This document shows, piece by piece, positions 1 to 64,000 of a stretch of DNA of 64,000 bases. Position 1 is the stretch's first letter. Each line of letters starts with the position of its first letter. The DNA is from Nitratireductor sp. GISD-1A_MAKvit (GTDB lineage Bacteria; Pseudomonadota; Alphaproteobacteria; Rhizobiales; Rhizobiaceae), in the NCBI RefSeq assembly GCF_040819555.1, contig NZ_CP161920.1, forward strand, positions 3,471,001-3,535,000. The letters are read 5' to 3'. A program made the position numbers and the translations under genes. The notes under the pieces were generated by a model. It worked only from the letters and a program-made list of their open reading frames with translations, had not been told where the DNA came from and made no database searches.

Positions 1-2
1 TC

Positions 3-608
3 CGGTCGACCGGCTGCCATGTCACCGGCCTCACGCTGTCCGTGGAACAGGCTCGCTATGCCCGTGCGCGACTCTGTGAAGCGGGATTTTCAGAACGGTC
101 CGAGGTGCGCCTTCAGGACTACCGGGAATGTCGTGGAAATTTCACGAAGATCGTATCCATCGAGATGTTTGAAGCGGTGGGAGAAGAAAACTGGCCCGTC
201 TACTTCAGCAGGGTCAGGTCGCTGCTTGTGCCCGAGGGTCAGGCCCTGATCCAGGTCATCACCATCGACGAGGAACGTTTCAGGACCTATCGGCGCAAGG
301 CGGATTTCATTCAGAAATACATCTTTCCCGGTGGCATGCTGCCTTCAGCGACGGCCTTTGCCAGCGCAGCTCGGGATGCGGGGCTCGCCACCATGGCCGG
401 CCACAGCATCGGCCAGCATTACGCAAGAACGCTTCTGGAATGGGAAAAGCGTTTCCGAGCCGCCTGGGCCGAAATTGCACGGCTTGGCTTCGACGAGCGG
501 TTTCGCCGCATGTGGCTCTACTATCTTGCCTATTGCCGCGTCGGATTCCTCAACCGGCGTATCGATGTCATTCAGTTCGAACTGAAGCCGCAGGCGGCGG
601 GAGGGTGA
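3..608 (+). CDS. cfa: Cyclopropane-fatty-acyl-phospholipid synthase, C-terminal part
   Basis: The gene enters from outside the window, so only the last ~200 residues are seen. The enzyme transfers a methylene group from S-adenosylmethionine to unsaturated acyl chains of membrane phospholipids. The visible part opens with GCHVTGLTLSVEQ, the strand and loop after the SAM site, followed by IVSIEMFEAVG with the conserved acidic residue, FPGGMLP, and the HYARTLLEWEKRF and WLYYLAYCRVGF blocks typical of the family C-terminus. The reading frame is open from base 3 to the stop. The next gene converges on it with only a 5-nt gap. The N-terminal third and the promoter cannot be assessed. Confidence 0.93.
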   Translation, partial: RSTGCHVTGLTLSVEQARYARARLCEAGFSERSEVRLQDYRECRGNFTKIVSIEMFEAVGEENWPVYFSRVRSLLVPEGQALIQVITIDEERFRTYRRKADFIQKYIFPGGMLPSATAFASAARDAGLATMAGHSIGQHYARTLLEWEKRFRAAWAEIARLGFDERFRRMWLYYLAYCRVGFLNRRIDVIQFELKPQAAGG

Positions 609-613
609 TGCCG

Positions 614-1375
614 TCACTCCCTCACCAGCCTGCGCGTGATCGCAAAGCGGATGGTCGCCGGCAATGCATGCAAGAATTTGATCGCGAGCTTCATTTTCCA
701 GGGAAAAATGATCTCATACCTGTCGGCCTCCAGCCCTCGGGCAATGTGGTCCGCAGCCTCGTTTGATGAAATGATAAACGGCATGGGAAAGTCGTTTTTC
801 GCGGTAAGCGGCGTTTCCACGAAGCCGGGGTTGATGATGCTCAGCGACACGTTGTGGCGTTCGGCCTCGGGCTTCATCGCCTCGCACAGATTGTTGAGCG
901 CAGCCTTTGTTGCGCCATAGGTGGCACCGCCGGGAAGCCCGTTATAGCCCGCAACCGAGGCCGTGATCGCGATCTTGCCCCTGCGCCGCCGCATCATCGT
1001 TTCAAGCACGGGCTCAAGCGTGTTGCAGGCGCCTTGCAGATTGACGGAGATCATCTTCTGCGCGTTGGTCGCGCTGAAATCGAAAGCCCCGTCCCGTGTA
1101 TAGGTTCCGGCTGCAAGCACCGCCATGTCGAGCGGTCCCAGCCGTTCCTCGATATCGGCGTGAACCTCACGCGTCCGCTTCATGTCCGTTACGTCCAGGG
1201 GAAAGGCGATCACATGTCCGGGTGCCTCTGCGGCCAGAGCATCGAGTTCGCCGGCGCTCCGCGCGCTTGCCGCTACCTTCCAGCCATCTCTCGCGAGCCG
1301 GAGCGCGAGCGCTCGCCCTATTCCCGAGCTCGCTCCCGTGATCCAGACAGTCCCTTTGTGCGTTTCTGTCGCCAT
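614..1375 (-). CDS. SDR-family short-chain dehydrogenase/reductase
   Basis: A 253-residue classical short-chain dehydrogenase. The Rossmann cofactor motif TGASSGIG lies at residues 13-20, LDVTD near 60-64, the structural Asn at 112, catalytic Ser140, and YGATK supplies Tyr153 and Lys157. The C-terminal ~40 residues contain a basic, hydrophobic stretch (FPWKMKLAIKFLHALPATIRFAI) that may associate with membrane. The start at 1375 is chosen because an AGGAG lies about 11 nt upstream; an in-frame start at 1426 would add 17 residues without a good ribosome site. It converges on the cyclopropane synthase gene. A role in lipid metabolism is possible from that neighbour, but the substrate cannot be named. 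Confidence 0.88.
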   Translation of the reverse strand: MATETHKGTVWITGASSGIGRALALRLARDGWKVAASARSAGELDALAAEAPGHVIAFPLDVTDMKRTREVHADIEERLGPLDMAVLAAGTYTRDGAFDFSATNAQKMISVNLQGACNTLEPVLETMMRRRRGKIAITASVAGYNGLPGGATYGATKAALNNLCEAMKPEAERHNVSLSIINPGFVETPLTAKNDFPMPFIISSNEAADHIARGLEADRYEIIFPWKMKLAIKFLHALPATIRFAITRRLVRE

Positions 1376-1602
1376 TCTCAATCGACTCCTGAAAACCGTT
1401 CGCAACCAATACGGCGGTCGCAGCATTCTGGATCATGTGACGCCAGGCCGATGCACGTGATCTTTCGTCGCGTTCACACTCTTGCCGGGAACGTGTTTCA
1501 ATGAACAGATTTCATTGCCGGGCCGCATGCCTTTGCCAGTCCAACATCATTTCAGAGGCCCGGAAGAGTTGCAAAGGCACCAGGCTCGATGGAGACCGGT
1601 CG

Positions 1603-2019
1603 TTGAAGATCGCACCCGCATTCGAAAGTGCGAAGCGCATCGTGCTGCTTGCCCTGGGCCTGTTGATGCTAGTCCTCGCTCTTATCGGCGCCTTCCTGCC
1701 GGTCATGCCAACAACGATCTTCGTGATACTGGCAGCGGGATTCTTTGCGCGCTCCTCGCCCGCCCTTGAACGCAGACTGCTCGACCATCCCCGTTTCGGC
1801 CCTGCCCTGCGGGGCTGGCGCGAACACGGCGCGATTCCACGCCGCGCAAAAGTCGCCGCCGTGGCGGGCATTGCTTTCGGATACGGCGTGTTCTTCCTGG
1901 CCTCCGCCCCCGGGGCCGTGCTGGCGTTGACGGTCGCCGCGGCGATGGCCACCGTCGCAATCTGGATCGTCACACGCCCCGAAGGAAAAAACCCGTCGCA
2001 TGACAGGCCCGCAAGGTAA
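1603..2019 (+). CDS. DUF454 (YbaN) family inner-membrane protein
   Basis: A small membrane protein of 138 residues. It has one hydrophobic helix (IVLLALGLLMLVLALIGAFLPV), then the family block PVMPTTIFVILAAGFFARSS, the LLDHPRFGPALRGWREHGAIPRRAK motif typical of YbaN/DUF454, and two more hydrophobic segments. Its function in the family is not established. The start is a TTG at 1603, because GGAG lies 8 nt upstream and the family homology begins just after it. An ATG at 1501 in the same frame would add 34 residues that look non-membrane and unrelated. Bases 1376-1602, between this gene and the divergent SDR gene, hold no other gene that I can see. Confidence 0.8.
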   Translation: MKIAPAFESAKRIVLLALGLLMLVLALIGAFLPVMPTTIFVILAAGFFARSSPALERRLLDHPRFGPALRGWREHGAIPRRAKVAAVAGIAFGYGVFFLASAPGAVLALTVAAAMATVAIWIVTRPEGKNPSHDRPAR

Positions 2020-2151
2020 TACCCGTTCCGCGGCTTGCCATTTTTGCCGAGTGACGTTCACACCGGATGACGGGAGGCCAGAGGCATCGTACATTCACCT
2101 GTTCGAGCGACCGGACAGGTGTCTGTGTTGCCTCGCCAGGGGAGGAGATAT

Positions 2152-3474
2152 TTGCGCAGGATTCTGTATTCCTTGCTGGTCGTGCTCACGGCCCATGGTC
2201 TGGGAGCCACCGGTGCCGGCGCGCAGGATGTGCCATGCCGGCTTCAGATCATCACATCCTTTCCCGAGAGCTTCTTTCGCCCGTTTGTTGAACGCTTTTC
2301 GCGCGATCACGGGCAAGCCTGCGTTACCAACAAGAACACCATTGCCCTGATACGCCATATTCGCGAGCGCCGCCGCCCCATCGCCGATGTCGTCTGGACC
2401 AGTTCCCCTGTGGCTTTCGCCGCACTCGACGCAGGCGGGCACATGCACCGCAGGCCCGACCTTGCGCTCGACCCGGCAGAATTTGGCGGCTTTTCGGTGG
2501 ATGAAGAAAACGGGGCGCGGTTTGGCTTCGCCCTGTCTCGGATCGGGCTGATGTGGAAGCCCGACGGAAAGGTGCTCGGATCAGTCCCCGGGGTCGACCT
2601 CCTGACGCAACATCGGTTCCGAAACCGCATCGGCATGACCTCGCCGGCCCGCAGCGGCACCACGCACCTGTTCGTTGAAACCGTCTTGCAAAACGAGGGC
2701 TGGGAGCGGGGCTGGGCACTCCTGTCGCGTCTGGGCAGCAATCTGGCCACTGTGACCGCTCGCAGCTTCGGCGTGCGTGAAGGCATCGTCCGGGATCGGT
2801 TCGGACTGGGCATCGGGATTGATTTTCTCGCCAAGGCAGCGCATGAGGCACAGGCGCCCCTGGCCTTTGCGCCACTTCAGGGGAGTGCAATATTTCCCGC
2901 CAGCGCCGGCATCGCCCGCGATGGTGCCCTCAATCCTCTGGCGGCGGACTTCGTTCGCTTCCTGCGTTCCGACACGGGGCAAAACCTCCTTCTGCGACCC
3001 GCCATTGCCCGCATACCCGTCAAACCCGCTCTGTGGGCACAGGCAGGGTTTCGCCCCCGGCGCGAGAGCGCCTACACATTCGATGCAGCCCTGGCCGCGC
3101 GAAGACTTCCGATCGTGAATGCACTCTTCGATGAAATGATCACATACCGCCACCTCGAACTGGCTGAAATCCGGGCAGACATCGAAAAGCTGTCCGACAA
3201 ACAGAAAACAGTGAAAGATCCGCTGTTGAACAAGCTCGTTGCAGAGGCGCGCGACAAGATGGAAACAGTGCCCGTGGCTGCGTTCATGTCGGATGCCGGG
3301 GAGCTGATTTCACAGCTGGAAGGCAATGGCCTGACCGGGCTCTCGAGAGACAGCGGGGGAACCCTGCGAGACAGCTGGTCGCACGATTTTTCCAACCGCT
3401 ACAGCCGTGCCCGCGAACTGATCGCGCGGGGCAACGCACGGCTGGCCGAGCTTGGTTTCGGGTTGCGCCGGTGA
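2152..3474 (+). CDS. Periplasmic binding protein of a Pgt-like sensory system (PgtC-like)
   Basis: A 440-residue periplasmic protein that begins with a signal peptide (RRILYSLLVVLTAHGLG, ending near AGA-QD). It resembles PgtC, the binding protein that works with the PgtB kinase in phosphoglycerate-type sensing, and is clearly paralogous to the importer binding protein at 7002: both carry SPARSGTTHL/SPSRSGTTHL, an ETxLQxEGWExGW block, RSFGV, and NxLFDxMITYR. Both end in a ~110-residue helical, charged extension. Start is TTG at 2152 behind GGAGG 6 nt upstream; a GTG at 2119 lacks that support. It overlaps the kinase gene by 4 nt (GTGA), so the two are translationally linked. The ligand is inferred to be a phosphorylated organic acid or sugar. 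Confidence 0.82.
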   Translation: MRRILYSLLVVLTAHGLGATGAGAQDVPCRLQIITSFPESFFRPFVERFSRDHGQACVTNKNTIALIRHIRERRRPIADVVWTSSPVAFAALDAGGHMHRRPDLALDPAEFGGFSVDEENGARFGFALSRIGLMWKPDGKVLGSVPGVDLLTQHRFRNRIGMTSPARSGTTHLFVETVLQNEGWERGWALLSRLGSNLATVTARSFGVREGIVRDRFGLGIGIDFLAKAAHEAQAPLAFAPLQGSAIFPASAGIARDGALNPLAADFVRFLRSDTGQNLLLRPAIARIPVKPALWAQAGFRPRRESAYTFDAALAARRLPIVNALFDEMITYRHLELAEIRADIEKLSDKQKTVKDPLLNKLVAEARDKMETVPVAAFMSDAGELISQLEGNGLTGLSRDSGGTLRDSWSHDFSNRYSRARELIARGNARLAELGFGLRR

Positions 3475-5414
3475 AGGTTCATTCCACCTCGCTGCGCAGC
3501 AAGCTGCTGATCGCAATCGCCACCATCGCGGGTTTTGCCGTGGTGGCCATGCTCGTGGCGAACTTCACACTTGGCAGTGTCGGCAATGCCATCTCCCGAC
3601 TGGCCTCAGACAACCTCAGGACGGCGGCCGCAAGTGCCAGGCTCGCCGAAATCGGCCAGGCCATTCGCGTCGACGTACCGATGCTCGGCAACGCACGCAC
3701 CCGGTTCGAGCGGGAAGCGGCACTGAGCCGGCTGGAAAATCATTTCGCCCGCCTTCATCATCTGTTGGAAGCAGATGTCGGGGAACATGCATTCTCACAG
3801 CTGGGTCAGCTCTTGCGTGAAGTGGAGGCCAATGTCGAGGCTCTGGACCGGAATGTTGCCGGGCGGTTTCTTCTGGCCCGGCAGCGAGCGGAAGAAACCG
3901 CCCGCCTGAACCGTCTGCATGGCGATTTCCTGCTGGAGATCGATCCATTGCTTGTTGATGCGAAGTTCAACGTGGAAGCCGCCCTGGGGGAGCCAAACAC
4001 CTCTCGCCCGCCGGATCGGACCTCGCGCGGGCTTGTCCAGCGGGAGGTTCGCCTCACCGAGGCGCTGGGGCGGCTGCATGCCAGCGCGAACCTTGCGGTC
4101 GGGATGATCCTGCGTGGCGCCAGCGAGACGGACTTCCGGCTCATCGAACAGTTGCAGACCCGCCTGGCAGAGACGATTGAAGAAGGCAACGCCAATGCCG
4201 ATCTGATTGCCGACAACGCCAGTGCGATCACGCTGCGCCAGATCTGGCAAAACATAGCCCGTCTTGCCACCGGATCCGACAGTCTGCTCGACCGCCGGCT
4301 GAGAGAAAGCGGGCTCCTGGCAGAAAGTGCCCAACTGCAGGGAATGAATGCCTCCCTGCTTGAAGAGCTTGGCACCATCGTGGCGACCACGGTGCGCGAG
4401 AGTGGCAGTCGCTCCACGCTCGCTTCGCAGGGAATCAATGACATTCTCTTCGGATGGCGCGTGTTCAACGCCATGAGCACCGCCTTGCTTCTCGCCCTTC
4501 TGCTCGGCTTTTCATTTGTTTTCGTGCGCGGCCACCTGTTCCAGCGGCTCATGAAGGTCCTGCATGCGATGGGGCGGATCGCCCGCGGCGAAACCGGCAC
4601 AAGAGTGGGCGTCTCCGGCTCCGACGAGATCGGCCTGCTGGCAGATGCGGTTCGTCAGTTCCGCGACAAGTCCGAAGCGCTCGATCAGCGCGCACGCGAG
4701 TTGCGGCAGGCCAATGTGAAACTCACATCACAGATCGAGCGGCGCAGGAAGGTGGAGACGGAACTGCGCGAAACGCAGGCGGAACTGGTGCAGGCCGCCA
4801 AGCTTGCCGCGCTCGGACAGCTCTCTGCCGGGATTGCGCATGAGTTCAACCAGCCGCTCACGGCGATGGGATCCTATACCCACAATGCGCTGCGCTATCT
4901 CGACCGTGCAGACATCGACAAGGCAAAAGAAAAACTCGCCGACATCGAACGGCTGATCAAGCGGTTGGCCAAAACCTCCAACCACCTCAAAACCTTCGCA
5001 CGACGGCCGCAGGACGTTCTGGTGCGGCACGACGTGCGGGAAGTTGTCTCAAACGCACTGGCGCTTTTCAAGGAGCGGATCGAGCGGCAGGGCATCGAGC
5101 TTGAGCTGAAGCATCCCCCCCATCCGGTTCATGTCATGACGGAACCGGCGCTGCTGGAACAGGTTCTGGTCAACCTTGTTTCCAATGCGCTCGACGCGGT
5201 CGAACCGGTTCATCCAGCCCGCCTCGTCATAAGGGTAAGCGAAACGGAAATGCTGGCGCGCATTGAAGTTGAGGACAATGGCGAGGGCCTCGCCGAGGGG
5301 CTGGACGGGAAGCTCTTCGATCCCTTCTTTACAACGAAACCGCCCGGCGAAGGTCTGGGGCTCGGCCTCTCGATCTCCTACAATGTCATTCGCGATCTGG
5401 GAGGGCCGGCTTGA
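3471..5414 (+). CDS. Membrane sensor histidine kinase, PgtB-like (frameshifted at the extreme C-terminus)
   Basis: Sensor kinase with a first membrane helix near residues 12-33, a large periplasmic helical domain, a second helix near 332-352, a HAMP linker, a coiled coil, a HisKA domain with phospho-acceptor His457 in AHEFNQPL, and an HATPase domain with the N box (NLVSNALDAV), G1 (EDNGEGL), F (FDPFFTTKP) and G2 (GEGLGLGLS). As read it stops at 5414 with GGPA, whereas the usual ending (GG, then RLDVRSRKEDG...VELFKT) continues one frame over to 5472. Removing one G from the run at 5403-5405 gives a 666-residue protein ending in an ATGA overlap with the next gene. It should phosphorylate the sigma54 activator encoded downstream. 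Confidence 0.88.
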   Translation: MKVHSTSLRSKLLIAIATIAGFAVVAMLVANFTLGSVGNAISRLASDNLRTAAASARLAEIGQAIRVDVPMLGNARTRFEREAALSRLENHFARLHHLLEADVGEHAFSQLGQLLREVEANVEALDRNVAGRFLLARQRAEETARLNRLHGDFLLEIDPLLVDAKFNVEAALGEPNTSRPPDRTSRGLVQREVRLTEALGRLHASANLAVGMILRGASETDFRLIEQLQTRLAETIEEGNANADLIADNASAITLRQIWQNIARLATGSDSLLDRRLRESGLLAESAQLQGMNASLLEELGTIVATTVRESGSRSTLASQGINDILFGWRVFNAMSTALLLALLLGFSFVFVRGHLFQRLMKVLHAMGRIARGETGTRVGVSGSDEIGLLADAVRQFRDKSEALDQRARELRQANVKLTSQIERRRKVETELRETQAELVQAAKLAALGQLSAGIAHEFNQPLTAMGSYTHNALRYLDRADIDKAKEKLADIERLIKRLAKTSNHLKTFARRPQDVLVRHDVREVVSNALALFKERIERQGIELELKHPPHPVHVMTEPALLEQVLVNLVSNALDAVEPVHPARLVIRVSETEMLARIEVEDNGEGLAEGLDGKLFDPFFTTKPPGEGLGLGLSISYNVIRDLGGPA

Positions 5415-5472
5415 TGTGAGAAGCCGAAAGGAAGATGGAGTGATCGCAACCGTGGAGCTGTTCAAGACATGA
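5403..5472 (+). other. Out-of-frame C-terminal tail of the PgtB-like kinase (single-base frameshift)
   Basis: The G run at 5403-5405 is followed by CCGG. With one G removed the kinase continues as GGRLDVRSRKEDG and ends at 5472, so its stop overlaps the ATG of the response regulator at 5469. The preserved tail and the restored overlap argue that the shift is recent or a sequencing error. Confidence 0.85.
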
Positions 5473-6830
5473 AGTCGATACCCGTCATTCTGGTGGACGA
5501 CGAGCCCGACATAAGAGACGCATGGGCCGAAACACTCGCGCTTGAGGTCTATGAGCCCTTTGTTTTCTCTGATGGAAATGAGGCATTGAAGGCGCTCAAT
5601 CGCGACTGGCCGGGCATCGTCGTCACCGATCTGAGAATGCCCGGCATGAACGGAACCGCACTTCTTGAAGCAGTTCGCGAGATTGACCGCGACATCCCGG
5701 TCATCATCATCACGGGCCATGGCGATGTGCCCATGGCCGTTTCGGCCGTGCGCAGCGGAGCCTATGATTTCATCGAGAAGCCGGTGGAGCCTGACGTGCT
5801 GCTGGCGGCGGTGGAGCGAGCCGCCCGGATGCGGCAGCTCGTTTTGCAGAACCGAGCGCTGAAAAGCGGCGCAGGCGAGCGCTACGCGCTGGAAAAGCAC
5901 CTTATTGGCAACAGTGAAGCCATCCGGCTTCTGCGCAAGCGCATTGCAGCCATCGCGCTCGCCGATGTGAACACGGTCATCTATGGCGAAACCGGCTCCG
6001 GCAAGGAAGTCGTGGCAACGGCGCTTCATGAGCTTGGCCAGCGGCGCGAAGGTCCGTTCGTGGCACTCAATTGCGGCGCCCTCCCCGATACTCTGATCGC
6101 CAGCGAACTTTTTGGCCATGAGCCCGGCGCCTTCACCGGTGCGGACCGCCGGCGCATCGGCAGGCTGGAACAGGCAAGCGGTGGCACGCTGTTTCTCGAC
6201 GAAATCGAAAGCATGCCCCTTGCCCATCAGACCCAGCTCCTGCGCGCGCTCCAGTCGCAGACCATCACGCGGCTGGGCGGCAGGGACGAAATCGGGATCG
6301 ATGTCCGGGTCGTCGCGGCAGCCAAGAAGGACCTGGAGGCAGCCTCCGAGGAAGGCTCGTTCCGTGCCGATCTTTACTATCGCATCGCCGTTGCAACGCT
6401 CTCCATTCCGCCATTGCGCAAACGGCCCGAAGACGTGCCATTGCTCTTCATGCACTATGCGCAACACGCCGCCAGGCGTGTCCAGATGGATTTTGTGGAG
6501 CCCGATCACAACTATCTGGACGCGCTGCGCAACCGGCCATGGAAGGGCAATGTGCGCGAACTGATCAATCTGGCCGAACGGTATGCTCTCGGCATTGATG
6601 GCGAAGCGCGCAGCTTGGAGGCCGATCAGCTCTCGGACGGTCTTGCCGAACAGATGGACACGTTCGAGAAACGTGTGCTGGCGGCAGCATTGCGCAAAAC
6701 GGGGGGACAGGTTCAGCGGGCCGCTGACCTTCTCCGCATCCCCCGCAAGAAACTCTATCTGCGCATGCAGCGCCATGGGCTTTCCCGCGAGGAATTTCTT
6801 TCGAAGGACCGCGTCAAAAGCGACACGTGA
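5469..6830 (+). CDS. Sigma54-dependent response regulator, PgtA/NtrC-DctD type
   Basis: A 453-residue bacterial enhancer-binding protein. Receiver domain: acidic pair DD at 10-11, phospho-acceptor Asp54 in [12 protein letters not shown], and the conserved Lys in [11 protein letters not shown]+ domain: Walker A GETGSGKE near 173-180, GAFTGA near 220-225 (the loop that contacts sigma54), Walker [11 protein letters not shown]. The C-terminus has a Fis-type helix-turn-helix ([22 protein letters not shown]). The ATG overlaps the intended kinase stop. A perfect palindrome and a consensus -24/-12 promoter follow directly downstream, so the importer operon at 7002 is the probable target. Confidence 0.93.
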
Positions 6831-6838
6831 ATTGGAAG

Positions 6839-6860
6839 AATGGGTCAGAAATGACCCATT
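6839..6860. promoter_or_regulatory. Perfect palindrome, candidate enhancer site for the sigma54 activator
   Basis: Arms AATGGGTCA (6839-6847) and TGACCCATT (6852-6860) are perfect reverse complements around the 4-nt spacer GAAA. The site lies 8 nt after the activator stop codon and about 75-100 nt upstream of the -24 element, a normal distance for an enhancer-binding protein site. There is no T run after it, so a terminator is less likely. Confidence 0.72.
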
Positions 6861-6934
6861 TCATACCGAACCAGGTAACGCTTTTTCCTATTTATTACAA
6901 CACCTTGCAGATAATCCTCGCCAGAACCGCAAAC

Positions 6935-6949
6935 TGGCACGCCGGTTGC
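6935..6949 (+). promoter_or_regulatory. Sigma54 (-24/-12) promoter of the importer operon
   Basis: TGGCACG, four bases, then TTGC (followed by TT) matches the sigma54 consensus TGGCACG-N4-TTGCW at every defined position, with GG (6936-6937) and GC (6948-6949) 12 nt apart. It lies about 50 nt before the ATG of the binding-protein gene at 7002 and directly after a gene for a GAFTGA-containing activator. Confidence 0.88.
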
Positions 6950-7001
6950 TTCCTTGTTGGAGCGATGAAAAAGATCGCGGTAAATTTCTGGGAGGAATTT
7001 T

Positions 7002-8357
7002 ATGCCTGACTTTAAACGCAAGCCGCTTCGCATGTTCGGACTTGGGGTTGCCACTGCGGCCCTCTTGGCGGCAACGCCGCTTCATGCGGCCGATGACAAG
7101 CTCGTCATCGTCACGTCTTTTCCCTCCGACCTGACGGATGTCTTCAAGACCGCCTTCATGAAGGAGAACCCTTCCATCGCCGTCGAGGTAGTGAACAAGA
7201 GCACGTCCTCGGGCGTAAAATATCTGATTGAGACGGCGCAGAACAATCAGTCGGACATTTTCTGGGCATCCGCGCCGGATGCCTTCGAAGTGCTGAAGGG
7301 CGAGGATCTTCTCGGCAGCTATTCCAAAGAAGTCGACGGCATCCCTGCCGATCTGAACGGCTATCCGATCAACGATCCGGACGGCCAGTATCTGGGCTTT
7401 GCGCTTTCCGGCTACGGCTTCATGTGGAACACGCGCTACATGGACGCCTATGAGCTTCCGGCACCGAAAGAATGGGGCGATCTGGAAAAGCCGGTCTATC
7501 ATGGTCATGTGGGCCTCTCCTCGCCCTCACGCTCGGGCACGACGCATCTGACCATCGAGACCATTCTTCAGGGTGAAGGCTGGGAAGAAGGCTGGAAGAC
7601 ACTGAAAGCCATCTCCGGCAATGCGAAAACGATCACCGAGCGCAGCTTCGGCGTTCCGGACGGCGTCAACAGCGGTTCCTTCGGCATTGGTATCGTGATC
7701 GACTTCTTCGGCTTCTCGTCCAAGGCGTCGGGGTTCCCCGTCGAGTTCCACTATCCGAGCGTGACAGCACTCGTGCCTGCGAACATCGGAGTGGTCGCCA
7801 ATGCACCCAATGAGGGCCCGGCGCAGAAATTCATCGACTTCCTTCTGTCGGAAAAGGGCCAGGCCCTGCTGTTTGACCCAAAGATCATGCGTCTGCCCGT
7901 CAACGAGAATGCCTACGGGGAAGCACCTGAGGGCCTGCCCAACCCGTTTGACGGGTCCATCGAGACGAAGGTCAATTTCGACAGTGACGTCTCAAAACAG
8001 CGCTACAATGTGGTGAATTCCCTGTTCGACGTGATGATCACCTACCGGCTCGACGATCTGCGCAACGCAACCGCTGCCGTGCAGGCCGCCGAAACCGCGC
8101 TCGCCGAATCCGGCTCCGACAATGCCGAGGCTAACAAACTGATCGACGAAGCAAAGGCACTGCTCTACGCCCTTCCGGTGACTGCAGAAGAAGCCTCCGA
8201 TCCGGACTTCAATGCGATCTTCACCGTCAAGCGCAAGAAGGCCGACACCCAGGTCGAGGGTCGTCAGGCCGAGATCGAGCAGAAGTGGGATGCCATGGTG
8301 GTCGAGAACTACCGCAAGGCTGCCGAATTGGCCGAACAGGCCAAGTCGTTGCTCTAA
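7002..8357 (+). CDS. ABC importer periplasmic binding protein (AfuA-like, phosphorylated substrate probable)
   Basis: A 451-residue secreted binding protein with a signal peptide (MFGLGVATAALLAATPLHA-AD) and a type 2 periplasmic binding fold: VIVTSFPSDL, SDIFWASAPDAF, GFALSGYGFMWN, SSPSRSGTTHL, ITERSFGVPDG. A GGGAGGAA ribosome site precedes the ATG. It is paralogous to the sensory protein at 2152 and shares its helical C-terminal extension. Family members of this kind bind iron, polyamines or, in the Afu group, sugar phosphates. The Pgt-like control genes and the phosphatase at the operon end favour a phosphorylated compound. The permease and ATPase follow in the same direction; the 104 nt after the stop (8358-8461) contain no gene. 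Confidence 0.86.
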   Translation: MPDFKRKPLRMFGLGVATAALLAATPLHAADDKLVIVTSFPSDLTDVFKTAFMKENPSIAVEVVNKSTSSGVKYLIETAQNNQSDIFWASAPDAFEVLKGEDLLGSYSKEVDGIPADLNGYPINDPDGQYLGFALSGYGFMWNTRYMDAYELPAPKEWGDLEKPVYHGHVGLSSPSRSGTTHLTIETILQGEGWEEGWKTLKAISGNAKTITERSFGVPDGVNSGSFGIGIVIDFFGFSSKASGFPVEFHYPSVTALVPANIGVVANAPNEGPAQKFIDFLLSEKGQALLFDPKIMRLPVNENAYGEAPEGLPNPFDGSIETKVNFDSDVSKQRYNVVNSLFDVMITYRLDDLRNATAAVQAAETALAESGSDNAEANKLIDEAKALLYALPVTAEEASDPDFNAIFTVKRKKADTQVEGRQAEIEQKWDAMVVENYRKAAELAEQAKSLL

Positions 8358-8461
8358 GAGCACTGCCGCCCGCCGGGACAAGCGCAGCGTGAGCAGCGCT
8401 CCCTGACGCCGGATCCCGGCGGCCGGCCATTCAAGACTTCCCGTTCCAACGGAGCATATCC

Positions 8462-10189
8462 ATGCCCACTGCAGCCCTTCGGCGGCCGGCACTCAACGTG
8501 TCTGTCGGACCCTATCTGGCGGCTGGCCTTGTCGTTCTTTTTCTCGGCGCGTTTCTTGTCGTGCCGGTGCTGAAAGTCATCCAGGTCGCGTTTCAGGACC
8601 CGGCCACAGGCGGTTTCACGCTGGTGAACTTTCAGGACTTTTTCGCCAGCACCTTGTTTCGCCAGTCCTTCTACAATTCCGTCTATGTGGCGGGCATGTC
8701 GGTTGTGATCGCCTCGGCCATCGCCCTGCCGCTTGCCTATTTCACCACACGCTTCAACTTCTCCGGGTCGGTCATCATCCAGACCCTGGCCTTCGTGCCG
8801 CTCATCATGCCGCCCTTCATTGGTGCGGTGGCGATGCAGCTTCTGTTCGGAGCCAATGGCAGCGTGAACCTCATCCTGCGCGACTATTTCGGCATCACGG
8901 TCCCTTTCATGAAGGGGCTGAACGGTGTGATCTTCGTGCAGAGCCTGCACTATTTCCCCTTCATCCTGATCAATCTGTCGGCCAGCCTGCGCAATATCGA
9001 CCGCTCCATGGAAGAAGCAGCCCAGATGCTCGGCTCCAGCGGCGTGCGCATGTTCCGGCGCATCGTCTTTCCGCTGGCCATGCCCGGCTATATCGCCGGT
9101 GCCTCACTGGTCTTCGTCAAGGTGTTCGACGATCTGGGCACGCCGCTGCTCCTCAACGTCAACACCATGCTCGCCCCGCAGGCCTATCTGCGCATTTCCT
9201 CGGTCGGCATCTCCGATCCGATGGGCTATGTGATCTCCTGCATTCTGATCGTTTTCTCGATCTTCGCCATGTGGGTTTCGTTCCTCGGCATGCGCGGCAA
9301 GGATTATTCGACCACACAGAAGGGTGGCGGGGGCCTTTCCAAACGCGATCTTTCGCGGCGCGAGGCGGTGCTGTGCTACATCGTCGTGCTCCTCATCCTC
9401 GCGCTCGTTCTGGCGCCGCATCTGGGGCTTCTGCTTCTGTCTTTCGGCACGGTCTGGTCCTTCGGCGTCCTGCCTGATGGCTTTACGGTGGCGCACTACG
9501 AGACCGCCCTTACCTCGGCCTGGGGCTTCATCCAGAACACGCTGCTTTACGCCGGGCTCGCAGGTCTGATCGACATCATCATCGGCACGGCGATCGCCTA
9601 TCTGGTGCTGCGCACCAACATCATCGGGCGCAAATGGCTGGACTACATGGCCGTCTCAGCACTTGCCGTTCCCGGTGTCGTGCTCGGAATTGGCTATCTG
9701 CGCGTGTTCTATGGTGTCGAAATGCCTATCACCGGCCAGCCGCTGGCGACCTGGTGGGGCATCATCGTTATCGCGCTCGCCGTGCGTCGTCTGCCCTATG
9801 CGCTGCGCTCCTGCACTGCCGCGCTTCAGCAGATTTCACCGTCGCTTGAAGAAGCCGCTGAAAACCTCGGGGCCTCGAAGCTGCGCACGGTTCGCCGTGT
9901 GGTCGTGCCGCTTATGGTCAGCGGTCTGGTCGCCGGTTTCGTGACAAGCTTTGCCACCGCAGCCGTAGAGCTTTCGGCGACGATCATGCTGGTGGCCAGC
10001 GAGAAAGACGCACCACTCGCCTACGGGCTTTACCTCTTCATGCAATCGGCCGCAGGCCGTGGCCCCGGTGCAGCCCTTGGCATCATGGCGGTGATCATCG
10101 TCGGTCTGGCGACCTACCTGTCGCATCGTCTGGTCGAGAACACGCGCCGCAGCCAGGCCGCGGTCGCCACCCAGGGGGGAGAACATTGA
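8462..10189 (+). CDS. ABC importer permease with two fused membrane domains (AfuB-like)
   Basis: A 575-residue inner-membrane protein carrying two binding-protein-dependent permease domains in one chain. EAA loops that dock the ATPase are visible in each half: EEAAQMLGSSGVRMFRRIVFPL in the first and EEAAENLGASKLRTVRRVVVPL in the second. About twelve hydrophobic helices are present, six per half. One fused permease instead of two subunits is the AfuB/FbpB arrangement. The ATG has GGAG about 8 nt upstream. The ATPase gene begins 1 nt after its stop, which points to coupled expression. Confidence 0.9.
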   Translation: MPTAALRRPALNVSVGPYLAAGLVVLFLGAFLVVPVLKVIQVAFQDPATGGFTLVNFQDFFASTLFRQSFYNSVYVAGMSVVIASAIALPLAYFTTRFNFSGSVIIQTLAFVPLIMPPFIGAVAMQLLFGANGSVNLILRDYFGITVPFMKGLNGVIFVQSLHYFPFILINLSASLRNIDRSMEEAAQMLGSSGVRMFRRIVFPLAMPGYIAGASLVFVKVFDDLGTPLLLNVNTMLAPQAYLRISSVGISDPMGYVISCILIVFSIFAMWVSFLGMRGKDYSTTQKGGGGLSKRDLSRREAVLCYIVVLLILALVLAPHLGLLLLSFGTVWSFGVLPDGFTVAHYETALTSAWGFIQNTLLYAGLAGLIDIIIGTAIAYLVLRTNIIGRKWLDYMAVSALAVPGVVLGIGYLRVFYGVEMPITGQPLATWWGIIVIALAVRRLPYALRSCTAALQQISPSLEEAAENLGASKLRTVRRVVVPLMVSGLVAGFVTSFATAAVELSATIMLVASEKDAPLAYGLYLFMQSAAGRGPGAALGIMAVIIVGLATYLSHRLVENTRRSQAAVATQGGEH

Positions 10190-10190
10190 G

Positions 10191-11306
10191 ATGAACATGC
10201 CCATGAAATCCGCAACCACGCACCCATCACCGCAGCCCATGAAAACCGGCGGGGTGGAGCCCGTCGAGATCGACATTCGCAATGTGTCCCTTTCCTTCGG
10301 TTCGACGGAAGTGCTCAGGGGCATCGATCTGAAGATCGAACCCGGCGAATTCTTCGCCTTTCTAGGCCCTTCGGGGTCAGGCAAGTCCACGCTTCTGCGC
10401 GCAATAGCCGGCTTCGGCCCCACGCCAAAAGGCGAAATCCTGCTCGGTGGGCAGGATGTGGTCGGCATGGCACCATGGAAGCGCAATGTCGGCATGGTGT
10501 TTCAAAGCTATGCGCTCTGGCCACACATGAGCGTCGCGCGCAACGTCGCCTTCGGCCTCGATGAAAGACGCGTGCCGAAAGCCGAAACGGAAAAGCGCGT
10601 GAAGGCGGCATTGGAAATGGTCGGCATGAGCCAGTATTCCGAGCGCTATCCCTCGCAGCTTTCAGGTGGTCAGCAGCAGCGCGTTGCACTGGCCCGCACC
10701 ATCGTGGTGGAACCGAGCGTTCTGCTTCTCGATGAACCGCTGTCCAATCTCGACGCCAATCTGCGCGTGCAGATGCGGCAGGATCTCCTGAAACTGCAAA
10801 GGCGGCTTGGCATCACGACCATTTTCGTGACCCATGATCAGGAAGAAGCAAACACGATCTGCGACCGCATCGCTGTCATGGCAGACGGGGTGGTGCAGCA
10901 GGTTGGCAGGCCCGACGACGTGTATGACACACCGGCCAATGCCTTCGTGGCCAACTTCCTTGGCACGGCCAACGTTCTCGAAGGCAGCGTCAGGCGCGAA
11001 GGAGAGGGCAATGTGTTTCTCCTGTCTTCGGGCATCATCCTGCCCTGCCCGCAGGACGCCCGACCTGGGGCCGGCAAGCTTGTCCTTCGGCCACAGAGCA
11101 TCTCATTCAGCAAAAGCGAAAACGGTCTGCGCGGCACCGTTCAGTCGGCAGAGTTTCTCGGCGGTATGATCCGTTACGCAGTCGACGTTGCCGGCCAGAC
11201 GCTGCTTGTCGACGAGGTTCACACAAGGGGCCATGGGCGGCGCAAAGCCGGCGAAACGGTCCATCTGACCGTGCGTCATCAGGAAGGAGTCCTGATCGAT
11301 GGCTGA
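10191..11306 (+). CDS. ABC importer ATP-binding protein (AfuC/PotA-like)
   Basis: A 371-residue ATPase that powers the importer from the cytoplasmic face. Walker A is GPSGSGKST, the Q loop MVFQSYALWPH, signature LSGGQQQR, Walker B VLLLDEP, D loop SNLDA, and switch His in TIFVTHD. A C-terminal TOBE-type regulatory domain follows (FLGTANVLEGSV...LVLRPQSISF). The first ~23 residues before the nucleotide-binding domain look unstructured. Its 3' end overlaps the phosphatase gene by 8 nt, so all four genes from 7002 to 12007 read as one operon. Confidence 0.92.
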   Translation: MNMPMKSATTHPSPQPMKTGGVEPVEIDIRNVSLSFGSTEVLRGIDLKIEPGEFFAFLGPSGSGKSTLLRAIAGFGPTPKGEILLGGQDVVGMAPWKRNVGMVFQSYALWPHMSVARNVAFGLDERRVPKAETEKRVKAALEMVGMSQYSERYPSQLSGGQQQRVALARTIVVEPSVLLLDEPLSNLDANLRVQMRQDLLKLQRRLGITTIFVTHDQEEANTICDRIAVMADGVVQQVGRPDDVYDTPANAFVANFLGTANVLEGSVRREGEGNVFLLSSGIILPCPQDARPGAGKLVLRPQSISFSKSENGLRGTVQSAEFLGGMIRYAVDVAGQTLLVDEVHTRGHGRRKAGETVHLTVRHQEGVLIDG

Positions 11307-12007
11307 TGACATGTTTGCCGGCGCATCGCACACGCACGCCGCAATGCAAGACACATACCCGCCGATCCTGCTCATTCGCCACGGAGAAACACAGTGGAAC
11401 CGACAGGGGCCGGCTTCAGGGGCGAATGGACGCGCCCCTGACACTCAATGGCACACGGCAATGTCTTGCCGTCGCCACGGCAGTCGAGGCGCATCTTCGT
11501 TCCCTGCCCCTTGATGCACGCTTCTGGGTCAGTCCACTCGGGCGAGCCCGGCAGACGGCTTCCATTCTGGCGGATTGCTGGAACCTCGATTTCGGGCGTT
11601 TCGCCGAGGCGCCTGAGATCGTCGAGCGCGCCTATGGGCACTGGGAGGGAAGCACGCTCAGCGAAGTGAAGGCGGAGCGCCCTCAGGAGTTCGAGGCCCA
11701 TTACGTCGACCCCTGGGGCTACCGGGTGCCGGGCGGCGAAAGCAAGGATGAGCTCTTCGCGCGGATAAAGGGCTGGCTTGATGGCCTGGACCGCGGTTAT
11801 GCGCATGTGGTCGTGACCCATAGCGGCTGCTTTCGGGCTCTACGCGCCCTATACACGGGGGCAACGCGCGCCGTGATCGAAGCCTATCGCGAGCCGCAGA
11901 CCACGGCCTTTCTGCTAAGGGCCGAGGAGGAGACCGAGATTGTCCCCTCCGCCGCACTTCTCACCACCTGTGGCGTGGCAGGAACCGGTCGTACCGTAGC
12001 GATATGA
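11299..12007 (+). CDS. Histidine phosphatase family protein (frameshifted)
   Basis: Phosphoglycerate-mutase-like phosphatase. The N-terminal frame gives PPILLIRHGETQWNRQG with the RHG catalytic motif. The frame must shift by one base at the G run 11406-11409 (before CCGG) to continue as RLQGRMDAPLTLNG, WVSPLGRARQTA, and VVVTHSGCFRAL with the second catalytic His. With one G removed the protein is 235 residues, normal for the family. AAGGAG 9 nt upstream supports the ATG at 11299. It is the fourth gene of the importer operon, so it may dephosphorylate the imported compound in the cytoplasm; this role is inferred from position. Confidence 0.86.
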
Positions 12008-12012
12008 AGAAA

Positions 12013-12038
12013 CCGGCGGCATTCCCCAATGCCGCCGG
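12013..12038. terminator. Stem-loop terminator between convergent operons
   Basis: CCGGCGGCATT and AATGCCGCCGG form a perfect 11-bp stem around a CCCC loop. CCTTTC follows on the plus strand and TTTCTTC on the minus strand, so it could serve both the importer operon and the converging lyase gene. Confidence 0.8.
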
Positions 12039-12086
12039 CCTTTCACGTTCCATGCGCCCGCTCACTCCGCAAAAAGCGGAGAGATC

Positions 12087-12959
12087 CTAGATCGCGTAGC
12101 GCTTCTCCAGCTCGTCGAAAAGCTCCTTGCGCACCATGCGCTGACGCTCGACGAAGCTCGCCACCGGACCGCCTTCGTCCATGCGTCCGGTTTCCTTGAG
12201 CTGCCCGAGTGCCAGCTGCATTCCATAGACGGCCGATTGCAGCGCCACATTGGCGTAAAGCACGAGCGAGAAGCCCATATCGCCAAGCTCATCAAGGTCG
12301 AGGATCGGCGTCTTGCCGCCGACCACCAGATTCACGAGCTGCGGCGTGCCTTTGAGTGCTGCCGGAATCCCACGCATCTCTTCCTTCGACTGCGGAGCCT
12401 CCACAAAGGTGATGTCGGCACCGTCCTCGATGAATGCCGCAGCGCGATCCAGCGCTTCATTATAGCCATCCGTGGCGCGGGCGTCGGTGCGGGCCACGAT
12501 GAGGGTGTTCTCATCCTGGCGGGCGTCGACCGCTGCGCGAATGCGCGAACGGGCCTCGTCCAGCGGCACCACTTCCTTGCCGGAAAAATGCCCGCAGCGC
12601 TTCGGCGTCTTCTGGTCTTCCAGCTGCACGGCGCTCGCGCCGGCCCGCTCCAGCGTGCGGATGGTATGACGCACATTGAGCGCGTTGCCGAAACCATTGT
12701 CGGCATCCACCACGATGGGCAGTTCGGTCGCGTCGCGAATGGTGGAGGTGTGCTGCGCAATCTCGCTCAGCCCCACAAAACCCATATCCGGCATGCCGAG
12801 ATAGGTGTTGGTCAGACCCGCACCCGACAGGTAGATCGCCTCGAACCCCTGATCTTCGATGACCCGCGCCGCCAGCGCATTGGCCGCGCCCGGCATGAGC
12901 ACGGGATCGCCCTTGAGAATACGCTGTTTGAAGGTGCGGTTGATTTCGTGGTTCAGCAT
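12087..12959 (-). CDS. Isocitrate lyase/PEP mutase superfamily lyase (PrpB or dimethylmalate-lyase-like)
   Basis: A 290-residue enzyme of the PEP mutase/isocitrate lyase family, which cleaves or forms C-C or C-P bonds next to a carboxylate. The metal-binding strand is VVDADNGFGN, the active-site loop contains KRCGH (a lyase-type catalytic Cys), and VARTDAR, FVEAPQS and the dimer helices follow. The KRCGH loop favours a lyase such as 2-methylisocitrate or 2,3-dimethylmalate lyase over a true mutase. It follows the PrpF-family gene on the same strand with a 50-nt gap. The exact substrate is not determined by sequence alone. Confidence 0.84.
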   Translation of the reverse strand: MLNHEINRTFKQRILKGDPVLMPGAANALAARVIEDQGFEAIYLSGAGLTNTYLGMPDMGFVGLSEIAQHTSTIRDATELPIVVDADNGFGNALNVRHTIRTLERAGASAVQLEDQKTPKRCGHFSGKEVVPLDEARSRIRAAVDARQDENTLIVARTDARATDGYNEALDRAAAFIEDGADITFVEAPQSKEEMRGIPAALKGTPQLVNLVVGGKTPILDLDELGDMGFSLVLYANVALQSAVYGMQLALGQLKETGRMDEGGPVASFVERQRMVRKELFDELEKRYAI

Positions 12960-13009
12960 GAAACGTGTCTCTTTCTTCAGTCCTGTTGGGCAGAGGTTCG
13001 TGGTTCAGG

Positions 13010-14146
13010 TCAGGGAATGCAGATATGCCCGTCCATCAGACGCCGCTGGGTGCGGACGATCCGGGCGGCGCTGATCACGCCGCTTTCCTCATCGCGGGTC
13101 GCACCCACCGTGACGATGCCGCTTGGCGTTGCGATGCGCAGATTCAATGGATCGGACCCGCTGGAAAGGCAGGCAGCAACGACCGAGCCTTCGACAACCG
13201 CTGCGCAGGCAAGCGCCAGCGCACCGGTGACCGGGACAGCCCGATGCGCCTGCCCGGCAGAGATCATGCGGATCTGCAGGTCCTGATCGGCTGCCGGATG
13301 CGCGTTTCCCGACAGGTCGGTGTAATCGGCGGCAGCCCCCACCATGGCAATTTTTGGCGTGGCGATGCGGGCGGCGGCGGCGGCAGGATCGGCGCTCAGC
13401 CCCATCATCACGGAAGCCTGACGGCGAATGTCCTCCAGACGTGCCATAAGCGCGTTATCGTCATCGATCGCTGCGGGGTGCTCGCGTGTGTCACCAGCGA
13501 CATCACCGGCCGCTACGAAAACCGAAGGAACGGCGGCATCGATCATCGTCACCCGGACCTTCCGGCCATCGGTGAGGATCAGCTCATGGCTTGCCAGTCC
13601 GCCGGGCAAAGCGCCCCGTCCGAACGTGTCGGTCGGATCAAGAAAATCCAGCGTAACCGGTGCGCCCGTGCCATGCACGCCGGGAATGCGTGTGTCGCCG
13701 GTCACGACAGCCGAGCCGCCCGAGACCTCGAAACGCGAGACGATCACCTTGCCCGAATTCGTGTTGTGGATGCGCACGACCGCTTCTCCGTCGCGCGGAC
13801 CATCCGCCAGCCCTTCCTCATAGGCAAACGGGCCCATGGCAGAGCTCATATTGCCGCAATTGCCGCTGAAATCGACCGTATCATTGTCCACCCCGACCTG
13901 GGCGAACGTATAGTCGATATCGGCGTCCTCGCGGGTCGAAGGCCCCACGATGCACACCTTGCTCAGCGAGGAGATGCCGCCGCCCATGCCGTCGAGCTGC
14001 CGCCCATTGGGATCGGGACTCCCCATCATGCGCGCAAAGAGCTCAGGCCAGGCAGCCTCATCTTCCGGCAGATCCGCGCGCTTCAGTACCACCGCCTTGG
14101 AGGTGCCTCCGCGTATGAAAGCTGCGGGCATGCGTTTCTGGCTCAT
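13010..14146 (-). CDS. PrpF-family isomerase (2-methylaconitate / methylitaconate / oxalomesaconate type)
   Basis: A 378-residue PrpF-family protein. The N-terminus PAAFIRGGTSKAVVLKRADLP and the VDFSGNCGNMSSAMGPFA block are family hallmarks; the latter holds the Cys-Gly-Asn active-site loop. Family members move double bonds in methylated or oxidised tricarboxylate analogues (2-methylaconitate isomerase, 3-methylitaconate delta-isomerase, 4-oxalomesaconate tautomerase). The ATG overlaps the GntR stop by 4 nt, so regulator and enzyme are co-translated. With the downstream lyase and the divergent tricarboxylate transporter it probably forms a short degradation route; no dehydratase or hydratase gene is present in the window. 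Confidence 0.88.
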   Translation of the reverse strand: MSQKRMPAAFIRGGTSKAVVLKRADLPEDEAAWPELFARMMGSPDPNGRQLDGMGGGISSLSKVCIVGPSTREDADIDYTFAQVGVDNDTVDFSGNCGNMSSAMGPFAYEEGLADGPRDGEAVVRIHNTNSGKVIVSRFEVSGGSAVVTGDTRIPGVHGTGAPVTLDFLDPTDTFGRGALPGGLASHELILTDGRKVRVTMIDAAVPSVFVAAGDVAGDTREHPAAIDDDNALMARLEDIRRQASVMMGLSADPAAAAARIATPKIAMVGAAADYTDLSGNAHPAADQDLQIRMISAGQAHRAVPVTGALALACAAVVEGSVVAACLSSGSDPLNLRIATPSGIVTVGATRDEESGVISAARIVRTQRRLMDGHICIP

Positions 14147-14829
14147 TCCACCTCCTTGGCGGTCTCGGAAAGCTGCGCTTCGAGCGCTGTCCAGCTGTTG
14201 CGTATGTGACGCCGCATCAGGAGACCGGCGACTTCCGCATCTCCATCGGCGATCGCCGTTGCGATCCGCTTGTGTTCGTTTAATGCCCTGGCCCCGCGCC
14301 CGGTCACGTTTCGATGCTTGACGCGCAGCAGCGAAAGCTGCGGATAGAGCTCGCGCGCCAGATAGCGAAGAATGATCGGATTGCCGGCCATTCGCGCAAT
14401 CACCATATGGAAATCGCGATCCCCGGCACCCTGCAGATATGCGCCCTCGGGATGCGCCGCAATCTCACCGGCATGCTGATCGAGCAGATCGCCGAACAGG
14501 GCGGCCGTCTCCGGCCCGGCCCTGGCGGCGGCAAGCATGGCGGCTTCGGCTTCAAGCGCAGCGCGCACCTCGTAAAGTGCGCGCGCATCCGCACGCCCCA
14601 TTTCGCGCACACGCGCGCCACTGTTGGGAACGATCGTCACGAGACCCGCTTCGCTGAGAATGTTCAGCGCCGCGCGCACCGGCCCCCGGCTGACTTCAAA
14701 CCGTTCGGCCAGCGCGACCTCTCCCAGGCGCTCCCCCGAAGGAAGGCGGCCGGAAAGAATGTCTTCGCGCAATGCATCAGCCAGTCGCTCGGCGGCAAGT
14801 CCGCGAGATTTCATCACGATTGTTGACAA
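14143..14829 (-). CDS. GntR-family transcriptional regulator (FCD subfamily)
   Basis: A ~228-residue regulator with an N-terminal winged helix (RLADALREDILSGRLPSGERLGEVALAERFEVSRGPVRAALNILSEAGLVTIVPNSGARV) and an all-helical FCD effector domain (YEVRAALEAEAAMLAA, DRDFHMVIARMAGNP, LNEHKRIATAIADGD). FCD members usually sense small carboxylates. The start is drawn at TTG 14829 because AGGAG lies 6 nt upstream; GTG 14817 and ATG 14814 are in-frame alternatives without a good ribosome site. It probably controls its own operon and the divergent tctCBA genes. Confidence 0.88.
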   Translation of the reverse strand: MSTIVMKSRGLAAERLADALREDILSGRLPSGERLGEVALAERFEVSRGPVRAALNILSEAGLVTIVPNSGARVREMGRADARALYEVRAALEAEAAMLAAARAGPETAALFGDLLDQHAGEIAAHPEGAYLQGAGDRDFHMVIARMAGNPIILRYLARELYPQLSLLRVKHRNVTGRGARALNEHKRIATAIADGDAEVAGLLMRRHIRNSWTALEAQLSETAKEVE

Positions 14830-14831
14830 TC
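14818..14831. promoter_or_regulatory. Palindrome at the GntR gene start, candidate GntR operator
   Basis: GATTGT and ACAATC flank the 2-nt centre TG, a perfect inverted repeat of the size bound by FCD-type GntR proteins. It overlaps the favoured TTG start codon, which would fit autoregulation. Confidence 0.55.
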
Positions 14832-14871
14832 TCTTCTCCTCTGGACCACCGGCCAAAATTTCAAAAAGCAG

Positions 14872-14916
14872 ATTATTGACCGAAAAATCCTTGAAAACCG
14901 CGCTTCTGTCAATAAT
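14872..14916. promoter_or_regulatory. Inverted repeat in the gntR/tctC divergent region
   Basis: ATTATTGAC (14872-14880) and GTCAATAAT (14908-14916) are perfect 9-bp reverse complements, 27 nt apart. They share TTGAC half-sites with the palindrome at 14818. Position and half-site similarity suggest a second regulator binding region. Confidence 0.5.
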
Positions 14917-14926
14917 TTTGATTCTC

Positions 14927-14954
14927 TTGACACGATGAGCGTTCGGACGATAAC
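14927..14954 (+). promoter_or_regulatory. Probable sigma70-type promoter for tctCBA
   Basis: TTGACA (14927-14932), a 16-nt spacer, then GATAAC (14949-14954) lie about 65 nt before the tctC start and next to the inverted repeat at 14872-14916. Confidence 0.45.
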
Positions 14955-15018
14955 TGTCTGGATCGACAGATTGCACTACAATCTTGCAACCAACAGCGTC
15001 AGGGAGGAAAGTCTGACC

Positions 15019-16008
15019 ATGAAAAAATTCGCTATCGCCGCAGCCGCGCTCGGCATGTCGCTGGCGGCCGTTTTGCAGCCGGCCACCGCCAAAGCCGAAG
15101 AAAGCTGGCCGCCGCGCAAGATCACCTTCGTCGTTGCGCTTGGGCCGGGCGGGTCGGCCGACCGCACGGCACGAGCGCTCGCCCAGCGTCTTCAAGACGA
15201 GCTGGAGACCCCCATCACGGTGGTCAATCAGGAAGGTGGCGGCGGCCATGTCGGCCACACCTATTTCTCCCAGATGCCGAAAGACGGCAGCTATTTCCTG
15301 GCCACTTCGATCCATCCGTATATTTCCAACGCGATCCTGCGTTTCGATGCCGACTACACGCTTGACGATTTCGCGTTCATCAACGGCCAGTGGAACGATC
15401 ACGACCTGTTCGCGGTCAACGCCGAGACGCCCTACAAGACGCTCGCCGAGTTCATGGCAGCAGCGAAGGAAGAGCCCGGCAAGCTGAAGGTTTCGGTGGT
15501 TCCCGGCTCCACCGGCGCCATCAATCTGGAGCTCGCCCTCGAAGCCTTTGGCGTCGACAAGTCCGCCGTCAACATTGTCACCTATCAGTCGGGCGGCAAG
15601 GCACGCACCGCCGTGGCAGGCGGCCAGGTCGACATGACCGTGCTTGCCGCGGATGGCACGCTTTCGATCGCCGAATATGTCCGCCCGCTGGCGCTGGCTG
15701 CCGATGAACCGAGTGAAGACTGGGACGCCCCAACACTCAACCAGGCCCTTGAGAAGAACGGTCTTGAGTCCGTCCCTGTGCTGGCCGGTTCCATGCGCGG
15801 TCTGGCCGCACATGCCGAGTTCAAGAAGAACAATCCTGAGGCCTTCCAGAAGATGGTCGATGCCTATAAGGCTGTGCTCGAAGACGAGGCGTTTGTAAAA
15901 AGCCTGAAAGAGCAGAAGATCGGCGCTGAATGGCTCGGACCGGAACGCACGACCGAGATCATCAACTCCAACTTCGAAGTTCTGAAACGCTTCGGAACTG
16001 AAGAGTAG
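15019..16008 (+). CDS. tctC: Tripartite tricarboxylate transporter substrate-binding protein
   Basis: A 329-residue periplasmic receptor for a TctABC-type secondary importer. Signal peptide MKKFAIAAAALGMSLAAVLQPATAKA, then the TctC/Bug fold: PPRKITFVVALGPGGSADRTARALA, ITVVNQEGGGGHVGH, and YQSGGKARTAVAGGQVDMTV. AGGGAGGAAA lies 9 nt before the ATG. Members bind citrate, tricarballylate or other carboxylates; the divergent PrpF/lyase genes suggest a tricarboxylate or methylated dicarboxylate. It is followed at 60 nt by the small membrane subunit. Confidence 0.9.
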   Translation: MKKFAIAAAALGMSLAAVLQPATAKAEESWPPRKITFVVALGPGGSADRTARALAQRLQDELETPITVVNQEGGGGHVGHTYFSQMPKDGSYFLATSIHPYISNAILRFDADYTLDDFAFINGQWNDHDLFAVNAETPYKTLAEFMAAAKEEPGKLKVSVVPGSTGAINLELALEAFGVDKSAVNIVTYQSGGKARTAVAGGQVDMTVLAADGTLSIAEYVRPLALAADEPSEDWDAPTLNQALEKNGLESVPVLAGSMRGLAAHAEFKKNNPEAFQKMVDAYKAVLEDEAFVKSLKEQKIGAEWLGPERTTEIINSNFEVLKRFGTEE

Positions 16009-16068
16009 GAATTGAAGCGGGGGCGGCAGCTCCCGCTTTCTTTCGATCCTGCAGAAGCGAGGATGGAT

Positions 16069-16503
16069 ATGACCACAAGATTTCCGGCCACGCATGCCGC
16101 CTTTATCGGCATTGTGCTTGCCATAACAGGCTTCATTCTCTGGAGTGCCGTATCCGCCTCCGCTTCACTCAACAATCTGGTGGTGGCTGCCCCGGTCGCC
16201 GCCGTGCTTCTGCTTCTCGCGCTTTTCGTCATCGCCGGCGCATTCGCCAAGCCGTCCGACGAAAGCACCAAAACCGGCATATGGGGCGATCTGCTGCTGC
16301 TCTCGGGCTTTGCCGTGTTCTGCTATTCTCTCACCCATGTGGGTTTCGACGTGGCAACCTTTGTTTTCGTCTGGGCCGGCGTGGTGATGAGTGGCGGGCG
16401 AGGGCTTTGGCAACCGCCGCTTTATGCCGCGCTCTTCACCGTGCTTCTGGTCAAGGGGTTCGGATCCCTGTTTCCATACCCGATGCTGACGCTGGTGCTT
16501 TGA
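16069..16503 (+). CDS. tctB: Tripartite tricarboxylate transporter small membrane subunit
   Basis: A ~144-residue protein with four hydrophobic segments (AAFIGIVLAITGFILW, LVVAAPVAAVLLLLALFVIAGAFA, DLLLLSGFAVFCYSLTHVGF, ATFVFVWAGVVM), as in TctB. The sequence is weakly conserved in this family; the assignment rests on size, topology and its place between tctC and tctA. ATG 16069 has GAGG 6 nt upstream; ATG 16063 is a close alternative. One base separates its stop from the tctA start. Confidence 0.82.
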   Translation: MTTRFPATHAAFIGIVLAITGFILWSAVSASASLNNLVVAAPVAAVLLLLALFVIAGAFAKPSDESTKTGIWGDLLLLSGFAVFCYSLTHVGFDVATFVFVWAGVVMSGGRGLWQPPLYAALFTVLLVKGFGSLFPYPMLTLVL

Positions 16504-16504
16504 G

Positions 16505-18019
16505 ATGATCGACCATTTTGCCCTTTCACAGGCCTTCGGCCTGCTCTTCACCAGCTTCGATCCGTGGCTCTGGGTCATTCCCGGCCTTCTCATCGGCCTG
16601 ATCTTCGGGTCTATCCCCGGCCTTCAGATCTCGATGGCAATGGCAGTGTTCCTGCCGGTCACATTCGGCATGGATTTCCTGCAGGCCATGCTGTTTCTCA
16701 CGGCAATCTTCACCGGCGGCGCCTATGGTGGCGGGGTGACGGCGATCCTGATGAACATCCCGGGCTCGTCCTCCTCCATCGCCACCGCCTTTGATGGCTA
16801 TCCCATGGCGCGGCAGGGCAAACACAATGAGGCGCTGGGCCTCGGGCTGGCCGCATCGGTCATCGGTGCCTTTGTCGGCTACGTGCTCCTGCTGCTTCTC
16901 ATCAATCCGCTGGCCGCGCTGGTTCTGAAGATCGGCCCCATGGAAATGGTTGTCGTGGTTCTCTGGGGCCTCACCCTGATCGCGACACTTAATGACAGCA
17001 GCCTGTCGAAGGGTCTGCTTGCAGGCTTCTTCGGGCTGATGCTCAGCCAGATCGGCATGTCGACCACCGGCGTGATGCGCACCACTGTCGGCAATCCGCA
17101 CCTGCTCGACGGCATTCCCGTCGTTCCTGCCATGATCGGTATTTTTGCCGCATCGGAGCTTCTGCGCCTGCGCGGCAGCTCCTATCTGGTGCAGGACGAA
17201 GCACAGCGCGACATTTCGTTTGGCCGCATTCTGCGCGGCGCGGGCGAAGCCTTCCGTCATCCCGGCGTCTTGATCCGCGGCAGCCTCATCGGCGCTGTGA
17301 TCGGTGCCATCCCCGGCGTTGGCTCATCGGTTGCCAATCTGGTCTCGTATGGCGAAGCCAAGAGAACATCGCGAACGCCGGAAGCCTTCGGCAAGGGCGC
17401 GCCGGAGGGCGTCATCGCGGCAGAATCCGCCAACAGCAGCTCCGAAGGCGGGTCCATGACCGCGCTTCTGGCGCTTGGCATTCCCGGCGGCGCGGCAACG
17501 GCCGTGCTCCTTGCAGCCTTCTCCTTTCACAACATCATCGGCGGCCCCTCCTTCATCCGCAACCAGACCGATGTCGTCTACTCCATCATTCTGGGCAATC
17601 TGGGTCAGGTCCTGCTTCTGGCCGTGATCGGTCTCGCCATGCTGCGGGTTCTGGGCATGGTGGTGCGCGTGCCGCTCGCCTATCTCGTGCCCAGTGTTCT
17701 GGCCATGTGCGCATGGGGTGGATACGGAATCACGGGCACGATCGCAGGCCCGCTCACCGTCGCTGCCTTTGCCGGTCTCGGCTGGCTCATGCGCCGTCAC
17801 GACTATCCGGTCGCCGCCACTGTCATCGGCCTGCTTCTCGGTCGCATGATGGAAGGCGAGCTGGTGCGCACCCTGCAGATCTCCAACAACCAGCCGCTGA
17901 ACTACCTGCTCGAACGCCCAATGGCGCTTGGCCTTTTCGTCGTCATGCTGCTCGTTCTCGTTGGCGCTCCGCTTCTCAAGAAACTGCGCCAGCGCAAGGT
18001 ACGGCAGGCCGAAGCTTGA
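16505..18019 (+). CDS. tctA: Tripartite tricarboxylate transporter large membrane subunit
   Basis: A 504-residue integral membrane protein, the transport subunit of a TctABC system. Family blocks visible are GLIFGSIPGLQISMAMAVFLPVTFGMD, FTGGAYGGGVTAILMNIPGSSSSIATAFDGYPMARQGK, and IGAIPGVGSSVANLVSYGEAKRTSRTPEAFGKGAPEGVIAAESANSSSEGGS. Around twelve hydrophobic helices are present, and the length is typical. The small downstream overlap-like spacing (2 nt) places the AbrB-family gene in the same operon. Confidence 0.94.
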   Translation: MIDHFALSQAFGLLFTSFDPWLWVIPGLLIGLIFGSIPGLQISMAMAVFLPVTFGMDFLQAMLFLTAIFTGGAYGGGVTAILMNIPGSSSSIATAFDGYPMARQGKHNEALGLGLAASVIGAFVGYVLLLLLINPLAALVLKIGPMEMVVVVLWGLTLIATLNDSSLSKGLLAGFFGLMLSQIGMSTTGVMRTTVGNPHLLDGIPVVPAMIGIFAASELLRLRGSSYLVQDEAQRDISFGRILRGAGEAFRHPGVLIRGSLIGAVIGAIPGVGSSVANLVSYGEAKRTSRTPEAFGKGAPEGVIAAESANSSSEGGSMTALLALGIPGGAATAVLLAAFSFHNIIGGPSFIRNQTDVVYSIILGNLGQVLLLAVIGLAMLRVLGMVVRVPLAYLVPSVLAMCAWGGYGITGTIAGPLTVAAFAGLGWLMRRHDYPVAATVIGLLLGRMMEGELVRTLQISNNQPLNYLLERPMALGLFVVMLLVLVGAPLLKKLRQRKVRQAEA

Positions 18020-18021
18020 GC

Positions 18022-19095
18022 ATGCCAGCCTCTGCCATCGCCCGCGGCGCCGCCACCATTGGCATCGGCGCTGCCGGCGGCCTCACCTTCTTTCTGCTCA
18101 ATCTCCCGCTGCCCTGGGTTCTGGGCAGCGTCACCGCCTCCGCGCTGATCACGCAGATTTCGCCATTTCGTCCGGCACTTCCGGCAAGCTGGCGCAGCTA
18201 TGCCATGGTCGCCATCGGCACCATGCTCGGCACCGGCTTCACGCCGGATGTCATCGCCCGCGCCGGTACATGGACAGTCAGCCTTCTTGCCATGGCGCTG
18301 CTGTCGCTTGGTTTTGGCCTCCTTGCCTATATCGTTTTCCGGCGCTGGGGCGACATGAACCGCGAAACGGCTTTGTTCGCCGCAATGCCCGGCGGCCTCT
18401 CCGTCGTCACCATGCTGGCCGAGCAATACAAGACCGAGACGAACCGCGTGGTGCTTTGTCACACGGCGCGTCTGGTGGTGCTTCTCATTTCGGCACCGCT
18501 CCTCATCCAGTGGATTTCGGGCATCGATCTGTCTGCTGCAAACCGCACGGCATTCGAAACGCACGAGGCCCTCGACTTCAAAGAGCATGGCGCACTGGCT
18601 CTGGTTGCCATTGCAAGCTGGTATGCCGCAAAGCGCATCCGCTTCCCGTCGGTCATGCTTCTTCTTCCGCTCTTGAGCTCGGCCATTTTCCACGCAAGCG
18701 GGCTGGTCACGGTTCATGTGCCCGCACCGCTTTCCATTCTGGCGCAAATCGTGATCGGATCGGGCGTCGGTGCCCGCTTTGCCAGCTATACGCTGCGCCA
18801 GATCGCACGCGATGGCTGGCTTGCGGCCCTTGTCGGCGTGGTCATGGCCATCGGCTCACTGGCCGCGGCCTTCATCGTCGCGCCCTTTGCCGGCGGCGAT
18901 GTGGCTCCGCTGTTTCTGGCTTATCTGCCAGGCGGCGCGCCCGAGCTTGGGGTCGTTGCGCTCGCGCTGATGATCGATCCTGCCATGGTGGCAGTCCATC
19001 ATGTGCTGCGCGTCATTCTGATTGTCGCGTTTCTCCCCTACGCGGCGGCCCGCGTAGGGGGAAAAGCTTCACCGCCAACCGCAAATCGCGGATAG
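18022..19095 (+). CDS. AbrB-family (COG3180) membrane protein
   Basis: A 357-residue protein with about ten hydrophobic segments in two repeated halves, typical of the membrane family often called AbrB or ammonia monooxygenase-like, despite those misleading names. Repeat-like blocks are LPWVLGSVTASALITQI, AMPGGLSVVTMLAEQYKTE and AYLPGGAPELGVVALALMID. The function is not established; the repeated PGG-x(3-5)-LG/VV motifs suggest transport. The ATG lies 2 nt after the tctA stop, so it is co-transcribed with the tricarboxylate transporter and may assist it or export a product. It converges on the EutH gene. Confidence 0.8.
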   Translation: MPASAIARGAATIGIGAAGGLTFFLLNLPLPWVLGSVTASALITQISPFRPALPASWRSYAMVAIGTMLGTGFTPDVIARAGTWTVSLLAMALLSLGFGLLAYIVFRRWGDMNRETALFAAMPGGLSVVTMLAEQYKTETNRVVLCHTARLVVLLISAPLLIQWISGIDLSAANRTAFETHEALDFKEHGALALVAIASWYAAKRIRFPSVMLLLPLLSSAIFHASGLVTVHVPAPLSILAQIVIGSGVGARFASYTLRQIARDGWLAALVGVVMAIGSLAAAFIVAPFAGGDVAPLFLAYLPGGAPELGVVALALMIDPAMVAVHHVLRVILIVAFLPYAAARVGGKASPPTANRG

Positions 19096-19107
19096 GCGAA
19101 CCAGCGT

Positions 19108-20340
19108 TCACTCCGCCGGTGCCGTCCTCGCCACCGGCTCGGGTGTTGCCTCTAGCGAAGCCAGTTCTTCCGCCTTGGGCACCGAGAGCCACACGGCCAG
19201 CATGAAGCCCGCAGCACCGCCAAAGAGCTTGCCCAGCATCAAGGGCAGGATCATCGTCGGCTGAAAGTTCGCCGCAAATGCCAGATGGTCGCCAAAGGTA
19301 AATGCCGCACACACGGCAAAGGCAATAGCCAGCACCTTGTCGCGTGGCCGCATCTGACCGACCAGGCGGTACATGGCGAGAATGTTCGCGCTTGCCGCCA
19401 GAAGCCCCGCCGCACCTTCCGGCGAAACGCCGATGCGTGCGCCGATCACCTGCATGGGGCCAGCCAGATATTTCGTCAGCAGGTAGACCATCGGAAACGC
19501 GCCGGCGAGCATGATGCCGATATAGCCGGCAATCTCCAGGGCACGGAACTGATCCTGTTCATCGGCAATGATCGGGTCGAAACCCCAGGAGCCGAACACG
19601 GCGGAGAAAATGCCGGTGAAATATTCAACGATCGAAGCCACAAGCACCAGCGTGATGCCGGCATACATGATGCGCCCGAACCAAAGGAAACCGGTGATCA
19701 TCGCATCGGGTGCGAAACGCAGCCCCAAAGCGATTGCCACGCAGAACACGATCAGGGGCAGCAGATTGCGCAGGATGTCGACCATGGTCAGCGCGATCTG
19801 ATGGGTCGCCTCCGAAGTGGTGGAGACGTCGGGCCTGATGTCGAGCCCCGTCATGGCAATCAGCGTACACGCGATGAACACGCCAACCGGCACGCTCAGA
19901 ATGCCCGACATGATGCCGAGCGCCATGTATTTGTGATCGGATTTTGCCAGCATCGCCAGCCCGACGGGAATGGAGAAGATGATCGTCGCGCCCGACATGT
20001 AGCCGACGACGGTCGCCATCATCCACGCATCGCGCGACTGCGCCAATGCGTCAGCCAGCTGATAGCCGCCCATGTCGACGGCGATCACCGTCGTTGCAGC
20101 GATCGACGGGTCCGCGCCGATCATCGCAAAGAGCGGTCCTGCGACTGCCCGGATGAACTCCGACAGATAGGGGATCGCGGCCATGATACCGGCCACGGGT
20201 ATGAAAATCGGGCCGATGGAATGAAGCCCCTCGATGAACTCCTTGCCGAGCCCGGTTTCCGGGTTGCGGATCGAGGCGATTGCGCCGGCGACCGCGCATG
20301 CCATGATGATGTAGATGACGTAGGTACCGATTGAAGCCAT
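19108..20340 (-). CDS. eutH: EutH-family ethanolamine permease
   Basis: A 410-residue membrane protein of the EutH family with about eleven hydrophobic helices. It begins with YVIYIIMACAVAGAIASIRNPETGLGKEFIEGLHSIGPIFIPVAGIMAAIPYLSEFI and contains DMGGYQLADALA and TFGDHLAFAANFQP, all characteristic of EutH. No eutBC ammonia-lyase or microcompartment gene is nearby. Upstream on the same strand are a flavin-dependent methylamine dehydrogenase-like gene and a choline/ethanolamine-kinase-like gene, so the imported amine may be methylated or phosphorylated before breakdown. The gap to the upstream gene is 57 nt. Confidence 0.88.
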   Translation of the reverse strand: MASIGTYVIYIIMACAVAGAIASIRNPETGLGKEFIEGLHSIGPIFIPVAGIMAAIPYLSEFIRAVAGPLFAMIGADPSIAATTVIAVDMGGYQLADALAQSRDAWMMATVVGYMSGATIIFSIPVGLAMLAKSDHKYMALGIMSGILSVPVGVFIACTLIAMTGLDIRPDVSTTSEATHQIALTMVDILRNLLPLIVFCVAIALGLRFAPDAMITGFLWFGRIMYAGITLVLVASIVEYFTGIFSAVFGSWGFDPIIADEQDQFRALEIAGYIGIMLAGAFPMVYLLTKYLAGPMQVIGARIGVSPEGAAGLLAASANILAMYRLVGQMRPRDKVLAIAFAVCAAFTFGDHLAFAANFQPTMILPLMLGKLFGGAAGFMLAVWLSVPKAEELASLEATPEPVARTAPAE

Positions 20341-20397
20341 TTGCCTTCCCTCCCAGTGTGCGAAATGCGCCCCGGCATCTTGGCGCCGGTTTTTCGA

Positions 20398-22857
20398 TCA
20401 GCCCTTCACGCGTTCCCCCGGCGGATCGTAGAGCGGCGCCATGTGAAGCGTGGCGGCGATGCGTTCGTTCGCCACGATGAGTTCGTAATGTCCCGATGTC
20501 AGAAACGCCTCGTCGACACCGTTTTCCGAGCGCACATAACCGTAGCCGATGGGCTTTCCGACCGTGTAGCCAAAGCCACCGCTGGTCAGATAGCCGACAG
20601 GTTCGCCATCGCGCAGTATGGTTTCCCGGCCAAGCAACACCACGTCCGGGTCCTCGGTCGTGAAACAGGCCAGCTGTTTTGTCAGCGGATTGGCGGCCGC
20701 CACCTCACAGACCTCACGGCCGATAAAAGGCGTGTCGCGGCGCAGTTTCACCGCCCAGCCAAGCCCCGCTTCAAAGGGGTTGTCATTCGGCGTAACGTCC
20801 GATCCCCACGCGCGATATCCCTTCTCAAGCCTGAGCGACTCGATGGCCCGATAACCGACCGGGCGGATGTCGTGGGCGCGGCCCTTTTCCATCAGCACAT
20901 CGAAAACATCGCCGGTCCCTTCGATGGGCACATGCAGTTCCCAGCCCAGCTCACCCACATAGGTCACGCGCATGGCGCGCACCGTATGGCCGGCAATCTC
21001 GATCTCCTGCACCCGACCAAAGCGGAAGGCGTCGTTGCTCACATCGGCATCCGTGACAGACGAAAGCACGTCCCGCGCGCGCGGCCCCATCAGCGAAAGC
21101 GTACCGTAATCCTCGGTCACATCGACAAGCCGTGCATCCGCACCCACCGGCAGATGCTGCCTGATCCATCCGAAATCATGGGTGCGCGAGCCGGTACCGG
21201 TGACGATGTAGAAGCGGTCATCGGCAAGGCGCGCCACGGTGAGGTCGCATTCGATGCCACCGCGCGAGTTGAGGATCTGGGTATAGGTGAGGCGTCCGGC
21301 CGGCTTGGCCACATAATTGGAGCAGATCCGCTCCAGCGCATCCGCCGCATCGGGTCCGGTCATTTCATATTTGGCAAAGGACGACTGGTCAAACACGCCG
21401 ACCTTTTCGCGCACATGGGCATGCTCCTCGCCTACCGGACCGAACCAGTTCTGACGGCCCATGGAATAGTCGTCACGGGGCTCCATGCCTTCGGGCGCAA
21501 ACCAGTTGGGTCGCTCCCACCCGAGCTTGGAGCCGAAAACGGCGCGGTGCTTTTTCAAGCGTTCATAGAGTGGCGAAACGATGCGCGGCCGCCCGCTCTC
21601 GTATTCTTCGTGCGGAAAAGCCACGGTGTAGTGCTTGCCATAGGCTTCGAGCGTGCGCTCCTCCACCCATTTGCGGTCTTCATGGAGTGTCGAAAAACGG
21701 CGAATGTCGACCACCCAGAGGTCGAGCGGCGCTTCGCCGCGCACGGCCCATTCGGCAAGCACCCAGCCCGCGCCACCGCCAGCGGCGATGCCGAAAGCGT
21801 TGAAGCCCGCTCCGACGAACATGTTGGCGCATTCGGGCGCCTGGCCGAGAATGAAATTGCCATCAGGGGTGAAACTTTCCGGCCCGTTGATCATCTGCCG
21901 CACACCGGCTTCGCCAAGCGCGGGAACACGCTCGATGGCCTGCGTCATGTGCTGTTCGAAATGATCGAAATCATCGTCGAAAAGCTGGAACTCGAACTCG
22001 TTGGGCACATCCCCGCCCGGCAGCCCGGTCACCCAGCTTTGCGGGTTCGGCTCATAGCCGCCCATCACCAGTCCGCCCACCTCTTCCTTGAAATAGATGC
22101 GGCGATCCGGATCACGCACGGTCGGCGTGTCGGCGGAAAGTCCCTCGATCTTCTCCGTCACGATATACTGGTGCTTGACCGGATGCAGGGGAACCGAAAC
22201 GCCGGCCATGGCACCGATCTGGCGCGCCCATTGGCCACCGCAGTTCACCACCGTTTCACAGCCGATCCGCCCTCTGTTCGTTTCCACGGCCGTGATGCGG
22301 TCACCGTCCATCTCGAAACCGGTCACGCGAACACCCTCGAAGAGCTGCGCCCCATGCATGCGCGCGCCCTTGGCGAGCGACTGGGTGATGTCGGATGGGC
22401 TCGCCTGCCCATCGGTCGGCAACCAGGAAGCGCCCAGGAGGTCGGATGTATCCATAAGCGGCCACATCCGCTTCACCTCTTCGGGACTGATGAGCTCCAT
22501 CTCCATGCCGAAGCTGCGCGCCGTGGTGGCGAGCCGGCGAAATTCGGTCCAGCGGTCTTCATTGGTTGCAAGCCGCAGGCAGCCCGTCATCTTCCAGCCG
22601 GTTTCAAGTCCGGTCTCTTCATGCAGCCGCTTGTAGAGATCGACCGAGTATTTCAGCACCTTGGTGATCGAGGCCGAAGACCGCAATTGTCCCACAAGCC
22701 CGGCCGCATGCCAGGTGGAGCCGGAGGTCAGCTTGCCCTGTTCGAGAAGGACGACTTCCGCCTTGTGATCGCGGGCGAGATGATAGGCTGTCGAGCAGCC
22801 GATGATGCCGCCGCCGATCACGACAATCTGGGCATGGGAAGGCAGGGTCTTGGTCAT
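20398..22857 (-). CDS. Dimethylglycine/sarcosine dehydrogenase-like flavoenzyme with GcvT domain
   Basis: An 819-residue two-part enzyme. The N-terminal DAO domain has the FAD motif VVIGGGIIGCSTAYHLARDH (residues ~12-31) and SGSTWHAAG with His50, the position of covalent flavin attachment in dimethylglycine dehydrogenases. A central FAO_M segment (GMEPRDDYSMGRQNWFGPVGEEH) leads into a GcvT folate-binding domain (FDQSSFAKYEMTGPDA..., YTQILNSRGGIECDLTV) and a GcvT C-terminal barrel (LGREVCEVAAANPL). Family members oxidise N-methyl groups and pass the one-carbon unit to tetrahydrofolate. Its ATG overlaps the kinase stop by one base (TGATG), indicating translational coupling. Which methylated amine it uses is not evident. 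Confidence 0.9.
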   Translation of the reverse strand: MTKTLPSHAQIVVIGGGIIGCSTAYHLARDHKAEVVLLEQGKLTSGSTWHAAGLVGQLRSSASITKVLKYSVDLYKRLHEETGLETGWKMTGCLRLATNEDRWTEFRRLATTARSFGMEMELISPEEVKRMWPLMDTSDLLGASWLPTDGQASPSDITQSLAKGARMHGAQLFEGVRVTGFEMDGDRITAVETNRGRIGCETVVNCGGQWARQIGAMAGVSVPLHPVKHQYIVTEKIEGLSADTPTVRDPDRRIYFKEEVGGLVMGGYEPNPQSWVTGLPGGDVPNEFEFQLFDDDFDHFEQHMTQAIERVPALGEAGVRQMINGPESFTPDGNFILGQAPECANMFVGAGFNAFGIAAGGGAGWVLAEWAVRGEAPLDLWVVDIRRFSTLHEDRKWVEERTLEAYGKHYTVAFPHEEYESGRPRIVSPLYERLKKHRAVFGSKLGWERPNWFAPEGMEPRDDYSMGRQNWFGPVGEEHAHVREKVGVFDQSSFAKYEMTGPDAADALERICSNYVAKPAGRLTYTQILNSRGGIECDLTVARLADDRFYIVTGTGSRTHDFGWIRQHLPVGADARLVDVTEDYGTLSLMGPRARDVLSSVTDADVSNDAFRFGRVQEIEIAGHTVRAMRVTYVGELGWELHVPIEGTGDVFDVLMEKGRAHDIRPVGYRAIESLRLEKGYRAWGSDVTPNDNPFEAGLGWAVKLRRDTPFIGREVCEVAAANPLTKQLACFTTEDPDVVLLGRETILRDGEPVGYLTSGGFGYTVGKPIGYGYVRSENGVDEAFLTSGHYELIVANERIAATLHMAPLYDPPGERVKG

Positions 22858-23765
22858 CAGGGGGTGCGTCCGTATTGAGAATAGAAAGTGTCGAGTGCCG
22901 TCTCCAGCCGCGTCAGGTTTTCATGCGTGTAGGCGACGTAATCGGTTCCCGGTGCATCGAGGTAAAGCTCGGAAACCATGCTCCACATGGCCTCCCGCAG
23001 AAGCGAAGCACATTGCATGGCCGCCATCGAACAGCGCAGTGAGCGTTCCGGCGTGCGGTCGAAATAATAGCCAAGCAATGCCTCGCTTTCCTCGTCGGAG
23101 AAGCTCGCATTGGAAGAAAGGCCCGCAAGATCGAACATGGGTGTCGAAAAGCCGGCATATTCGAAATCGATCAGCCAGAGACGTTCACCATCATCGAGCA
23201 GGTTGGCCGGCAAAAGATCATTATGTCCGAACACGATGGGGAGTGGCTCCTGCACCGTTTCCAGTTCGTCGGCAAGCGCCAGATAGGCAGGCAGATGCTC
23301 GCGCATCCGGCTCTCGCCCTTCGCCAGCGTGCGCGCATAATCGCGGATCACATGAAAAGGCCAGAACATGAAGCCCGGTCCCGAAACGTGGTGCGGCATC
23401 TTGCGATGAAAGGCACGGACAATGCGGGCCACGCGCTCGATATTGGCGCGCACGTCTGCCTCGGCATAGGTCTTGGCATTGAGATATCTGCAGACCATCA
23501 CCCCCGGCTCGGCGTGCTCGACCGCCGGTGCAAGCGCGGCTTCCTCGGCAGCGCACGCGGTCATCAGTTCGCGGTCGCGCATAACGTGGTGAAAGGGGTA
23601 GTCCGTGCCGAAACGGACGACATGCCCGCCCCTGTCGTCGGTAACGAGCCAGCTCTCATTGCTGATCCCGCCGACCATCGGCTTTATGCTGATAGACCCT
23701 TTCCAGATCGGCAGAGCGCCAATCTTTTCAGAGTGCGCGGTCGTTGTCTCCCGAGCCTCCGCCAT
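22857..23765 (-). CDS. Choline/ethanolamine kinase-like phosphotransferase
   Basis: A 302-residue kinase of the APH/choline-kinase superfamily. The catalytic loop FGHNDLLPANLL lies near residues 180-191, and the metal-binding IDFEYAGFSTPMFDLAG near 198-214, matching choline kinases (HND...N and DFEY). The phosphate-binding region GGISNESWLV is near the start. GGAGGGG two bases before the ATG at 23765 supports that start over 23819. Predicted to phosphorylate an amino alcohol in the cytoplasm. It is the first gene of an operon with the flavoenzyme and EutH. Confidence 0.85.
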   Translation of the reverse strand: MAEARETTTAHSEKIGALPIWKGSISIKPMVGGISNESWLVTDDRGGHVVRFGTDYPFHHVMRDRELMTACAAEEAALAPAVEHAEPGVMVCRYLNAKTYAEADVRANIERVARIVRAFHRKMPHHVSGPGFMFWPFHVIRDYARTLAKGESRMREHLPAYLALADELETVQEPLPIVFGHNDLLPANLLDDGERLWLIDFEYAGFSTPMFDLAGLSSNASFSDEESEALLGYYFDRTPERSLRCSMAAMQCASLLREAMWSMVSELYLDAPGTDYVAYTHENLTRLETALDTFYSQYGRTP

Positions 23766-23846
23766 ATCCCCTCCCACAGCCTTCGGCCGTCTGTTTTGCG
23801 AAGAGAATTGATGCCACATACAGGGAAGTCAATACAAAATGTGGAT

Positions 23847-23890
23847 TTTTGACCGTATCTGATGATTTTGTGAATATCATTCGGTCAAAA
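23847..23890. promoter_or_regulatory. Inverted repeat between kinase operon and DeoR gene
   Basis: TTTTGACCG (23847-23855) and CGGTCAAAA (23882-23890) are perfect 9-bp reverse complements 26 nt apart, centred in the divergent promoter region. A DeoR-family dimer or tetramer could bind both halves and control both directions. Confidence 0.6.
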
Positions 23891-23935
23891 TCAGGCAATA
23901 CTTGTTAGAAACGGGCATCCTCGATGGAGAGCAAA

Positions 23936-24697
23936 ATGGGCTATTCGCCACGTCACAGCCAGATCCTCGACCTTCTCACCAAGGAGGGAACCATGGGTGT
24001 GAATGATCTCGCCCGGCATCTGGACGTTTCGGTCGAAACCGTGCGACGCGACGTGAAAGCGCTCGCCGGGCGCGGAGAAATCGTGCGCATGCATGGCGCA
24101 ATCGCCCTGCCTTCCATTGTCAACGAGGCGCCATTCGAACGCCGGATGCGGGAGAACCGTGAGGCGAAGGAAACCATCGCCCGAATTGCGGCGGCGTCGA
24201 TCCGCGACGGCGAATCGGTGATGCTCGACACGGGCACCACGACCAGCCTTCTGGCGCGCGCACTGCTCGACCACCGGCAACTCACCGTCGTGACCAATTC
24301 ATCCGACATTGCCCGCACGCTGGCCACCGTCAACGGCAACAAGGTCTATATGGCCGGCGGCGAACTGCGCAGCGACAGTGGCTCGGCACTGGGCTTTTCA
24401 GCCATCGAATTCATCAGCCGGTTCAGCGTCGATCACGCCATCATTTCAGCCGGTGCGGTCAATGCCGCCACCGGCATCTTGGACTATGATCTGGAAGAGG
24501 CGCAGTTCGGCAATGCCGTGCTCGCCCGAGGCCGGCGCCGTGTCGTTGTCACCGACGCATCGAAATTCGGTCAGAAAGGGCTTGTGCGGGTGTGCGCCCT
24601 CACCGAGGTCGACGAGCTGATCGTCGACCGCCCGCCCCCGGCCGATATCGCAGAGGTCTTGAGCCAGGCCGAGATCAGGGTCACGAGCAAGGTCTGA
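23936..24697 (+). CDS. DeoR/GlpR-family transcriptional regulator
   Basis: A ~253-residue repressor-type protein. The N-terminal winged helix (RHSQILDLLTKEGTMGVNDLARHLDVSVETVRRDVKALAGRGEIVRMHGA) is the DeoR signature, followed by the sugar-isomerase-like sensor domain with DTGTTTSLLARAL and TNSSDIA. Such proteins usually bind a phosphorylated intermediate, which fits a kinase gene in the divergent operon. The ATG at 23936 has GGAG 6 nt upstream; an ATG at 23924 would add four residues. It converges on the antiporter gene with a 5-nt gap. Confidence 0.9.
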   Translation: MGYSPRHSQILDLLTKEGTMGVNDLARHLDVSVETVRRDVKALAGRGEIVRMHGAIALPSIVNEAPFERRMRENREAKETIARIAAASIRDGESVMLDTGTTTSLLARALLDHRQLTVVTNSSDIARTLATVNGNKVYMAGGELRSDSGSALGFSAIEFISRFSVDHAIISAGAVNAATGILDYDLEEAQFGNAVLARGRRRVVVTDASKFGQKGLVRVCALTEVDELIVDRPPPADIAEVLSQAEIRVTSKV

Positions 24698-24702
24698 CCG
24701 GC

Positions 24703-26535
24703 TCAGCTCTCGCCCACCGAACCGTTCTCTTCACCATTGCCGTTTCCCCGTCGCTGTTTTGCCGGGGTGAAGCTCACCACGCGATCATCGATGGAAGGTG
24801 TCCCCGTGGCGCCACCTGCAAACACGACCTTTCCGGATGGCTTGACCCACAGAAGCACGATTGCCTCTTCGGCGCGGCTTTGGAGATAGGCGTCGTAGTC
24901 GAAGGCGTCGGTGAGCTTCGTGGCCTGAAACGTCCACCCCTGCCAATGCCGCTCACGCAGCACGCGGAAGTCCACTTGCTCGTCGGTGAGTGGGCGGCCA
25001 CCAAGGGTAAAGTTGAGCGACATGCGTTTCGATTGCTCTGCCCCGCGTCCCAGCTGGTAGACGTTCGAGCGCCCCAGTTCCGGCGCGAAATCCGTGCAGA
25101 CAAGCGAGTTGTAGGCGTCGTTGTCGGTCACGGCGATCAGCGCGGAGAACCGCTTCGGGTCGATGCTGTGATGCGCTTCTTCCGACAGGATATCGCCATA
25201 GAAAACCGGGATCTCGGAAAGTCGCGCGTCAGCGATGTGGTTCCAGTTCGGGTCCGCGATCATGACCGGCACCTCCATCTCACGCATCTTGCGCGCCAGA
25301 TCGATGGCCCATCTGGGCCCGCCGACTATCAGAAGACCGGGCTTTTCAGCGCTCTTCAGGTTCAGGATGGAGGCCAGCGGTCCCAGCGTGAAGCCGTGCA
25401 GCACGATCGTCGTGACCACCACGGCAAAGGTGAAGGCCACCATGCGGTTGGCGTCGACGATGCCTGCATCCGCCATCGCCCCACCGAACAGACCGGACAC
25501 GGCGACGGCCACCACACCGCGCGGCGCGATCCAGCCTGAAAGCGTGCGCTCTGCAAGCGTTGCGCCAGAGCCGGCCGTGGCTGTCATGATGGCAAGCGGC
25601 CGCACCACAAACAGAAGCGACCCGACAAACAGCGCCGCCCGCCAGTCAAGACTTTTGAAGTCTTCGATGGTCAGTGACGCGGTCAGCAGTATGAAAATTC
25701 CGGAGACGAGAAAGACCGTGATCGTCTCCTTGAAACGCCGCATCTCCGCGAGGCTCGCAATGCGCGTGTTGGCCAGCACGATGCCCATCACCGTCACCGT
25801 CAGAAGCCCCGCTTCCTCCAGCACGAGATTGGTCAGCGCATAGGCCAGAAGAACAGCGGCGAGCAGGATAGGCGCTTTCAGGAACTCCGGCACAAAGCCG
25901 CGCACGAAGGCCCAGTGGATCGCCCTTGCGGCCAGATAGCCCCCCGCAACCGCCACCACGAAAGCCGCCACCACCACATAGGCGAGGCTTCCACCCTGAT
26001 GCTGCCCGATCATCACGAGGATGACCTCGAAAGCGACAACGGCGAAAAGCGCGCCAATGGGATCGTTGACGATCGCTTCCCATTTCAGCAGCGACGCCGG
26101 CCGGGCGGCAAGCTGCGCCTGTCGCAGGAGCGGCGTGATCACGGTCGGCCCGGTCACCACCAGAATGGCGCCGAGCACGATGGCCGTCGGCCAGGTCAGT
26201 CCGCCAATGTAATGCGCCGAGAGCGCGGTCATTCCCCACACCATCGGGCCGCCGAAAATGATGATGCGTCGCACGGCGGTCGAGGTTTCGCTGATCTCCT
26301 TGAAGTTGAGCGTCAGCCCGCCCTCGAACAGGATGATGGCGACAGCCAGCGAAACGAGTGGCCGGTAGATCGCGCCGAAATCCTCTGTCGGATTGACGAA
26401 TCCGGTGGCCGGCCCGGCGAGCATTCCGGCCACAAGAAGCAGAACGATGGCCGGCAGCCGCATACGCCAGGCAAGCCATTGTGCGCCCATGCCCATCACG
26501 CCGATCAGCGCGATCTTCAGTCCGATATCATGCAT
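24703..26535 (-). CDS. CPA1-type cation:proton antiporter with C-terminal TrkA-N/RCK domain
   Basis: A 610-residue protein. The first ~400 residues form a Na+/H+ exchanger with about twelve helices, including VSLAVAIILFEGGLTLNF, ATAIVLGAILVVTGPTVITPLL and the paired acidic motif EAIVNDPIGALFAV. Residues ~405-500 make a Rossmann-like TrkA-N domain (GLLIVGGPRWAIDLARKM...VPVMIADPNWNH...GDILSEE) that could sense nucleotides or regulate transport. The C-terminus is polar and low in complexity. Its likely job is pH or cation homeostasis in the inner membrane. It is transcribed away from the iron-regulated gene at 26781. Confidence 0.88.
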   Translation of the reverse strand: MHDIGLKIALIGVMGMGAQWLAWRMRLPAIVLLLVAGMLAGPATGFVNPTEDFGAIYRPLVSLAVAIILFEGGLTLNFKEISETSTAVRRIIIFGGPMVWGMTALSAHYIGGLTWPTAIVLGAILVVTGPTVITPLLRQAQLAARPASLLKWEAIVNDPIGALFAVVAFEVILVMIGQHQGGSLAYVVVAAFVVAVAGGYLAARAIHWAFVRGFVPEFLKAPILLAAVLLAYALTNLVLEEAGLLTVTVMGIVLANTRIASLAEMRRFKETITVFLVSGIFILLTASLTIEDFKSLDWRAALFVGSLLFVVRPLAIMTATAGSGATLAERTLSGWIAPRGVVAVAVSGLFGGAMADAGIVDANRMVAFTFAVVVTTIVLHGFTLGPLASILNLKSAEKPGLLIVGGPRWAIDLARKMREMEVPVMIADPNWNHIADARLSEIPVFYGDILSEEAHHSIDPKRFSALIAVTDNDAYNSLVCTDFAPELGRSNVYQLGRGAEQSKRMSLNFTLGGRPLTDEQVDFRVLRERHWQGWTFQATKLTDAFDYDAYLQSRAEEAIVLLWVKPSGKVVFAGGATGTPSIDDRVVSFTPAKQRRGNGNGEENGSVGES

Positions 26536-26737
26536 GCAGCGCTTCCGTTTTCTTCAGCGAGTGAGAAATGACCGTTCTTTTCCAACGGTTCGGCACGCTA
26601 CGCGTTTAGCCGAAAACAGTCACCAGCATCCACATTCATCGATGATCTTTTTTCACCATCCCTGATCGCCACCGGCGAACCCACTGTGCAGTCAGGCGCG
26701 GGCATTCTGCTCCAGGCGATTGCAATGCCATTTAATA

Positions 26738-26752
26738 TGACTATAAAAATCA
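26738..26752. promoter_or_regulatory. TGA-N9-TCA iron box (RirA-type IRO motif)
   Basis: TGA and TCA flank nine bases in an AT-rich segment (AATATGA...TCATAAT) 28 nt before the siderophore-interacting protein gene. The TGA-N9-TCA spacing is that of rhizobial RirA-regulated iron boxes. The rest of 26536-26780 shows no gene. Confidence 0.6.
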
Positions 26753-26780
26753 TAATATTTCACATTGCAGGACAGGCTTC

Positions 26781-27852
26781 ATGACATCCCAGGGTTCCTA
26801 CCGCGCTCAGTTACGCCTCCCGCGCATGGCAGAAAGGCCGGTGCTGGAAGCTTTGGCCGCTGCCACATCCGAAGCGGCCATCGAGGCGACGGGCACGGGC
26901 TGGCAGCTCAATCATCCGTTCGGGCTGATCGCACTGGAGCCCCAGCCATCAGACATTCAAATAAGGCTGGACGCCGAGGATCGAACCTCGCTTGCCTATC
27001 TGCAGCTTGGCATCTCCCATCGCCTGCAATCGCTCGACAAGGCCATCGCGCTCGACTGGGAGAGCGACAACACGCCGGGCATGCTGCTTCCCTATTTCCG
27101 CGAAATGAAGGTGGTTTCCGCACAGAACGTCACTCCGGGAATGAAGCGCGTGCGCCTGGCTGGCGAAGACCTCAAGCGCTTCTCGCATGACGGGCTGCAC
27201 ATTCGGCTTCTGTTTCCGCCGGAAAATGCCGCAGCCCCGTCCTGGCCGCGTCTTGGCATGAACGGCGAAGCGGTGTGGACGGATGATGACAACAGCCCGG
27301 TCGCCCGCGTCTACACCATCCGCGCAATCGATGTAGAGAGAGGCTTTGTCGATGTGGACATGGTTCTGCATGAAGGCGATGCCTGTCCCGGCGCGGGCTG
27401 GGCCGCCCGTGCCGCACCCGGCGATATCGTCGGGATGACAGGCCCCGGTGGCGGAGAGCCGCAAAAGGCACACAAGCTCATTCTACTGGGAGACGAGACC
27501 GCGCTTCCGGCCATCGGCCGCATACTGGAAGGTCTGCCCTGCGAGACCAGAGCCATCGTTCGCGTGGAAATCGCCAACGCTGCCGAGAAGCAGGAGCTGG
27601 CAACCCGCGCCGACCTCGACCTCGAATGGCTGCTGCGCGATGGCCGCGAACCCGGCACCGCCACGCTTCTTCCCGATGCAGCAAAAGCCCTGCCGATCAG
27701 CGGCAGCGATCCAGACCTCTTCGTCTGGGGCCGGGTGCGAGTTCGCCGCATTCAAGGCCATTCGCGGGCATGTGCGCAAGACGTTACGGTTGCCGAACGC
27801 GCAGCACCTCGTCGTTTCCTACTGGCGGCGTGGCGTGGCAGACGCGCATTAG
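26781..27852 (+). CDS. Siderophore-interacting protein, FAD-binding ferric reductase (frameshifted)
   Basis: NAD(P)H/FAD-dependent siderophore reductase that releases iron from imported siderophore. A ~95-residue N-terminal extension precedes the reductase, whose FAD motif is RVYTIRAID, followed by GDIVGMTGPGGG and the nucleotide-binding GDETALPAIGRILEGLP. As read, the frame breaks after DLFVW at the G run 27727-27730 (before CCGG); removing one G restores AGCEFAAFKAIRGHVRK, NAQHLVVSYWRRGVADAH and a stop at 27852, giving 356 residues. Unshifted, it runs on to 27917 with unrelated sequence. A predicted iron box lies upstream. Confidence 0.86.
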
Positions 27853-28016
27853 GCGCGTTCACCGCCCACGATAATTCGAAGAACGCGGCAATGCGGCCTT
27901 CGCGAAGGTCGTATTGACAGATCGGTCCGGACAAAGAAACTTCATCCTGGAAAACCAACCGGCCCGATCTAAAGAATGGCGTGGAGGACGCTGGCGGGCC
28001 ACGGGGAGGATAATCC

Positions 28017-28979
28017 ATGGGTGGACGTGGTCTGGCCTATCACGCAGACAGGGTTCTTGCGGCAGTGGATTCCAATCGTGCCGCCAAATCCGCTCTTGTG
28101 GCTTCGTGGCAGCGATCCTGCAGGCTTCACCGGCTCGATCCGGCAGAAAGGCGCGCACCGCAACGCATCTGCGATCACGAGCTCGCTGCCGCCCGTGCCC
28201 GCATGGAGCCCCTGATCCGCTCGGCCCAGACACCCCTCGATCAGCTTTTTCGCGCTGTCGGCGGCTCCGGCTGCTGCGTGGTTCTGGCAGACCGGCAGGG
28301 CATTCTCATGGAGCGGCGCGGCACGCCAGGTGATGACGAAACCTTCCGCCAGTGGGGTCTGTGGACCGGCACGGTCTGGAGCGAGCAGAGCGAAGGCACC
28401 AATGGCATCGGCACCTGCCTTGTGGAGCGCCGCACGCTGACAATCCACCGCGACCAGCACTTTCATTCCCGCAACACGCTTCTTTCCTGCACCACCGCCC
28501 CCGTATTCGATCATGAAGGCCATCTTGCGGGCGCGCTGGATGTTTCGTCCTGCCGTGCCGACCTCACGGAAGGCTTCGTCAGCCTCATCGCCACGGCGGC
28601 CAGCGATGCCGCGCGGCGCATAGAGGCCGAAGCGTTTCGCCTCGCCTACCCGCAGGCCCGCATCATGCTCCTGCCTGCGGCGGACCCCTCTGCCCTCATC
28701 GCCGTCGATGGAGACGATCTTGTGATCGGCGCAACCCGCACCGCCCGCGCGCTTCTGGATCTGCCTGCCGGGCCACTTGCAGATCCCCTGCCCGCATGCG
28801 AAGTGCTGGGCGGCTCGCAAAAGACGACACCCGGCCTTGCCGACGCCGAGCGCAACGCGCTGCGACGTGCTCTTGCCAGTGCCGGCGGGAACGTTTCGCA
28901 GGCCGCACGCCAGCTCGGCATTTCCCGCGCCACCATGCATCGCAAAATGGCAAGACTCGGTGTGGAACGTTCCCATTGA
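28017..28979 (+). CDS. GAF-domain regulator with Fis-type HTH, lacking the AAA+ domain (AcoR-like)
   Basis: A 320-residue protein built like the two ends of AcoR-type activators. The N-terminus (SWQRSCRLHRLDP) and GAF domain (WTGTVWSEQSEGTNGIGTCLVERRTLTIHRDQHF, FDHEGHLAGALDVSS) are followed, after a linker, by a Fis-type helix-turn-helix at the C-terminus (RALASAGGNVSQAARQLGISRATMHRKMARLG). No Walker A, GAFTGA or Walker B segment is present, so it should not activate sigma54 directly. GGGGAGGA lies 6 nt before the ATG. It reads toward the aldehyde dehydrogenase gene and probably controls it. Bases 27853-28016 hold no gene, only a CCTTCGCGAAGG palindrome at 27897-27908. Confidence 0.85.
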   Translation: MGGRGLAYHADRVLAAVDSNRAAKSALVASWQRSCRLHRLDPAERRAPQRICDHELAAARARMEPLIRSAQTPLDQLFRAVGGSGCCVVLADRQGILMERRGTPGDDETFRQWGLWTGTVWSEQSEGTNGIGTCLVERRTLTIHRDQHFHSRNTLLSCTTAPVFDHEGHLAGALDVSSCRADLTEGFVSLIATAASDAARRIEAEAFRLAYPQARIMLLPAADPSALIAVDGDDLVIGATRTARALLDLPAGPLADPLPACEVLGGSQKTTPGLADAERNALRRALASAGGNVSQAARQLGISRATMHRKMARLGVERSH

Positions 28980-28994
28980 CGTTTTTCAAAAGCC

Positions 28995-29018
28995 ACCTGT
29001 CGCATATCTGAGACAGGT
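28995..29018. promoter_or_regulatory. Inverted repeat upstream of aldehyde dehydrogenase, candidate operator
   Basis: ACCTGTC (28995-29001) and GACAGGT (29012-29018) are perfect reverse complements around 10 nt. A second short repeat, ACCGCA-TGT-TGCGGT, sits at 29083-29097 near the ribosome site. Both lie between the GAF-Fis regulator gene and its probable target; no -24/-12 element was found. Confidence 0.55.
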
Positions 29019-29116
29019 CGGACACTCTGCCTTTCCCACCCCACTGCCGCACCGACCCTGTCCCTCCTAACCTTCCGATCACACCGCATGTTGCGGTTTG
29101 AATTCGGGAGGATTTC

Positions 29117-30635
29117 ATGAACAAGGTTGAATTCGCACGCAGTGCCAAAGTGCCTTTCGCCAAGCGCTACGACAATTTCATCGGCGGCGCATGGGTCGCG
29201 CCGAAATCCGGGCGCTATTTCGAAAACGTCTCACCCGTCACCGGACAGCCTCTGGGCGAAATCGCCCGCTCCGAGGCAGCCGATGTGGAACTGGCGCTCG
29301 ACGCCGCCCACAAGGCCAAGGATGCCTGGGGCCGCACCAGCCCGGCCGAGCGCGCCCTCATGCTCAATCGCATCGCCGACCGGATGGAAGAAAATCTCGA
29401 ACTTCTGGCGCGCGCTGAGACCTGGGACAATGGCAAGCCAATCCGTGAAACGACCGCAGCCGACCTGCCATTGGCCATCGATCACTTCCGTTACTTTGCC
29501 GGCGTTCTGCGCAGCCAGGAGGGTTCCATCTCGCAGATCGACGACGACACCGTCGCCTATCATTTCCACGAACCGCTGGGCGTGGTCGGCCAGATCATCC
29601 CGTGGAACTTCCCGCTCCTCATGGCCTGCTGGAAGCTCGCGCCCGCGCTTGCCGCCGGCAATTGCGTGGTGCTGAAGCCGGCCGAGCAGACCCCGGCCTC
29701 GATCATGCTGTGGGCCGATCTCATCGGCGACATCCTGCCGGAAGGCGTTTTGAACATCGTCAACGGTTTCGGCCTTGAAGCCGGCAAACCGCTCGCATCC
29801 TCCAACCGCATTGCCAAGATTGCCTTCACCGGCGAAACCACGACCGGCCGGCTCATCATGCAGTATGCCAGCCAGAACCTTATCCCGGTCACGCTGGAGC
29901 TTGGCGGCAAATCGCCCAACATCTTCTTCAAGGATGTCACCGCCGAGGACGACGACTTTTTCGACAAGGCGATTGAAGGCTTCGTGATGTTCGCGCTCAA
30001 CCAGGGCGAGGTCTGCACCTGCCCGAGCCGCGCCCTCATTAACGAGGCGATCTATGACGAGTTCATGGAGCGTGCGCTGAAGCGCGTCGAGCAGATCGTG
30101 CAGGGCGATCCGCTCGACCCGGCAACCATGATCGGCGCGCAGGCGTCTTCCGAGCAGCTTGAGAAGATTCTGAGCTATATCGACATCGGTAGACAGGAAG
30201 GCGCGGAAGTGCTGACCGGCGGCGAACAGGCGCATCTGCCCGGCGATCTCGCCGGCGGCTACTACGTCAAGCCGACGGTCTTCAAGGGCCACAACAGGAT
30301 GCGCGTTTTCCAGGAAGAGATTTTCGGCCCCGTCGTGTCGGTCACGACCTTCAAGGACGATGCCGAGGCCATGGAAATCGCCAATGACACGCTCTATGGC
30401 CTTGGCGCCGGTATCTGGAGCCGCGATGCCAACCGGCTCTATCGCTTTGGTCGGGGCATTCAGGCGGGCCGCGTGTGGACCAATTGCTACCACGCCTATC
30501 CGGCCCCACGCGGCCTTCGGCGGCTACAAACAGTCCGGCATCGGTCGCGAAACGCACAAGATGATGCTCGATCACTACCAGCAGACCAAGAACATGCTGG
30601 TGAGCTACAGCCCAAAGAAGCTGGGCTTCTTCTGA
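29117..30635 (+). CDS. NAD-dependent aldehyde dehydrogenase, acetaldehyde type (frameshifted)
   Basis: Aldehyde dehydrogenase of the ExaC/acetaldehyde subgroup: [32 protein letters not shown] for cofactor binding, the glutamate in LELGGKSPN, and catalytic Cys in [11 protein letters not shown]. The frame breaks after [10 protein letters not shown] at a C run (30504-30507, CCGGCCCC); dropping one base restores [21 protein letters not shown] and [12 protein letters not shown], ending at 30635 with 505 residues, the normal family length. Without the correction it runs to 30742 with unrelated sequence. Its partner DUF779 gene follows. It probably oxidises acetaldehyde or a similar short aldehyde to the acid. 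Confidence 0.9.
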
Positions 30636-30691
30636 GGCGAGGCGATAAGGCGACGTCGGTCCCGGCCCTGGCCGATCAGGCGTTTCGAGGT

Positions 30692-30770
30692 GCTTCTTCC
30701 CCTTTTCGGGAAGAAGCTGCCCCGGCAGGCGGGAGGCTTTAGCCGCCAGCTTTCGCGCCCCCCGCCTGCC
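30692..30770 (+). repeat. Two stem-loops between the aldehyde dehydrogenase and DUF779 genes
   Basis: First hairpin: GCTTCTTCCC (30692-30701) and GGGAAGAAGC (30708-30717), a perfect 10-bp stem with a 6-nt loop. Second: GGCAGGCGGG (30724-30733) and CCCGCCTGCC (30761-30770), a perfect 10-bp stem with a 27-nt loop, followed by ATTTTC. They fill the 155-nt gap and may act as a partial terminator, an RNA-stability element or a scattered intergenic repeat. Confidence 0.6.
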
Positions 30771-30790
30771 ATTTTCTGAAGGGAAGCCGC

Positions 30791-31141
30791 ATGACCACGA
30801 ATGACAAGGTTTCAGCGACACCGGAAGCGCTTGCGCTGCTCGCCGAGATCATCGCCGATCACGGCCCCGTTCTTTTCCACCAGTCAGGCGGTTGCTGCGA
30901 CGGCTCTTCGCCCATGTGCTACCCGCGCGGCGATTTCATCGTGGGAGAGCACGACGTGCTTTTGGGCCATATCTCAGACACCCCGGTCTTCATCAGCGCG
31001 TCACAGTTTGAAGCGTGGAAGCACACCGATCTGATCATCGACGTGGTGCCAGGGCGCGGCGGGATGTTCTCGCTCGACAATGGGCGCGAAAAACGCTTTC
31101 TCACCCGCTCGCGTGTCTGCAACGTGCCTGAAGCCAAATAG
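30791..31141 (+). CDS. DUF779 protein associated with aldehyde dehydrogenase
   Basis: A 116-residue soluble protein of the DUF779 family, which is very often encoded next to acetaldehyde dehydrogenases of the type found just upstream. It has a cysteine-rich motif (HQSGGCCDGSSPMCYPRGDF) that could bind a metal or carry a redox centre, then VLLGHISDTPVFISASQFEAWKHTDLIIDVVPGRGGMFSLDNGREKRFLTRSRVC. The molecular function is not established. GAAGGGAAG lies before the ATG. It ends 3 nt from the converging metH gene. Confidence 0.88.
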   Translation: MTTNDKVSATPEALALLAEIIADHGPVLFHQSGGCCDGSSPMCYPRGDFIVGEHDVLLGHISDTPVFISASQFEAWKHTDLIIDVVPGRGGMFSLDNGREKRFLTRSRVCNVPEAK

Positions 31142-31144
31142 GCG

Positions 31145-34100
31145 TTATTCGGCAGCTTCCGAATAGGAAGACGGGAGATAGTTCAGCACCGGCCCGAGCC
31201 AGCGCTCCACCTCTGCCACATCCATGCCCTTGCGTGCGGCATAGTCTTCCACCTGATCGCGCTCGACCTTGGCAACGCCGAAATAATAGCTTTCCGGATG
31301 CGAATAATAGAGCCCTGAGACGGATGACCCCGGCCACATGGCCATGCTTTCGGTCAGTTCCACTCCAGCATTCTTCTCCGCATCGAGCAGCCTGAACAGC
31401 GTCATCTTCTCCGTGTGATCCGGCTGCGCCGGATAGCCCGGTGCCGGGCGAATGCCCGCATAGGGTTCGGCGATCAGCTCTTCGGGCGTAAAGCTCTCAT
31501 CGCCCGCATAACCCCAGAATTCCCTGCGCACCTTCTCATGCATGCGTTCGGCGAATGCTTCCGCAAACCGGTCGGCCAGCGCCTTCACGAGGATCGAGTT
31601 GTAGTCGTCATTCGCGCGCTCGAAGCGTTCGGCAATCGCCACTTCCTCAATGCCCGCTGTCACGACGAACCCGCCAATCCAGTCAGGCTTTCCGCTGTCC
31701 AGGGGCGCAACGAAATCCGACAGGGCAACATTCGGCTTGTTGCCACGCTTGGTGAGCTGCTGGCGCAGGGTAAAGAAAGAAGCGAGTTCCTCTTTCCGTG
31801 TCTCATCGGTGAAGAGACGCACATCGTCGCCCACCGCATTGGCCGGCCAGAACCCGACCACGGCACGCGGCACGAACCATTGTTCGTCGATGATCTTCTT
31901 CAGCATTGCCTGCGCGTCGGCAAAGAGCTGCCGCGCGGCCTCGCCCTGCTTCTCGTCTTCGAGAATTTTCGGGTAGCGCCCCTTCATCTCCCATGTCTGG
32001 AAGAAGGGCGTCCAGTCGATATAGCGCGCCAGTTCTTCCAGATCCCAGCTCTCAAACACTTTCGTGCCGGTGAAGCTCGGCTTGGGCGGGGTGTAACTGG
32101 CCCAGTCGATCCTGTGCGGATTGGCGCGTGCCTTTGCGATCGGCAGACGCTGCTTGTCACGCTCGGAGCGCTCATGCGCCTCCGTGACCTTGCGATACTC
32201 TTCGCGCAGTTTTTCGATGTACCCGTCGCGTGTCTCTGCCGAAAGCAGGTTCGAAACCACGCCAACCGCACGGCTCGCATCGTTTACGTGAACCGCCTGC
32301 CCGCGCTCATAGCTCGGGTGGATCTTCACCGCCGTGTGCACACGGCTGGTCGTCGCACCGCCGATCAGGAGCGGAATATCGTACCCTTCGCGTTCCATTT
32401 CGGCCGCCACATGCACCATCTCGTCAAGCGACGGGGTGATGAGACCGGAAAGCCCGATGATGTCGACTTTCTCTTCGCGCGCGGTCTCCAGAATCTTCGC
32501 CGCTGGCACCATCACGCCCAGATCGATGATCTCGTAATTGTTGCAGGCCAGAACGACGCCGACGATGTTCTTGCCGATGTCATGGACATCGCCCTTCACC
32601 GTGGCCATCAGGATCTTGCCGGCGCTCTCGCGCTCGCCGCCGCCATTGGCCCGCTTCTCCTCCTCCATATAGGGAAGAAGAAGAGCCACGGCCTGCTTCA
32701 TCACGCGCGCCGACTTCACGACCTGCGGCAGGAACATCTTGCCCGCGCCGAACAGATCGCCGACCACATTCATTCCGGCCATCAGCGGGCCTTCGATCAC
32801 ATGCAGCGGGCGCTCTGCCTTCTGCCGCGCTTCCTCGGTGTCCACGTCGATATATTCGGTGATGCCGTTGACGAGCGCATGTTCGATCCGCTTCTCGACC
32901 GGTAGCTCCCGCCAGGAGAGATCCTTCTCCTTGGCCTCGCGTCCGCCAGTGCCGCGATAGCGTTCGGCGATATCGAGCATCCGCTCCGTCGCCGTACCGC
33001 CCGCCTTCGGCTCGCGGTTCAGCACCACATCCTCGCAGGCCTCGCGCAGCTCCGGATCAATGGTGTCATAGACGGCAAGCTGGCCGGCATTGACGATGCC
33101 CATGTCCATGCCCGCCTGAATGGCGTGGTAAAGGAACACGGCATGCATCGCCTCGCGCACGGGCTCATTGCCACGGAACGAGAAGGAGAGGTTCGACACG
33201 CCGCCCGAGATATGGACATGCGGTAGGGTCTTTATGATCTCGCGCGTCGCCTCGATGAAGTCGACGCCGTAATTGTCGTGCTCTTCAATACCGGTCGCGA
33301 TCGCGAAAACATTCGGATCGAAGATGATGTCTTCCGGCGCGACACCGGCCTTTTCGGTCAGGAGCTTGTAGGCGCGGGTGCAGATTTCCACCTTGCGGGC
33401 CCTGGTGTCGGCCTGACCGGTTTCGTCGAACGCCATCACCACCATCGCCGCACCATACATGCGGCACAGTCTGGCCTGCTCCAGAAACGCTTCCTCGCCC
33501 TCCTTGAGCGAGATGGAGTTCACCACGGCCTTGCCCTGCACACATTTGAGGCCCGCTTCGATCACCTCCCATTTGGAGGAATCGATCATCACCGGCACGC
33601 GCGCAATGTCCGGCTCCGCCGCCACCAGATTGAGGAACTCGATCATCGCCTTCTTGGAGTCGATCAGGCCCTCATCCATGTTGACGTCGATGATCTGCGC
33701 CCCGCCCTCAACCTGATTGAGTGCCACGTCGAGCGCGGTCGCATAGTCGCCTGCGGTGATGAGCTTGCGGAATTTTGCAGAGCCCGTGACATTGGTGCGC
33801 TCACCCACATTGACGAAGGGAATGTCGTCGGTCAGCGTGAAAGGCTCCAGCCCCGAAAGCCGCATCTGCGGCGGACGCTCGGGGATTTCGCGCGGCGGAT
33901 GGTTCGCAACCGCATCACGGATTGCGGCAATGTGCTCGGGTGTCGAGCCGCAGCAGCCGCCAACCACATTGATCAGCCCCTCGCGCGCGAACTCCGCGAC
34001 CTGCTCGGCCATCATTTCCGGGCTTTCGTCATACTGGCCAAAGGCATTCGGCAGGCCGGCATTCGGATAGGCACAGATCAGCGTGTCGGCCACGCCGGAA

Positions 34101-34927
34101 AGCTCCGCCAGATGCGGGCGCATGGCCGCAGCACCCAGCGCACAGTTCAGACCGATCGTGACCGGCTTGGCGTGCCGTACCGAATGCCAGAAGGCCGTCG
34201 GTGTCTGGCCGGAAAGCGTGCGGCCGGAAAGATCGGTGATCGTGCCGGAGATCATCACCGGCAGGCGAATCCCACGCTCGGCAAAGATTTCTTCGCAGGC
34301 AAAGATCGCCGCCTTGGCGTTCAGCGTGTCGAAGATGGTCTCGATGAGAACCATGTCCGCGCCGCCATCGAGCAGCCCGCCCAGCTGTTCGCCATAGGCG
34401 ATGCGCAGATCGTCGAAGGTCACGGCGCGGTAGCCGGGATTGTTCACGTCCGGCGAGATGGAGGCGGTGCGGTTGGTCGGTCCGAGCGCACCAGCCACGA
34501 AGCGGCGCACGCCATCCTTCTCTTCGGCACGCTTGGCCGCCCGGCGGGCAAGCCGCGCGCCATCGCGGTTAAGCTCATAGACCATCTCCTCCATGCCGTA
34601 ATCGGCCTGTGCGATGGTCGTGGAGGAGAAGGTGTTTGTTTCGAGAATGTCCGCACCCGCCATCGCGTAGCGGAAATGCTCTTCCTCGATCGCCTTGGGC
34701 TGCGTCAGGTTGAGGAGGTCGTTATTGCCCTGCTGGTGACAGGCGCAACCCACGAAGCGGTCACCGCGAAAGTGATCCTCGTCGAAGCCCAGCCCCTGGA
34801 TCTGCGTGCCCATCGCACCGTCAAGGATGAGAATGCGCTCGCGCGCAGCCTTGTGCAGCGCGGCGAAGATTTCCGATCCATCCGGCTTTTCGCCAACGGG
34901 ACCAAACAGTTCATCGATAGACGACAT
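31145..34927 (-). CDS. metH: Cobalamin-dependent methionine synthase
   Basis: A complete 1260-residue MetH that transfers a methyl group from 5-methyltetrahydrofolate to homocysteine through cobalamin. Domains in order: homocysteine-binding barrel with zinc Cys pair in [13 protein letters not shown] (~330), pterin-binding barrel ([20 protein letters not shown], ~375-620), B12 cap and B12 domain with the axial His motif [14 protein letters not shown], and the SAM-binding reactivation domain ([35 protein letters not shown]). No truncation is seen. A perfect 20-bp palindrome lies 42 nt upstream. It stands alone on the minus strand between unrelated operons. Confidence 0.97.
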
Positions 34928-34968
34928 GAGCGACGCTTTTCATCCTTGATACAGAGGCGGCCTGCATC

Positions 34969-34988
34969 ACATAAAGATATCTTTATGT
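34969..34988. promoter_or_regulatory. Perfect 20-bp palindrome upstream of metH, candidate ArsR-family (SahR-like) operator
   Basis: ACATAAAGATATCTTTATGT is its own reverse complement. It overlaps a TTGACA -35-like element on the minus strand (34987-34992). The GATATC core with AT flanks resembles sites of ArsR-type regulators of methionine/SAH metabolism in proteobacteria; this match is from memory of the family. Confidence 0.7.
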
Positions 34989-35062
34989 CAACATGCACGC
35001 CCTGACCATATCACGGATCAGCGTTGCGTTCACGCAGCGACTTCACCCTGCCTTGGACGGCC

Positions 35063-38000
35063 TCAGCCGGCCCGCGCCACAGCCTCGAAACTTTCTTCCA
35101 GAACGCCCAGAAGATGGTCTGCATTGGCCTTGGAGAAGATCATCGAAGGGCGCATTTTCAGCACGTTGTCGTATGGCCCTTCCGTGCCCATCAACACGCC
35201 GCGCGCCCGCGCCTCGTTGCAGATGGCACGCGCCGCCGCGGTGGCGGGAACCTTCGTCTCGCGGTCTTCCACCAGTTCGATGCCAAGGAAGAGGCCCATG
35301 CCGCGCACATCGCCAATCACAGGGTAGCGGTGCTGAAGCTCGATGAAGCCCGCCTTGAGATAGGCGCCGATTTCCGCTGCGTTCTGGCGCAGGCCATCAC
35401 GCTCGATCGTGTCGATCACCGCAAGCCCCACCGCACAGGAGACCGGGTTGCCGCCAAACGTGTTGAAATACTCCATGCCATTGTGGAAGCTTTCGGCGAT
35501 CTCGCGCCGCACCACCAGCGCACCCATCGGATGGCCGTTGCCGATGGGCTTGCCCACCGTGGCGATGTCGGGCACCACGCCCTGCGTCTCAAACGCCCAC
35601 CAATGGCTGCCGATACGGCCAAAGCCCACCTGCACCTCGTCGGCGATGCAGAGGCCGCCTGCCGCCCGCACCATGCGGTAAACCTCCTCCAGATAGCCTT
35701 CCGGCATAAAGACCTGCCCGGCAACGCTTGGGATGGATTCGGCAATAAAGAAACCTGGCGCCTCGCCTCTCGCCGCCATGGCGTCGATCTGCTCTGCCAC
35801 GCTTACGGCAAAGCGCTTTGCCAGTTCTTCCTGTGGCCAGTCGGCTGGTGCGCGATAGGCATCCGGCAGGGCGGCCACATGCACATGCGGCTTTGGCTCC
35901 TGCCCGCCCTTGCGACGAAACTTGTAGGGACTGAGATCGATCAGTTCTTGCGTGGTACCATGATACGACCAATCGAGAACGATGGCGTTCTCCCGGCCCG
36001 TATGTGCCCGCATCATGCGCAGCGCCAGACTGTTCGCCTCCGAACCCGAATTCACGAAGGCCGCAATGGAGAGTTCCTCGGGCATGGTCGCCGTCAGACG
36101 CTCAGCATAGGCGACGATGTTGTCATGCAGATAGCGCGTATTGGTGTTGAGCGTGGCCGCCTGCGTGGCCAGCGCCTCCACCACCGCCGGGTGACAATGG
36201 CCAAGATGGCAGACATTGTTGAAGCAATCGAGATAGGCGCGGCCGCGATCATCGATCAGCCAGACGCCCTCGCCCTTCACGAACTTGATCGGCTCCTCAT
36301 AGGAAATCGACAGGTTCGGCAGGAGCAGCGACTGGCGCTTCTCCACGATCTCGGCCTTGGAAAGCCGCCCCGCATCCACCGCCACGAGCCCGGCGAAATC
36401 GCTGGCATCGGGGAAAAGCTCACCCCATGTTTCCAGATAGCGCGTCTCACCAACGCCCAGAATGTCGTCGGCGCTCATCGTCGTGTCGCAGGCGATCTGC
36501 AGATGCAGATGCGGCATCCAGCCGCCATTTTCCTTCGGCCCACCCATATGCGCCAGGAATGCGCCGGCCTCGACCCGGTCGCCGACTTTCAGCCGGTCCA
36601 CCACCTCATGGGCAAGATGCCCCCACAGCGACAGGAAGGCAGGACCATCCTCGGGCGCATGCTCCAGCACCATCACCGCGCCATAGCCAAGCCGCGCTGG
36701 CTCGATGCTCACCTCGCGCACGATGCCTGCGACCGGTGCATAGAGCGCAGCCCCCGCCGGCAGGAAAAGATCGAGCCCCAGATGCCGCGTGCGGCGGGTA
36801 CCGGCGATCAGGCGGGATTCGAAAATCTCGCTCGTATAGACCCCGCGATCCTCGCCCCACGGGCCGATGCCCAGAATGCGCGTCGCATCGCCCACTGCCT
36901 CTTCCCACAGCGCCTGCGCCTCGTCGGGACGTTCCTCGGCGGATGCGATGGCGATTGCATCGCTCCGGTCGCCCAGAGGCACATGCGCCGTTGGATAGCT
37001 TGCGGCCGGCCGCGCCAGCACCGGCGCAAAGCGGCGGCGGTTCTTCGCAAGCCAGCTTTTCACCGCGCGCGCACCCCGCATCGCTTCAAAGCCGCAGGCA
37101 CTGCGCAAAACGGCCGTGGCAAAGCGCGGGTCCATCGCACCAAGCCGGCGCAGAAGATCCCAGGCCGGCTTTTCGCTGACAGCGAGATAGGGATTGTCGG
37201 CCACTTCCGATTGACGGCTGGCCGAGATCGTCACCGAAGTGACAAGCCGCATGGCGACGAGATCGAACAGGAGATCGACCTCTTCTTCAAGCAAGGGATA
37301 CTGCGCGTGGAACCCCGCAGCCAGCGCCCCGATCGCCCCCAGCGGGTCATCGCAGTCGAGCGCGCCATAGGCACCGGCAATCGCCACTTCGCAGATCAGC
37401 GCGCTGTAAAGCGCATCGCCGAAATCGATCAGGCCGCAGATCTTGGTATGATCCTCCGGGTCGACCAGCACGTTCCAGTCATTGGCGTCATTGTGGATCA
37501 CCCCGCCGCGCAGGCGCGAAAGCCGCGGCAGCACATCGGCCTCAAACCGTGCGATGAAGCGCTCTGCAAGCGCCCGGTCATCCGCATCGCGGATATGGTC
37601 AAGCCGCGCGCGGCTGTTGCCGGCCAGTCGCAGATCCCAGTCGAGTGCCCGCACCGCGCCGGGATGCATGAAACCCTTGAGTGCACTGTTGAACCGGCCA
37701 AGCAGCCCGCCGAGGCTTTGCATGGCCGCCTCGCTGCGTGGCACTTCGGCAAGCGGCGTGCCTTCGATCCAGCTGACAAGCCGCAGCCGGTGCGTCGCAC
37801 CGTTCGCACCTTCAACAGAACCCAGCGCCTCACCCTTCAGTGTGGGAAGAAGCTGCGGCACCGGCAGGTCCGGCGCAGCTTGCCTCATGTGCTGCAGGAG
37901 CGCCGTCTGGAAATCGCTTTCTTCGGACGGTTCGGCCGCGTTGACGACCTTGAAGATGAACGCGCCATCCGGCGTCTTCACCTTGAAATTCTGGTCCCGT

Positions 38001-38107
38001 TCGCTCGCCAGCGCCGAAAGTGTGCCCTCGATGCCATAGACATCCTTGAGGAGCCCTGCCGCCTCTTCCTCAGAAAAGCGCGGAACCGTGTCGAGAATTG
38101 CGGTCAT
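35063..38107 (-). CDS. Three-domain fusion: APH-type kinase, M23 peptidase-like domain, class III aminotransferase (phospho-lyase type)
   Basis: A 1014-residue protein. Residues ~1-330: aminoglycoside/hydroxylysine-kinase-like domain with GGVIHNDANDWNVLV and LIDFGDA. Residues ~410-560: M23-like domain with HLGLD and HLHLQ, the two zinc-ligand motifs. Residues ~600-1010: PLP aminotransferase fold with VNSGSEANSLALRMMRAHTG, DEVQVGFGRIGSHWW and the PLP-lysine segment VGKPIGNGHPMGALV. The GKPxGNGHP form is typical of ethanolamine-phosphate and 5-phosphohydroxylysine phospho-lyases rather than true transaminases. Together the ends suggest phosphorylation of an amino alcohol followed by elimination of phosphate and ammonia. 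No signal peptide is visible, so the M23 part is unexplained. It is the last gene of the Liv operon. Confidence 0.88.
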   Translation of the reverse strand: MTAILDTVPRFSEEEAAGLLKDVYGIEGTLSALASERDQNFKVKTPDGAFIFKVVNAAEPSEESDFQTALLQHMRQAAPDLPVPQLLPTLKGEALGSVEGANGATHRLRLVSWIEGTPLAEVPRSEAAMQSLGGLLGRFNSALKGFMHPGAVRALDWDLRLAGNSRARLDHIRDADDRALAERFIARFEADVLPRLSRLRGGVIHNDANDWNVLVDPEDHTKICGLIDFGDALYSALICEVAIAGAYGALDCDDPLGAIGALAAGFHAQYPLLEEEVDLLFDLVAMRLVTSVTISASRQSEVADNPYLAVSEKPAWDLLRRLGAMDPRFATAVLRSACGFEAMRGARAVKSWLAKNRRRFAPVLARPAASYPTAHVPLGDRSDAIAIASAEERPDEAQALWEEAVGDATRILGIGPWGEDRGVYTSEIFESRLIAGTRRTRHLGLDLFLPAGAALYAPVAGIVREVSIEPARLGYGAVMVLEHAPEDGPAFLSLWGHLAHEVVDRLKVGDRVEAGAFLAHMGGPKENGGWMPHLHLQIACDTTMSADDILGVGETRYLETWGELFPDASDFAGLVAVDAGRLSKAEIVEKRQSLLLPNLSISYEEPIKFVKGEGVWLIDDRGRAYLDCFNNVCHLGHCHPAVVEALATQAATLNTNTRYLHDNIVAYAERLTATMPEELSIAAFVNSGSEANSLALRMMRAHTGRENAIVLDWSYHGTTQELIDLSPYKFRRKGGQEPKPHVHVAALPDAYRAPADWPQEELAKRFAVSVAEQIDAMAARGEAPGFFIAESIPSVAGQVFMPEGYLEEVYRMVRAAGGLCIADEVQVGFGRIGSHWWAFETQGVVPDIATVGKPIGNGHPMGALVVRREIAESFHNGMEYFNTFGGNPVSCAVGLAVIDTIERDGLRQNAAEIGAYLKAGFIELQHRYPVIGDVRGMGLFLGIELVEDRETKVPATAAARAICNEARARGVLMGTEGPYDNVLKMRPSMIFSKANADHLLGVLEESFEAVARAG

Positions 38108-38191
38108 GCTGAACCCTCCCGCGTGCCGTTTCCGGCCGTGTCATCCATGCAGCGATCTAGACCACTTCCGGGGTCGTTGGGAACTCCTGAT

Positions 38192-38828
38192 CTAAGAGAG
38201 TTCCGCGATCAACTCTTCCGTCGTCACCTGCCGGCAATAGCCCTTGATGGTGCGCAGCGAATTGTCATGCCGCTCCTGGCTGTAGGTCAGGCAGGCATCC
38301 GTCACCTGCGTCACCAGATAGCCCAGATCGCAGGCATCGCGAATGGCGCTCTCCACGCATTGATCGGTGATCAGCCCGCAGATGATGAGCTGCTTCACAC
38401 CCAGATTGCGCAGAATGTAGTCGATATGGGTGGAAACGAACACGGAGGAAGAGGATTTCGGCAAAACGATCTCGTCTTCACCCGGCGCGATCTCGTCGAT
38501 CACCTTGCCGTCCCACGAGCCCTTGGGCACATTGAAGCCCGTGATCTTGTAATCCAGGCTGCGGTCACGTCCGTCGAGCGTCAGGCTTTCGATGGTGGTG
38601 TACATCACCTCCACGCCAGCCTTGCGGCAGGCTGCCTGCAACTTCTGCATGCGCGGGATCACCTCGCCCTCCAGCCGGTCGAAATACCAGCCATATTTCT
38701 CGTTCAGTGTCTTCTCGTCGAGATCTGCAAACTCCGCGCCGTTCTTCTTGGCGCTGAAATTCTGCACATCCACATAGAGGATCGCGGCCTGGGGCCGGCT
38801 CGATGGGAACGTTGCGCGTGAGTTCCAT
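38192..38828 (-). CDS. Isochorismatase-like cysteine hydrolase (frameshifted)
   Basis: Cysteine hydrolase of the isochorismatase-like superfamily, ~211 residues after correction. The first strand AAILYVDVQNFSAKKNGAEF holds the catalytic Asp; VLPKSSSSVFVSTHIDYILRNLGVKQLIICGLITDQCVESAIRDA carries the Lys and catalytic Cys. The correct N-terminus (MELTRNVPIEPAQAAILYVDVQN) requires removal of one base in the run at 38792-38795 (TGGGGCCGG on the plus strand); as read, the ATG frame is lost. Family members hydrolyse amides such as N-carbamoylsarcosine or nicotinamide. It lies 2 nt after the upstream amidohydrolase and belongs to the same operon. Confidence 0.84.
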
Positions 38829-38830
38829 GT

Positions 38831-39613
38831 CTATAACTCCGTTGCGAAGCGATGAATGACGGTGGCCATGAGCTTTGCCCATTCCGCTTGCCCGTCAGCA
38901 TCTGAGATGAGGTCGTTGCGTATTTCGATGAGACTGTGGGGCAGACCGCTTTCTTCCCCGTGGCGCGGCACGAACCAGTCCGACTCATCATCGATCTGAT
39001 AGGGTTCGTTCATGCCCACGGTCAGGTCCGGCGCACTCTCCAGAACGAGATGCCGCAGCCGCTCTGAGGTCGCGGCGTCCTTACGGTAAAGGAAACTGAT
39101 TTCCCAGGGCCGATTCACACCATCCTGAAGCTGTGGATTGAAGCTGTGGATTGAGAGAATTGCCCGGCAGTTCGGCTGGCCGCGCAATTTTGCAACGGCT
39201 GTATTGAAAGGGTCGAAAATTTCGCGCCGGCGTGCCGCGCGCTGCCCGGGCGTCAGGCCCCGATTGCCCGGCACCGGCACACCATCGCTCACTTCCGGCA
39301 TCGCATCGGGGGCTTCCGGCGGGCGGTTGCAATCGATCACAAGCCGGCTGTAGCTCTGCAGGATGGCCGGCGCACCGATCTGGTCCGCAAGCAGCCGTGT
39401 CACCCCGGCAGCACCGATATCCCATCCGATATGGGCATCGAGCGCTTCCGCGCTCAGCCCCAGGTCATCAAGCGCCTGCGGGACTGTCTTCCCTGCATGC
39501 TCGCAGACCAGAAGCACCGGAAAACTGCTGTCTCCATTGATGATCGTGACCGGATCAGGGTCGAGCGACGCCAGAAGCCGATCGCTCTCCCCGACAGATG
39601 TGTGAAGGCTCAT
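38831..39613 (-). CDS. N-formylglutamate amidohydrolase family protein
   Basis: A 260-residue protein of the N-formylglutamate amidohydrolase family. Visible blocks are SFPVLLVCEHAGKTVP near the N-terminus (metal-binding Glu-His), HIGWDIGAAGVTRLLAD, YSRLVIDCNRPPEAPDAMPEVSDG, AILSIHSFNP (second metal His) and SLIEIRNDLI. The ATG at 39613 has GGAG upstream and overlaps the livH stop (ATGA), so it is translated with the transporter. In this setting it may cleave an N-acyl or N-formyl amino acid taken up by the Liv system, rather than act in histidine degradation; no hut genes are nearby. Confidence 0.87.
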   Translation of the reverse strand: MSLHTSVGESDRLLASLDPDPVTIINGDSSFPVLLVCEHAGKTVPQALDDLGLSAEALDAHIGWDIGAAGVTRLLADQIGAPAILQSYSRLVIDCNRPPEAPDAMPEVSDGVPVPGNRGLTPGQRAARRREIFDPFNTAVAKLRGQPNCRAILSIHSFNPQLQDGVNRPWEISFLYRKDAATSERLRHLVLESAPDLTVGMNEPYQIDDESDWFVPRHGEESGLPHSLIEIRNDLISDADGQAEWAKLMATVIHRFATEL

Positions 39614-40503
39614 ACTTTCTCCGCCTTGAGGGCTGGCGACGGGATAAGGCCGTTCGGGCGGAAGATCAGCACGAGAACGACCAGGCAAAGGGCGATGGGA
39701 TCTCGGAATTCCTGCATGCCGGCAGGCAGATAGGCCGCCAGATAGATTTCGATGAAACCAAGCAGAAAGCCGCCGGCCACGGCGCCGCGCAGCGAGCCGA
39801 GACCACCCAGAATGGCGGCAATAAAGGCTTTCAGAACGGGCGTGAAACCCATCAGCGGATCGACCGAAGCGCGCTGGCTGACCCAGAGCACGGCGGCAAC
39901 ACCAGCGAGAAAACCCGACAGCGCGAACGCACCTGCAATCACCGTATTGGCGCGGATGCCCATGAGGCGGGCCACCGAAAAATCCTCCGCTGCCGCCCGC
40001 ATGGCGATGCCGATGCGGTGGTGCTTCATGAAACGGTCGAGAAAGATCAGCATCACGATGGTGGTGACGATTGCCGCAATCTTGTTCACGCCGATCACCA
40101 GCCCGCCAAAGCGCACGCTTTCAGACAGGATTTCCGGCACCAGAACCGCCTGCGAACGGGCGGAAATGAAGTTCTGAAACAGAACCTGCAATATCATCGA
40201 GACGGCGAAACTGGTCACCAGCATCGTCGCGCCGGAAGCGTTTCTCACCGGCCTGAAGGCAATGCGCTCCATGGCCACGGCGGCAAGCACCGCAGCCGCA
40301 ATGGCAAGCAGGATGGAGAAAGCGAAGGGAACCCCCGCCAGCCCGCAGGCCATTAGAATGTAGCCGGCGATGGTCATCAACTCGCCATGGGCGAAATTGA
40401 TCAGCCCCATGGTGGAAAAGACCATCGCAAGACCCAGCGCAAGCAGCGCATAGGTGCCGCCGAGTGCGAAGGCATTGACGGTTTGCTGTAAAAACAGATC
40501 CAT
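39610..40503 (-). CDS. livH: Branched-chain-type amino acid ABC permease
   Basis: A 297-residue inner-membrane permease with about eight helices. It starts MDLFLQQTVNAFALGGTYALLALGLAMVFSTMGLINFAHGELM, the standard LivH opening, and contains the cytoplasmic loop IGIAMRAAAEDFSVARLMGIRANTVI and ILGGLGSLRGAVAGGFLLGFIE. It overlaps the upstream ATPase by one base (TAATG) and the downstream amidohydrolase gene by four. Members of this family carry branched-chain amino acids, but also urea, amides and other amino compounds. Confidence 0.93.
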   Translation of the reverse strand: MDLFLQQTVNAFALGGTYALLALGLAMVFSTMGLINFAHGELMTIAGYILMACGLAGVPFAFSILLAIAAAVLAAVAMERIAFRPVRNASGATMLVTSFAVSMILQVLFQNFISARSQAVLVPEILSESVRFGGLVIGVNKIAAIVTTIVMLIFLDRFMKHHRIGIAMRAAAEDFSVARLMGIRANTVIAGAFALSGFLAGVAAVLWVSQRASVDPLMGFTPVLKAFIAAILGGLGSLRGAVAGGFLLGFIEIYLAAYLPAGMQEFRDPIALCLVVLVLIFRPNGLIPSPALKAEKV

Positions 40504-41220
40504 TAACTGGCCCCCAGATAGGCAGCTTGCAGCGTGTCGGAATTGCGCAGTTCGCCGGCCGTGCCGGAAGCTGCGATGCGGCCGCTGGCCATCACGTATC
40601 CGCGATCCGCGACTTCGAGCGCCATCGACACGTTCTGTTCGACGACCATCAACGTCACGCCCTGCTTGCGCAGCACGGTGATCAACTCGAAAACCTGCTC
40701 GACGATCTTCGGCGCGAGCCCCAGCGACGGCTCGTCAAGCAGGAGAAGACGCGGATTGCTCATCAACGCGCGGCCAACGGCCAGCATCTGCTGCTGGCCG
40801 CCCGAAAGCGTTCCAGCAAACTGATCACGGCGCTCGCGCAGAATCGGAAACAGGTCGAAAATTCGGTCAAAAGCCGTTTTCACCTCGGCCTTGTCCCGCA
40901 TGGAATAGGCGCCCATGAGCAGATTTTCCTGCACGCTGAGCGTACCGAAGACGCGCCGGCCCCTCCGGCGACAGCGTCATCCCCAGAGAAGCAAAGCGCT
41001 CGGGCGCGCTGCCGGTCACGTCCTGCCCCTTGAAGGTGATCTTGCCTGCGCTGGCCGGTGCCAGACCGACCAGCGCATTGAGCGTCGAGGACTTGCCCGC
41101 GCCATTGGCGCCCAGAAGCGCGATGATTTCGCCTTCACGCACGTCCAGATCGATACCGCGCACCGCGTTGACGGCACCGTATTGAACCTGGAGGGACTGG
41201 ACTGTCAGTAGCGCAGACAC
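40503..41220 (-). CDS. livF: Branched-chain-type amino acid ABC ATPase (frameshifted)
   Basis: LivF-type ATPase. The first part has Walker A GANGAGKSS and ends normally at LGMTLSPEG; the second has LSGGQQQMLAVGRAL, LLLLDEPSLGLAP and MVVEQN in another frame. Removing one base from the C run at 40960-40963 (CCGGCCCC on the plus strand) joins them as SPEGRRVFGTLSVQENLLMGAY, the usual LivF Q-loop/helical junction, and gives 238 residues, the family's normal size. As written, the gene would yield two fragments. Without it the importer would lack one of its two ATPase domains, since LivG is fused to LivM. Confidence 0.9.
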
Positions 41221-41229
41221 GTCATGACC

Positions 41230-42384
41230 TCACTGAACGCGGGGTTCGGGGATGAGCGAAGCGTCCGGTGTCGGTTGTCCGATCAGCTCGCGTCCGCCAT
41301 CCTTCACGCGGATCAGGCTTACCTCGCGCAGCGGCATTCCGTCCGTGCCCTTGTAGGTGATGGTGCTCGTCGCGCCCTGCACATTCTCCAGATTGGCGAT
41401 GGCATCGCGCAGCGTCTGTGCGTCGGTGGAACCGTCCGCCGCAATCACCGCCGCCTCCAGCACTTTCACAAGGTCGTAGCCGACTGCATTGAACACGGTT
41501 TCGGGAGCCTTGCCGTTCACCTCTTCGAACTTCTTGTTGAAGGCTTCGAGCGGGCTGCCCTCGGTCGGATGGCCCGCCGTCGTGAAGACAAGACCTTCAG
41601 CCACGGCACCCAGCGAGAAGGTGGTCGGGCTGTCGATGCCGTCGGACCCGATGATCTGGCTTTCCACGCCGGCAGCGCGCAGCGCCTTCAGCATTGAGGG
41701 GAAATCCGGCTCATAGGTCGAGGTCATGATGACATCGGGCTGCGGATCAAGTGCCGCAATGCGCGTGGCGATGGCGGAGAAATCCTGCTGACCAATCGTG
41801 TGCGTGTCCTCGCCCAGCATCTCGCCGCCCAGCTTCTCGAACACTTCCGCGAAATAGAGCGGCATGGTCGTGTACTGCGTGTCGGGCGAATAGATGATGT
41901 AGGCGCTGCGATGGCCCTCGTCATAGGCCCATTTCGCCGAGACCGTCGCCTGTACATTGTCGCCAGGGAAATTGGCGAACATGTAGTCACCGCCAATCTG
42001 CGGGAGAGTGGGCGAGGAGGCGCAGGTGGAGATCGCCGGGATCTGCGCTTCGGTCACGACACCAATGGCGGCAAGCGCCGGGTCGGCATCGCAGGGCAGC
42101 ACGATCACGGAAACGCCTTCATCCACCAGCTCCTGGGTGGCGATGGAGGTCTGTGCCGCGTCCGAACGCACATCTTTTTCCAGAAGCTCGATCTTGATCT
42201 TGCCGTCGATGCCGCCGGCTTCGTTGATCTCGTCCACGGCGATGTGAATGCCGTCGATCACGGGCGTGTCGAAGGGCGCAAGCGCGCCGGTCTGTGCGGT
42301 TGCAACGCCGACGCGCAGCGTTTCGGCCGCAGCCGGAAACGCCATCGCACTGGCGAGAAGCGTGGATATGAGCAGCTTGTTCAT
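41230..42384 (-). CDS. livK: Branched-chain-type amino acid ABC substrate-binding protein
   Basis: A 384-residue periplasmic receptor of the LivK type. Signal peptide MNKLLISTLLASAMAFPAAA, then ETLRVGVATAQTGALAPFDTPVIDGIHIAVDEINEAGGIDG, VSVIVLPCDADPALA, YMFANFPGDNVQATV, YTTMPLYFAEVFEKLGG and STYEPDFPSMLKALRAAG. GAGGGAA precedes the ATG at 42384. The ligand-contact regions differ enough from classical Leu/Ile/Val receptors that another amino compound is plausible. The fused permease-ATPase gene lies 31 nt upstream on the same strand. Confidence 0.92.
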   Translation of the reverse strand: MNKLLISTLLASAMAFPAAAETLRVGVATAQTGALAPFDTPVIDGIHIAVDEINEAGGIDGKIKIELLEKDVRSDAAQTSIATQELVDEGVSVIVLPCDADPALAAIGVVTEAQIPAISTCASSPTLPQIGGDYMFANFPGDNVQATVSAKWAYDEGHRSAYIIYSPDTQYTTMPLYFAEVFEKLGGEMLGEDTHTIGQQDFSAIATRIAALDPQPDVIMTSTYEPDFPSMLKALRAAGVESQIIGSDGIDSPTTFSLGAVAEGLVFTTAGHPTEGSPLEAFNKKFEEVNGKAPETVFNAVGYDLVKVLEAAVIAADGSTDAQTLRDAIANLENVQGATSTITYKGTDGMPLREVSLIRVKDGGRELIGQPTPDASLIPEPRVQ

Positions 42385-42415
42385 GTCAGTTCCCTCTTTC
42401 TTGTTTGTTCGTTTG

Positions 42416-44197
42416 TCAGGCGGCCTTGCCCGGCCCGAGATACGCCTCGATGACCGCCGGGTTCTCCCGGATGGCGGCCGGGGCGCCATCCGCAATAAGC
42501 TTTCCTTCGTTGAGCACGACGATGCGGTCGCACAGTTCGTTGATCAGTTTCAGATCATGATCGACGAGCACCACGCCGAGGCCGAGATCGGCGGAAAGCA
42601 CCTTCAGCCGCTCGATCAGATCGTCGGTCTCCTCGCGGTTCATGCCGGCTGCCGGTTCGTCGAGCAGAAGCAGCGTCGGCTCGCAGGCGAGCGCGCGCGC
42701 AATCTCGACCCGCCGCTGCTCGCCGTAAGAGAGCGTCCCCGCATCCTCGCCGGCGCGTTCCTCGATGCCGAGGCGCGCAAGGGCGGCACCCGCACGTTCC
42801 TCCGCATTCTTCCCGCCATGGGTGGAAAGGGCCGCTGCCAGTACGTTCTGATAAACCGTCAGCGTCGGAAACAGGCGGATGTTCTGGAAGGTACGGGCGA
42901 TGCCCGCATCGGCGATCTTCTCCGAGGCAACGCCGGTGAGAGACTTCGCCCCCAGCACCACGTCGCCTTCGGTCGGCTTCAGCACGCCGGAAATGATGTT
43001 CAAAAGCGTCGTCTTGCCCGAACCATTGGGGCCGATAAGGCCCAGGATCTCGCCCGGATTGACCGAGATGCTCACATCGTCCACCGCGCGCAGACCGCCG
43101 AACTGCATCGACACATGCTCGACCTTCAGACGGTCGTCGCTCGTGCGTCTCCCAAGTGCCTCGGCCTTCCCCCGTCTGGGCCTGAACGGGAAGACACGCT
43201 CTTCCCATTCCTTCAACCCCATCACGCCTTCCGACATGCGGAACATGGCGAATAGGATGAGCAGGCCGATGCCGATCTGCGTCGTGCCGAAAACGGACGG
43301 CAGCTCGAAACCGCCAATAGTCATTCCGCTTTCAAAGCGGCGCAGAATTTCGGTGATCACCGTGATCAGGATCGTACCGGAAATTGCACCGGTCACGGTG
43401 GTCATGCCGCCGACGATCAGCATCGCCAGAAGCAGGAACGTGTCGTGGAAATAGAATTTCTTGGGGCTGAAAGCGCCAAGGAAATGCGCGATCAGCGCGC
43501 CCGAGAGCGCCATGATGGCGGCGCTCAGAACCCATGAGACAAGGCGCTCGCGCTGCACATTGATGCCAACGGCCTTCGCCGCAATGGCGTTCTCACGGCC
43601 CGCCCTCAAGCGCAGGCCCGAAAGGGAATCGCGATACCAGCGCGCCGCGATCAGCGCGATCACACAGGCCACCGCGGCGATGATCAGCGTCGTGTCGCGC
43701 GGAACGCCGAAAAAGGACTGCGCGCCGCGCGTCACATCGCGCCAGCCGATGATCACGCCATGCACGATCACCAGAAGCCCGAGCGTCGCAATCGAGGCGG
43801 CAGAGCCTTCCAGCCTGCCGATGGCAATGCCGATCAGAAGCGCAATCACCGCTGTGACCAGAACCGCAACGATGATGGCGGGGATGAGCGAGAGTTCGGT
43901 GGCCGCAAGCCAGTCCGGCAGACCACGCAGCGTCGCCATTTTCAGCCCCGCCGGCAGCGTCAGAAGGCCCGATACATAGGCGCCGATGCCCATGAAGGCG
44001 ACATGGCCGAAACTCAGGATTCCGCTGTTTCCGCTATAGACGCCAATGCCCGTCACCGCGATCAGCGAGATGAAGAAAACGGTCAGCACACGCTCGGCAG
44101 CGGCACCGAAAAGCCCGGCAACAACAACGCCCGCCACCGCCAGAACGATAATGGCAACAGCCGCTGCAATGAAATGCTGGCGCGATGACGTGAACAT
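42416..44197 (-). CDS. Fused LivM permease - LivG ATPase
   Basis: A 593-residue fusion. Residues ~1-310 form a LivM-like permease (GVYSGNSGILSFGHVAFMGIGAYVSGLLTLPA, SGLRLRAGRENAIAAKAVGINV, MLIVGGMTTVTGAISGTIL). After a charged linker, residues ~350-593 form a LivG ATPase: VEHVSMQFGGLRAVDDVSISV, Walker A GPNGSGKTT, TFQNIRLFPTLTV, signature LSYGEQRRVEIARAL, Walker B LLLLDEP. It is the first gene of the minus-strand operon, divergent from the RpiR gene. No separate livM or livG is present, so the fusion must supply both functions. Confidence 0.93.
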   Translation of the reverse strand: MFTSSRQHFIAAAVAIIVLAVAGVVVAGLFGAAAERVLTVFFISLIAVTGIGVYSGNSGILSFGHVAFMGIGAYVSGLLTLPAGLKMATLRGLPDWLAATELSLIPAIIVAVLVTAVIALLIGIAIGRLEGSAASIATLGLLVIVHGVIIGWRDVTRGAQSFFGVPRDTTLIIAAVACVIALIAARWYRDSLSGLRLRAGRENAIAAKAVGINVQRERLVSWVLSAAIMALSGALIAHFLGAFSPKKFYFHDTFLLLAMLIVGGMTTVTGAISGTILITVITEILRRFESGMTIGGFELPSVFGTTQIGIGLLILFAMFRMSEGVMGLKEWEERVFPFRPRRGKAEALGRRTSDDRLKVEHVSMQFGGLRAVDDVSISVNPGEILGLIGPNGSGKTTLLNIISGVLKPTEGDVVLGAKSLTGVASEKIADAGIARTFQNIRLFPTLTVYQNVLAAALSTHGGKNAEERAGAALARLGIEERAGEDAGTLSYGEQRRVEIARALACEPTLLLLDEPAAGMNREETDDLIERLKVLSADLGLGVVLVDHDLKLINELCDRIVVLNEGKLIADGAPAAIRENPAVIEAYLGPGKAA

Positions 44198-44238
44198 GAA
44201 TTCCCCTTTTGCTCCCGTCCTCTAGCTTTGATATAATT

Positions 44239-44266
44239 TTTTCATAGTCAACCAGAAATTTTCATA
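44239..44266. promoter_or_regulatory. Direct repeats in the liv/rpiR divergent promoter region
   Basis: TTTTCATA occurs at 44239-44246 and again at 44259-44266, exactly 20 nt (about two helical turns) apart, and TCATA-N6-TATGA follows. The AT-rich region 44222-44290 separates the two divergent operons and would suit RpiR binding. Confidence 0.45.
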
Positions 44267-44314
44267 TTGACTTATGATTTTCAAAATCGTCTGTTTCGGA
44301 GGGAGGGGAATTCA

Positions 44315-45169
44315 ATGCAAGTCAGACAAAGGCTGGAGAACCTGTCGAGCGAGCTCACGGCGACCGAACGGAAGCTGTGCACCGCGCTTTTGCTCGACTA
44401 TCCCTATGCGGGTCTGGACACGATCCAGGACCTCGCCGCGAAGACCGGCACCTCTTCGCCATCCATTTCGCGCTTCGTCACCAAGCTCGGTTTTCAGGGC
44501 TATCAGGATTTCCAGCGTCATCTGATCGACGAAATCCGCCAGTCGAACCGCTCCCCGCTCGACCTCCATGTGGGCGACCGGGCGATCCAGGGCGATTATC
44601 TGGAGGATTTCGTTGCCCGCGCCGTCAATCTCATTTCGGCCTCGGCAACCGCCATCACCAGCGCCCAGTTCGAGCGGGTGTGCGATCTTCTGGGCGATGA
44701 AAAGCGCAACGTATATCTGATCGGCGGTCGCATCAGCGATGCCATCGCGCTCTATGTTTCACGTCATCTGCGCCAGGTGCGCAGCGGTGTGTTCCACCTG
44801 CCGGCCGACCCGGAAATCTGGCCCGAATACATGCTGCGCATGCGCTCGAAAGACGTGCTTTTCATCGTCGATTACCGCCGATACCAGCGCAATCTGGCCG
44901 AGCTTGCCCGGCGCACAAAAGCGCAGAGCGGCGTGCAGATCGTTGTTTTGACCGACAAGTGGATGTCGCCCGCCGCCAACCACGCCAACGAGGTCTTCGC
45001 CACCCCCATCGAAAGCGGCACCGTCTGGGACAGCTATTCGGGCGCCATGGTGCTGATGGAGGCGATGCTCACCCGCATTGCCGAAGCAAACTGGGACAAA
45101 ACCCGCAAACGCATCGAAGCCTGGGACTCGCTCCGCTTCGATCATGGAGCACGCGACGATGATCAGTAA
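44315..45169 (+). CDS. MurR/RpiR-family transcriptional regulator
   Basis: A 284-residue regulator. The N-terminal HTH (LTATERKLCTALLLDYPYAGLDTIQDLAAKTGTSSPSISRFVTKLGFQGYQDFQ) matches the RpiR family; the C-terminal SIS domain (NVYLIGGRISDAIALYVSRHLRQV...DVLFIVDYRRYQRN) normally binds a phosphosugar or related effector. GGGAGGGGA lies upstream of the ATG at 44315. Its 3' end overlaps the start of the glutamine-synthetase-like gene by 11 nt. It probably controls both the liv operon and the divergent catabolic genes. Confidence 0.9.
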   Translation: MQVRQRLENLSSELTATERKLCTALLLDYPYAGLDTIQDLAAKTGTSSPSISRFVTKLGFQGYQDFQRHLIDEIRQSNRSPLDLHVGDRAIQGDYLEDFVARAVNLISASATAITSAQFERVCDLLGDEKRNVYLIGGRISDAIALYVSRHLRQVRSGVFHLPADPEIWPEYMLRMRSKDVLFIVDYRRYQRNLAELARRTKAQSGVQIVVLTDKWMSPAANHANEVFATPIESGTVWDSYSGAMVLMEAMLTRIAEANWDKTRKRIEAWDSLRFDHGARDDDQ

Positions 45170-46472
45170 TCCCTTGATGTTTGCCGCCACCTCGGATTTT
45201 TCCGGCGTGACGCGCGGCAAGGCCTTTCCGTTGAAGGAACTGGAAAAGCGCTTCCGTCAGGGCGTTGGCTGGACGCCCACCAATGTGCAGATCACCTGTT
45301 TCGACACGATTGCCGAAAGCCCGTTCGGCTCCTTTGGCGATTTGATCCTCGTGCCGGATGCAGACACCGCCGTCACGCTCGATCTCGAAGATGGCGGCCC
45401 GGTCGAGCGCTTCGTGCTCGGCGACATCCTCCATCTCGACGGCGATCCGTGGAGCTGCTGCACCCGCTCCATCCTGAAGTCGGCACTGAAGCGGCTCGAG
45501 GATGTCTCCGGCCTGCGCCTTGTCGCCGCCTTCGAGCACGAGTTTCAGTCCCGCAATCCCGCGCAGGGGCCGGGCGAGGCCTTCGGCCTTGCCAGCTTCG
45601 GCAAGCACCGTGCCTTCGGCGAAACGGTCATGGCCGCGCTGGAAGTGGCCGGCGTCAAGCCGGACACATTCCTCAAAGAATATGGCGCCGACCAGTTCGA
45701 GGTCACCAACGGGCCCGATCTCGGCGTTACTGCCGCGGACACCGCCGTCAAGGTGCGTGCGGTCACCAAGCTTGTCGGCGAGCGCATGGGCGAGCCTGTC
45801 ACCTTCGTGCCGATCCGCGACCCCGCCGGCGTGGGCAATGGCGTCCATGTCCATATGAGCTTCGTCGATGAAAATGGCGCACCCGCGACCTACGATCCCG
45901 ACGCCCCATGGGGCATGGCTGAAACAACCGGCTCCTTCATCGCCGGCATTCTCAAATATATGGACAGCATCGTTGCGCTCACCGCGCCGTCCGCCATCTC
46001 CTACACACGCCTCACGCCGCACCGCTGGAGCGCGGCCTTCAACAATCTGGGCTATCACGACCGCGAGGCCGCCGTGCGCATCTGTCCGGTGACGAGCGCC
46101 AGTGCAGAAAGTGCGGCAAAACAGTATAATTTCGAGTATCGGGCAGCCGATGCAACAGCCTCGCCCTATCTCGTTCTGGCAGCGCTCGCCCATGCCGGCG
46201 CGCAGGGCATCGAGGAGGGGCTCGCAGCACCTCAGGTGACGGAAGAAGACCTCTCCGAACTGCCGGCGACAAAACTCGCCGAGCGTGGCCTCGTGCGCTT
46301 GCCGCAATCGCTCGGTGAAGCGCTGGATCGCCTCGAACGAAACCCGCGCGTGGCCGAATGGATCGGCGGGGAAGCGCTCGACGTCTACCTGAAACACAAG
46401 CGCGGCGAGCTTGCCCAGACCGCCGATCTCAGCGAGGCGGAACGCTGCGCACGTTACGAAGCCGTCTATTGA
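45159..46472 (+). CDS. Glutamine synthetase-like ligase (gamma-glutamylamine synthetase type)
   Basis: A 437-residue member of the glutamine synthetase family. The beta-grasp part has TCFDTIAESPFGSFGDLILVPD, and the catalytic part has AAFEHEFQSRNP (metal Glu), GNGVHVHMSF (His/Gly metal and ATP contact), RLTPHRWSAAF and NFEYRAADATASPYL. It lacks the usual GlnA regulatory loop and adenylylation region, so it more likely glutamylates an amine, as PuuA-type enzymes do. The ATG at 45159 has GGAG 9 nt upstream. The next gene is a class III aminotransferase 19 nt downstream. Confidence 0.86.
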   Translation: MISNPLMFAATSDFSGVTRGKAFPLKELEKRFRQGVGWTPTNVQITCFDTIAESPFGSFGDLILVPDADTAVTLDLEDGGPVERFVLGDILHLDGDPWSCCTRSILKSALKRLEDVSGLRLVAAFEHEFQSRNPAQGPGEAFGLASFGKHRAFGETVMAALEVAGVKPDTFLKEYGADQFEVTNGPDLGVTAADTAVKVRAVTKLVGERMGEPVTFVPIRDPAGVGNGVHVHMSFVDENGAPATYDPDAPWGMAETTGSFIAGILKYMDSIVALTAPSAISYTRLTPHRWSAAFNNLGYHDREAAVRICPVTSASAESAAKQYNFEYRAADATASPYLVLAALAHAGAQGIEEGLAAPQVTEEDLSELPATKLAERGLVRLPQSLGEALDRLERNPRVAEWIGGEALDVYLKHKRGELAQTADLSEAERCARYEAVY

Positions 46473-46491
46473 TCAACCGCGGGGGAGCAGC

Positions 46492-47809
46492 ATGACCGGC
46501 CTCTATGAACGCGAAAGCCGCAGCGTTTCCACGCTCGCACATCTGCGCTTTTTCCCGCAGGCGGTAACGGGCGGTAAGGGATCGATGCTGCGCGGCGATG
46601 ACGGGCGCGACCTACTCGATTTCGCCGCCTCCTGGGGAGCGGCCAGCCTCGGTCACGGGCACCCTGCCCTCGCCGAGGCCGTCAATCGCGCGCTGACAAC
46701 CCAAGCGGGTGCAAGCTACCTTTCCACGGCCAACGAGCCCAGCGTGCGCCTTGCCGAAAAGCTGCTTTCGCTGGTGCCGGAGCGCGCCGCAGGCCGCGTC
46801 TGGTTCGGCCATTCGGGCTCGGACGCGAACGAAACCGTCGCCCGCGCAGTGGTGGCGGCAACCGGGCGCCCGCGCATCATCTCCTTCAAGGGCGCCTATC
46901 ACGGCGGCACGGTCGGGTCAGTGGCGATTTCCGGCCACCCCGCACAGGGTGGCATCGACAAGGGCCTCCGGCCTCAGCCTCGTCCCCTATCCCGATTCCT
47001 ATGCCTCAGGCAGCCCGGAAGCCGCATCGAAGGCAGCGCTCGCTCATATCGAACAACTCTTCGCCACCGCCGTCTCACCGGAAGAAGTTGCGGCCTTCTT
47101 CATCGAGCCGATCCAGTCGGATGGCGGAATGCTGGTGCCGCCGCCCGGCTATTTCAGGGAGATCGAGAGGCTCTGCCGCAGATATGGCATTCTGCTCGTC
47201 TGCGACGAGGTGAAGGTTGGGCTCGCGCGCACCGGACGCCTCCACGCCTTCGAGCATAGCGGCATCGAGCCCGACATCGTCGTGTTCGGCAAGGGGCTTG
47301 GCGGCGGGCTGCCCATATCGGCGGTTGTCGGTCCCGAAAGCATCATGAACCACGCCTCGACCTTTTCCTTCCAGACCCTGCACGGCAATCCGGTCTGCGC
47401 GTCTGCGGGGCTCGCCGTGCTGGAAACAATCGAGCGCGAAGATCTGATCACCCACGCCGCAAGAGTGGGTGAGACGATGCTTTCCGCTCTGCGTGATCTC
47501 GGGGAGAAACACCCTCTCATCGGAAATGTGCGCGGCCACGGGCTTGCCATCGGCGTCGAGCTGGTGAGCGACCGCGATGCCCGCACGCCTGCCATCGAGC
47601 AGACGGCACTCACCGTCTACCGCGCCTTTCAGCTCGGCCTCGTCATCTACTATGTGGGCCTTAATTCCAACGTGCTGGAATTCACCCCGCCGCTGATCAT
47701 GAGCGAGAGCGAAGCCCTGCGGGGGATTGCCATTCTCGATCAGGCTTTGAGCGACGTGGAAGCCGGCAGGGTGGACCCGCAATTGCTGGAGCGTTTTGCC
47801 GGCTGGTAA
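46492..47809 (+). CDS. Class III PLP-dependent aminotransferase (frameshifted)
   Basis: Aminotransferase of the 4-aminobutyrate/omega-amino-acid group, 438 residues after correction. N-terminal part: LDFAASWGAASLGHGHPALAEAVN, FGHSGSDANETVARAVVAATGRPRIISFKGAYHGGT. At the G run 46962-46964 (AGGGCC) one base must be removed to join SGHPAQGGIDK to ASGLSLVPYPDSY. The rest carries FIEPIQSDGGMLVPPPGYF, VCDEVKVGLARTGR and the PLP-lysine segment VFGKGLGGGLPIS. With the upstream ligase it resembles gamma-glutamyl-amine pathways, but other amine routes fit as well. Confidence 0.88.
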
Positions 47810-47814
47810 TCAGA

Positions 47815-48642
47815 TCAGCTCTGCGCGATGGCCGAAATCTGCTCCAGTTCGGCATAGCTGGCCCCGGTGGCCGCAAGCACACGCGCCGGTGCATCAAAGC
47901 CATTTTGCGGGAACGGCAGAACCGTGCCGCCTGCCTCGCTGACAAGGCAGTAACCGGCCATGCAGTCCCAGGCATTCATGCTTGGCTCCGCATAGCCAAC
48001 AAGCCGCCCCGCCGCCACATAGGCGAGCATCAGCGCACCGGAACCGTTGCGCACAAAGGTGCCACCAATCTCGAAGAGCCTTTCGACGATGCGCGCGGCA
48101 TCGGCGGGCGCGACGCGGTCATTGGAACCCAGGCCCACCACGCCGTTGCGCAGATTAAGCTGGTCCGCGACACGGATCGGCTTTCCGTTCAACGTTGCTC
48201 CGCCACCACGACGCGCACTGTAGCACTCGTCAAAGCATGGCGCCACGATAACGCCGAGCACCGGCTCGCCATCAATCGCGGCACCCACGGAAACGCACCA
48301 GTTGGGTATGCCATTCAGGAAAGGGCTTGTGCCATCGATCGGATCGATCACCCAGGTCAGGCCGCTTGTGCCTTCAGTCAGCCCGTATTCCTCGCCAAGC
48401 ACGCCATCTGTGGAAAAGCGCGTCGCAATTTCGGCGCGGATCAGCTCTTCGACCTTCTTGTCTGCCTCGGAAACCAGATCCTGCGGGTTGCGCTTGGTCT
48501 CGATAACCAGTTCATCGCGCCGTGTGAAATAGTCGAGGGCGGCAGCCCCCGCGGCCTTTGCCATGGTCTCGGCGAAATCCAGCCGTTCGGCAAGGTCGGT
48601 ATCGGAAAGGGACACGCGGTTCTCCTGGATGGTCGTTGTCAT
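47815..48642 (-). CDS. Inositol monophosphatase family phosphatase
   Basis: A 275-residue phosphatase of the IMPase/HisN superfamily. The metal sites are GEEYG (near 105) and WVIDPIDGTSPF, with NAWDCMAGYCLVSEAGG carrying the third Asp. Enzymes of the group remove phosphate from inositol phosphates, histidinol phosphate, sugar phosphates or PAP. Its ATG overlaps the importer ATPase stop by 4 nt, so it is the last gene of the importer operon 53033-47815. That placement favours a role in dephosphorylating an imported compound, as in the first importer operon of this window. It converges on the aminotransferase gene with a 5-nt gap. Confidence 0.9.
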   Translation of the reverse strand: MTTTIQENRVSLSDTDLAERLDFAETMAKAAGAAALDYFTRRDELVIETKRNPQDLVSEADKKVEELIRAEIATRFSTDGVLGEEYGLTEGTSGLTWVIDPIDGTSPFLNGIPNWCVSVGAAIDGEPVLGVIVAPCFDECYSARRGGGATLNGKPIRVADQLNLRNGVVGLGSNDRVAPADAARIVERLFEIGGTFVRNGSGALMLAYVAAGRLVGYAEPSMNAWDCMAGYCLVSEAGGTVLPFPQNGFDAPARVLAATGASYAELEQISAIAQS

Positions 48643-49703
48643 GCGGTTATCAAGGCTATGCCGCGATCGCGAAAGCCGATGGAAACCTCGGTCGCGGGCG
48701 GCAATGGGTCGGTCGTCGCATTGTCGACGACGAAGATCGTTCCGGATGCGAGTTCCACCTCATATTCGACATGGTCGCCAAGATAGGCAGAACTCTGGAT
48801 CCGGCCGGGCAGGCTGGCATCCCCGCCCGCCTCGAGGCGAATGGCGTTCGCGCGCACGGCCAGTTTTGCCGGGCCGGGGCGTGCCGCCTTCCGTGTCGGC
48901 ATCGTGTGCTTCAAGCCTCCCACCTGAACCGTCGCGCGGCCCTCGGCAATGTCCAGCACCTCGCAGGCAAGCACATTGGCCTCACCCATGAAATCGGCGA
49001 TGAACTCGGACGCCGGTTCCTCGTAGAGTTCGCGCGGCGGCCCTTCCTGCGCAATCAGGCCGCTCTCCATCACCACGATCCTGTCGGAAACGGCCAGCGC
49101 CTCTTCCTGATCATGCGTCACATAGACGGCGGTGAACCCAAGCCGCTGCTGCAACTCGCGAATTTCGGTGCGAACACGCCGGCGAAGCCTGGCGTCGAGA
49201 TTGGACAGGGGCTCATCGAGCAGGAGCACCTGCGGCTCCAGCACCAGCGCGCGCGCAACGGCAACGCGCTGCTGCTGCCCGCCCGACAGCTCGGCCGGCA
49301 GGCGTGCGCCAAACCCTTCGAGACCGACGAGCGCAAGGCCCGCATGCGCGTTCTCCCGTGCCTCGGCCTTGGACTGGCCTCCCGCCTCCAGCCCATAGGC
49401 CACATTGTCAAGCACGCTCATATGCGGAAACAGCGCATAGGACTGAAACACCATGGCCACATCGCGCTCATTGGCCGGCAGACGCGTCACATCGTGACCG
49501 CCGATTTCGATCGTGCCCGCGCTCGGTGCTTCCAGCCCTGCCAGCATGCGCAGCGTTGTCGTTTTTCCGCAGCCCGAGGGCCCGAGCAGGGTTACCAGCG
49601 TGCCCGGTTCGATCTCCAGATCGAGATCGTGGATTGCGGTGAACGAGCCGAAAGTCTTGCGCACATTGCGAAAACGGACGGAACCGCGTTGCGAATTGCT
49701 CAT
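48639..49703 (-). CDS. ABC importer ATP-binding protein (AfuC/FbpC-like)
   Basis: A 354-residue ATPase: Walker A GPSGCGKTT, MVFQSYALFPHM, signature LSGGQQQRVAVARAL, Walker B VLLLDEPLSNLDARL, switch His VYVTHDQEEA, then a TOBE-type C-terminal domain (FMGEANVLACEVLD, KLAVRANAIRL). The ATG at 49703 overlaps the permease stop (ATGA) and its own stop overlaps the phosphatase start. It pairs with the large fused permease directly upstream. It is paralogous to the ATPase at 10191. Confidence 0.92.
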   Translation of the reverse strand: MSNSQRGSVRFRNVRKTFGSFTAIHDLDLEIEPGTLVTLLGPSGCGKTTTLRMLAGLEAPSAGTIEIGGHDVTRLPANERDVAMVFQSYALFPHMSVLDNVAYGLEAGGQSKAEARENAHAGLALVGLEGFGARLPAELSGGQQQRVAVARALVLEPQVLLLDEPLSNLDARLRRRVRTEIRELQQRLGFTAVYVTHDQEEALAVSDRIVVMESGLIAQEGPPRELYEEPASEFIADFMGEANVLACEVLDIAEGRATVQVGGLKHTMPTRKAARPGPAKLAVRANAIRLEAGGDASLPGRIQSSAYLGDHVEYEVELASGTIFVVDNATTDPLPPATEVSIGFRDRGIALITA

Positions 49704-51934
49704 GCCTTTGCCTCCAGAGTGGGATGGGCGCGCTTCTTCGCGGCCGGGCGACTGACTGCGTTCTCCCGCCTCAGCCGGCGCTCGCCGACAAGAAGCTGGA
49801 ATCCGCCTATCACGGTGATCATGACAAGGATGAGAACCGAGGAATAAGCGATGGCGATGCCGTATTCGCCATTCTCCACCAGCCCGACGATATAGGCCGT
49901 TGCCATGTTGTACTTGGCGCTCACCAGGAAGATGACCGCACTGATCGAGGTGATGGCGCGCACGAAGGAGTAGACCAGTGCGGCCATGATCGCCGGGCGA
50001 AGCAGCGGCAGGATCACCCGGCGGATCGTGCGCGGGCTCCCTGCACCCAGCGTGATCGAGGCTTCGTCCAGGCTCTTGTCGAGCTGGCTCATCGCCGCCA
50101 CGCCACCGCGCACGCCCACAGGCATGTTGCGGAACACGAAGCAGGCAATCAGGATCAGCGCCGTACCTGTCATTTCGATGGGTGGCAGGTTGAACGCCAT
50201 GATGTAGCTGATGCCGATGACCGTTCCGGGAATGGCAAAGCTCATCATGAGTGCGAACTCGAAGGCGTTCCGGCCAAAGAAATTCTGCCGCACGATGAGA
50301 TAGGCCGTCAGCAGCCCCACCGCGGCTGTCAGGGGCGCGGCAATCAGCGCGATTTCCATCGTGGTCCAGAAGCTGTCCCATGCCACACCGGTCCAGGCCA
50401 GCGCGCCTTCGCGCCATTCAATGGAAAAGCCGCGTGCATAGTGCTCCAGCGTCAGCGTGTGATCGAGCCCCCAGGTGGTGACGAAACCGCCGAAGATGAT
50501 CATGCCGTAGACCGCCAGCGTGAAGATGATCCACGGCACCACGACCGCGTAAAGAAGTGCGGCGAGCGGTCCCGGCAAGGCGGCGTGTTTGCCCGAATCT
50601 CCCTTGCCCGTCACCGTTGCGAAATTGCGGCCGGCGAGCCAGACCCGCTGCAGGAGGAAGGCGGAAAGCGTGAATGTCAGGAGAACGATCGCCAGAACCG
50701 CAGCACGCGACGGATCGGTCTGCGCGCCAACCACGGCAAAGAATATCTCGGTCGACAGAACCCCGTGGCTTCCGCCCAGTACGAGCGGGTTGCCGAAATC
50801 CGCCATGCTTTCGATGAAGCCGATCAGGAAGGCGTTGGCGAGCCCCGGCGCCATCAGCGGCAGAGAGACTTTTCGGAAGGTGCGCCAGCGCCCTGCCCGC
50901 AAGGTCTGCGAGGCCTCTTCCATGGAGGGGCTTACACCCTCCACCACACCGATGAGAACGAGAAAGGAAATGGGGGTGAAGGAAAGCACCTGCGCGATCC
51001 AGATGCCGGTCAGGCCATAAAGCCAGCGGCCAAGCTCGATGCCCGTCAGCGCTTCGATCCATCCGGTCACGAGCCCCGAGCGTCCAAGCATCATGGTCAG
51101 CGCGAGGCCGATCACGAAGGGCGGCGTGATGATGGGCAGAACCGTGAGAAGCCTGAGACCCTTCTTTGCCGGAAAGCCCGTGCGGGTTGCCACCAGCGCG
51201 AAGGCGAGGCCAAGCGCCGTTGAGGCGCTTGCCGTCATCACGGCCAGAAAGAGCGTGCGCCAGGCCACGCCGCAGCGCGCTCCGCCGACAACGCAGTCGA
51301 GGCTCCAGATCGCCGGATCCTGCATGTTGCGGATGAAGCCGTCCGGATTGAAGGACCCGTCAAAGTCCTGAAAGGACCCGGCAAACATCGAGATGATCGG
51401 ATAGAAAACGAACACGCCAACAAGCGCGATCAGCAGGATGATGGAGCCAACCGTGAAGGCGTCGCCCTTCATCGCGCCGCGTTCGGCAAATCCATAGGCA
51501 AGCAGCCCGAGAAACCCGAGAGAAAGAACCACCGCACCCGCGCCAAAGGCCGGCTGCCCGGGGTCAAGCGGTCCGAAAAGCGCGTCGCCAATGCCCCAGG
51601 CCCAGCCCCAATAGGTGATCGCGAGACCCTGAAGGATCATGAAGCCGATCCCGACACCACCCACCAGCGCGAGCCGCGCCCCGCGCGCAATCCCGGCAGG
51701 CATGGCAAACCGTATTGCAATCGCTGTCGCGAAAAGGGCAAAGGCGATCAAAAGCCAGAAACGGCCGAGAAAGAGCTGCAGAAGCCCCGGATAGAGATCC
51801 GGTTCGCCGGCCATCTCTCCGATCCACTGGAAGCCGAAGAAACCGCCTTCGACCCGGTACCATGGCAGGAGACAAATAGCGGCAAGGCCGAGCCCGAACA
51901 TCACGTCGAGCCGCCGGTTTTCGCGCGTCATCAT
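49700..51934 (-). CDS. ABC importer permease, two fused membrane domains with an N-terminal membrane extension
   Basis: A 744-residue inner-membrane protein. Residues ~1-160 contain four or so extra hydrophobic helices (MFGLGLAAICLLPWY..., FLGRFWLLIAFALFATAIAI, LVGGVGIGFMILQGLAI, AVVLSLGFLGLLAYG). Two permease domains follow, with EAA loops EEASQTLRAGRWRTFRKVSLPL and DEASITLGAGSPRTIRRVILPL. The fused layout matches AfuB/FbpB. The N-terminal extension is absent from the paralogue at 8462. Start ATG at 51934 has AGGA upstream; a second ATG follows immediately. Confidence 0.9.
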   Translation of the reverse strand: MMTRENRRLDVMFGLGLAAICLLPWYRVEGGFFGFQWIGEMAGEPDLYPGLLQLFLGRFWLLIAFALFATAIAIRFAMPAGIARGARLALVGGVGIGFMILQGLAITYWGWAWGIGDALFGPLDPGQPAFGAGAVVLSLGFLGLLAYGFAERGAMKGDAFTVGSIILLIALVGVFVFYPIISMFAGSFQDFDGSFNPDGFIRNMQDPAIWSLDCVVGGARCGVAWRTLFLAVMTASASTALGLAFALVATRTGFPAKKGLRLLTVLPIITPPFVIGLALTMMLGRSGLVTGWIEALTGIELGRWLYGLTGIWIAQVLSFTPISFLVLIGVVEGVSPSMEEASQTLRAGRWRTFRKVSLPLMAPGLANAFLIGFIESMADFGNPLVLGGSHGVLSTEIFFAVVGAQTDPSRAAVLAIVLLTFTLSAFLLQRVWLAGRNFATVTGKGDSGKHAALPGPLAALLYAVVVPWIIFTLAVYGMIIFGGFVTTWGLDHTLTLEHYARGFSIEWREGALAWTGVAWDSFWTTMEIALIAAPLTAAVGLLTAYLIVRQNFFGRNAFEFALMMSFAIPGTVIGISYIMAFNLPPIEMTGTALILIACFVFRNMPVGVRGGVAAMSQLDKSLDEASITLGAGSPRTIRRVILPLLRPAIMAALVYSFVRAITSISAVIFLVSAKYNMATAYIVGLVENGEYGIAIAYSSVLILVMITVIGGFQLLVGERRLRRENAVSRPAAKKRAHPTLEAKA

Positions 51935-52004
51935 GTGCGGTCCTGTATGTTGGAAGCGCCCCGGGTTTCACCCCCCGATGAAACCCGGGGCCTGCGAACG
52001 CGGA

Positions 52005-53033
52005 TCAGTTGGCGATGGCGCCGATCTCGCGGTCCCAGCGCTCAAGCAGCGCCTTTCGCTTTTCCGAGCTGCCATAGGTGACGAAGTCGTAGTCGATCAG
52101 CTTCACCTCATCGAGGCTCGGCGCCTCTTCGGGAACCTCGGCAGATGCATTGGACGGAAGCTGGAACGATTTCGCGTCCTTCAGAAGCGACTGCACGTCC
52201 GGCTTCAGCACCCAGTCATACCAGGTCTTGGCTTCCTCGACGTTGCGGGCGCGCTCGACAATCGACATCGAACCGATCTCGTATCCCGTCCCTTCGCAGG
52301 GAGCGACAACGCCGATCGGGAAGCCCTCGACAGCCTGCGAAACCGCATCATGCATGAAGACGATGCCGATCCCGGTCTCACCACGCGCCGCGGCCTTCAC
52401 CGGAGCGGAGCCCGACTTGGTGTATTGCGAAACGTTGTCGTTCATCTTCTTGAGGAATTCGAACGCCTCGTCTTCGCCCATGAGCTGCACCAGCGTGGCC
52501 AGAGCGGTGTAAGCCGTGCCCGAAGAGTTCGGGTTCGCCACCTGGATTTCGCCCTTCAGCCCCGGGTTCAGAAGATCAGCCCAGCATTTCGGTGGCTCGA
52601 CGCCCTTCCGTTCGAGAACTTCCTTGTTGTAGCCCCAGCCGAGCGCGCCGGAGTAAACGCCGACCGTCTTGTGGTCCGCACTTTCGGCCTGCTTCACCGC
52701 CCAGGGCAGAAGCTCGTCCAGCATCGGAGACTTGTAGGACATGGTCAGCCCGTCAGCCGCGGCCTGAAGATGCGGATCGCCGGTGCCTCCCCACCAGATA
52801 TCCGTCTTCGGATTGCGCGCCTCGGCCCGGATTTTCGCATAGGCCTCACCGGACGAAAGCCGCACCATCGATACATCGATGTCGTGCTGGGCCTCGAACG
52901 TTTCGACCAGAAGCTCACAGATCACGACATCCGCAGAACAGATGAGATTGAGCTCGTCAGCCTTGACCGCCGCCTGCGACGCCAGAACGCTGCCGGCTGC
53001 AAGCGCGGCAGTGGCAAGATAGTGTTTCCTCAT
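52005..53033 (-). CDS. ABC importer periplasmic binding protein (AfuA/FbpA-like)
   Basis: A 342-residue binding protein: signal peptide MRKHYLATAALAAGSVLASQAAVKA, then LNLICSADVVICELLVETFEAQHDIDVSMVRLSSGEAYAKIRAEARNPKTDIWWGG, GVYSGALGWGYN, CWADLLNPGLKGEIQVANPNSSGTAYT. It belongs to the same broad family as the protein at 7002 but lacks that protein's long helical C-terminal extension. GGGAGGG precedes the ATG at 53033. The ligand could be a phosphorylated sugar or polyol, given the phosphatase in the operon; ferric iron remains an alternative for this family. Bases 53034-53183 hold the AT-rich upstream region and no gene. Confidence 0.87.
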   Translation of the reverse strand: MRKHYLATAALAAGSVLASQAAVKADELNLICSADVVICELLVETFEAQHDIDVSMVRLSSGEAYAKIRAEARNPKTDIWWGGTGDPHLQAAADGLTMSYKSPMLDELLPWAVKQAESADHKTVGVYSGALGWGYNKEVLERKGVEPPKCWADLLNPGLKGEIQVANPNSSGTAYTALATLVQLMGEDEAFEFLKKMNDNVSQYTKSGSAPVKAAARGETGIGIVFMHDAVSQAVEGFPIGVVAPCEGTGYEIGSMSIVERARNVEEAKTWYDWVLKPDVQSLLKDAKSFQLPSNASAEVPEEAPSLDEVKLIDYDFVTYGSSEKRKALLERWDREIGAIAN

Positions 53034-53183
53034 TGAACCCTCCCTTGGTGCTTGTCGACGTTCTTCTGCACACAGGCTCAATGTTCATCCGGCTTTCGCG
53101 CGGTGTCAATGGATATGTCATAAATATTTCACGAGAATTTGCGTTTTGAAACGTATGTTCTATTTTTCAGCCACGCGGGCGTG

Positions 53184-53942
53184 TCAGAGATAGTGCAGCC
53201 CCAGCCGGTGCCCGTCGACCTCTCGCACCCTCACCACCGTGTCGTAAATATCGTTGAGCATCGCCTCCTGCATCAGGTCGTCCGCCCCGCCCTGAAGCAT
53301 CACGCGCCCGTCGCGCATCGCCACCACATGGTCGGCATAGATGGAGGCAAAATTGATGTCATGGATCACCACGGTAATGGATTTTTCCAGCTCGTCCGCT
53401 GTTCGCCGCAAAAGCTTCATCATCGCCGCCGCGTGCTTCATGTCGAGGCTGTTGAGCGGTTCGTCGAGCAGCACATATTTCGTGTCCTGCGCCAGCACCA
53501 TGGCGACAAAGGCGCGCTGGCGCTGCCCGCCCGACAATTCATCCAGAAACCGGTCTCGCAGCTCATTGAGCCCGAGATAGGCGATCGCCTCGTCGATATG
53601 CCGCTTGTCCTCCACCGTTGGACGGCCTCCCGAATGCGGAAACCGACCGAAGGCGACAAGCTCGCTCACCGTCAGCCGCATGCCGACCTGATTGTTCTGC
53701 TTGAGGATTGCCAGCCGCTTGGCGAGCACGGCACCCGGTGTTTCCTGCACGTCGAGCCCATCCACCAGAACCCGCCCCGATGTCGGCGCAATCAGCCGGG
53801 CGATCATTGAAAGAAGCGTCGATTTGCCGGCTCCATTCGGGCCGACAATCGCGGTGATGCCGCTCTCCGGCAGGACAAGGCTGACATCGTCGACCACCGT
53901 CGCCTCGTCAAAACACTTGGTGAGATTGTGGATTTCGATCAT
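53184..53942 (-). CDS. Iron-siderophore ABC ATPase
   Basis: A 252-residue FepC-type ATPase: Walker A GPNGAGKST, RLAILKQNNQVGMRLTVSELVAFGRFPHSGGRPT (typical siderophore Q loop), signature LSGGQRQRAFVAMVLAQ, Walker B YVLLDEP, switch His VVIHDINFASIYAD. The subgroup resembles VctC/CeuD-type proteins of catecholate siderophore import. The ATG overlaps the upstream permease stop (ATGA). It is the last of four genes transcribed from about 56.84 kb. Confidence 0.92.
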   Translation of the reverse strand: MIEIHNLTKCFDEATVVDDVSLVLPESGITAIVGPNGAGKSTLLSMIARLIAPTSGRVLVDGLDVQETPGAVLAKRLAILKQNNQVGMRLTVSELVAFGRFPHSGGRPTVEDKRHIDEAIAYLGLNELRDRFLDELSGGQRQRAFVAMVLAQDTKYVLLDEPLNSLDMKHAAAMMKLLRRTADELEKSITVVIHDINFASIYADHVVAMRDGRVMLQGGADDLMQEAMLNDIYDTVVRVREVDGHRLGLHYL

Positions 53943-54908
53943 CGTTTCAAATTCCGATAAAGCAGCAGCATGAAGGCAATGCCGCCGGTAAACTCGATTA
54001 TGACGCTCAGCGCCGTGTCGAAACCGAACACGCGCTCCATCACGGTCTGGCCACCCACCAGCGCGATGATGGCGATCAGCGTTGCCGCCGGCAGCGTGTA
54101 TTTGTGCCGGTCCGTGCCCACCGCCTGATAGGCAAGGCTTGCCACCAGAAGCCCGAAAAAGGTGACCGGCCCCCACCAGCGCGGTCGAGACGGAAACCAG
54201 CACAGCGATCACCGCAAACAGCATCATCACCACACGCTGGTAATCGATGCCCAGATTGATCGCCGCATCGCGGCCCAGCATCAGCACGTCGAGCTTTGCC
54301 AGCAGCCGGTGGCTCACCCAGGCGGTCACCAGCACGATCACCGCGGAGACCGCCAGCAAATGCGTATCGATCGTGTTGAAGCTGGCGAAAAGCATGTCCT
54401 GAAGCGCGATGAACTCGTTGGGGTCGAGAATGCGCTGCATCATGTGCGAGAGGCTGCGGAAGAACACGCCGAACACGAGACCCGCCAGCACCACCAGATG
54501 CAGGCTGCGCCGGCTGGAAAGGAACAGCCAGTAAAAGAGCGCCATGGACATGCCCACCATGAGCACCATCTCAAGAACGAAGCGCAGACGGATGTCGACA
54601 TTGGCGAGATCGCGTGTCCCGAGAACAAAGACAAGTGCCGTCTGGAGCGCCACGTAAAGCGAATCGAACCCCATCACGGCCGGTGTCAGAATCCGGTTCT
54701 GGGTGATCGTCTGAAACAGAATGGTCGCCGTCGCCACCGCATAGGCAACCAGAATGAGACCCAGAAGCTTTCCACCGCGAAACGGCAGCACGAAGTCCCA
54801 GTTGCCTTTGGCCCCAATGGTCATGAAGGCCATCATTGCCGCGATTGCAGCCAGTCCGAGACCAGCAAGCGCAAGGCGAGGCCTTTGCCGTGAAGAAGTT
54901 TTAGCCAA
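53939..54908 (-). CDS. Iron-siderophore ABC permease, second subunit (frameshifted)
   Basis: FecCD-type permease of ~322 residues after correction. Helices include LALAGLGLAAIAAMMAFMTIGA, LLGLILVAYAVATATILFQTITQNRILTPAVMGFDSLYVALQTALVF, and GLVFGVFFRSLSHMMQRILDPNEF. The reading frame is lost at the C run 54170-54174 (CCGGCCCCC on the plus strand); dropping one base gives VSTALVGPVTFFGLLVASLAYQA and restores ...ALSVIIEFTGGIAFMLLLYRNLKR ending at 53939. Without correction the frame fuses into the ATPase gene. The TTG start at 54908 overlaps the first permease stop; the exact start is uncertain. Confidence 0.86.
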
Positions 54909-55902
54909 AGCGCGCCCGCCGACGAAGGAGAAGGAACAGGAAGACACCGGAGCCAAGAACACCCGCAACGGTGCCAACCGGGATTTCATAGGGAAACCGC
55001 ACCACACGACCGATGATGTCGCAGGCCAGCAGAAACCCCGCGCCGGAAACGGCGACCCATGGCAAAGCGCGGCGCAGATTGTCGCCCACCGCCAGGCTCA
55101 CGAGATTGGCAACGATAAGCCCCAGAAACGGCACCGTTCCCGCCGTCACCACCGCGGCGGCCGAAACCATCGAAACGATGACCAGACCGAAAGCGACAAT
55201 GCGCCCGTAATTCAGGCCGAGATTGCGTGTGAAGCTTTCGCCCAGTCCTGCCACGGTGAACCGGTCCGCGGCCAGATAGGACAGGACTGCGAGCCCCCCG
55301 GCAATGAAAAGCAGTTCATAACGCCCGCGCAGCACACCGGAGAAATCACCGTTGGTCCACGTGGCCAGCGACTGAAGCAGATCGTAACGATAGGCAAAAA
55401 AGGTCGTGACCGCGCTGATGACGCCGCCAAACATCAGCCCCAGAAGCGGCACGACAAGACTGGAACCGGCGGGAATTTTCGCGACCAGGCGCAGGAACAG
55501 AAAGGTGGTTCCCAGCGCGAAGCCCGAGGCCACCGCCATCTTGTAGAAGATGGGCAGGCCCGGCGCCAACAGTGCCACCACAAGCAGGCCAAGACTGGCG
55601 GCCTCAACCGTGCCGGTGGTCGTGGGCTCCACGAAGCGGTTGCGAAAAAGCATCTGCATGATGAGTGCTGCAACGCCCATCGACATGCCCGAAAGCACCA
55701 GCGCCACCGTGCGGGGTATACGGCTGATCAGAAGCAACTGAATGGCCTGCGAACTGCCATCGCCGCTTATGAGGTCCCCCAGCGGCATGTCCGCAACACC
55801 GATCAGCAGACTTATGACCGCCAGAACGAGAACGACCACCACCGCCAGCACCAGGCCGGCGACGGGGCGTGCTCGAACGGACATGCTGGCAACGGCTTGC
55901 AT
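54901..55902 (-). CDS. Iron-siderophore ABC permease, first subunit
   Basis: A 333-residue FecCD-family permease with about nine helices: VAGLVLAVVVVLVLAVISLLIGVADM, the conserved SRIPRTVALVLSGMSMGVAALIMQMLFRNRFVEPTTTGTVEAASLGLLV, TVPFLGLIVANLVSLAVGDNLRRALPWVAVSGAGFLLACDIIGRVVRFPYEIPVGTVAGVLGSGVFLFLLL. The coupling GLxVANLV motif is intact. It lies 7 nt after the binding-protein gene and overlaps the second permease gene. Confidence 0.93.
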   Translation of the reverse strand: MQAVASMSVRARPVAGLVLAVVVVLVLAVISLLIGVADMPLGDLISGDGSSQAIQLLLISRIPRTVALVLSGMSMGVAALIMQMLFRNRFVEPTTTGTVEAASLGLLVVALLAPGLPIFYKMAVASGFALGTTFLFLRLVAKIPAGSSLVVPLLGLMFGGVISAVTTFFAYRYDLLQSLATWTNGDFSGVLRGRYELLFIAGGLAVLSYLAADRFTVAGLGESFTRNLGLNYGRIVAFGLVIVSMVSAAAVVTAGTVPFLGLIVANLVSLAVGDNLRRALPWVAVSGAGFLLACDIIGRVVRFPYEIPVGTVAGVLGSGVFLFLLLRRRARFG

Positions 55903-55909
55903 GGTCCTG

Positions 55910-56842
55910 TCAGTCGGCTGCGCTCAGTGCCTTGGTGATCGCATCGACTTCCGCCTGGAGGGCAGTCATGCCGCCGCCAACGAGATACCAGCGAACAGCG
56001 TCGGCATAGTAGACATTGCCTTCCCTGGCCGCCGTGGTCGCGGCCACGAGTTCGTTGTCGAGTGTCTGCTTTGCCGACTGGCCGTCATTGCCGACCGCCG
56101 AATCGCGGTCGACGACGAACAGCCAGTCCGGGTTTGTCTTGAGGATGAATTCAAACGAAACGGCTTCGCCGTGCGTGGCCGCCTCGACATCTGCAACGGC
56201 AGGCGCAATACCCAGATCGTCATGCAGCCAGCCGAACCGCGAGCCGGGGCCATAAGCCGAAACCTTGCCGCCATTGGTAAGGATGATAAGTCCCTTCCCG
56301 GCATCACCTGCAGCTTCCCGCAGCGCGGCAACCGACGTGTCGAGCCTGTCTGTCAGCGCCTTGGCAGCATCTTCCTTGTCGAAAATCATACCCAGTTTAC
56401 GTGCATTCTCCTGGGCACCTTTCAGGAAATTGTCAGGCTTGATCGTCAGATCGATGGTCGGCGCGATCTTTGACAGCGCCTCGTATTGCGGGGCCGACCG
56501 ACCTGCCACGATGATCAGATCCGGGCTCACCGCGTTCACCGTCTCAAAATCCGGTTCGAAGAGCGATCCGATCTTTGCGTAGTCGTCGCCCTCATATTTG
56601 GACAGGTAATCGGGGATCAGTGCGCTCGGTACGCCCGCCACCTCGACGCCCAGCGCATCGAGCGTATCCAGCGCGGCGAGATCGAATGTCAGCACCGTCT
56701 TTGGCGTATCCGGCAAAACGGTTTCGCCCTGCGCATGCTGAACGGCAATCTCACCGGCATTTGCATAGCCCGGAAGAAAGGCCGCAAGCGCGATGGCGGA
56801 AGCCAGGAAGTGCCCGGCAAGTGACGGTAAGTTTGCGATCAT
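55910..56842 (-). CDS. Siderophore-binding periplasmic protein (CeuA/VctP-like)
   Basis: A 310-residue receptor with signal peptide MIANLPSLAGHFLASAIALAAFLPGYANA. The fold begins EIAVQHAQGETVLPDTPKTVLTFDLAALDTLDALGVEVAGVP and continues with AKIGSLFEPDFETVNAVSPDLIIVAGRSAPQY, a class III binding-protein pattern like CeuA/VctP, which bind catecholate siderophores or their breakdown products. GGAG 7 nt before ATG 56842 supports this start over 56848 or 56938. A predicted iron box lies about 100 nt upstream in the region shared with the divergent DUF2218 gene. Confidence 0.9.
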   Translation of the reverse strand: MIANLPSLAGHFLASAIALAAFLPGYANAGEIAVQHAQGETVLPDTPKTVLTFDLAALDTLDALGVEVAGVPSALIPDYLSKYEGDDYAKIGSLFEPDFETVNAVSPDLIIVAGRSAPQYEALSKIAPTIDLTIKPDNFLKGAQENARKLGMIFDKEDAAKALTDRLDTSVAALREAAGDAGKGLIILTNGGKVSAYGPGSRFGWLHDDLGIAPAVADVEAATHGEAVSFEFILKTNPDWLFVVDRDSAVGNDGQSAKQTLDNELVAATTAAREGNVYYADAVRWYLVGGGMTALQAEVDAITKALSAAD

Positions 56843-56941
56843 CGACATGCTCCAAATGTCCGAAAGGATGAAGGAAGAAGCCTGCCGAGCCATGTTCTGG
56901 CCGGCCGACAACGCCCTTGTCAGCATGTCGGTTAGCAAATA

Positions 56942-56956
56942 TGATCAATGCAATCA
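56942..56956. promoter_or_regulatory. TGA-N9-TCA iron box between siderophore operon and DUF2218
   Basis: TGA (56942-56944) and TCA (56954-56956) flank nine bases and are preceded by AAATA, like the box at 26738. Its place between two divergent iron-linked transcription units supports RirA-type control. Confidence 0.55.
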
Positions 56957-57017
56957 ACTTATCTGTATCAACAAGCGATCACACAGTTTCGGCAACGTTT
57001 TCCCGGAGACCTTTCCC

Positions 57018-57353
57018 ATGCTGCAATCCAGAGCCATCGTGACCACGGAAAACGCTTCCAAATATCTGCAGCAGCTTTGCAAGCACTTTGCTCACAAGGT
57101 AAGCGTCGACTTCGACACCTCCCGGGGCAAGGTCGATTTCCCGTTCGGCGACTGCATCATGCGTGCAGACGAAGCGGCCCTCACCATCGAGTGCAGCGCC
57201 AAAACGGATGAAGAACTTGCCCGCGCCCAGAACGTGATCGACGATCATCTGACGCGCTTCGCGTGGCGCGAAAAGCCGGAAATCTCCTGGCAGGGCCTGA
57301 GCGGCAGGACAGACTTGATAGAAAACCGAAAGGCGGCGGAACGCGAGCATTGA
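57018..57353 (+). CDS. DUF2218 protein linked to siderophore uptake
   Basis: A 111-residue soluble protein of the DUF2218 family (MLQSRAIVTTENASKYLQQLCKHFAHKVSVDFDTSRGKVDFPFGDCIMRAD, LTIECSAKTDEELARAQNVIDDHLTRFAWREKPEISW). The family is often found near siderophore genes; its function is unknown. CGGAG lies about 10 nt before the ATG at 57018. It is divergent from the siderophore importer and shares its control region. Its 3' end is part of the terminator stem. Confidence 0.85.
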   Translation: MLQSRAIVTTENASKYLQQLCKHFAHKVSVDFDTSRGKVDFPFGDCIMRADEAALTIECSAKTDEELARAQNVIDDHLTRFAWREKPEISWQGLSGRTDLIENRKAAEREH

Positions 57354-57367
57354 ATTCCGCCGCCTTT
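57329..57367. terminator. Bidirectional stem-loop terminator between DUF2218 and the RND pump gene
   Basis: AAAGGCGGCGGAA (57329-57341) and TTCCGCCGCCTTT (57355-57367) pair as a perfect 13-bp stem with a 13-nt loop. T tracts flank both sides, so it can end transcription from both converging genes. The left arm lies inside the DUF2218 coding end. Confidence 0.85.
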
Positions 57368-57369
57368 CG

Positions 57370-60300
57370 TCACTCGGCTGCCTGAGGCAGCGCGAGTTGT
57401 TCATTGTCCTGAAGTGACGCTCCGACATCGAAATTCTGCTCCTCCCCCGGCCGCCTGACCCGGTAGAAAGCGGCATAGAGCGCTGGCACGAACAGGATCG
57501 TCAGCACGGTCGCGACGGTCAGACCGCCCATGATGGCGAAGGCCATCGGCCCCCAGAACACATTGCCCGAGAGCGGCACCATCGCCAGAATGGCGGCCAG
57601 TGCCGTCAGAACCACGGGTCGCGTCCGGCGCACCGTGGCTTCGATGATCGCCGTCCATTCGGGCAAACCGCCTTCCAGATCGGCCTTGATCTGATCCACC
57701 AGAATCACCGTGTTGCGCATGATCATGCCGGCAAGCGCGATAAGACCGAGCAGCGCCACGAAGCCGAAGGGCTGGTTGAAGATCAACAGCCCGAACGCCG
57801 CACCGATGAGACCGAGCGGCGCGGTGGCAAAGACGAGTGCGAGCCGCGAAAAGCTCTGCAACTGGATCATCAGGATGGTGAGCATCGCCAGCACCATCAC
57901 CGGGAATACCTCGAACAGGGCTGCGTTGGCCTTGGCGCTTTCCTCGATCGCGCCACCCATTTCGATGCGATAGCCCACTGGAAGGTTTTCCATCAGCGGC
58001 TTCAAGGTCGGCCATATCTGCGAGGAAACATCAGGCGGCTGCACCCCGGCAGGCACATCGGCGCGCACCGTGATCATCATGTCACGGTTCTGCCGCCACA
58101 GGATCGGCTCTTCATGGCCATAGACCACTTTCGCAACCTGTGAGAGCGGCACCGGAGCGCCACCGCGCGTTGCAATCGTCAGGTCGCCGAGATGCTCGAT
58201 GTCGAGCCGTTCGCTCTCCACCGCGCGCGCCACCACATCCACCTGCTCGATGCCATCACGAACCGAGGTCACTGTCAGGCCCGAAAGCAGGGTCTGCAGA
58301 GTGCGGCCAATCTCCTGCGGCGTCAGGCCAAGCGCCCGTGCGCGATCCTGGTCGACTTCGAGTCGGATGGATTTCGCCTGTTCGTTCCAGTCGAGGTTCG
58401 GGTCGAGCGCACTGGGGTTCTGCGCCATCACGTCGCGCACCTCATAGGCAATGCGGCGCACCTCCAGCGGGTCTGGACCGATGACACGGAACTGCACGGG
58501 GAAACCCACGGGCGGACCGAACACGAGCTCCGTAACACGCACCCGCGCTTCAGGCAGACCGCCATCGTCGATATAGGTCTGGAGCCGTCCCTTGACCCTG
58601 TCGCGGGCCGCTGCATCCTCCGTGTACATCACGATGATCGCATAATTCGGCTTCGGAAGTTCCGGATTGGAAGCGAGGAACCAGCGTGGTGCGCCGGCGC
58701 CCGTGTAGGTGGAGTAGGTCAACACTTCCTCGTCAGCCGCAATCACCTCTTCCATGACACGGGCAGAGGCTTCGGTGGCCTTGATCGGCGCGCCTTCCGG
58801 CAGGCGGATTTCCACCATCAGTTCGGGGCGTGGCGAGGTCGGGAAGAACTGCTGCTGAACGAAGCCGAAAGACCAGATCGAGACAACGAAAAGTCCTATC
58901 ACCGCCGCGATGACCACCCAGCGCCACGAAACGCACCAGTCGACGATCCGGCGAAGCCCATTGTAGAGGCGCGTGTCATAGATATCGTGGTGCTGCCCAC
59001 CCTCGGCCACGGCTGCGCCATGTTTGTGAAAATCGGGCAAGAGCTTGACACCGATATAGGGCGTGAAGATCACCGCCACGAACCACGACGCCACCAGCGC
59101 AATGCCGACAACCCAAAAAATGCCGCCGGCATATTCGCCCGCCGTCGATTGCGCAAAGCCGACCGGCAGAAAGCCCGCCGCCGTCACCAGCGTTCCCGTC
59201 AGCATGGGAAAGGCCGTCGACGTCCAGGCAAAGGTTGCCGCCTTCAGCCGATCATAGCCCTGCTCCATCTTCACCACCATCATCTCGACGGCAATGATCG
59301 CATCGTCCACCATCAGCCCGAGCGCGATGATGAGCGCGCCGAGCGTGATGCGCTCAAGGCTCATGCCCAGAATGTCGAGCACGATCATGACGATGGCGAG
59401 CACCAGCGGCACCGCCAGCGCCACAACGATGCCCGTGCGCCAGCCAAGCGAAAGGAAGCTCACCGCCAGCACCACGGCCAGCGCTTCCAGGAACACCTTG
59501 ATGAACTCGCCGACCGAATCCTGCACCACTTCCGGCTGGTTGGCGATCATGTCGAGTTCCAGACCGACCGGAAGATCGGCCTTGACCCCGTCCATTGCCT
59601 GTTCGAGATTATCGCCGAGCGTGAGAATGTTCGCGCCCTCGGCCATGACCACGCCGATGGCGAGTGCCTGCTGCCCCTTATGGCGCGCGGTAAAGCTCGG
59701 CGGGTCTTCATAGCCGCGCCGCACATCTGCGATATCGCCAAGACGGAAGACGGTGCCGTTCACCGCAACCGGCACCGAGGCGACAGCCTCCACACCCTTC
59801 AGCGCACCTTCCACACGCAGGAACACCCGGTCGGACGCCGTCTCGATCTCGCCCGAAGGCGTCACCGCATTCTGTGCGGCGATGGAATTGAAGATCACCT
59901 GCGGGTCGATGCCCAGAGTGGCAAGCTTGGAATGGGAAAACTCGACATAGATCCGCTCGTCCTGATCGCCGTAGAAGCGAACCTTCTCCACATCCGGCAC
60001 ACGCAGAAGCCGCTGGCGGATGCCTTCGGCCGCGTCCTTCAGATCGCGCATCGTCGCGCCATCGCCGGTCAGCATGTAGAGCGCGCTGTCCACATCGCCG
60101 AACTCGTCATTGAAGAACGGGCCGATCACGCCCTGCGGCAGGGAGGCGCGGATGTCGCCGACGCGCTTGCGGATCTGGTACCAGAGCTCTTCCACCTCCC
60201 CCGGCGGTGTCGTGTCCTCAAGCTGCACCTGCATGAAGGTGGAGCCGGGTTTGGAATAGGTGCGCACCTTGTCGAAATACGGCACTTCCTGCAGCGTCTT

Positions 60301-60513
60301 CTCGATCGGGTCGGCGACCTGCCGCTGCACTTCCTCGGCCGTTGCGCCTGGCCAGATGGCATTCACCACCATCACCTTGATGGTAAAACTCGGATCCTCC
60401 GCGCGACCGAGCCGCGCATAGGAATAGGCCCCGCCCAGCGAGAGAACGATGATCAGAAACAGGACAAGTGTCTGGTGGGTAACGGCCCACTGCGAAAGAT
60501 TGAAACGCTGCAT
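57370..60513 (-). CDS. RND efflux transporter permease subunit
   Basis: A 1047-residue inner-membrane proton-driven pump of the AcrB/MexF superfamily. Helix 1 (QTLVLFLIIVLSLGGAYSYARLGRAEDPSFTIKVMVVNAIWPGATAEEVQRQVADPIEKTLQEV) and the porter-domain landmarks are present; LGLMVDDAIIAVEMMVVKMEQG is the helix 4 region with the paired Asp residues needed for proton transfer. FGPPVGFPVQFRVIGPD and PLGLIGAAFGLLIFNQPFGFVALLGLIALAGMIMRNTVILVDQI mark the second half. It is translated 12 nt after its membrane fusion partner. It probably expels toxic organic compounds across the envelope with an outer membrane channel encoded elsewhere. Confidence 0.94.
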   Translation of the reverse strand: MQRFNLSQWAVTHQTLVLFLIIVLSLGGAYSYARLGRAEDPSFTIKVMVVNAIWPGATAEEVQRQVADPIEKTLQEVPYFDKVRTYSKPGSTFMQVQLEDTTPPGEVEELWYQIRKRVGDIRASLPQGVIGPFFNDEFGDVDSALYMLTGDGATMRDLKDAAEGIRQRLLRVPDVEKVRFYGDQDERIYVEFSHSKLATLGIDPQVIFNSIAAQNAVTPSGEIETASDRVFLRVEGALKGVEAVASVPVAVNGTVFRLGDIADVRRGYEDPPSFTARHKGQQALAIGVVMAEGANILTLGDNLEQAMDGVKADLPVGLELDMIANQPEVVQDSVGEFIKVFLEALAVVLAVSFLSLGWRTGIVVALAVPLVLAIVMIVLDILGMSLERITLGALIIALGLMVDDAIIAVEMMVVKMEQGYDRLKAATFAWTSTAFPMLTGTLVTAAGFLPVGFAQSTAGEYAGGIFWVVGIALVASWFVAVIFTPYIGVKLLPDFHKHGAAVAEGGQHHDIYDTRLYNGLRRIVDWCVSWRWVVIAAVIGLFVVSIWSFGFVQQQFFPTSPRPELMVEIRLPEGAPIKATEASARVMEEVIAADEEVLTYSTYTGAGAPRWFLASNPELPKPNYAIIVMYTEDAAARDRVKGRLQTYIDDGGLPEARVRVTELVFGPPVGFPVQFRVIGPDPLEVRRIAYEVRDVMAQNPSALDPNLDWNEQAKSIRLEVDQDRARALGLTPQEIGRTLQTLLSGLTVTSVRDGIEQVDVVARAVESERLDIEHLGDLTIATRGGAPVPLSQVAKVVYGHEEPILWRQNRDMMITVRADVPAGVQPPDVSSQIWPTLKPLMENLPVGYRIEMGGAIEESAKANAALFEVFPVMVLAMLTILMIQLQSFSRLALVFATAPLGLIGAAFGLLIFNQPFGFVALLGLIALAGMIMRNTVILVDQIKADLEGGLPEWTAIIEATVRRTRPVVLTALAAILAMVPLSGNVFWGPMAFAIMGGLTVATVLTILFVPALYAAFYRVRRPGEEQNFDVGASLQDNEQLALPQAAE

Positions 60514-60525
60514 GTTGGCCCCCGG

Positions 60526-61617
60526 TCAGTCGGCGCTGGCGGACTGGATTTCGGCAAGCCTGACACGCTCGCCTTCCTGCAGTTTCTGAACACCGAGCGT
60601 GACGATCTTCTCGCCATCCTCGAGCCCCTCTGCAATGATCGCATTGCGCGACTGATAGGCCTCGACGACGACCGGCCGGCGTTTGAGTTCGTTCGAGGGG
60701 GGATCGACTACGAACACGACCGGACCCCGGCCATCGTCGAGAACCGCCGTCATCGGTATGCGAGCGACCGGTGACGGATCTCCTTTGGTGAGTGAAACGG
60801 TTGCCGTCATGCCAAGCCGGACGCTCTCGTCCGCCTCCGGCACGGAGAAGCGCACGGGATAGGTCCGGCTGGTGCCGTTGGCTTCCGGCGCGATCTCGCG
60901 CACCTTTGCGGCATAAACGCCGCTTCCGGCCCACAGCGACACTTGCGCGCTGGAACCTTCCAGATCGGCGAGCCGGCTTTCGGGGATCGATACCTCGACC
61001 TCCTTCTCATCGAGACGCGCCACGCTCACCACCATCTGACCGGGCGAAACGACCTGCCCTGTCTCCACGCCCACGGCGCTCACCACGCCGTCGGCGGAGG
61101 CCGTCAGTTCGGCATAGCCCATCTGGTTTTCGGCGAGGGCGACAGCGCGTTCGGCCTGCTCGAAGCGCGAGCGCGTTTCGTCAACCGCCAGCGCCTGTGC
61201 ATCGAGCGCGGCTTGGGTCACATGCCCGCGCTTGAAGAGTTTGCGCGCTCGTTCCAGATCGGTTTCAGCCTTTGCGAGACTTGCGCGCGCTGCCGTGAGG
61301 GCCGCCCGCTGCTGCTCAAGCTGCAGGTTGAGATCGACCGGATCGAGCCGCGCCAGAACCTCTCCGGCCTTGACACCATCTCCCACATCGACATGCCGTT
61401 CAGCCACCTTGCCGCCGACACGAAACGCCTCGGCCACTTCCGTGCGCGGCACGATGGTGCCCGTGTAGGTGCGTGTTTCGGCGAGCGGAGAAAGCCGCAC
61501 CGTCGCCACCCGCACGACCGGGTCAGGGCGCTCGGCCACTTCTTCGTCCTGACAGGCCGCGAGTGCAAGCGCCATGGCGCCCAGAAGCATGATCCGTTTC
61601 ATCGTCGCAAGCGGCAT
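60526..61617 (-). CDS. Efflux RND transporter periplasmic adaptor (membrane fusion lipoprotein)
   Basis: A 363-residue adaptor. MLLGAMALALAACQDEE is a lipoprotein signal with the lipobox Cys. The hairpin region (LNLQLEQQRAALTAARASLAKAETDLERARKLFKRGHVTQAALDAQALAVDETRSRFEQAERAVALAENQ) forms a coiled coil, flanked by lipoyl halves (GGKVAERHVDVGDGVKAGEVLARLD, ASADGVVSAVGVETGQVVSPGQM). AGGA lies 7-8 nt before ATG 61617; ATG 61602 is possible. It precedes the RND pump gene by 12 nt. One predicted repressor site lies in its promoter region. Confidence 0.93.
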   Translation of the reverse strand: MPLATMKRIMLLGAMALALAACQDEEVAERPDPVVRVATVRLSPLAETRTYTGTIVPRTEVAEAFRVGGKVAERHVDVGDGVKAGEVLARLDPVDLNLQLEQQRAALTAARASLAKAETDLERARKLFKRGHVTQAALDAQALAVDETRSRFEQAERAVALAENQMGYAELTASADGVVSAVGVETGQVVSPGQMVVSVARLDEKEVEVSIPESRLADLEGSSAQVSLWAGSGVYAAKVREIAPEANGTSRTYPVRFSVPEADESVRLGMTATVSLTKGDPSPVARIPMTAVLDDGRGPVVFVVDPPSNELKRRPVVVEAYQSRNAIIAEGLEDGEKIVTLGVQKLQEGERVRLAEIQSASAD

Positions 61618-61643
61618 GGGCCCGTCCTTGTAAACATTGTTAA

Positions 61644-61667
61644 CTGATGATTCTCAATATTCGTCAT
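61644..61667. promoter_or_regulatory. Predicted TetR operator upstream of the RND operon
   Basis: CTGATGATT, six bases, ATTCGTCAT: 20 of 24 positions match the perfect inverted repeat upstream of the tetR gene at 62334-62357. It lies 27-50 nt before the adaptor start, where a repressor would block transcription. Confidence 0.72.
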
Positions 61668-61708
61668 TTTTCAGGCGCGCGAAATGGCCACCACGCCCCC
61701 GCAGAAGC

Positions 61709-62326
61709 CTATTCGCGCTTGCCCAGTGCCTTCAGGATAAAACGCAGCTGCTCGCGCAGCCCTTCCTCGGTGTCTTCGTCGTGTTGTATGCAATGTTCGA
61801 TCAGAAGCGGATGAAAGAACGGCACAAAGGCCGTCTTCACGCAGCGCGCCGCCTCTGCAGGGTCATCGGTATGAAAATCACCTGCGTCAACACCCTCGCG
61901 GATGATCCCCTCGACAATCGTTGTCACGCGCTCGATATGCGCCTTGATGATCGACCAGTTCTCCTGCATCGCAGCGGCAACCATGTCATGGGCGCGCTTT
62001 TCTTTGATCAGGGTCGCCTTATGATGTTCATGGATCGCCGTCAGAAGACGGGTCAGTTTCTCCGGCGCGGGCGCGTTGCTCCGCGCGATCGAGAAGGCGA
62101 TCTCCGCCACCTCTTCAACGATCCGCCCGCAAATGCACTCGTTGATCGCTCCCTTGGAAGGGAAGAAGCGGTAAATATTGGCTGGACTCATCCCCAGCTC
62201 CGCCGCAATATCCGCAACGGAAGTCTTCTGGTATCCGATGCTGCGGAAAAAGCCCTCCGCGACTTCGAGAATGCGGCAGCGGGTTTCTTCCGGATCGGTG
62301 CGTGTGCGTGTAGCCTGTTTCATCAT
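61709..62326 (-). CDS. TetR-family repressor of the RND efflux operon
   Basis: A 205-residue TetR regulator. The N-terminal HTH is CRILEVAEGFFRSIGYQKTSVADIAAELGMSPANIYRFFPSKGAINECI. The C-terminal ligand domain is helical. It sits directly upstream of the pump operon on the same strand, and near-identical operator copies lie before both, so it likely represses its own gene and the pump. The ligand is probably a substrate of the pump. Confidence 0.93.
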   Translation of the reverse strand: MMKQATRTRTDPEETRCRILEVAEGFFRSIGYQKTSVADIAAELGMSPANIYRFFPSKGAINECICGRIVEEVAEIAFSIARSNAPAPEKLTRLLTAIHEHHKATLIKEKRAHDMVAAAMQENWSIIKAHIERVTTIVEGIIREGVDAGDFHTDDPAEAARCVKTAFVPFFHPLLIEHCIQHDEDTEEGLREQLRFILKALGKRE

Positions 62327-62333
62327 TTAATTC

Positions 62334-62357
62334 CTGACGATTTTCAATAATCGTCAG
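62334..62357. promoter_or_regulatory. Predicted TetR operator upstream of the tetR gene
   Basis: CTGACGATT (62334-62342) and AATCGTCAG (62349-62357) form a perfect 9-bp inverted repeat with a 6-nt centre TTCAAT, 8 nt upstream of the TetR ATG, matching the site at 61644. Confidence 0.78.
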
Positions 62358-62405
62358 TCCTTACCGAGTCAACAGACAATCGCTCCGTCACAGAGCAGCC
62401 CTCGC

Positions 62406-64000
62406 CTATCGCGCATCCTCAAGGATCATCGACGCCGCCTTTTCCGCAATCATCAGCGTTGGCGAGTTCGTGTTTCCCGATGTGATGGCAGGCATCACAG
62501 ACGCATCGGCAATCCGCAAGCCTTTCAGACCACGCATTCGAAGCCGTGGATCGACCACCGCCTCCTCGTCCCCGCCCATCCGGCAGGTGCCAACGGGATG
62601 GAAGATCGTGGTGCCGATCTGGCCCGCCGCCTCCACCAGCTCTTCCTCGCTCTGGTGATCCGCACCCGGCTTGAACTCTTCGGGCCGATAGCGCTGCAGC
62701 GCCGGCTGCGCAACAATACGGCGCGTCAAACGGATCGCATCGACAGCCACCTGCCGGTCGCTCTCGGTCGCAAGATAGTTGGGCCGGATGGCCGGCTGCG
62801 TGTGAAAATCCTTCGAGGTGAGATGCACCGAGCCACGGCTGTCTGGCCGCAGGTTGCACACGCTCGCCGTGAACGCCGGGAAGGGATGAACCGGCTCTCC
62901 AAACCTGTCCAGCGAGAGCGGCTGCACATGATATTGCAGATTGGCCGTTTCGCGCGTTTCATCGGAACGTGTGAAAAGGCCAAGCTGGCTCGGGGCCATC
63001 GACATCGGCCCCCGATCGTTTCAGAAGATACTCCAGAGCAATCGCCGCCTTGCCAGTCAGCCGGCTCGCCTGCTCATTGAGCGTGCGAATGCCCGAAACC
63101 TTGTAGGCGCAGCGCAATTGCAGATGGTCCTGCAGGTTTTCGCCCACCGAGTTTCGCTCGAATACCACGGGGATGCCCGCCGCCTGCAACACGTCCCCAC
63201 GCCCGATGCCCGATAATTCGAGAATATGCGGCGAGCCTATCGCGCCCGCCGATAAAACGACCTCTGCCCGGCAATGCGCCTCGCGCGCTGCCCCGTTCTG
63301 CTCATAGGCAACACCCGTTACACGCCCCTGTTCAACAATGAGCCTGCGCACATGCGCGCCCGTCTCAACCCGTAAATTCTGCCTGTGCCGCACCGGCTTC
63401 AGAAAGGCTTTTGAAGCATTCCAGCGTATGCCGCCGCGCTGGTTCACGCGAAAATAGGAAGAGCCCTCATTGTCACCGCGATTGAAATCGTCGACCTTCG
63501 GGATGCCAAGCGCTTCTGCCGCATCCTGAAACGCATCCAGAATGTCCCAGCGAACCCGCGCCTCTTCCACGCGCCACTCGCCGCCGGCCCCATGCATATC
63601 ATCGGCGCCCCGGTAATAATCTTCGGGCTTCTTGAAGAAGGGTAAGACGTCGTCCCAGGCCCAGCCCGTGCAGCCCATCTGCCGCCAGCGATCGTAATCG
63701 CGCGCCTGCCCGCGCATGTAGATCATGCCGTTGATGGAGGAACAGCCACCCAGCACCTTGCCGCGCGGATAGGCAAGCGAGCGCCCCCCCAGCCCGGCCT
63801 CGCTTTCGGTGGTAAAGCACCAGTCGGTGCGCGGGTTGGAGATGCAGTAGAGATAACCGACCGGAATATGCACCCAGGCATAATTGTCCCGTCCTCCCGC
63901 CTCCAGAAGCAGCACCGAGACCTTCGGGTCGGCGGACAGGCGGTTGGCCAGAAGGCAACCCGCCGTCCCCGCGCCGACGACAATATAGTCGAATGTCTCT
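62406..64000 (-). CDS. GMC-family oxidoreductase, choline dehydrogenase-like (5' end outside window, frameshifted)
   Basis: FAD-dependent GMC oxidoreductase. The visible N-terminus FDYIVVGAGTAGCLLANRLSADPKVSVLLLEAGG carries the FAD motif; YPRGKVLGGCSSINGMIYMRGQARDYD and LSAGAIGSPHILELSGIG are the GMC signatures; the C-terminus GTTIFHPVGTCRMGGDEEAVVDPRLRMRGLKGLRIADASVMPAITSGNTNSPTLMIAEKAA has the catalytic His and Asn regions. The frame is broken after LLKRSG at the C run 63009-63013; dropping one base restores PMSMAPSQLGLF. The start codon lies beyond the window. Members oxidise choline or other alcohols; the substrate is not assigned. Confidence 0.9.

Follow-up and report, generated by a model that had tools for sequence, protein, structure and literature searches.

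The stretch of DNA analysed here (the window, 64,000 nucleotides) carries nine genes, from a histidine kinase gene to a GMC oxidoreductase gene, whose reading frames are each broken by one extra base in a G run directly before CC (Table 1). We refer to these insertions as scars. A preliminary description of this DNA had listed the nine sites with a run of three to five Gs; the letters were checked and are as claimed, with runs of 3, 4, 4, 4, 4, 4, 3, 5 and 5 Gs in order and the continuation GGGCCGG at seven of the nine, the exceptions being 46962 (GGGCCTC) and 63009 (GGGCCGA). The effect is partial, as had been stated: most GGGCC sites of the window are unaffected, and the affected share is about 5% of its 171 GGGCC/GGCCC sites and 1.6% of its 564 GGCC sites. 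One of the sites cited there as read in frame, 29335, is not GGGCC, the nearest being at 29329.

Table 1. Single-base insertions in the window, with the letters and gene affected and the comparison with same-genus relatives.
Scar	Position	Strand	Letters and gene	+1 versus covering relatives	Further evidence
1	5403..5409	+	GGGCCGG, close to end of histidine kinase gene (HisKA/HATPase/HAMP, Pfam)	placed at 5402; 1/1 (G002)	
2	11406..11413	+	GGGGCCGG, close to start of histidine-phosphatase-superfamily gene (PF00300, Pfam)	11406; 1/1 (G002)	
3	27727..27734	+	GGGGCCGG, close to end of siderophore-interacting FAD-binding protein gene (PF08021/PF04954, Pfam)	27727; 3/3	HMM event once retrained
4	30500..30507	-	GGGGCCGG (- strand reading), close to end of + strand aldehyde dehydrogenase gene (PF00171, Pfam)	30504; 3/3	HMM event once retrained
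5	38791..38798	+	GGGGCCGG (+ strand reading), at start of - strand isochorismatase-family gene (PF00857, Pfam)	38791; 6/6	alignment to L244
6	40956..40963	-	GGGGCCGG (- strand reading), within - strand ABC-transporter ATPase gene	40959; 7/7	HMM event; Pfam fragment PF00005 74-136 of 137
7	46962..46966	+	GGGCC in class-III aminotransferase gene (PF00202, Pfam)	46959; 7/7	HMM event; PF00202 positions 11-140 of 403 in first frame, 153-403 in next frame
8	54166..54174	-	GGGGGCCGG (- strand reading), in - strand FecCD-type permease gene (PF01032, Pfam)	54174; 7/8	HMM event
9	63007..63013	-	GGGGGCC (- strand reading), in - strand GMC oxidoreductase gene (PF00732, Pfam)	63006; 6/8	

Since gene order between the relatives is patchy, the window was aligned to them piecewise; at least one of nine relatives covered 61,271 of the 64,000 positions, and at least two covered 51,361. 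All nine sites (9/9) carry one base more in this genome than in its relatives, in agreement with the proposed single extra base per site. With the same filter, the window showed 20 indels that are specific to this genome and whose length is no multiple of three, including the nine scars. None of the remaining 11 lies inside a GGGCC run, although one of them, a -1 at 52000, has the GGGCC at 51988 at a distance of 8-12 bp. Six are supported by one relative, and four lie between open reading frames.

Internal frame indels were then called in 864 kb of this assembly with a homology-free HMM. Of the nine sites in the window, the detector initially recovered three and, once retrained, five, the misses being mostly near gene ends. 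At the standard penalty its background in genomes without a DndC match amounted to 3-7 insertions for every 100 kb, so that the evidence is the excess and not the single event. Of 88 internal insertions, 60 fell within 40 bp of GGGCC/GGCCC, compared to 15.2 expected, and this motif was the top enriched 5-mer around insertions, while deletions showed no excess at it (7/32, about 5.5 expected). The excess was stable when the penalties were changed (55/68 and 70/117 insertions), and a second batch of 400 kb gave 27/38 by itself, with 6.2 expected. In an offset control, the motif was present at 60/89 events, versus 13-18 of 88-89 when the positions were moved by 100-500 bp. Together with the expected counts, this control shows that the link between insertions and motif is not due to chance.

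When relatives were run under the model of this genome, stretches of three of them (G001, G009 and G002) yielded 45 events, of which 29 were deletions; the motif lay within 30 bp of 7/45, a raw count without expectation. In the same run the motif lay within 30 bp of 29/60 events in this genome and of 1/13 in a fourth relative (G003). Counting G-run lengths at GGGCC, as the preliminary description had suggested, showed GGGCC to be slightly over-represented (3:2 ratio 0.169, versus 0.112-0.153 in four relatives), a signal too weak by itself. A scar was assigned to about 2-10% of the coding G3-5CC sites of this genome, and the base after GGCC at scars was G in 42/62, T in 16/62 and C in 4/62. For these context counts each event was tied to the nearest GGG+CC within 40 bp, and they therefore contain some misassignments.

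Profile searches identified dndA, dndB, dndC, dndD and dndE at one locus of this genome, with matches to DndA (510.6 bits, cut-off 480), DndB (384.6 bits across 250 of 355 positions, cut-off 328), DndC (689.9 bits, cut-off 290.4) and DndE (129 bits, cut-off 71.85). DndD is matched by two separate fragments (positions 1-132 and 477-649 of 650), neither of which reaches the cut-off of 245.85 by itself. The five genes together make up a DndABCDE phosphorothioation system, and three of them have motif-linked insertion calls themselves: dndB, dndC (at its start) and dndD. Pbe-like and Orf5-like genes are located next to them. Among ten same-genus genomes DndC exceeded the cut-off in this one only; counting this genome, it did so in 5/397 genomes of the order and 11/398 of the phylum. 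GpsGCC specificity has been assigned to DndC proteins with an R-x-K/R loop in the available part of a published report (PMC12193691). The DndC encoded here has such a loop, R-P-K in the context GYPAPRPKFRW, which on its own predicts a GGCC-type target.

The same scar was found in an unrelated dnd-bearing assembly, Arthrobacter StoSoilB13, which was picked via DndC similarity, and partly because it has no annotation under its DndC match; its DndC has the same R-P-K loop. Because the genome was found through DndC, its dnd genes do not count as an independent coincidence. A suggestive first look (7/16 insertions at the motif, 3.6 expected) led to a larger sample, which gave 36/55 in 491 kb (13.1 expected, P 7e-11); the 300 kb added at that stage gave 18/34 alone (8.2 expected, P 0.0003), and inclusion of a second replicon gave 52/83 (19.9 expected). 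A dnd-free control assembly from the same laboratory was sought and none was found. Both scarred genomes share the scar context: the next base is almost never A (0/404 and 1/442), longer runs are affected more often, and A before the run and G at +4 recur. This flank preference could stem from the base-caller.

That observation bears on the possibility that the scar is a platform artefact without any modification, in which a basecaller or polisher version over-calls G at GGGCC[G/T] in high-GC genomes and dnd is coincidental. The strong next-base rule may indeed be a rule of signal context, and five other records with an R-P-K loop (a sixth such genome, G176, was left out of the comparison) are without a significant scar. 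Insertions at the motif numbered 1/5, 2/5 and 3/5 in three genomes (G1030, G227 and G634), 0/2 in an Agrobacterium larrymoorei plasmid and 2/4 in Massilia H6 (P 0.08; 2/3 in its first 29 kb alone, P 0.03); these results would fit short-read or polished data. Against an artefact stand the small share of coding sites that is scarred here and the lack of a significant excess in six of the seven genomes that have no DndC match, the marginal one being G145 (5/11 insertions, P 0.026, at the loosest setting). Likewise, a sparsely annotated Nonomuraea assembly with a K-P-K loop had 2/20 insertions at the motif, compared to 6.6 expected, though its deletions were at the motif in 5/7 cases (2.3 expected). 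Plasmids of Streptomyces and Kitasatospora with dndC, taken irrespective of loop, gave 2/4, 2/3, 1/2, 3/3 and 1/1 insertions at the motif, too few in DNA of about 70% GC to weigh on either side. Finally, few relatives have dnd at all, and yet the genome with the scar carries a system of GGCC type. We thus regard a pure platform artefact as unlikely.

A different mark at GGCC might be miscalled instead. The preliminary description had expected a GGCC-type methylase, and a HaeIII-type cytosine-5 methyltransferase was the initial guess; it was dropped, since no PF00145 match was found in this genome, where a dnd locus with a GGCC-type loop is present instead. PF00145 occurs in 3/10 same-genus genomes and 10/14 controls. 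Two N6/N4 methylases (PF01555) are encoded, one of 377 aa with a RAMA domain, which we take to be CcrM-like, and an orphan of 256 aa; we know of no GGCC target for either, and both are candidates of low probability. In both scarred genomes dndE is followed at a short distance downstream by a putative dnd-linked methyltransferase gene (TIGR04096), so the comparison of the two does not tell a sulfur from a methyl mark. TIGR04096, or an unrecognised N4-cytosine methylase such as the second PF01555 protein might be, could act alone or atop sulfur. To our knowledge, however, TIGR04096 has no GGCC specificity, the DndC loop predicts GGCC without it, and a methyltransferase annotated as PT-associated is present on the Massilia H6 plasmid with no significant scar, which would be neutral if that sequence was polished. 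A miscall caused by another mark, alone or together with sulfur, appears quite improbable.

The insertions also split rpoB, twice, leaving three reading-frame pieces, and no second rpoB copy was found in this genome; rpoC, groEL, polA and mutS are split likewise. Since the only rpoB found is in three frames, the extra bases are incompatible with real DNA, an indirect proof to which the +1 at 9/9 sites versus relatives adds. The base is missing from the covering relatives at nearly every site. Genuine pseudogenes were rejected on these grounds, and the preliminary proposal of a systematic over-call of G rather than nine pseudogenes is borne out by the relatives, the signature across 864 kb and the split rpoB. 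Loss of mismatch repair leads to more run-length mutations, and mutS is among the split genes, but real extra Gs, arising in a hypermutable strain or by phosphorothioate-induced frameshift mutagenesis and producing many pseudogenes, are scarcely credible with an excess confined to insertions and centred on GGGCC/GGCCC, and with rpoB, rpoC and groEL broken.

Bound to a single short motif, genome-wide and partial, the pattern has the form of a modification-mediated consensus error. DndABCDE would put sulfur in place of a backbone oxygen between the first and second G of GGCC (GpsGCC) at some of the sites, and the phosphorothioate would disturb the signal recorded in native long-read sequencing. 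Most reads would then show one G too many in the run, an error that polishing would leave in place. Sulfur itself, and not a companion mark, would be the cause of the miscall; that native long reads underlie the assembly is suggested by its two contigs. In the accessible part of one study, phosphorothioates in plasmid and Salmonella DNA shift both the nanopore signal and the base errors at the sites that carry them (PMC9069010). The organism itself probably has all nine genes unbroken, the extra G being an assembly consensus error that GpsGCC phosphorothioation causes at a subset of GGCC sites. We also lean, somewhat less firmly, towards the general statement that +G scars at GGGCC[G/T] in long-read assemblies mark part of the phosphorothioated sites wherever the genome encodes a DndC of GGCC type.

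Most likely, then, the false mutations in the deposited sequence are the trace of an unusual DNA modification. Few strains have had their phosphorothioate motifs determined, which requires special chemistry. If the reading is true, the assembly sequence alone would yield the motif together with its preferred flanks and an incomplete map of phosphorothioate sites, and scars, those in the dnd genes included, would flag dnd systems active in the sequenced cells. Public assemblies would become a source of directly testable predictions if scars reveal motifs. Pseudogene counts, completeness scores and claims of gene loss may mislead for dnd-bearing genomes known from long reads only, even for rpoB. 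Among the matches listed for the literature on phosphorothioates, nanopore errors and frameshifts (titles and abstract openings, with subscription journals and bioRxiv preprints mostly outside), no description of frameshift scars of phosphorothioates in assemblies was found.

Modification-mediated systematic errors in nanopore assemblies are the subject of the Modpolish (PMC10687267) and Homopolish (PMC8011154) reports, and the cases in their available parts resemble ours in being motif-bound consensus errors of native reads that go with a strain-specific modification system and become visible against related genomes. Modpolish, in that part, deals chiefly with mismatches at GCAGC and GCTGG, indels not being the main source (PMC10687267), whereas here one-base insertions break genes and the suspected mark is a phosphorothioate at GGCC. 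The accessible text of Wadley 2022 (PMC9069010) likewise describes phosphorothioates that alter the signal and cause base errors, with a small share of sites marked; it concerns GAAC/GTTC and read-level errors against an amplified control, unlike the GGCC errors persisting in a deposited sequence here. Closest are the Dnd systems for GpsGCC of Streptomyces lividans and Pseudomonas fluorescens Pf0-1, which, in the portions of the reports at hand, share the R-x-K/R loop and the GGCC motif (PMC12193691, PMC6186775, PMC7461809). The S. lividans form is given there as CGGCC or GGCCG (PMC6186775), and G is the commonest base after GGCC at our scars (42/62). In contrast to the GGCCG form, T (16/62) and C (4/62) also follow here, the dnd genes have Pbe-like and Orf5-like neighbours, and the phosphorothioate is predicted from the genes.

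The whole window was aligned to nine genomes of the same genus without picking sites beforehand; one or more relatives align to 61,271 of the 64,000 positions, and two or more to 51,361. Twenty indels specific to Nitratireductor sp. GISD-1A_MAKvit (4.1 Mb in two contigs) passed a filter for a length not divisible by three and support from 60% of the covering relatives. Nine of these are the sites reported in the preliminary description, which had claimed one extra base per gene in a G run before CC; the runs are present at all nine places, and all nine sites are +1 compared to the relatives. The base is absent from 1/1, 1/1, 3/3, 3/3, 6/6, 7/7, 7/7, 7/8 and 6/8 covering relatives, site by site. 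None of the other eleven indels lies in a GGGCC run; the -1 indel at window position 52000 is 8-12 bp away from a GGGCC. An example of an in-frame GGGCC, placed at 29335, had to be corrected, since that position is not GGGCC and the nearest one is at 29329. Among the 80 named loci kept, the best matches (82-86%) to the 1260-aa protein of window 31148-34927 are from Mesorhizobium.

A homology-free detector, based on a coding model that allows for frameshifts and was trained on this genome, scanned 864 kb of the 4.1 Mb, made up of the window plus 40 stretches of 20 kb at even spacing. It called 32 deletions and 89 insertions, of which 88 are internal and one sits at the edge of a gene. GGGCC or GGCCC was found within 40 bp of 60 internal insertions compared to 15.2 expected from 22,689 coding windows, and of 7 deletions compared to about 5.5 expected; this motif also ranks top in 5-mer enrichment. 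Stricter and looser penalties gave 55/68 and 70/117 motif-linked insertions, the second 400-kb batch by itself gave 27/38 (6.2 expected), and moving the events by 100-500 bp as an offset control lowered the motif count to 13-18 of 88-89.

Usable pieces on both sides were available for 59 of the 60 motif-linked insertions. For gene naming, 20 pieces were taken, one per event, from 20 of the longer events; rpoB, rpoC, polA, mutS and groEL are among the split genes, and five pieces matched no family under the strict cut-off applied. The rpoB gene consists of three adjacent pieces (profile positions 3-644, 643-1075 and 1072-1238), and a search for a further copy in the genome found none (E 0.001). 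Since rpoB is nowhere whole and a cell without a whole RNA polymerase gene is implausible, the extra bases point to assembly errors. The same logic applies in the window, where a class-III aminotransferase profile runs across two frames (11-140 of 403 in one, 153-403 in the next). Taken together with the relatives lacking the base and the genome-wide motif excess, the extra G is very likely an assembly artefact, in line with the systematic over-call suspected earlier.

The suggested search for a GGCC methylase found no C5-methylase domain (PF00145) in this genome; the domain is present in three of ten same-genus genomes. The genome also has an orphan 256-aa DNA methylase of the N6/N4 type. GGCC is also known as a motif for phosphorothioation (PMC9521924), which prompted a parallel search for DndC. 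The DndC found (690 bits) is the sole one above the cut-off among the ten same-genus genomes, a second genome having a weaker match; counting this genome, a DndC above the cut-off occurs in 5/397 genomes of the order and 11/398 of the phylum. In the dnd locus (L151), dndB and dndD are split themselves, and three of the six insertions called have the motif within 40 bp. The DndC specificity loop reads GYPAP-RPK-FRW, with the same residues as those published for S. lividans in PMC12193691, and so fits the R-x-K/R rule given there for GpsGCC. Several of the other DndC loci read carry SRR, SKR, RPL, TRW, TRF, QQT, TQS or TNS at these places, so the prediction of R-P-K could have failed here, and it held. 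On five plasmids a dndC gene is annotated, but an incomplete gene table lists no dndB, dndD or dndE within some 20 kb of it.

Nine window sites, the dnd locus and related features
Locus	Position	Feature	GGGCC/GGCCC within 40 bp
Window	5403, 11406, 27727, 30504, 38792, 40960, 46962, 54170, 63009	extra G in run before CC	
L151		dndA divergent from dndB, C, D, E; then TIGR04096 putative methyltransferase	
L151		other side: PbeA-like, weakly PbeC-like, Orf5-like genes	
L151	12023	insertion in dndB	yes
L151	12367	insertion at dndC start	yes
L151	14273	insertion in dndD	yes
L151	8314, 15311, 16243	insertions	no
L151	about 15389	another GGGCC further along dndD	
L154	1420-2190	orphan N6/N4-type DNA methylase	
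L190 (StoSoilB13)	24095-25332	TIGR04096 gene	
L314, L315, L316, L318		dndC with no annotated partner nearby, Streptomyces plasmids	
L317		dndC with no annotated partner nearby, Kitasatospora plasmid	

Plasmid records were searched with this DndC protein, and the actinobacterium Arthrobacter sp. StoSoilB13 stood out, partly because the match region carried no annotation. Its DndC is 67% identical and has the R-P-K loop. The first 191 kb contained 7/16 insertions with the motif (3.6 expected), after which the sample was widened to 491 kb, giving 36/55 compared to 13.1 expected (P 7e-11), GGGCC/GGCCC as top 5-mer, and 6/26 deletions with the motif (6.2 expected). The later-added 300 kb by itself gave 18/34 (8.2 expected, P 0.0003), 150 kb of the second replicon 7/12 (2.9 expected), and the pooled data 52/83 (19.9 expected). 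The context of the extra G is alike in both genomes: an A after GGCC goes with it at 0/404 and 1/442 eligible sites, it is about three times as frequent in runs of at least four G as in runs of three, and there is a preference for A ahead of the run and for G at +4. The StoSoilB13 "plasmids" NZ_AP024648.1 and NZ_AP024649.1 (1.35 and 1.0 Mb, for which the table lists 0 and 1 features) may be chromosome pieces; one matches the ftsH, tilS, folE region of another Arthrobacter record.

In genomes without a DndC match, motif insertions were 1/8 (G003), 2/6 (G001), 0/2 (G009), 0/2 (G002), 0/6 (G007) and 0/4 (G044); G145, also without a match, had 3/7 compared to 1.2 expected (5/11 at the loosest setting, P 0.026). 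Absence was determined by same-genus search, for G044 and G145 by order/phylum search at E 1e-100. No significant excess was found in five records with R-P-K: G1030 (1/5; four contigs), G227 and G634 (2/5 and 3/5; draft assemblies in roughly 200 and 50 contigs), A. larrymoorei (0/2) and Massilia H6 (2/4). Nonomuraea gerenzanensis, with a K-P-K loop, had 2/20 motif insertions (6.6 expected) and 5/7 deletions at the motif (2.3 expected, P 0.04; L195, L321-L323); with so few events this excess is perhaps chance, or perhaps an opposite error at the same motif. A methyl mark may, less probably, be behind the miscall in place of sulfur or on top of it, since both affected genomes carry the putative methyltransferase TIGR04096. 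The StoSoilB13 copy looks split, one open frame spanning only 227-477 of 478 profile positions.

Phosphorothioates shift the nanopore signal and base errors nearby, depending on context (PMC9069010), and a small fraction of motif sites is reported to be phosphorothioated (PMC9069010, PMC9521924). A dnd mark at GGCC is the likely cause of the extra G. Consensus errors bound to DNA modification are already known as a kind; new, in our reading, is that such an error inserts a base at a phosphorothioate motif, breaks genes and can be recognised from the assembly alone. In the window, 1.6% of GGCC sites are affected, or about 141 per Mb, below the 471 GpsG per million nucleotides given for S. lividans (PMC6186775); the lower frequency would be expected if the extra base reaches the consensus only at GGCC sites that have a G next to them and are modified more often.
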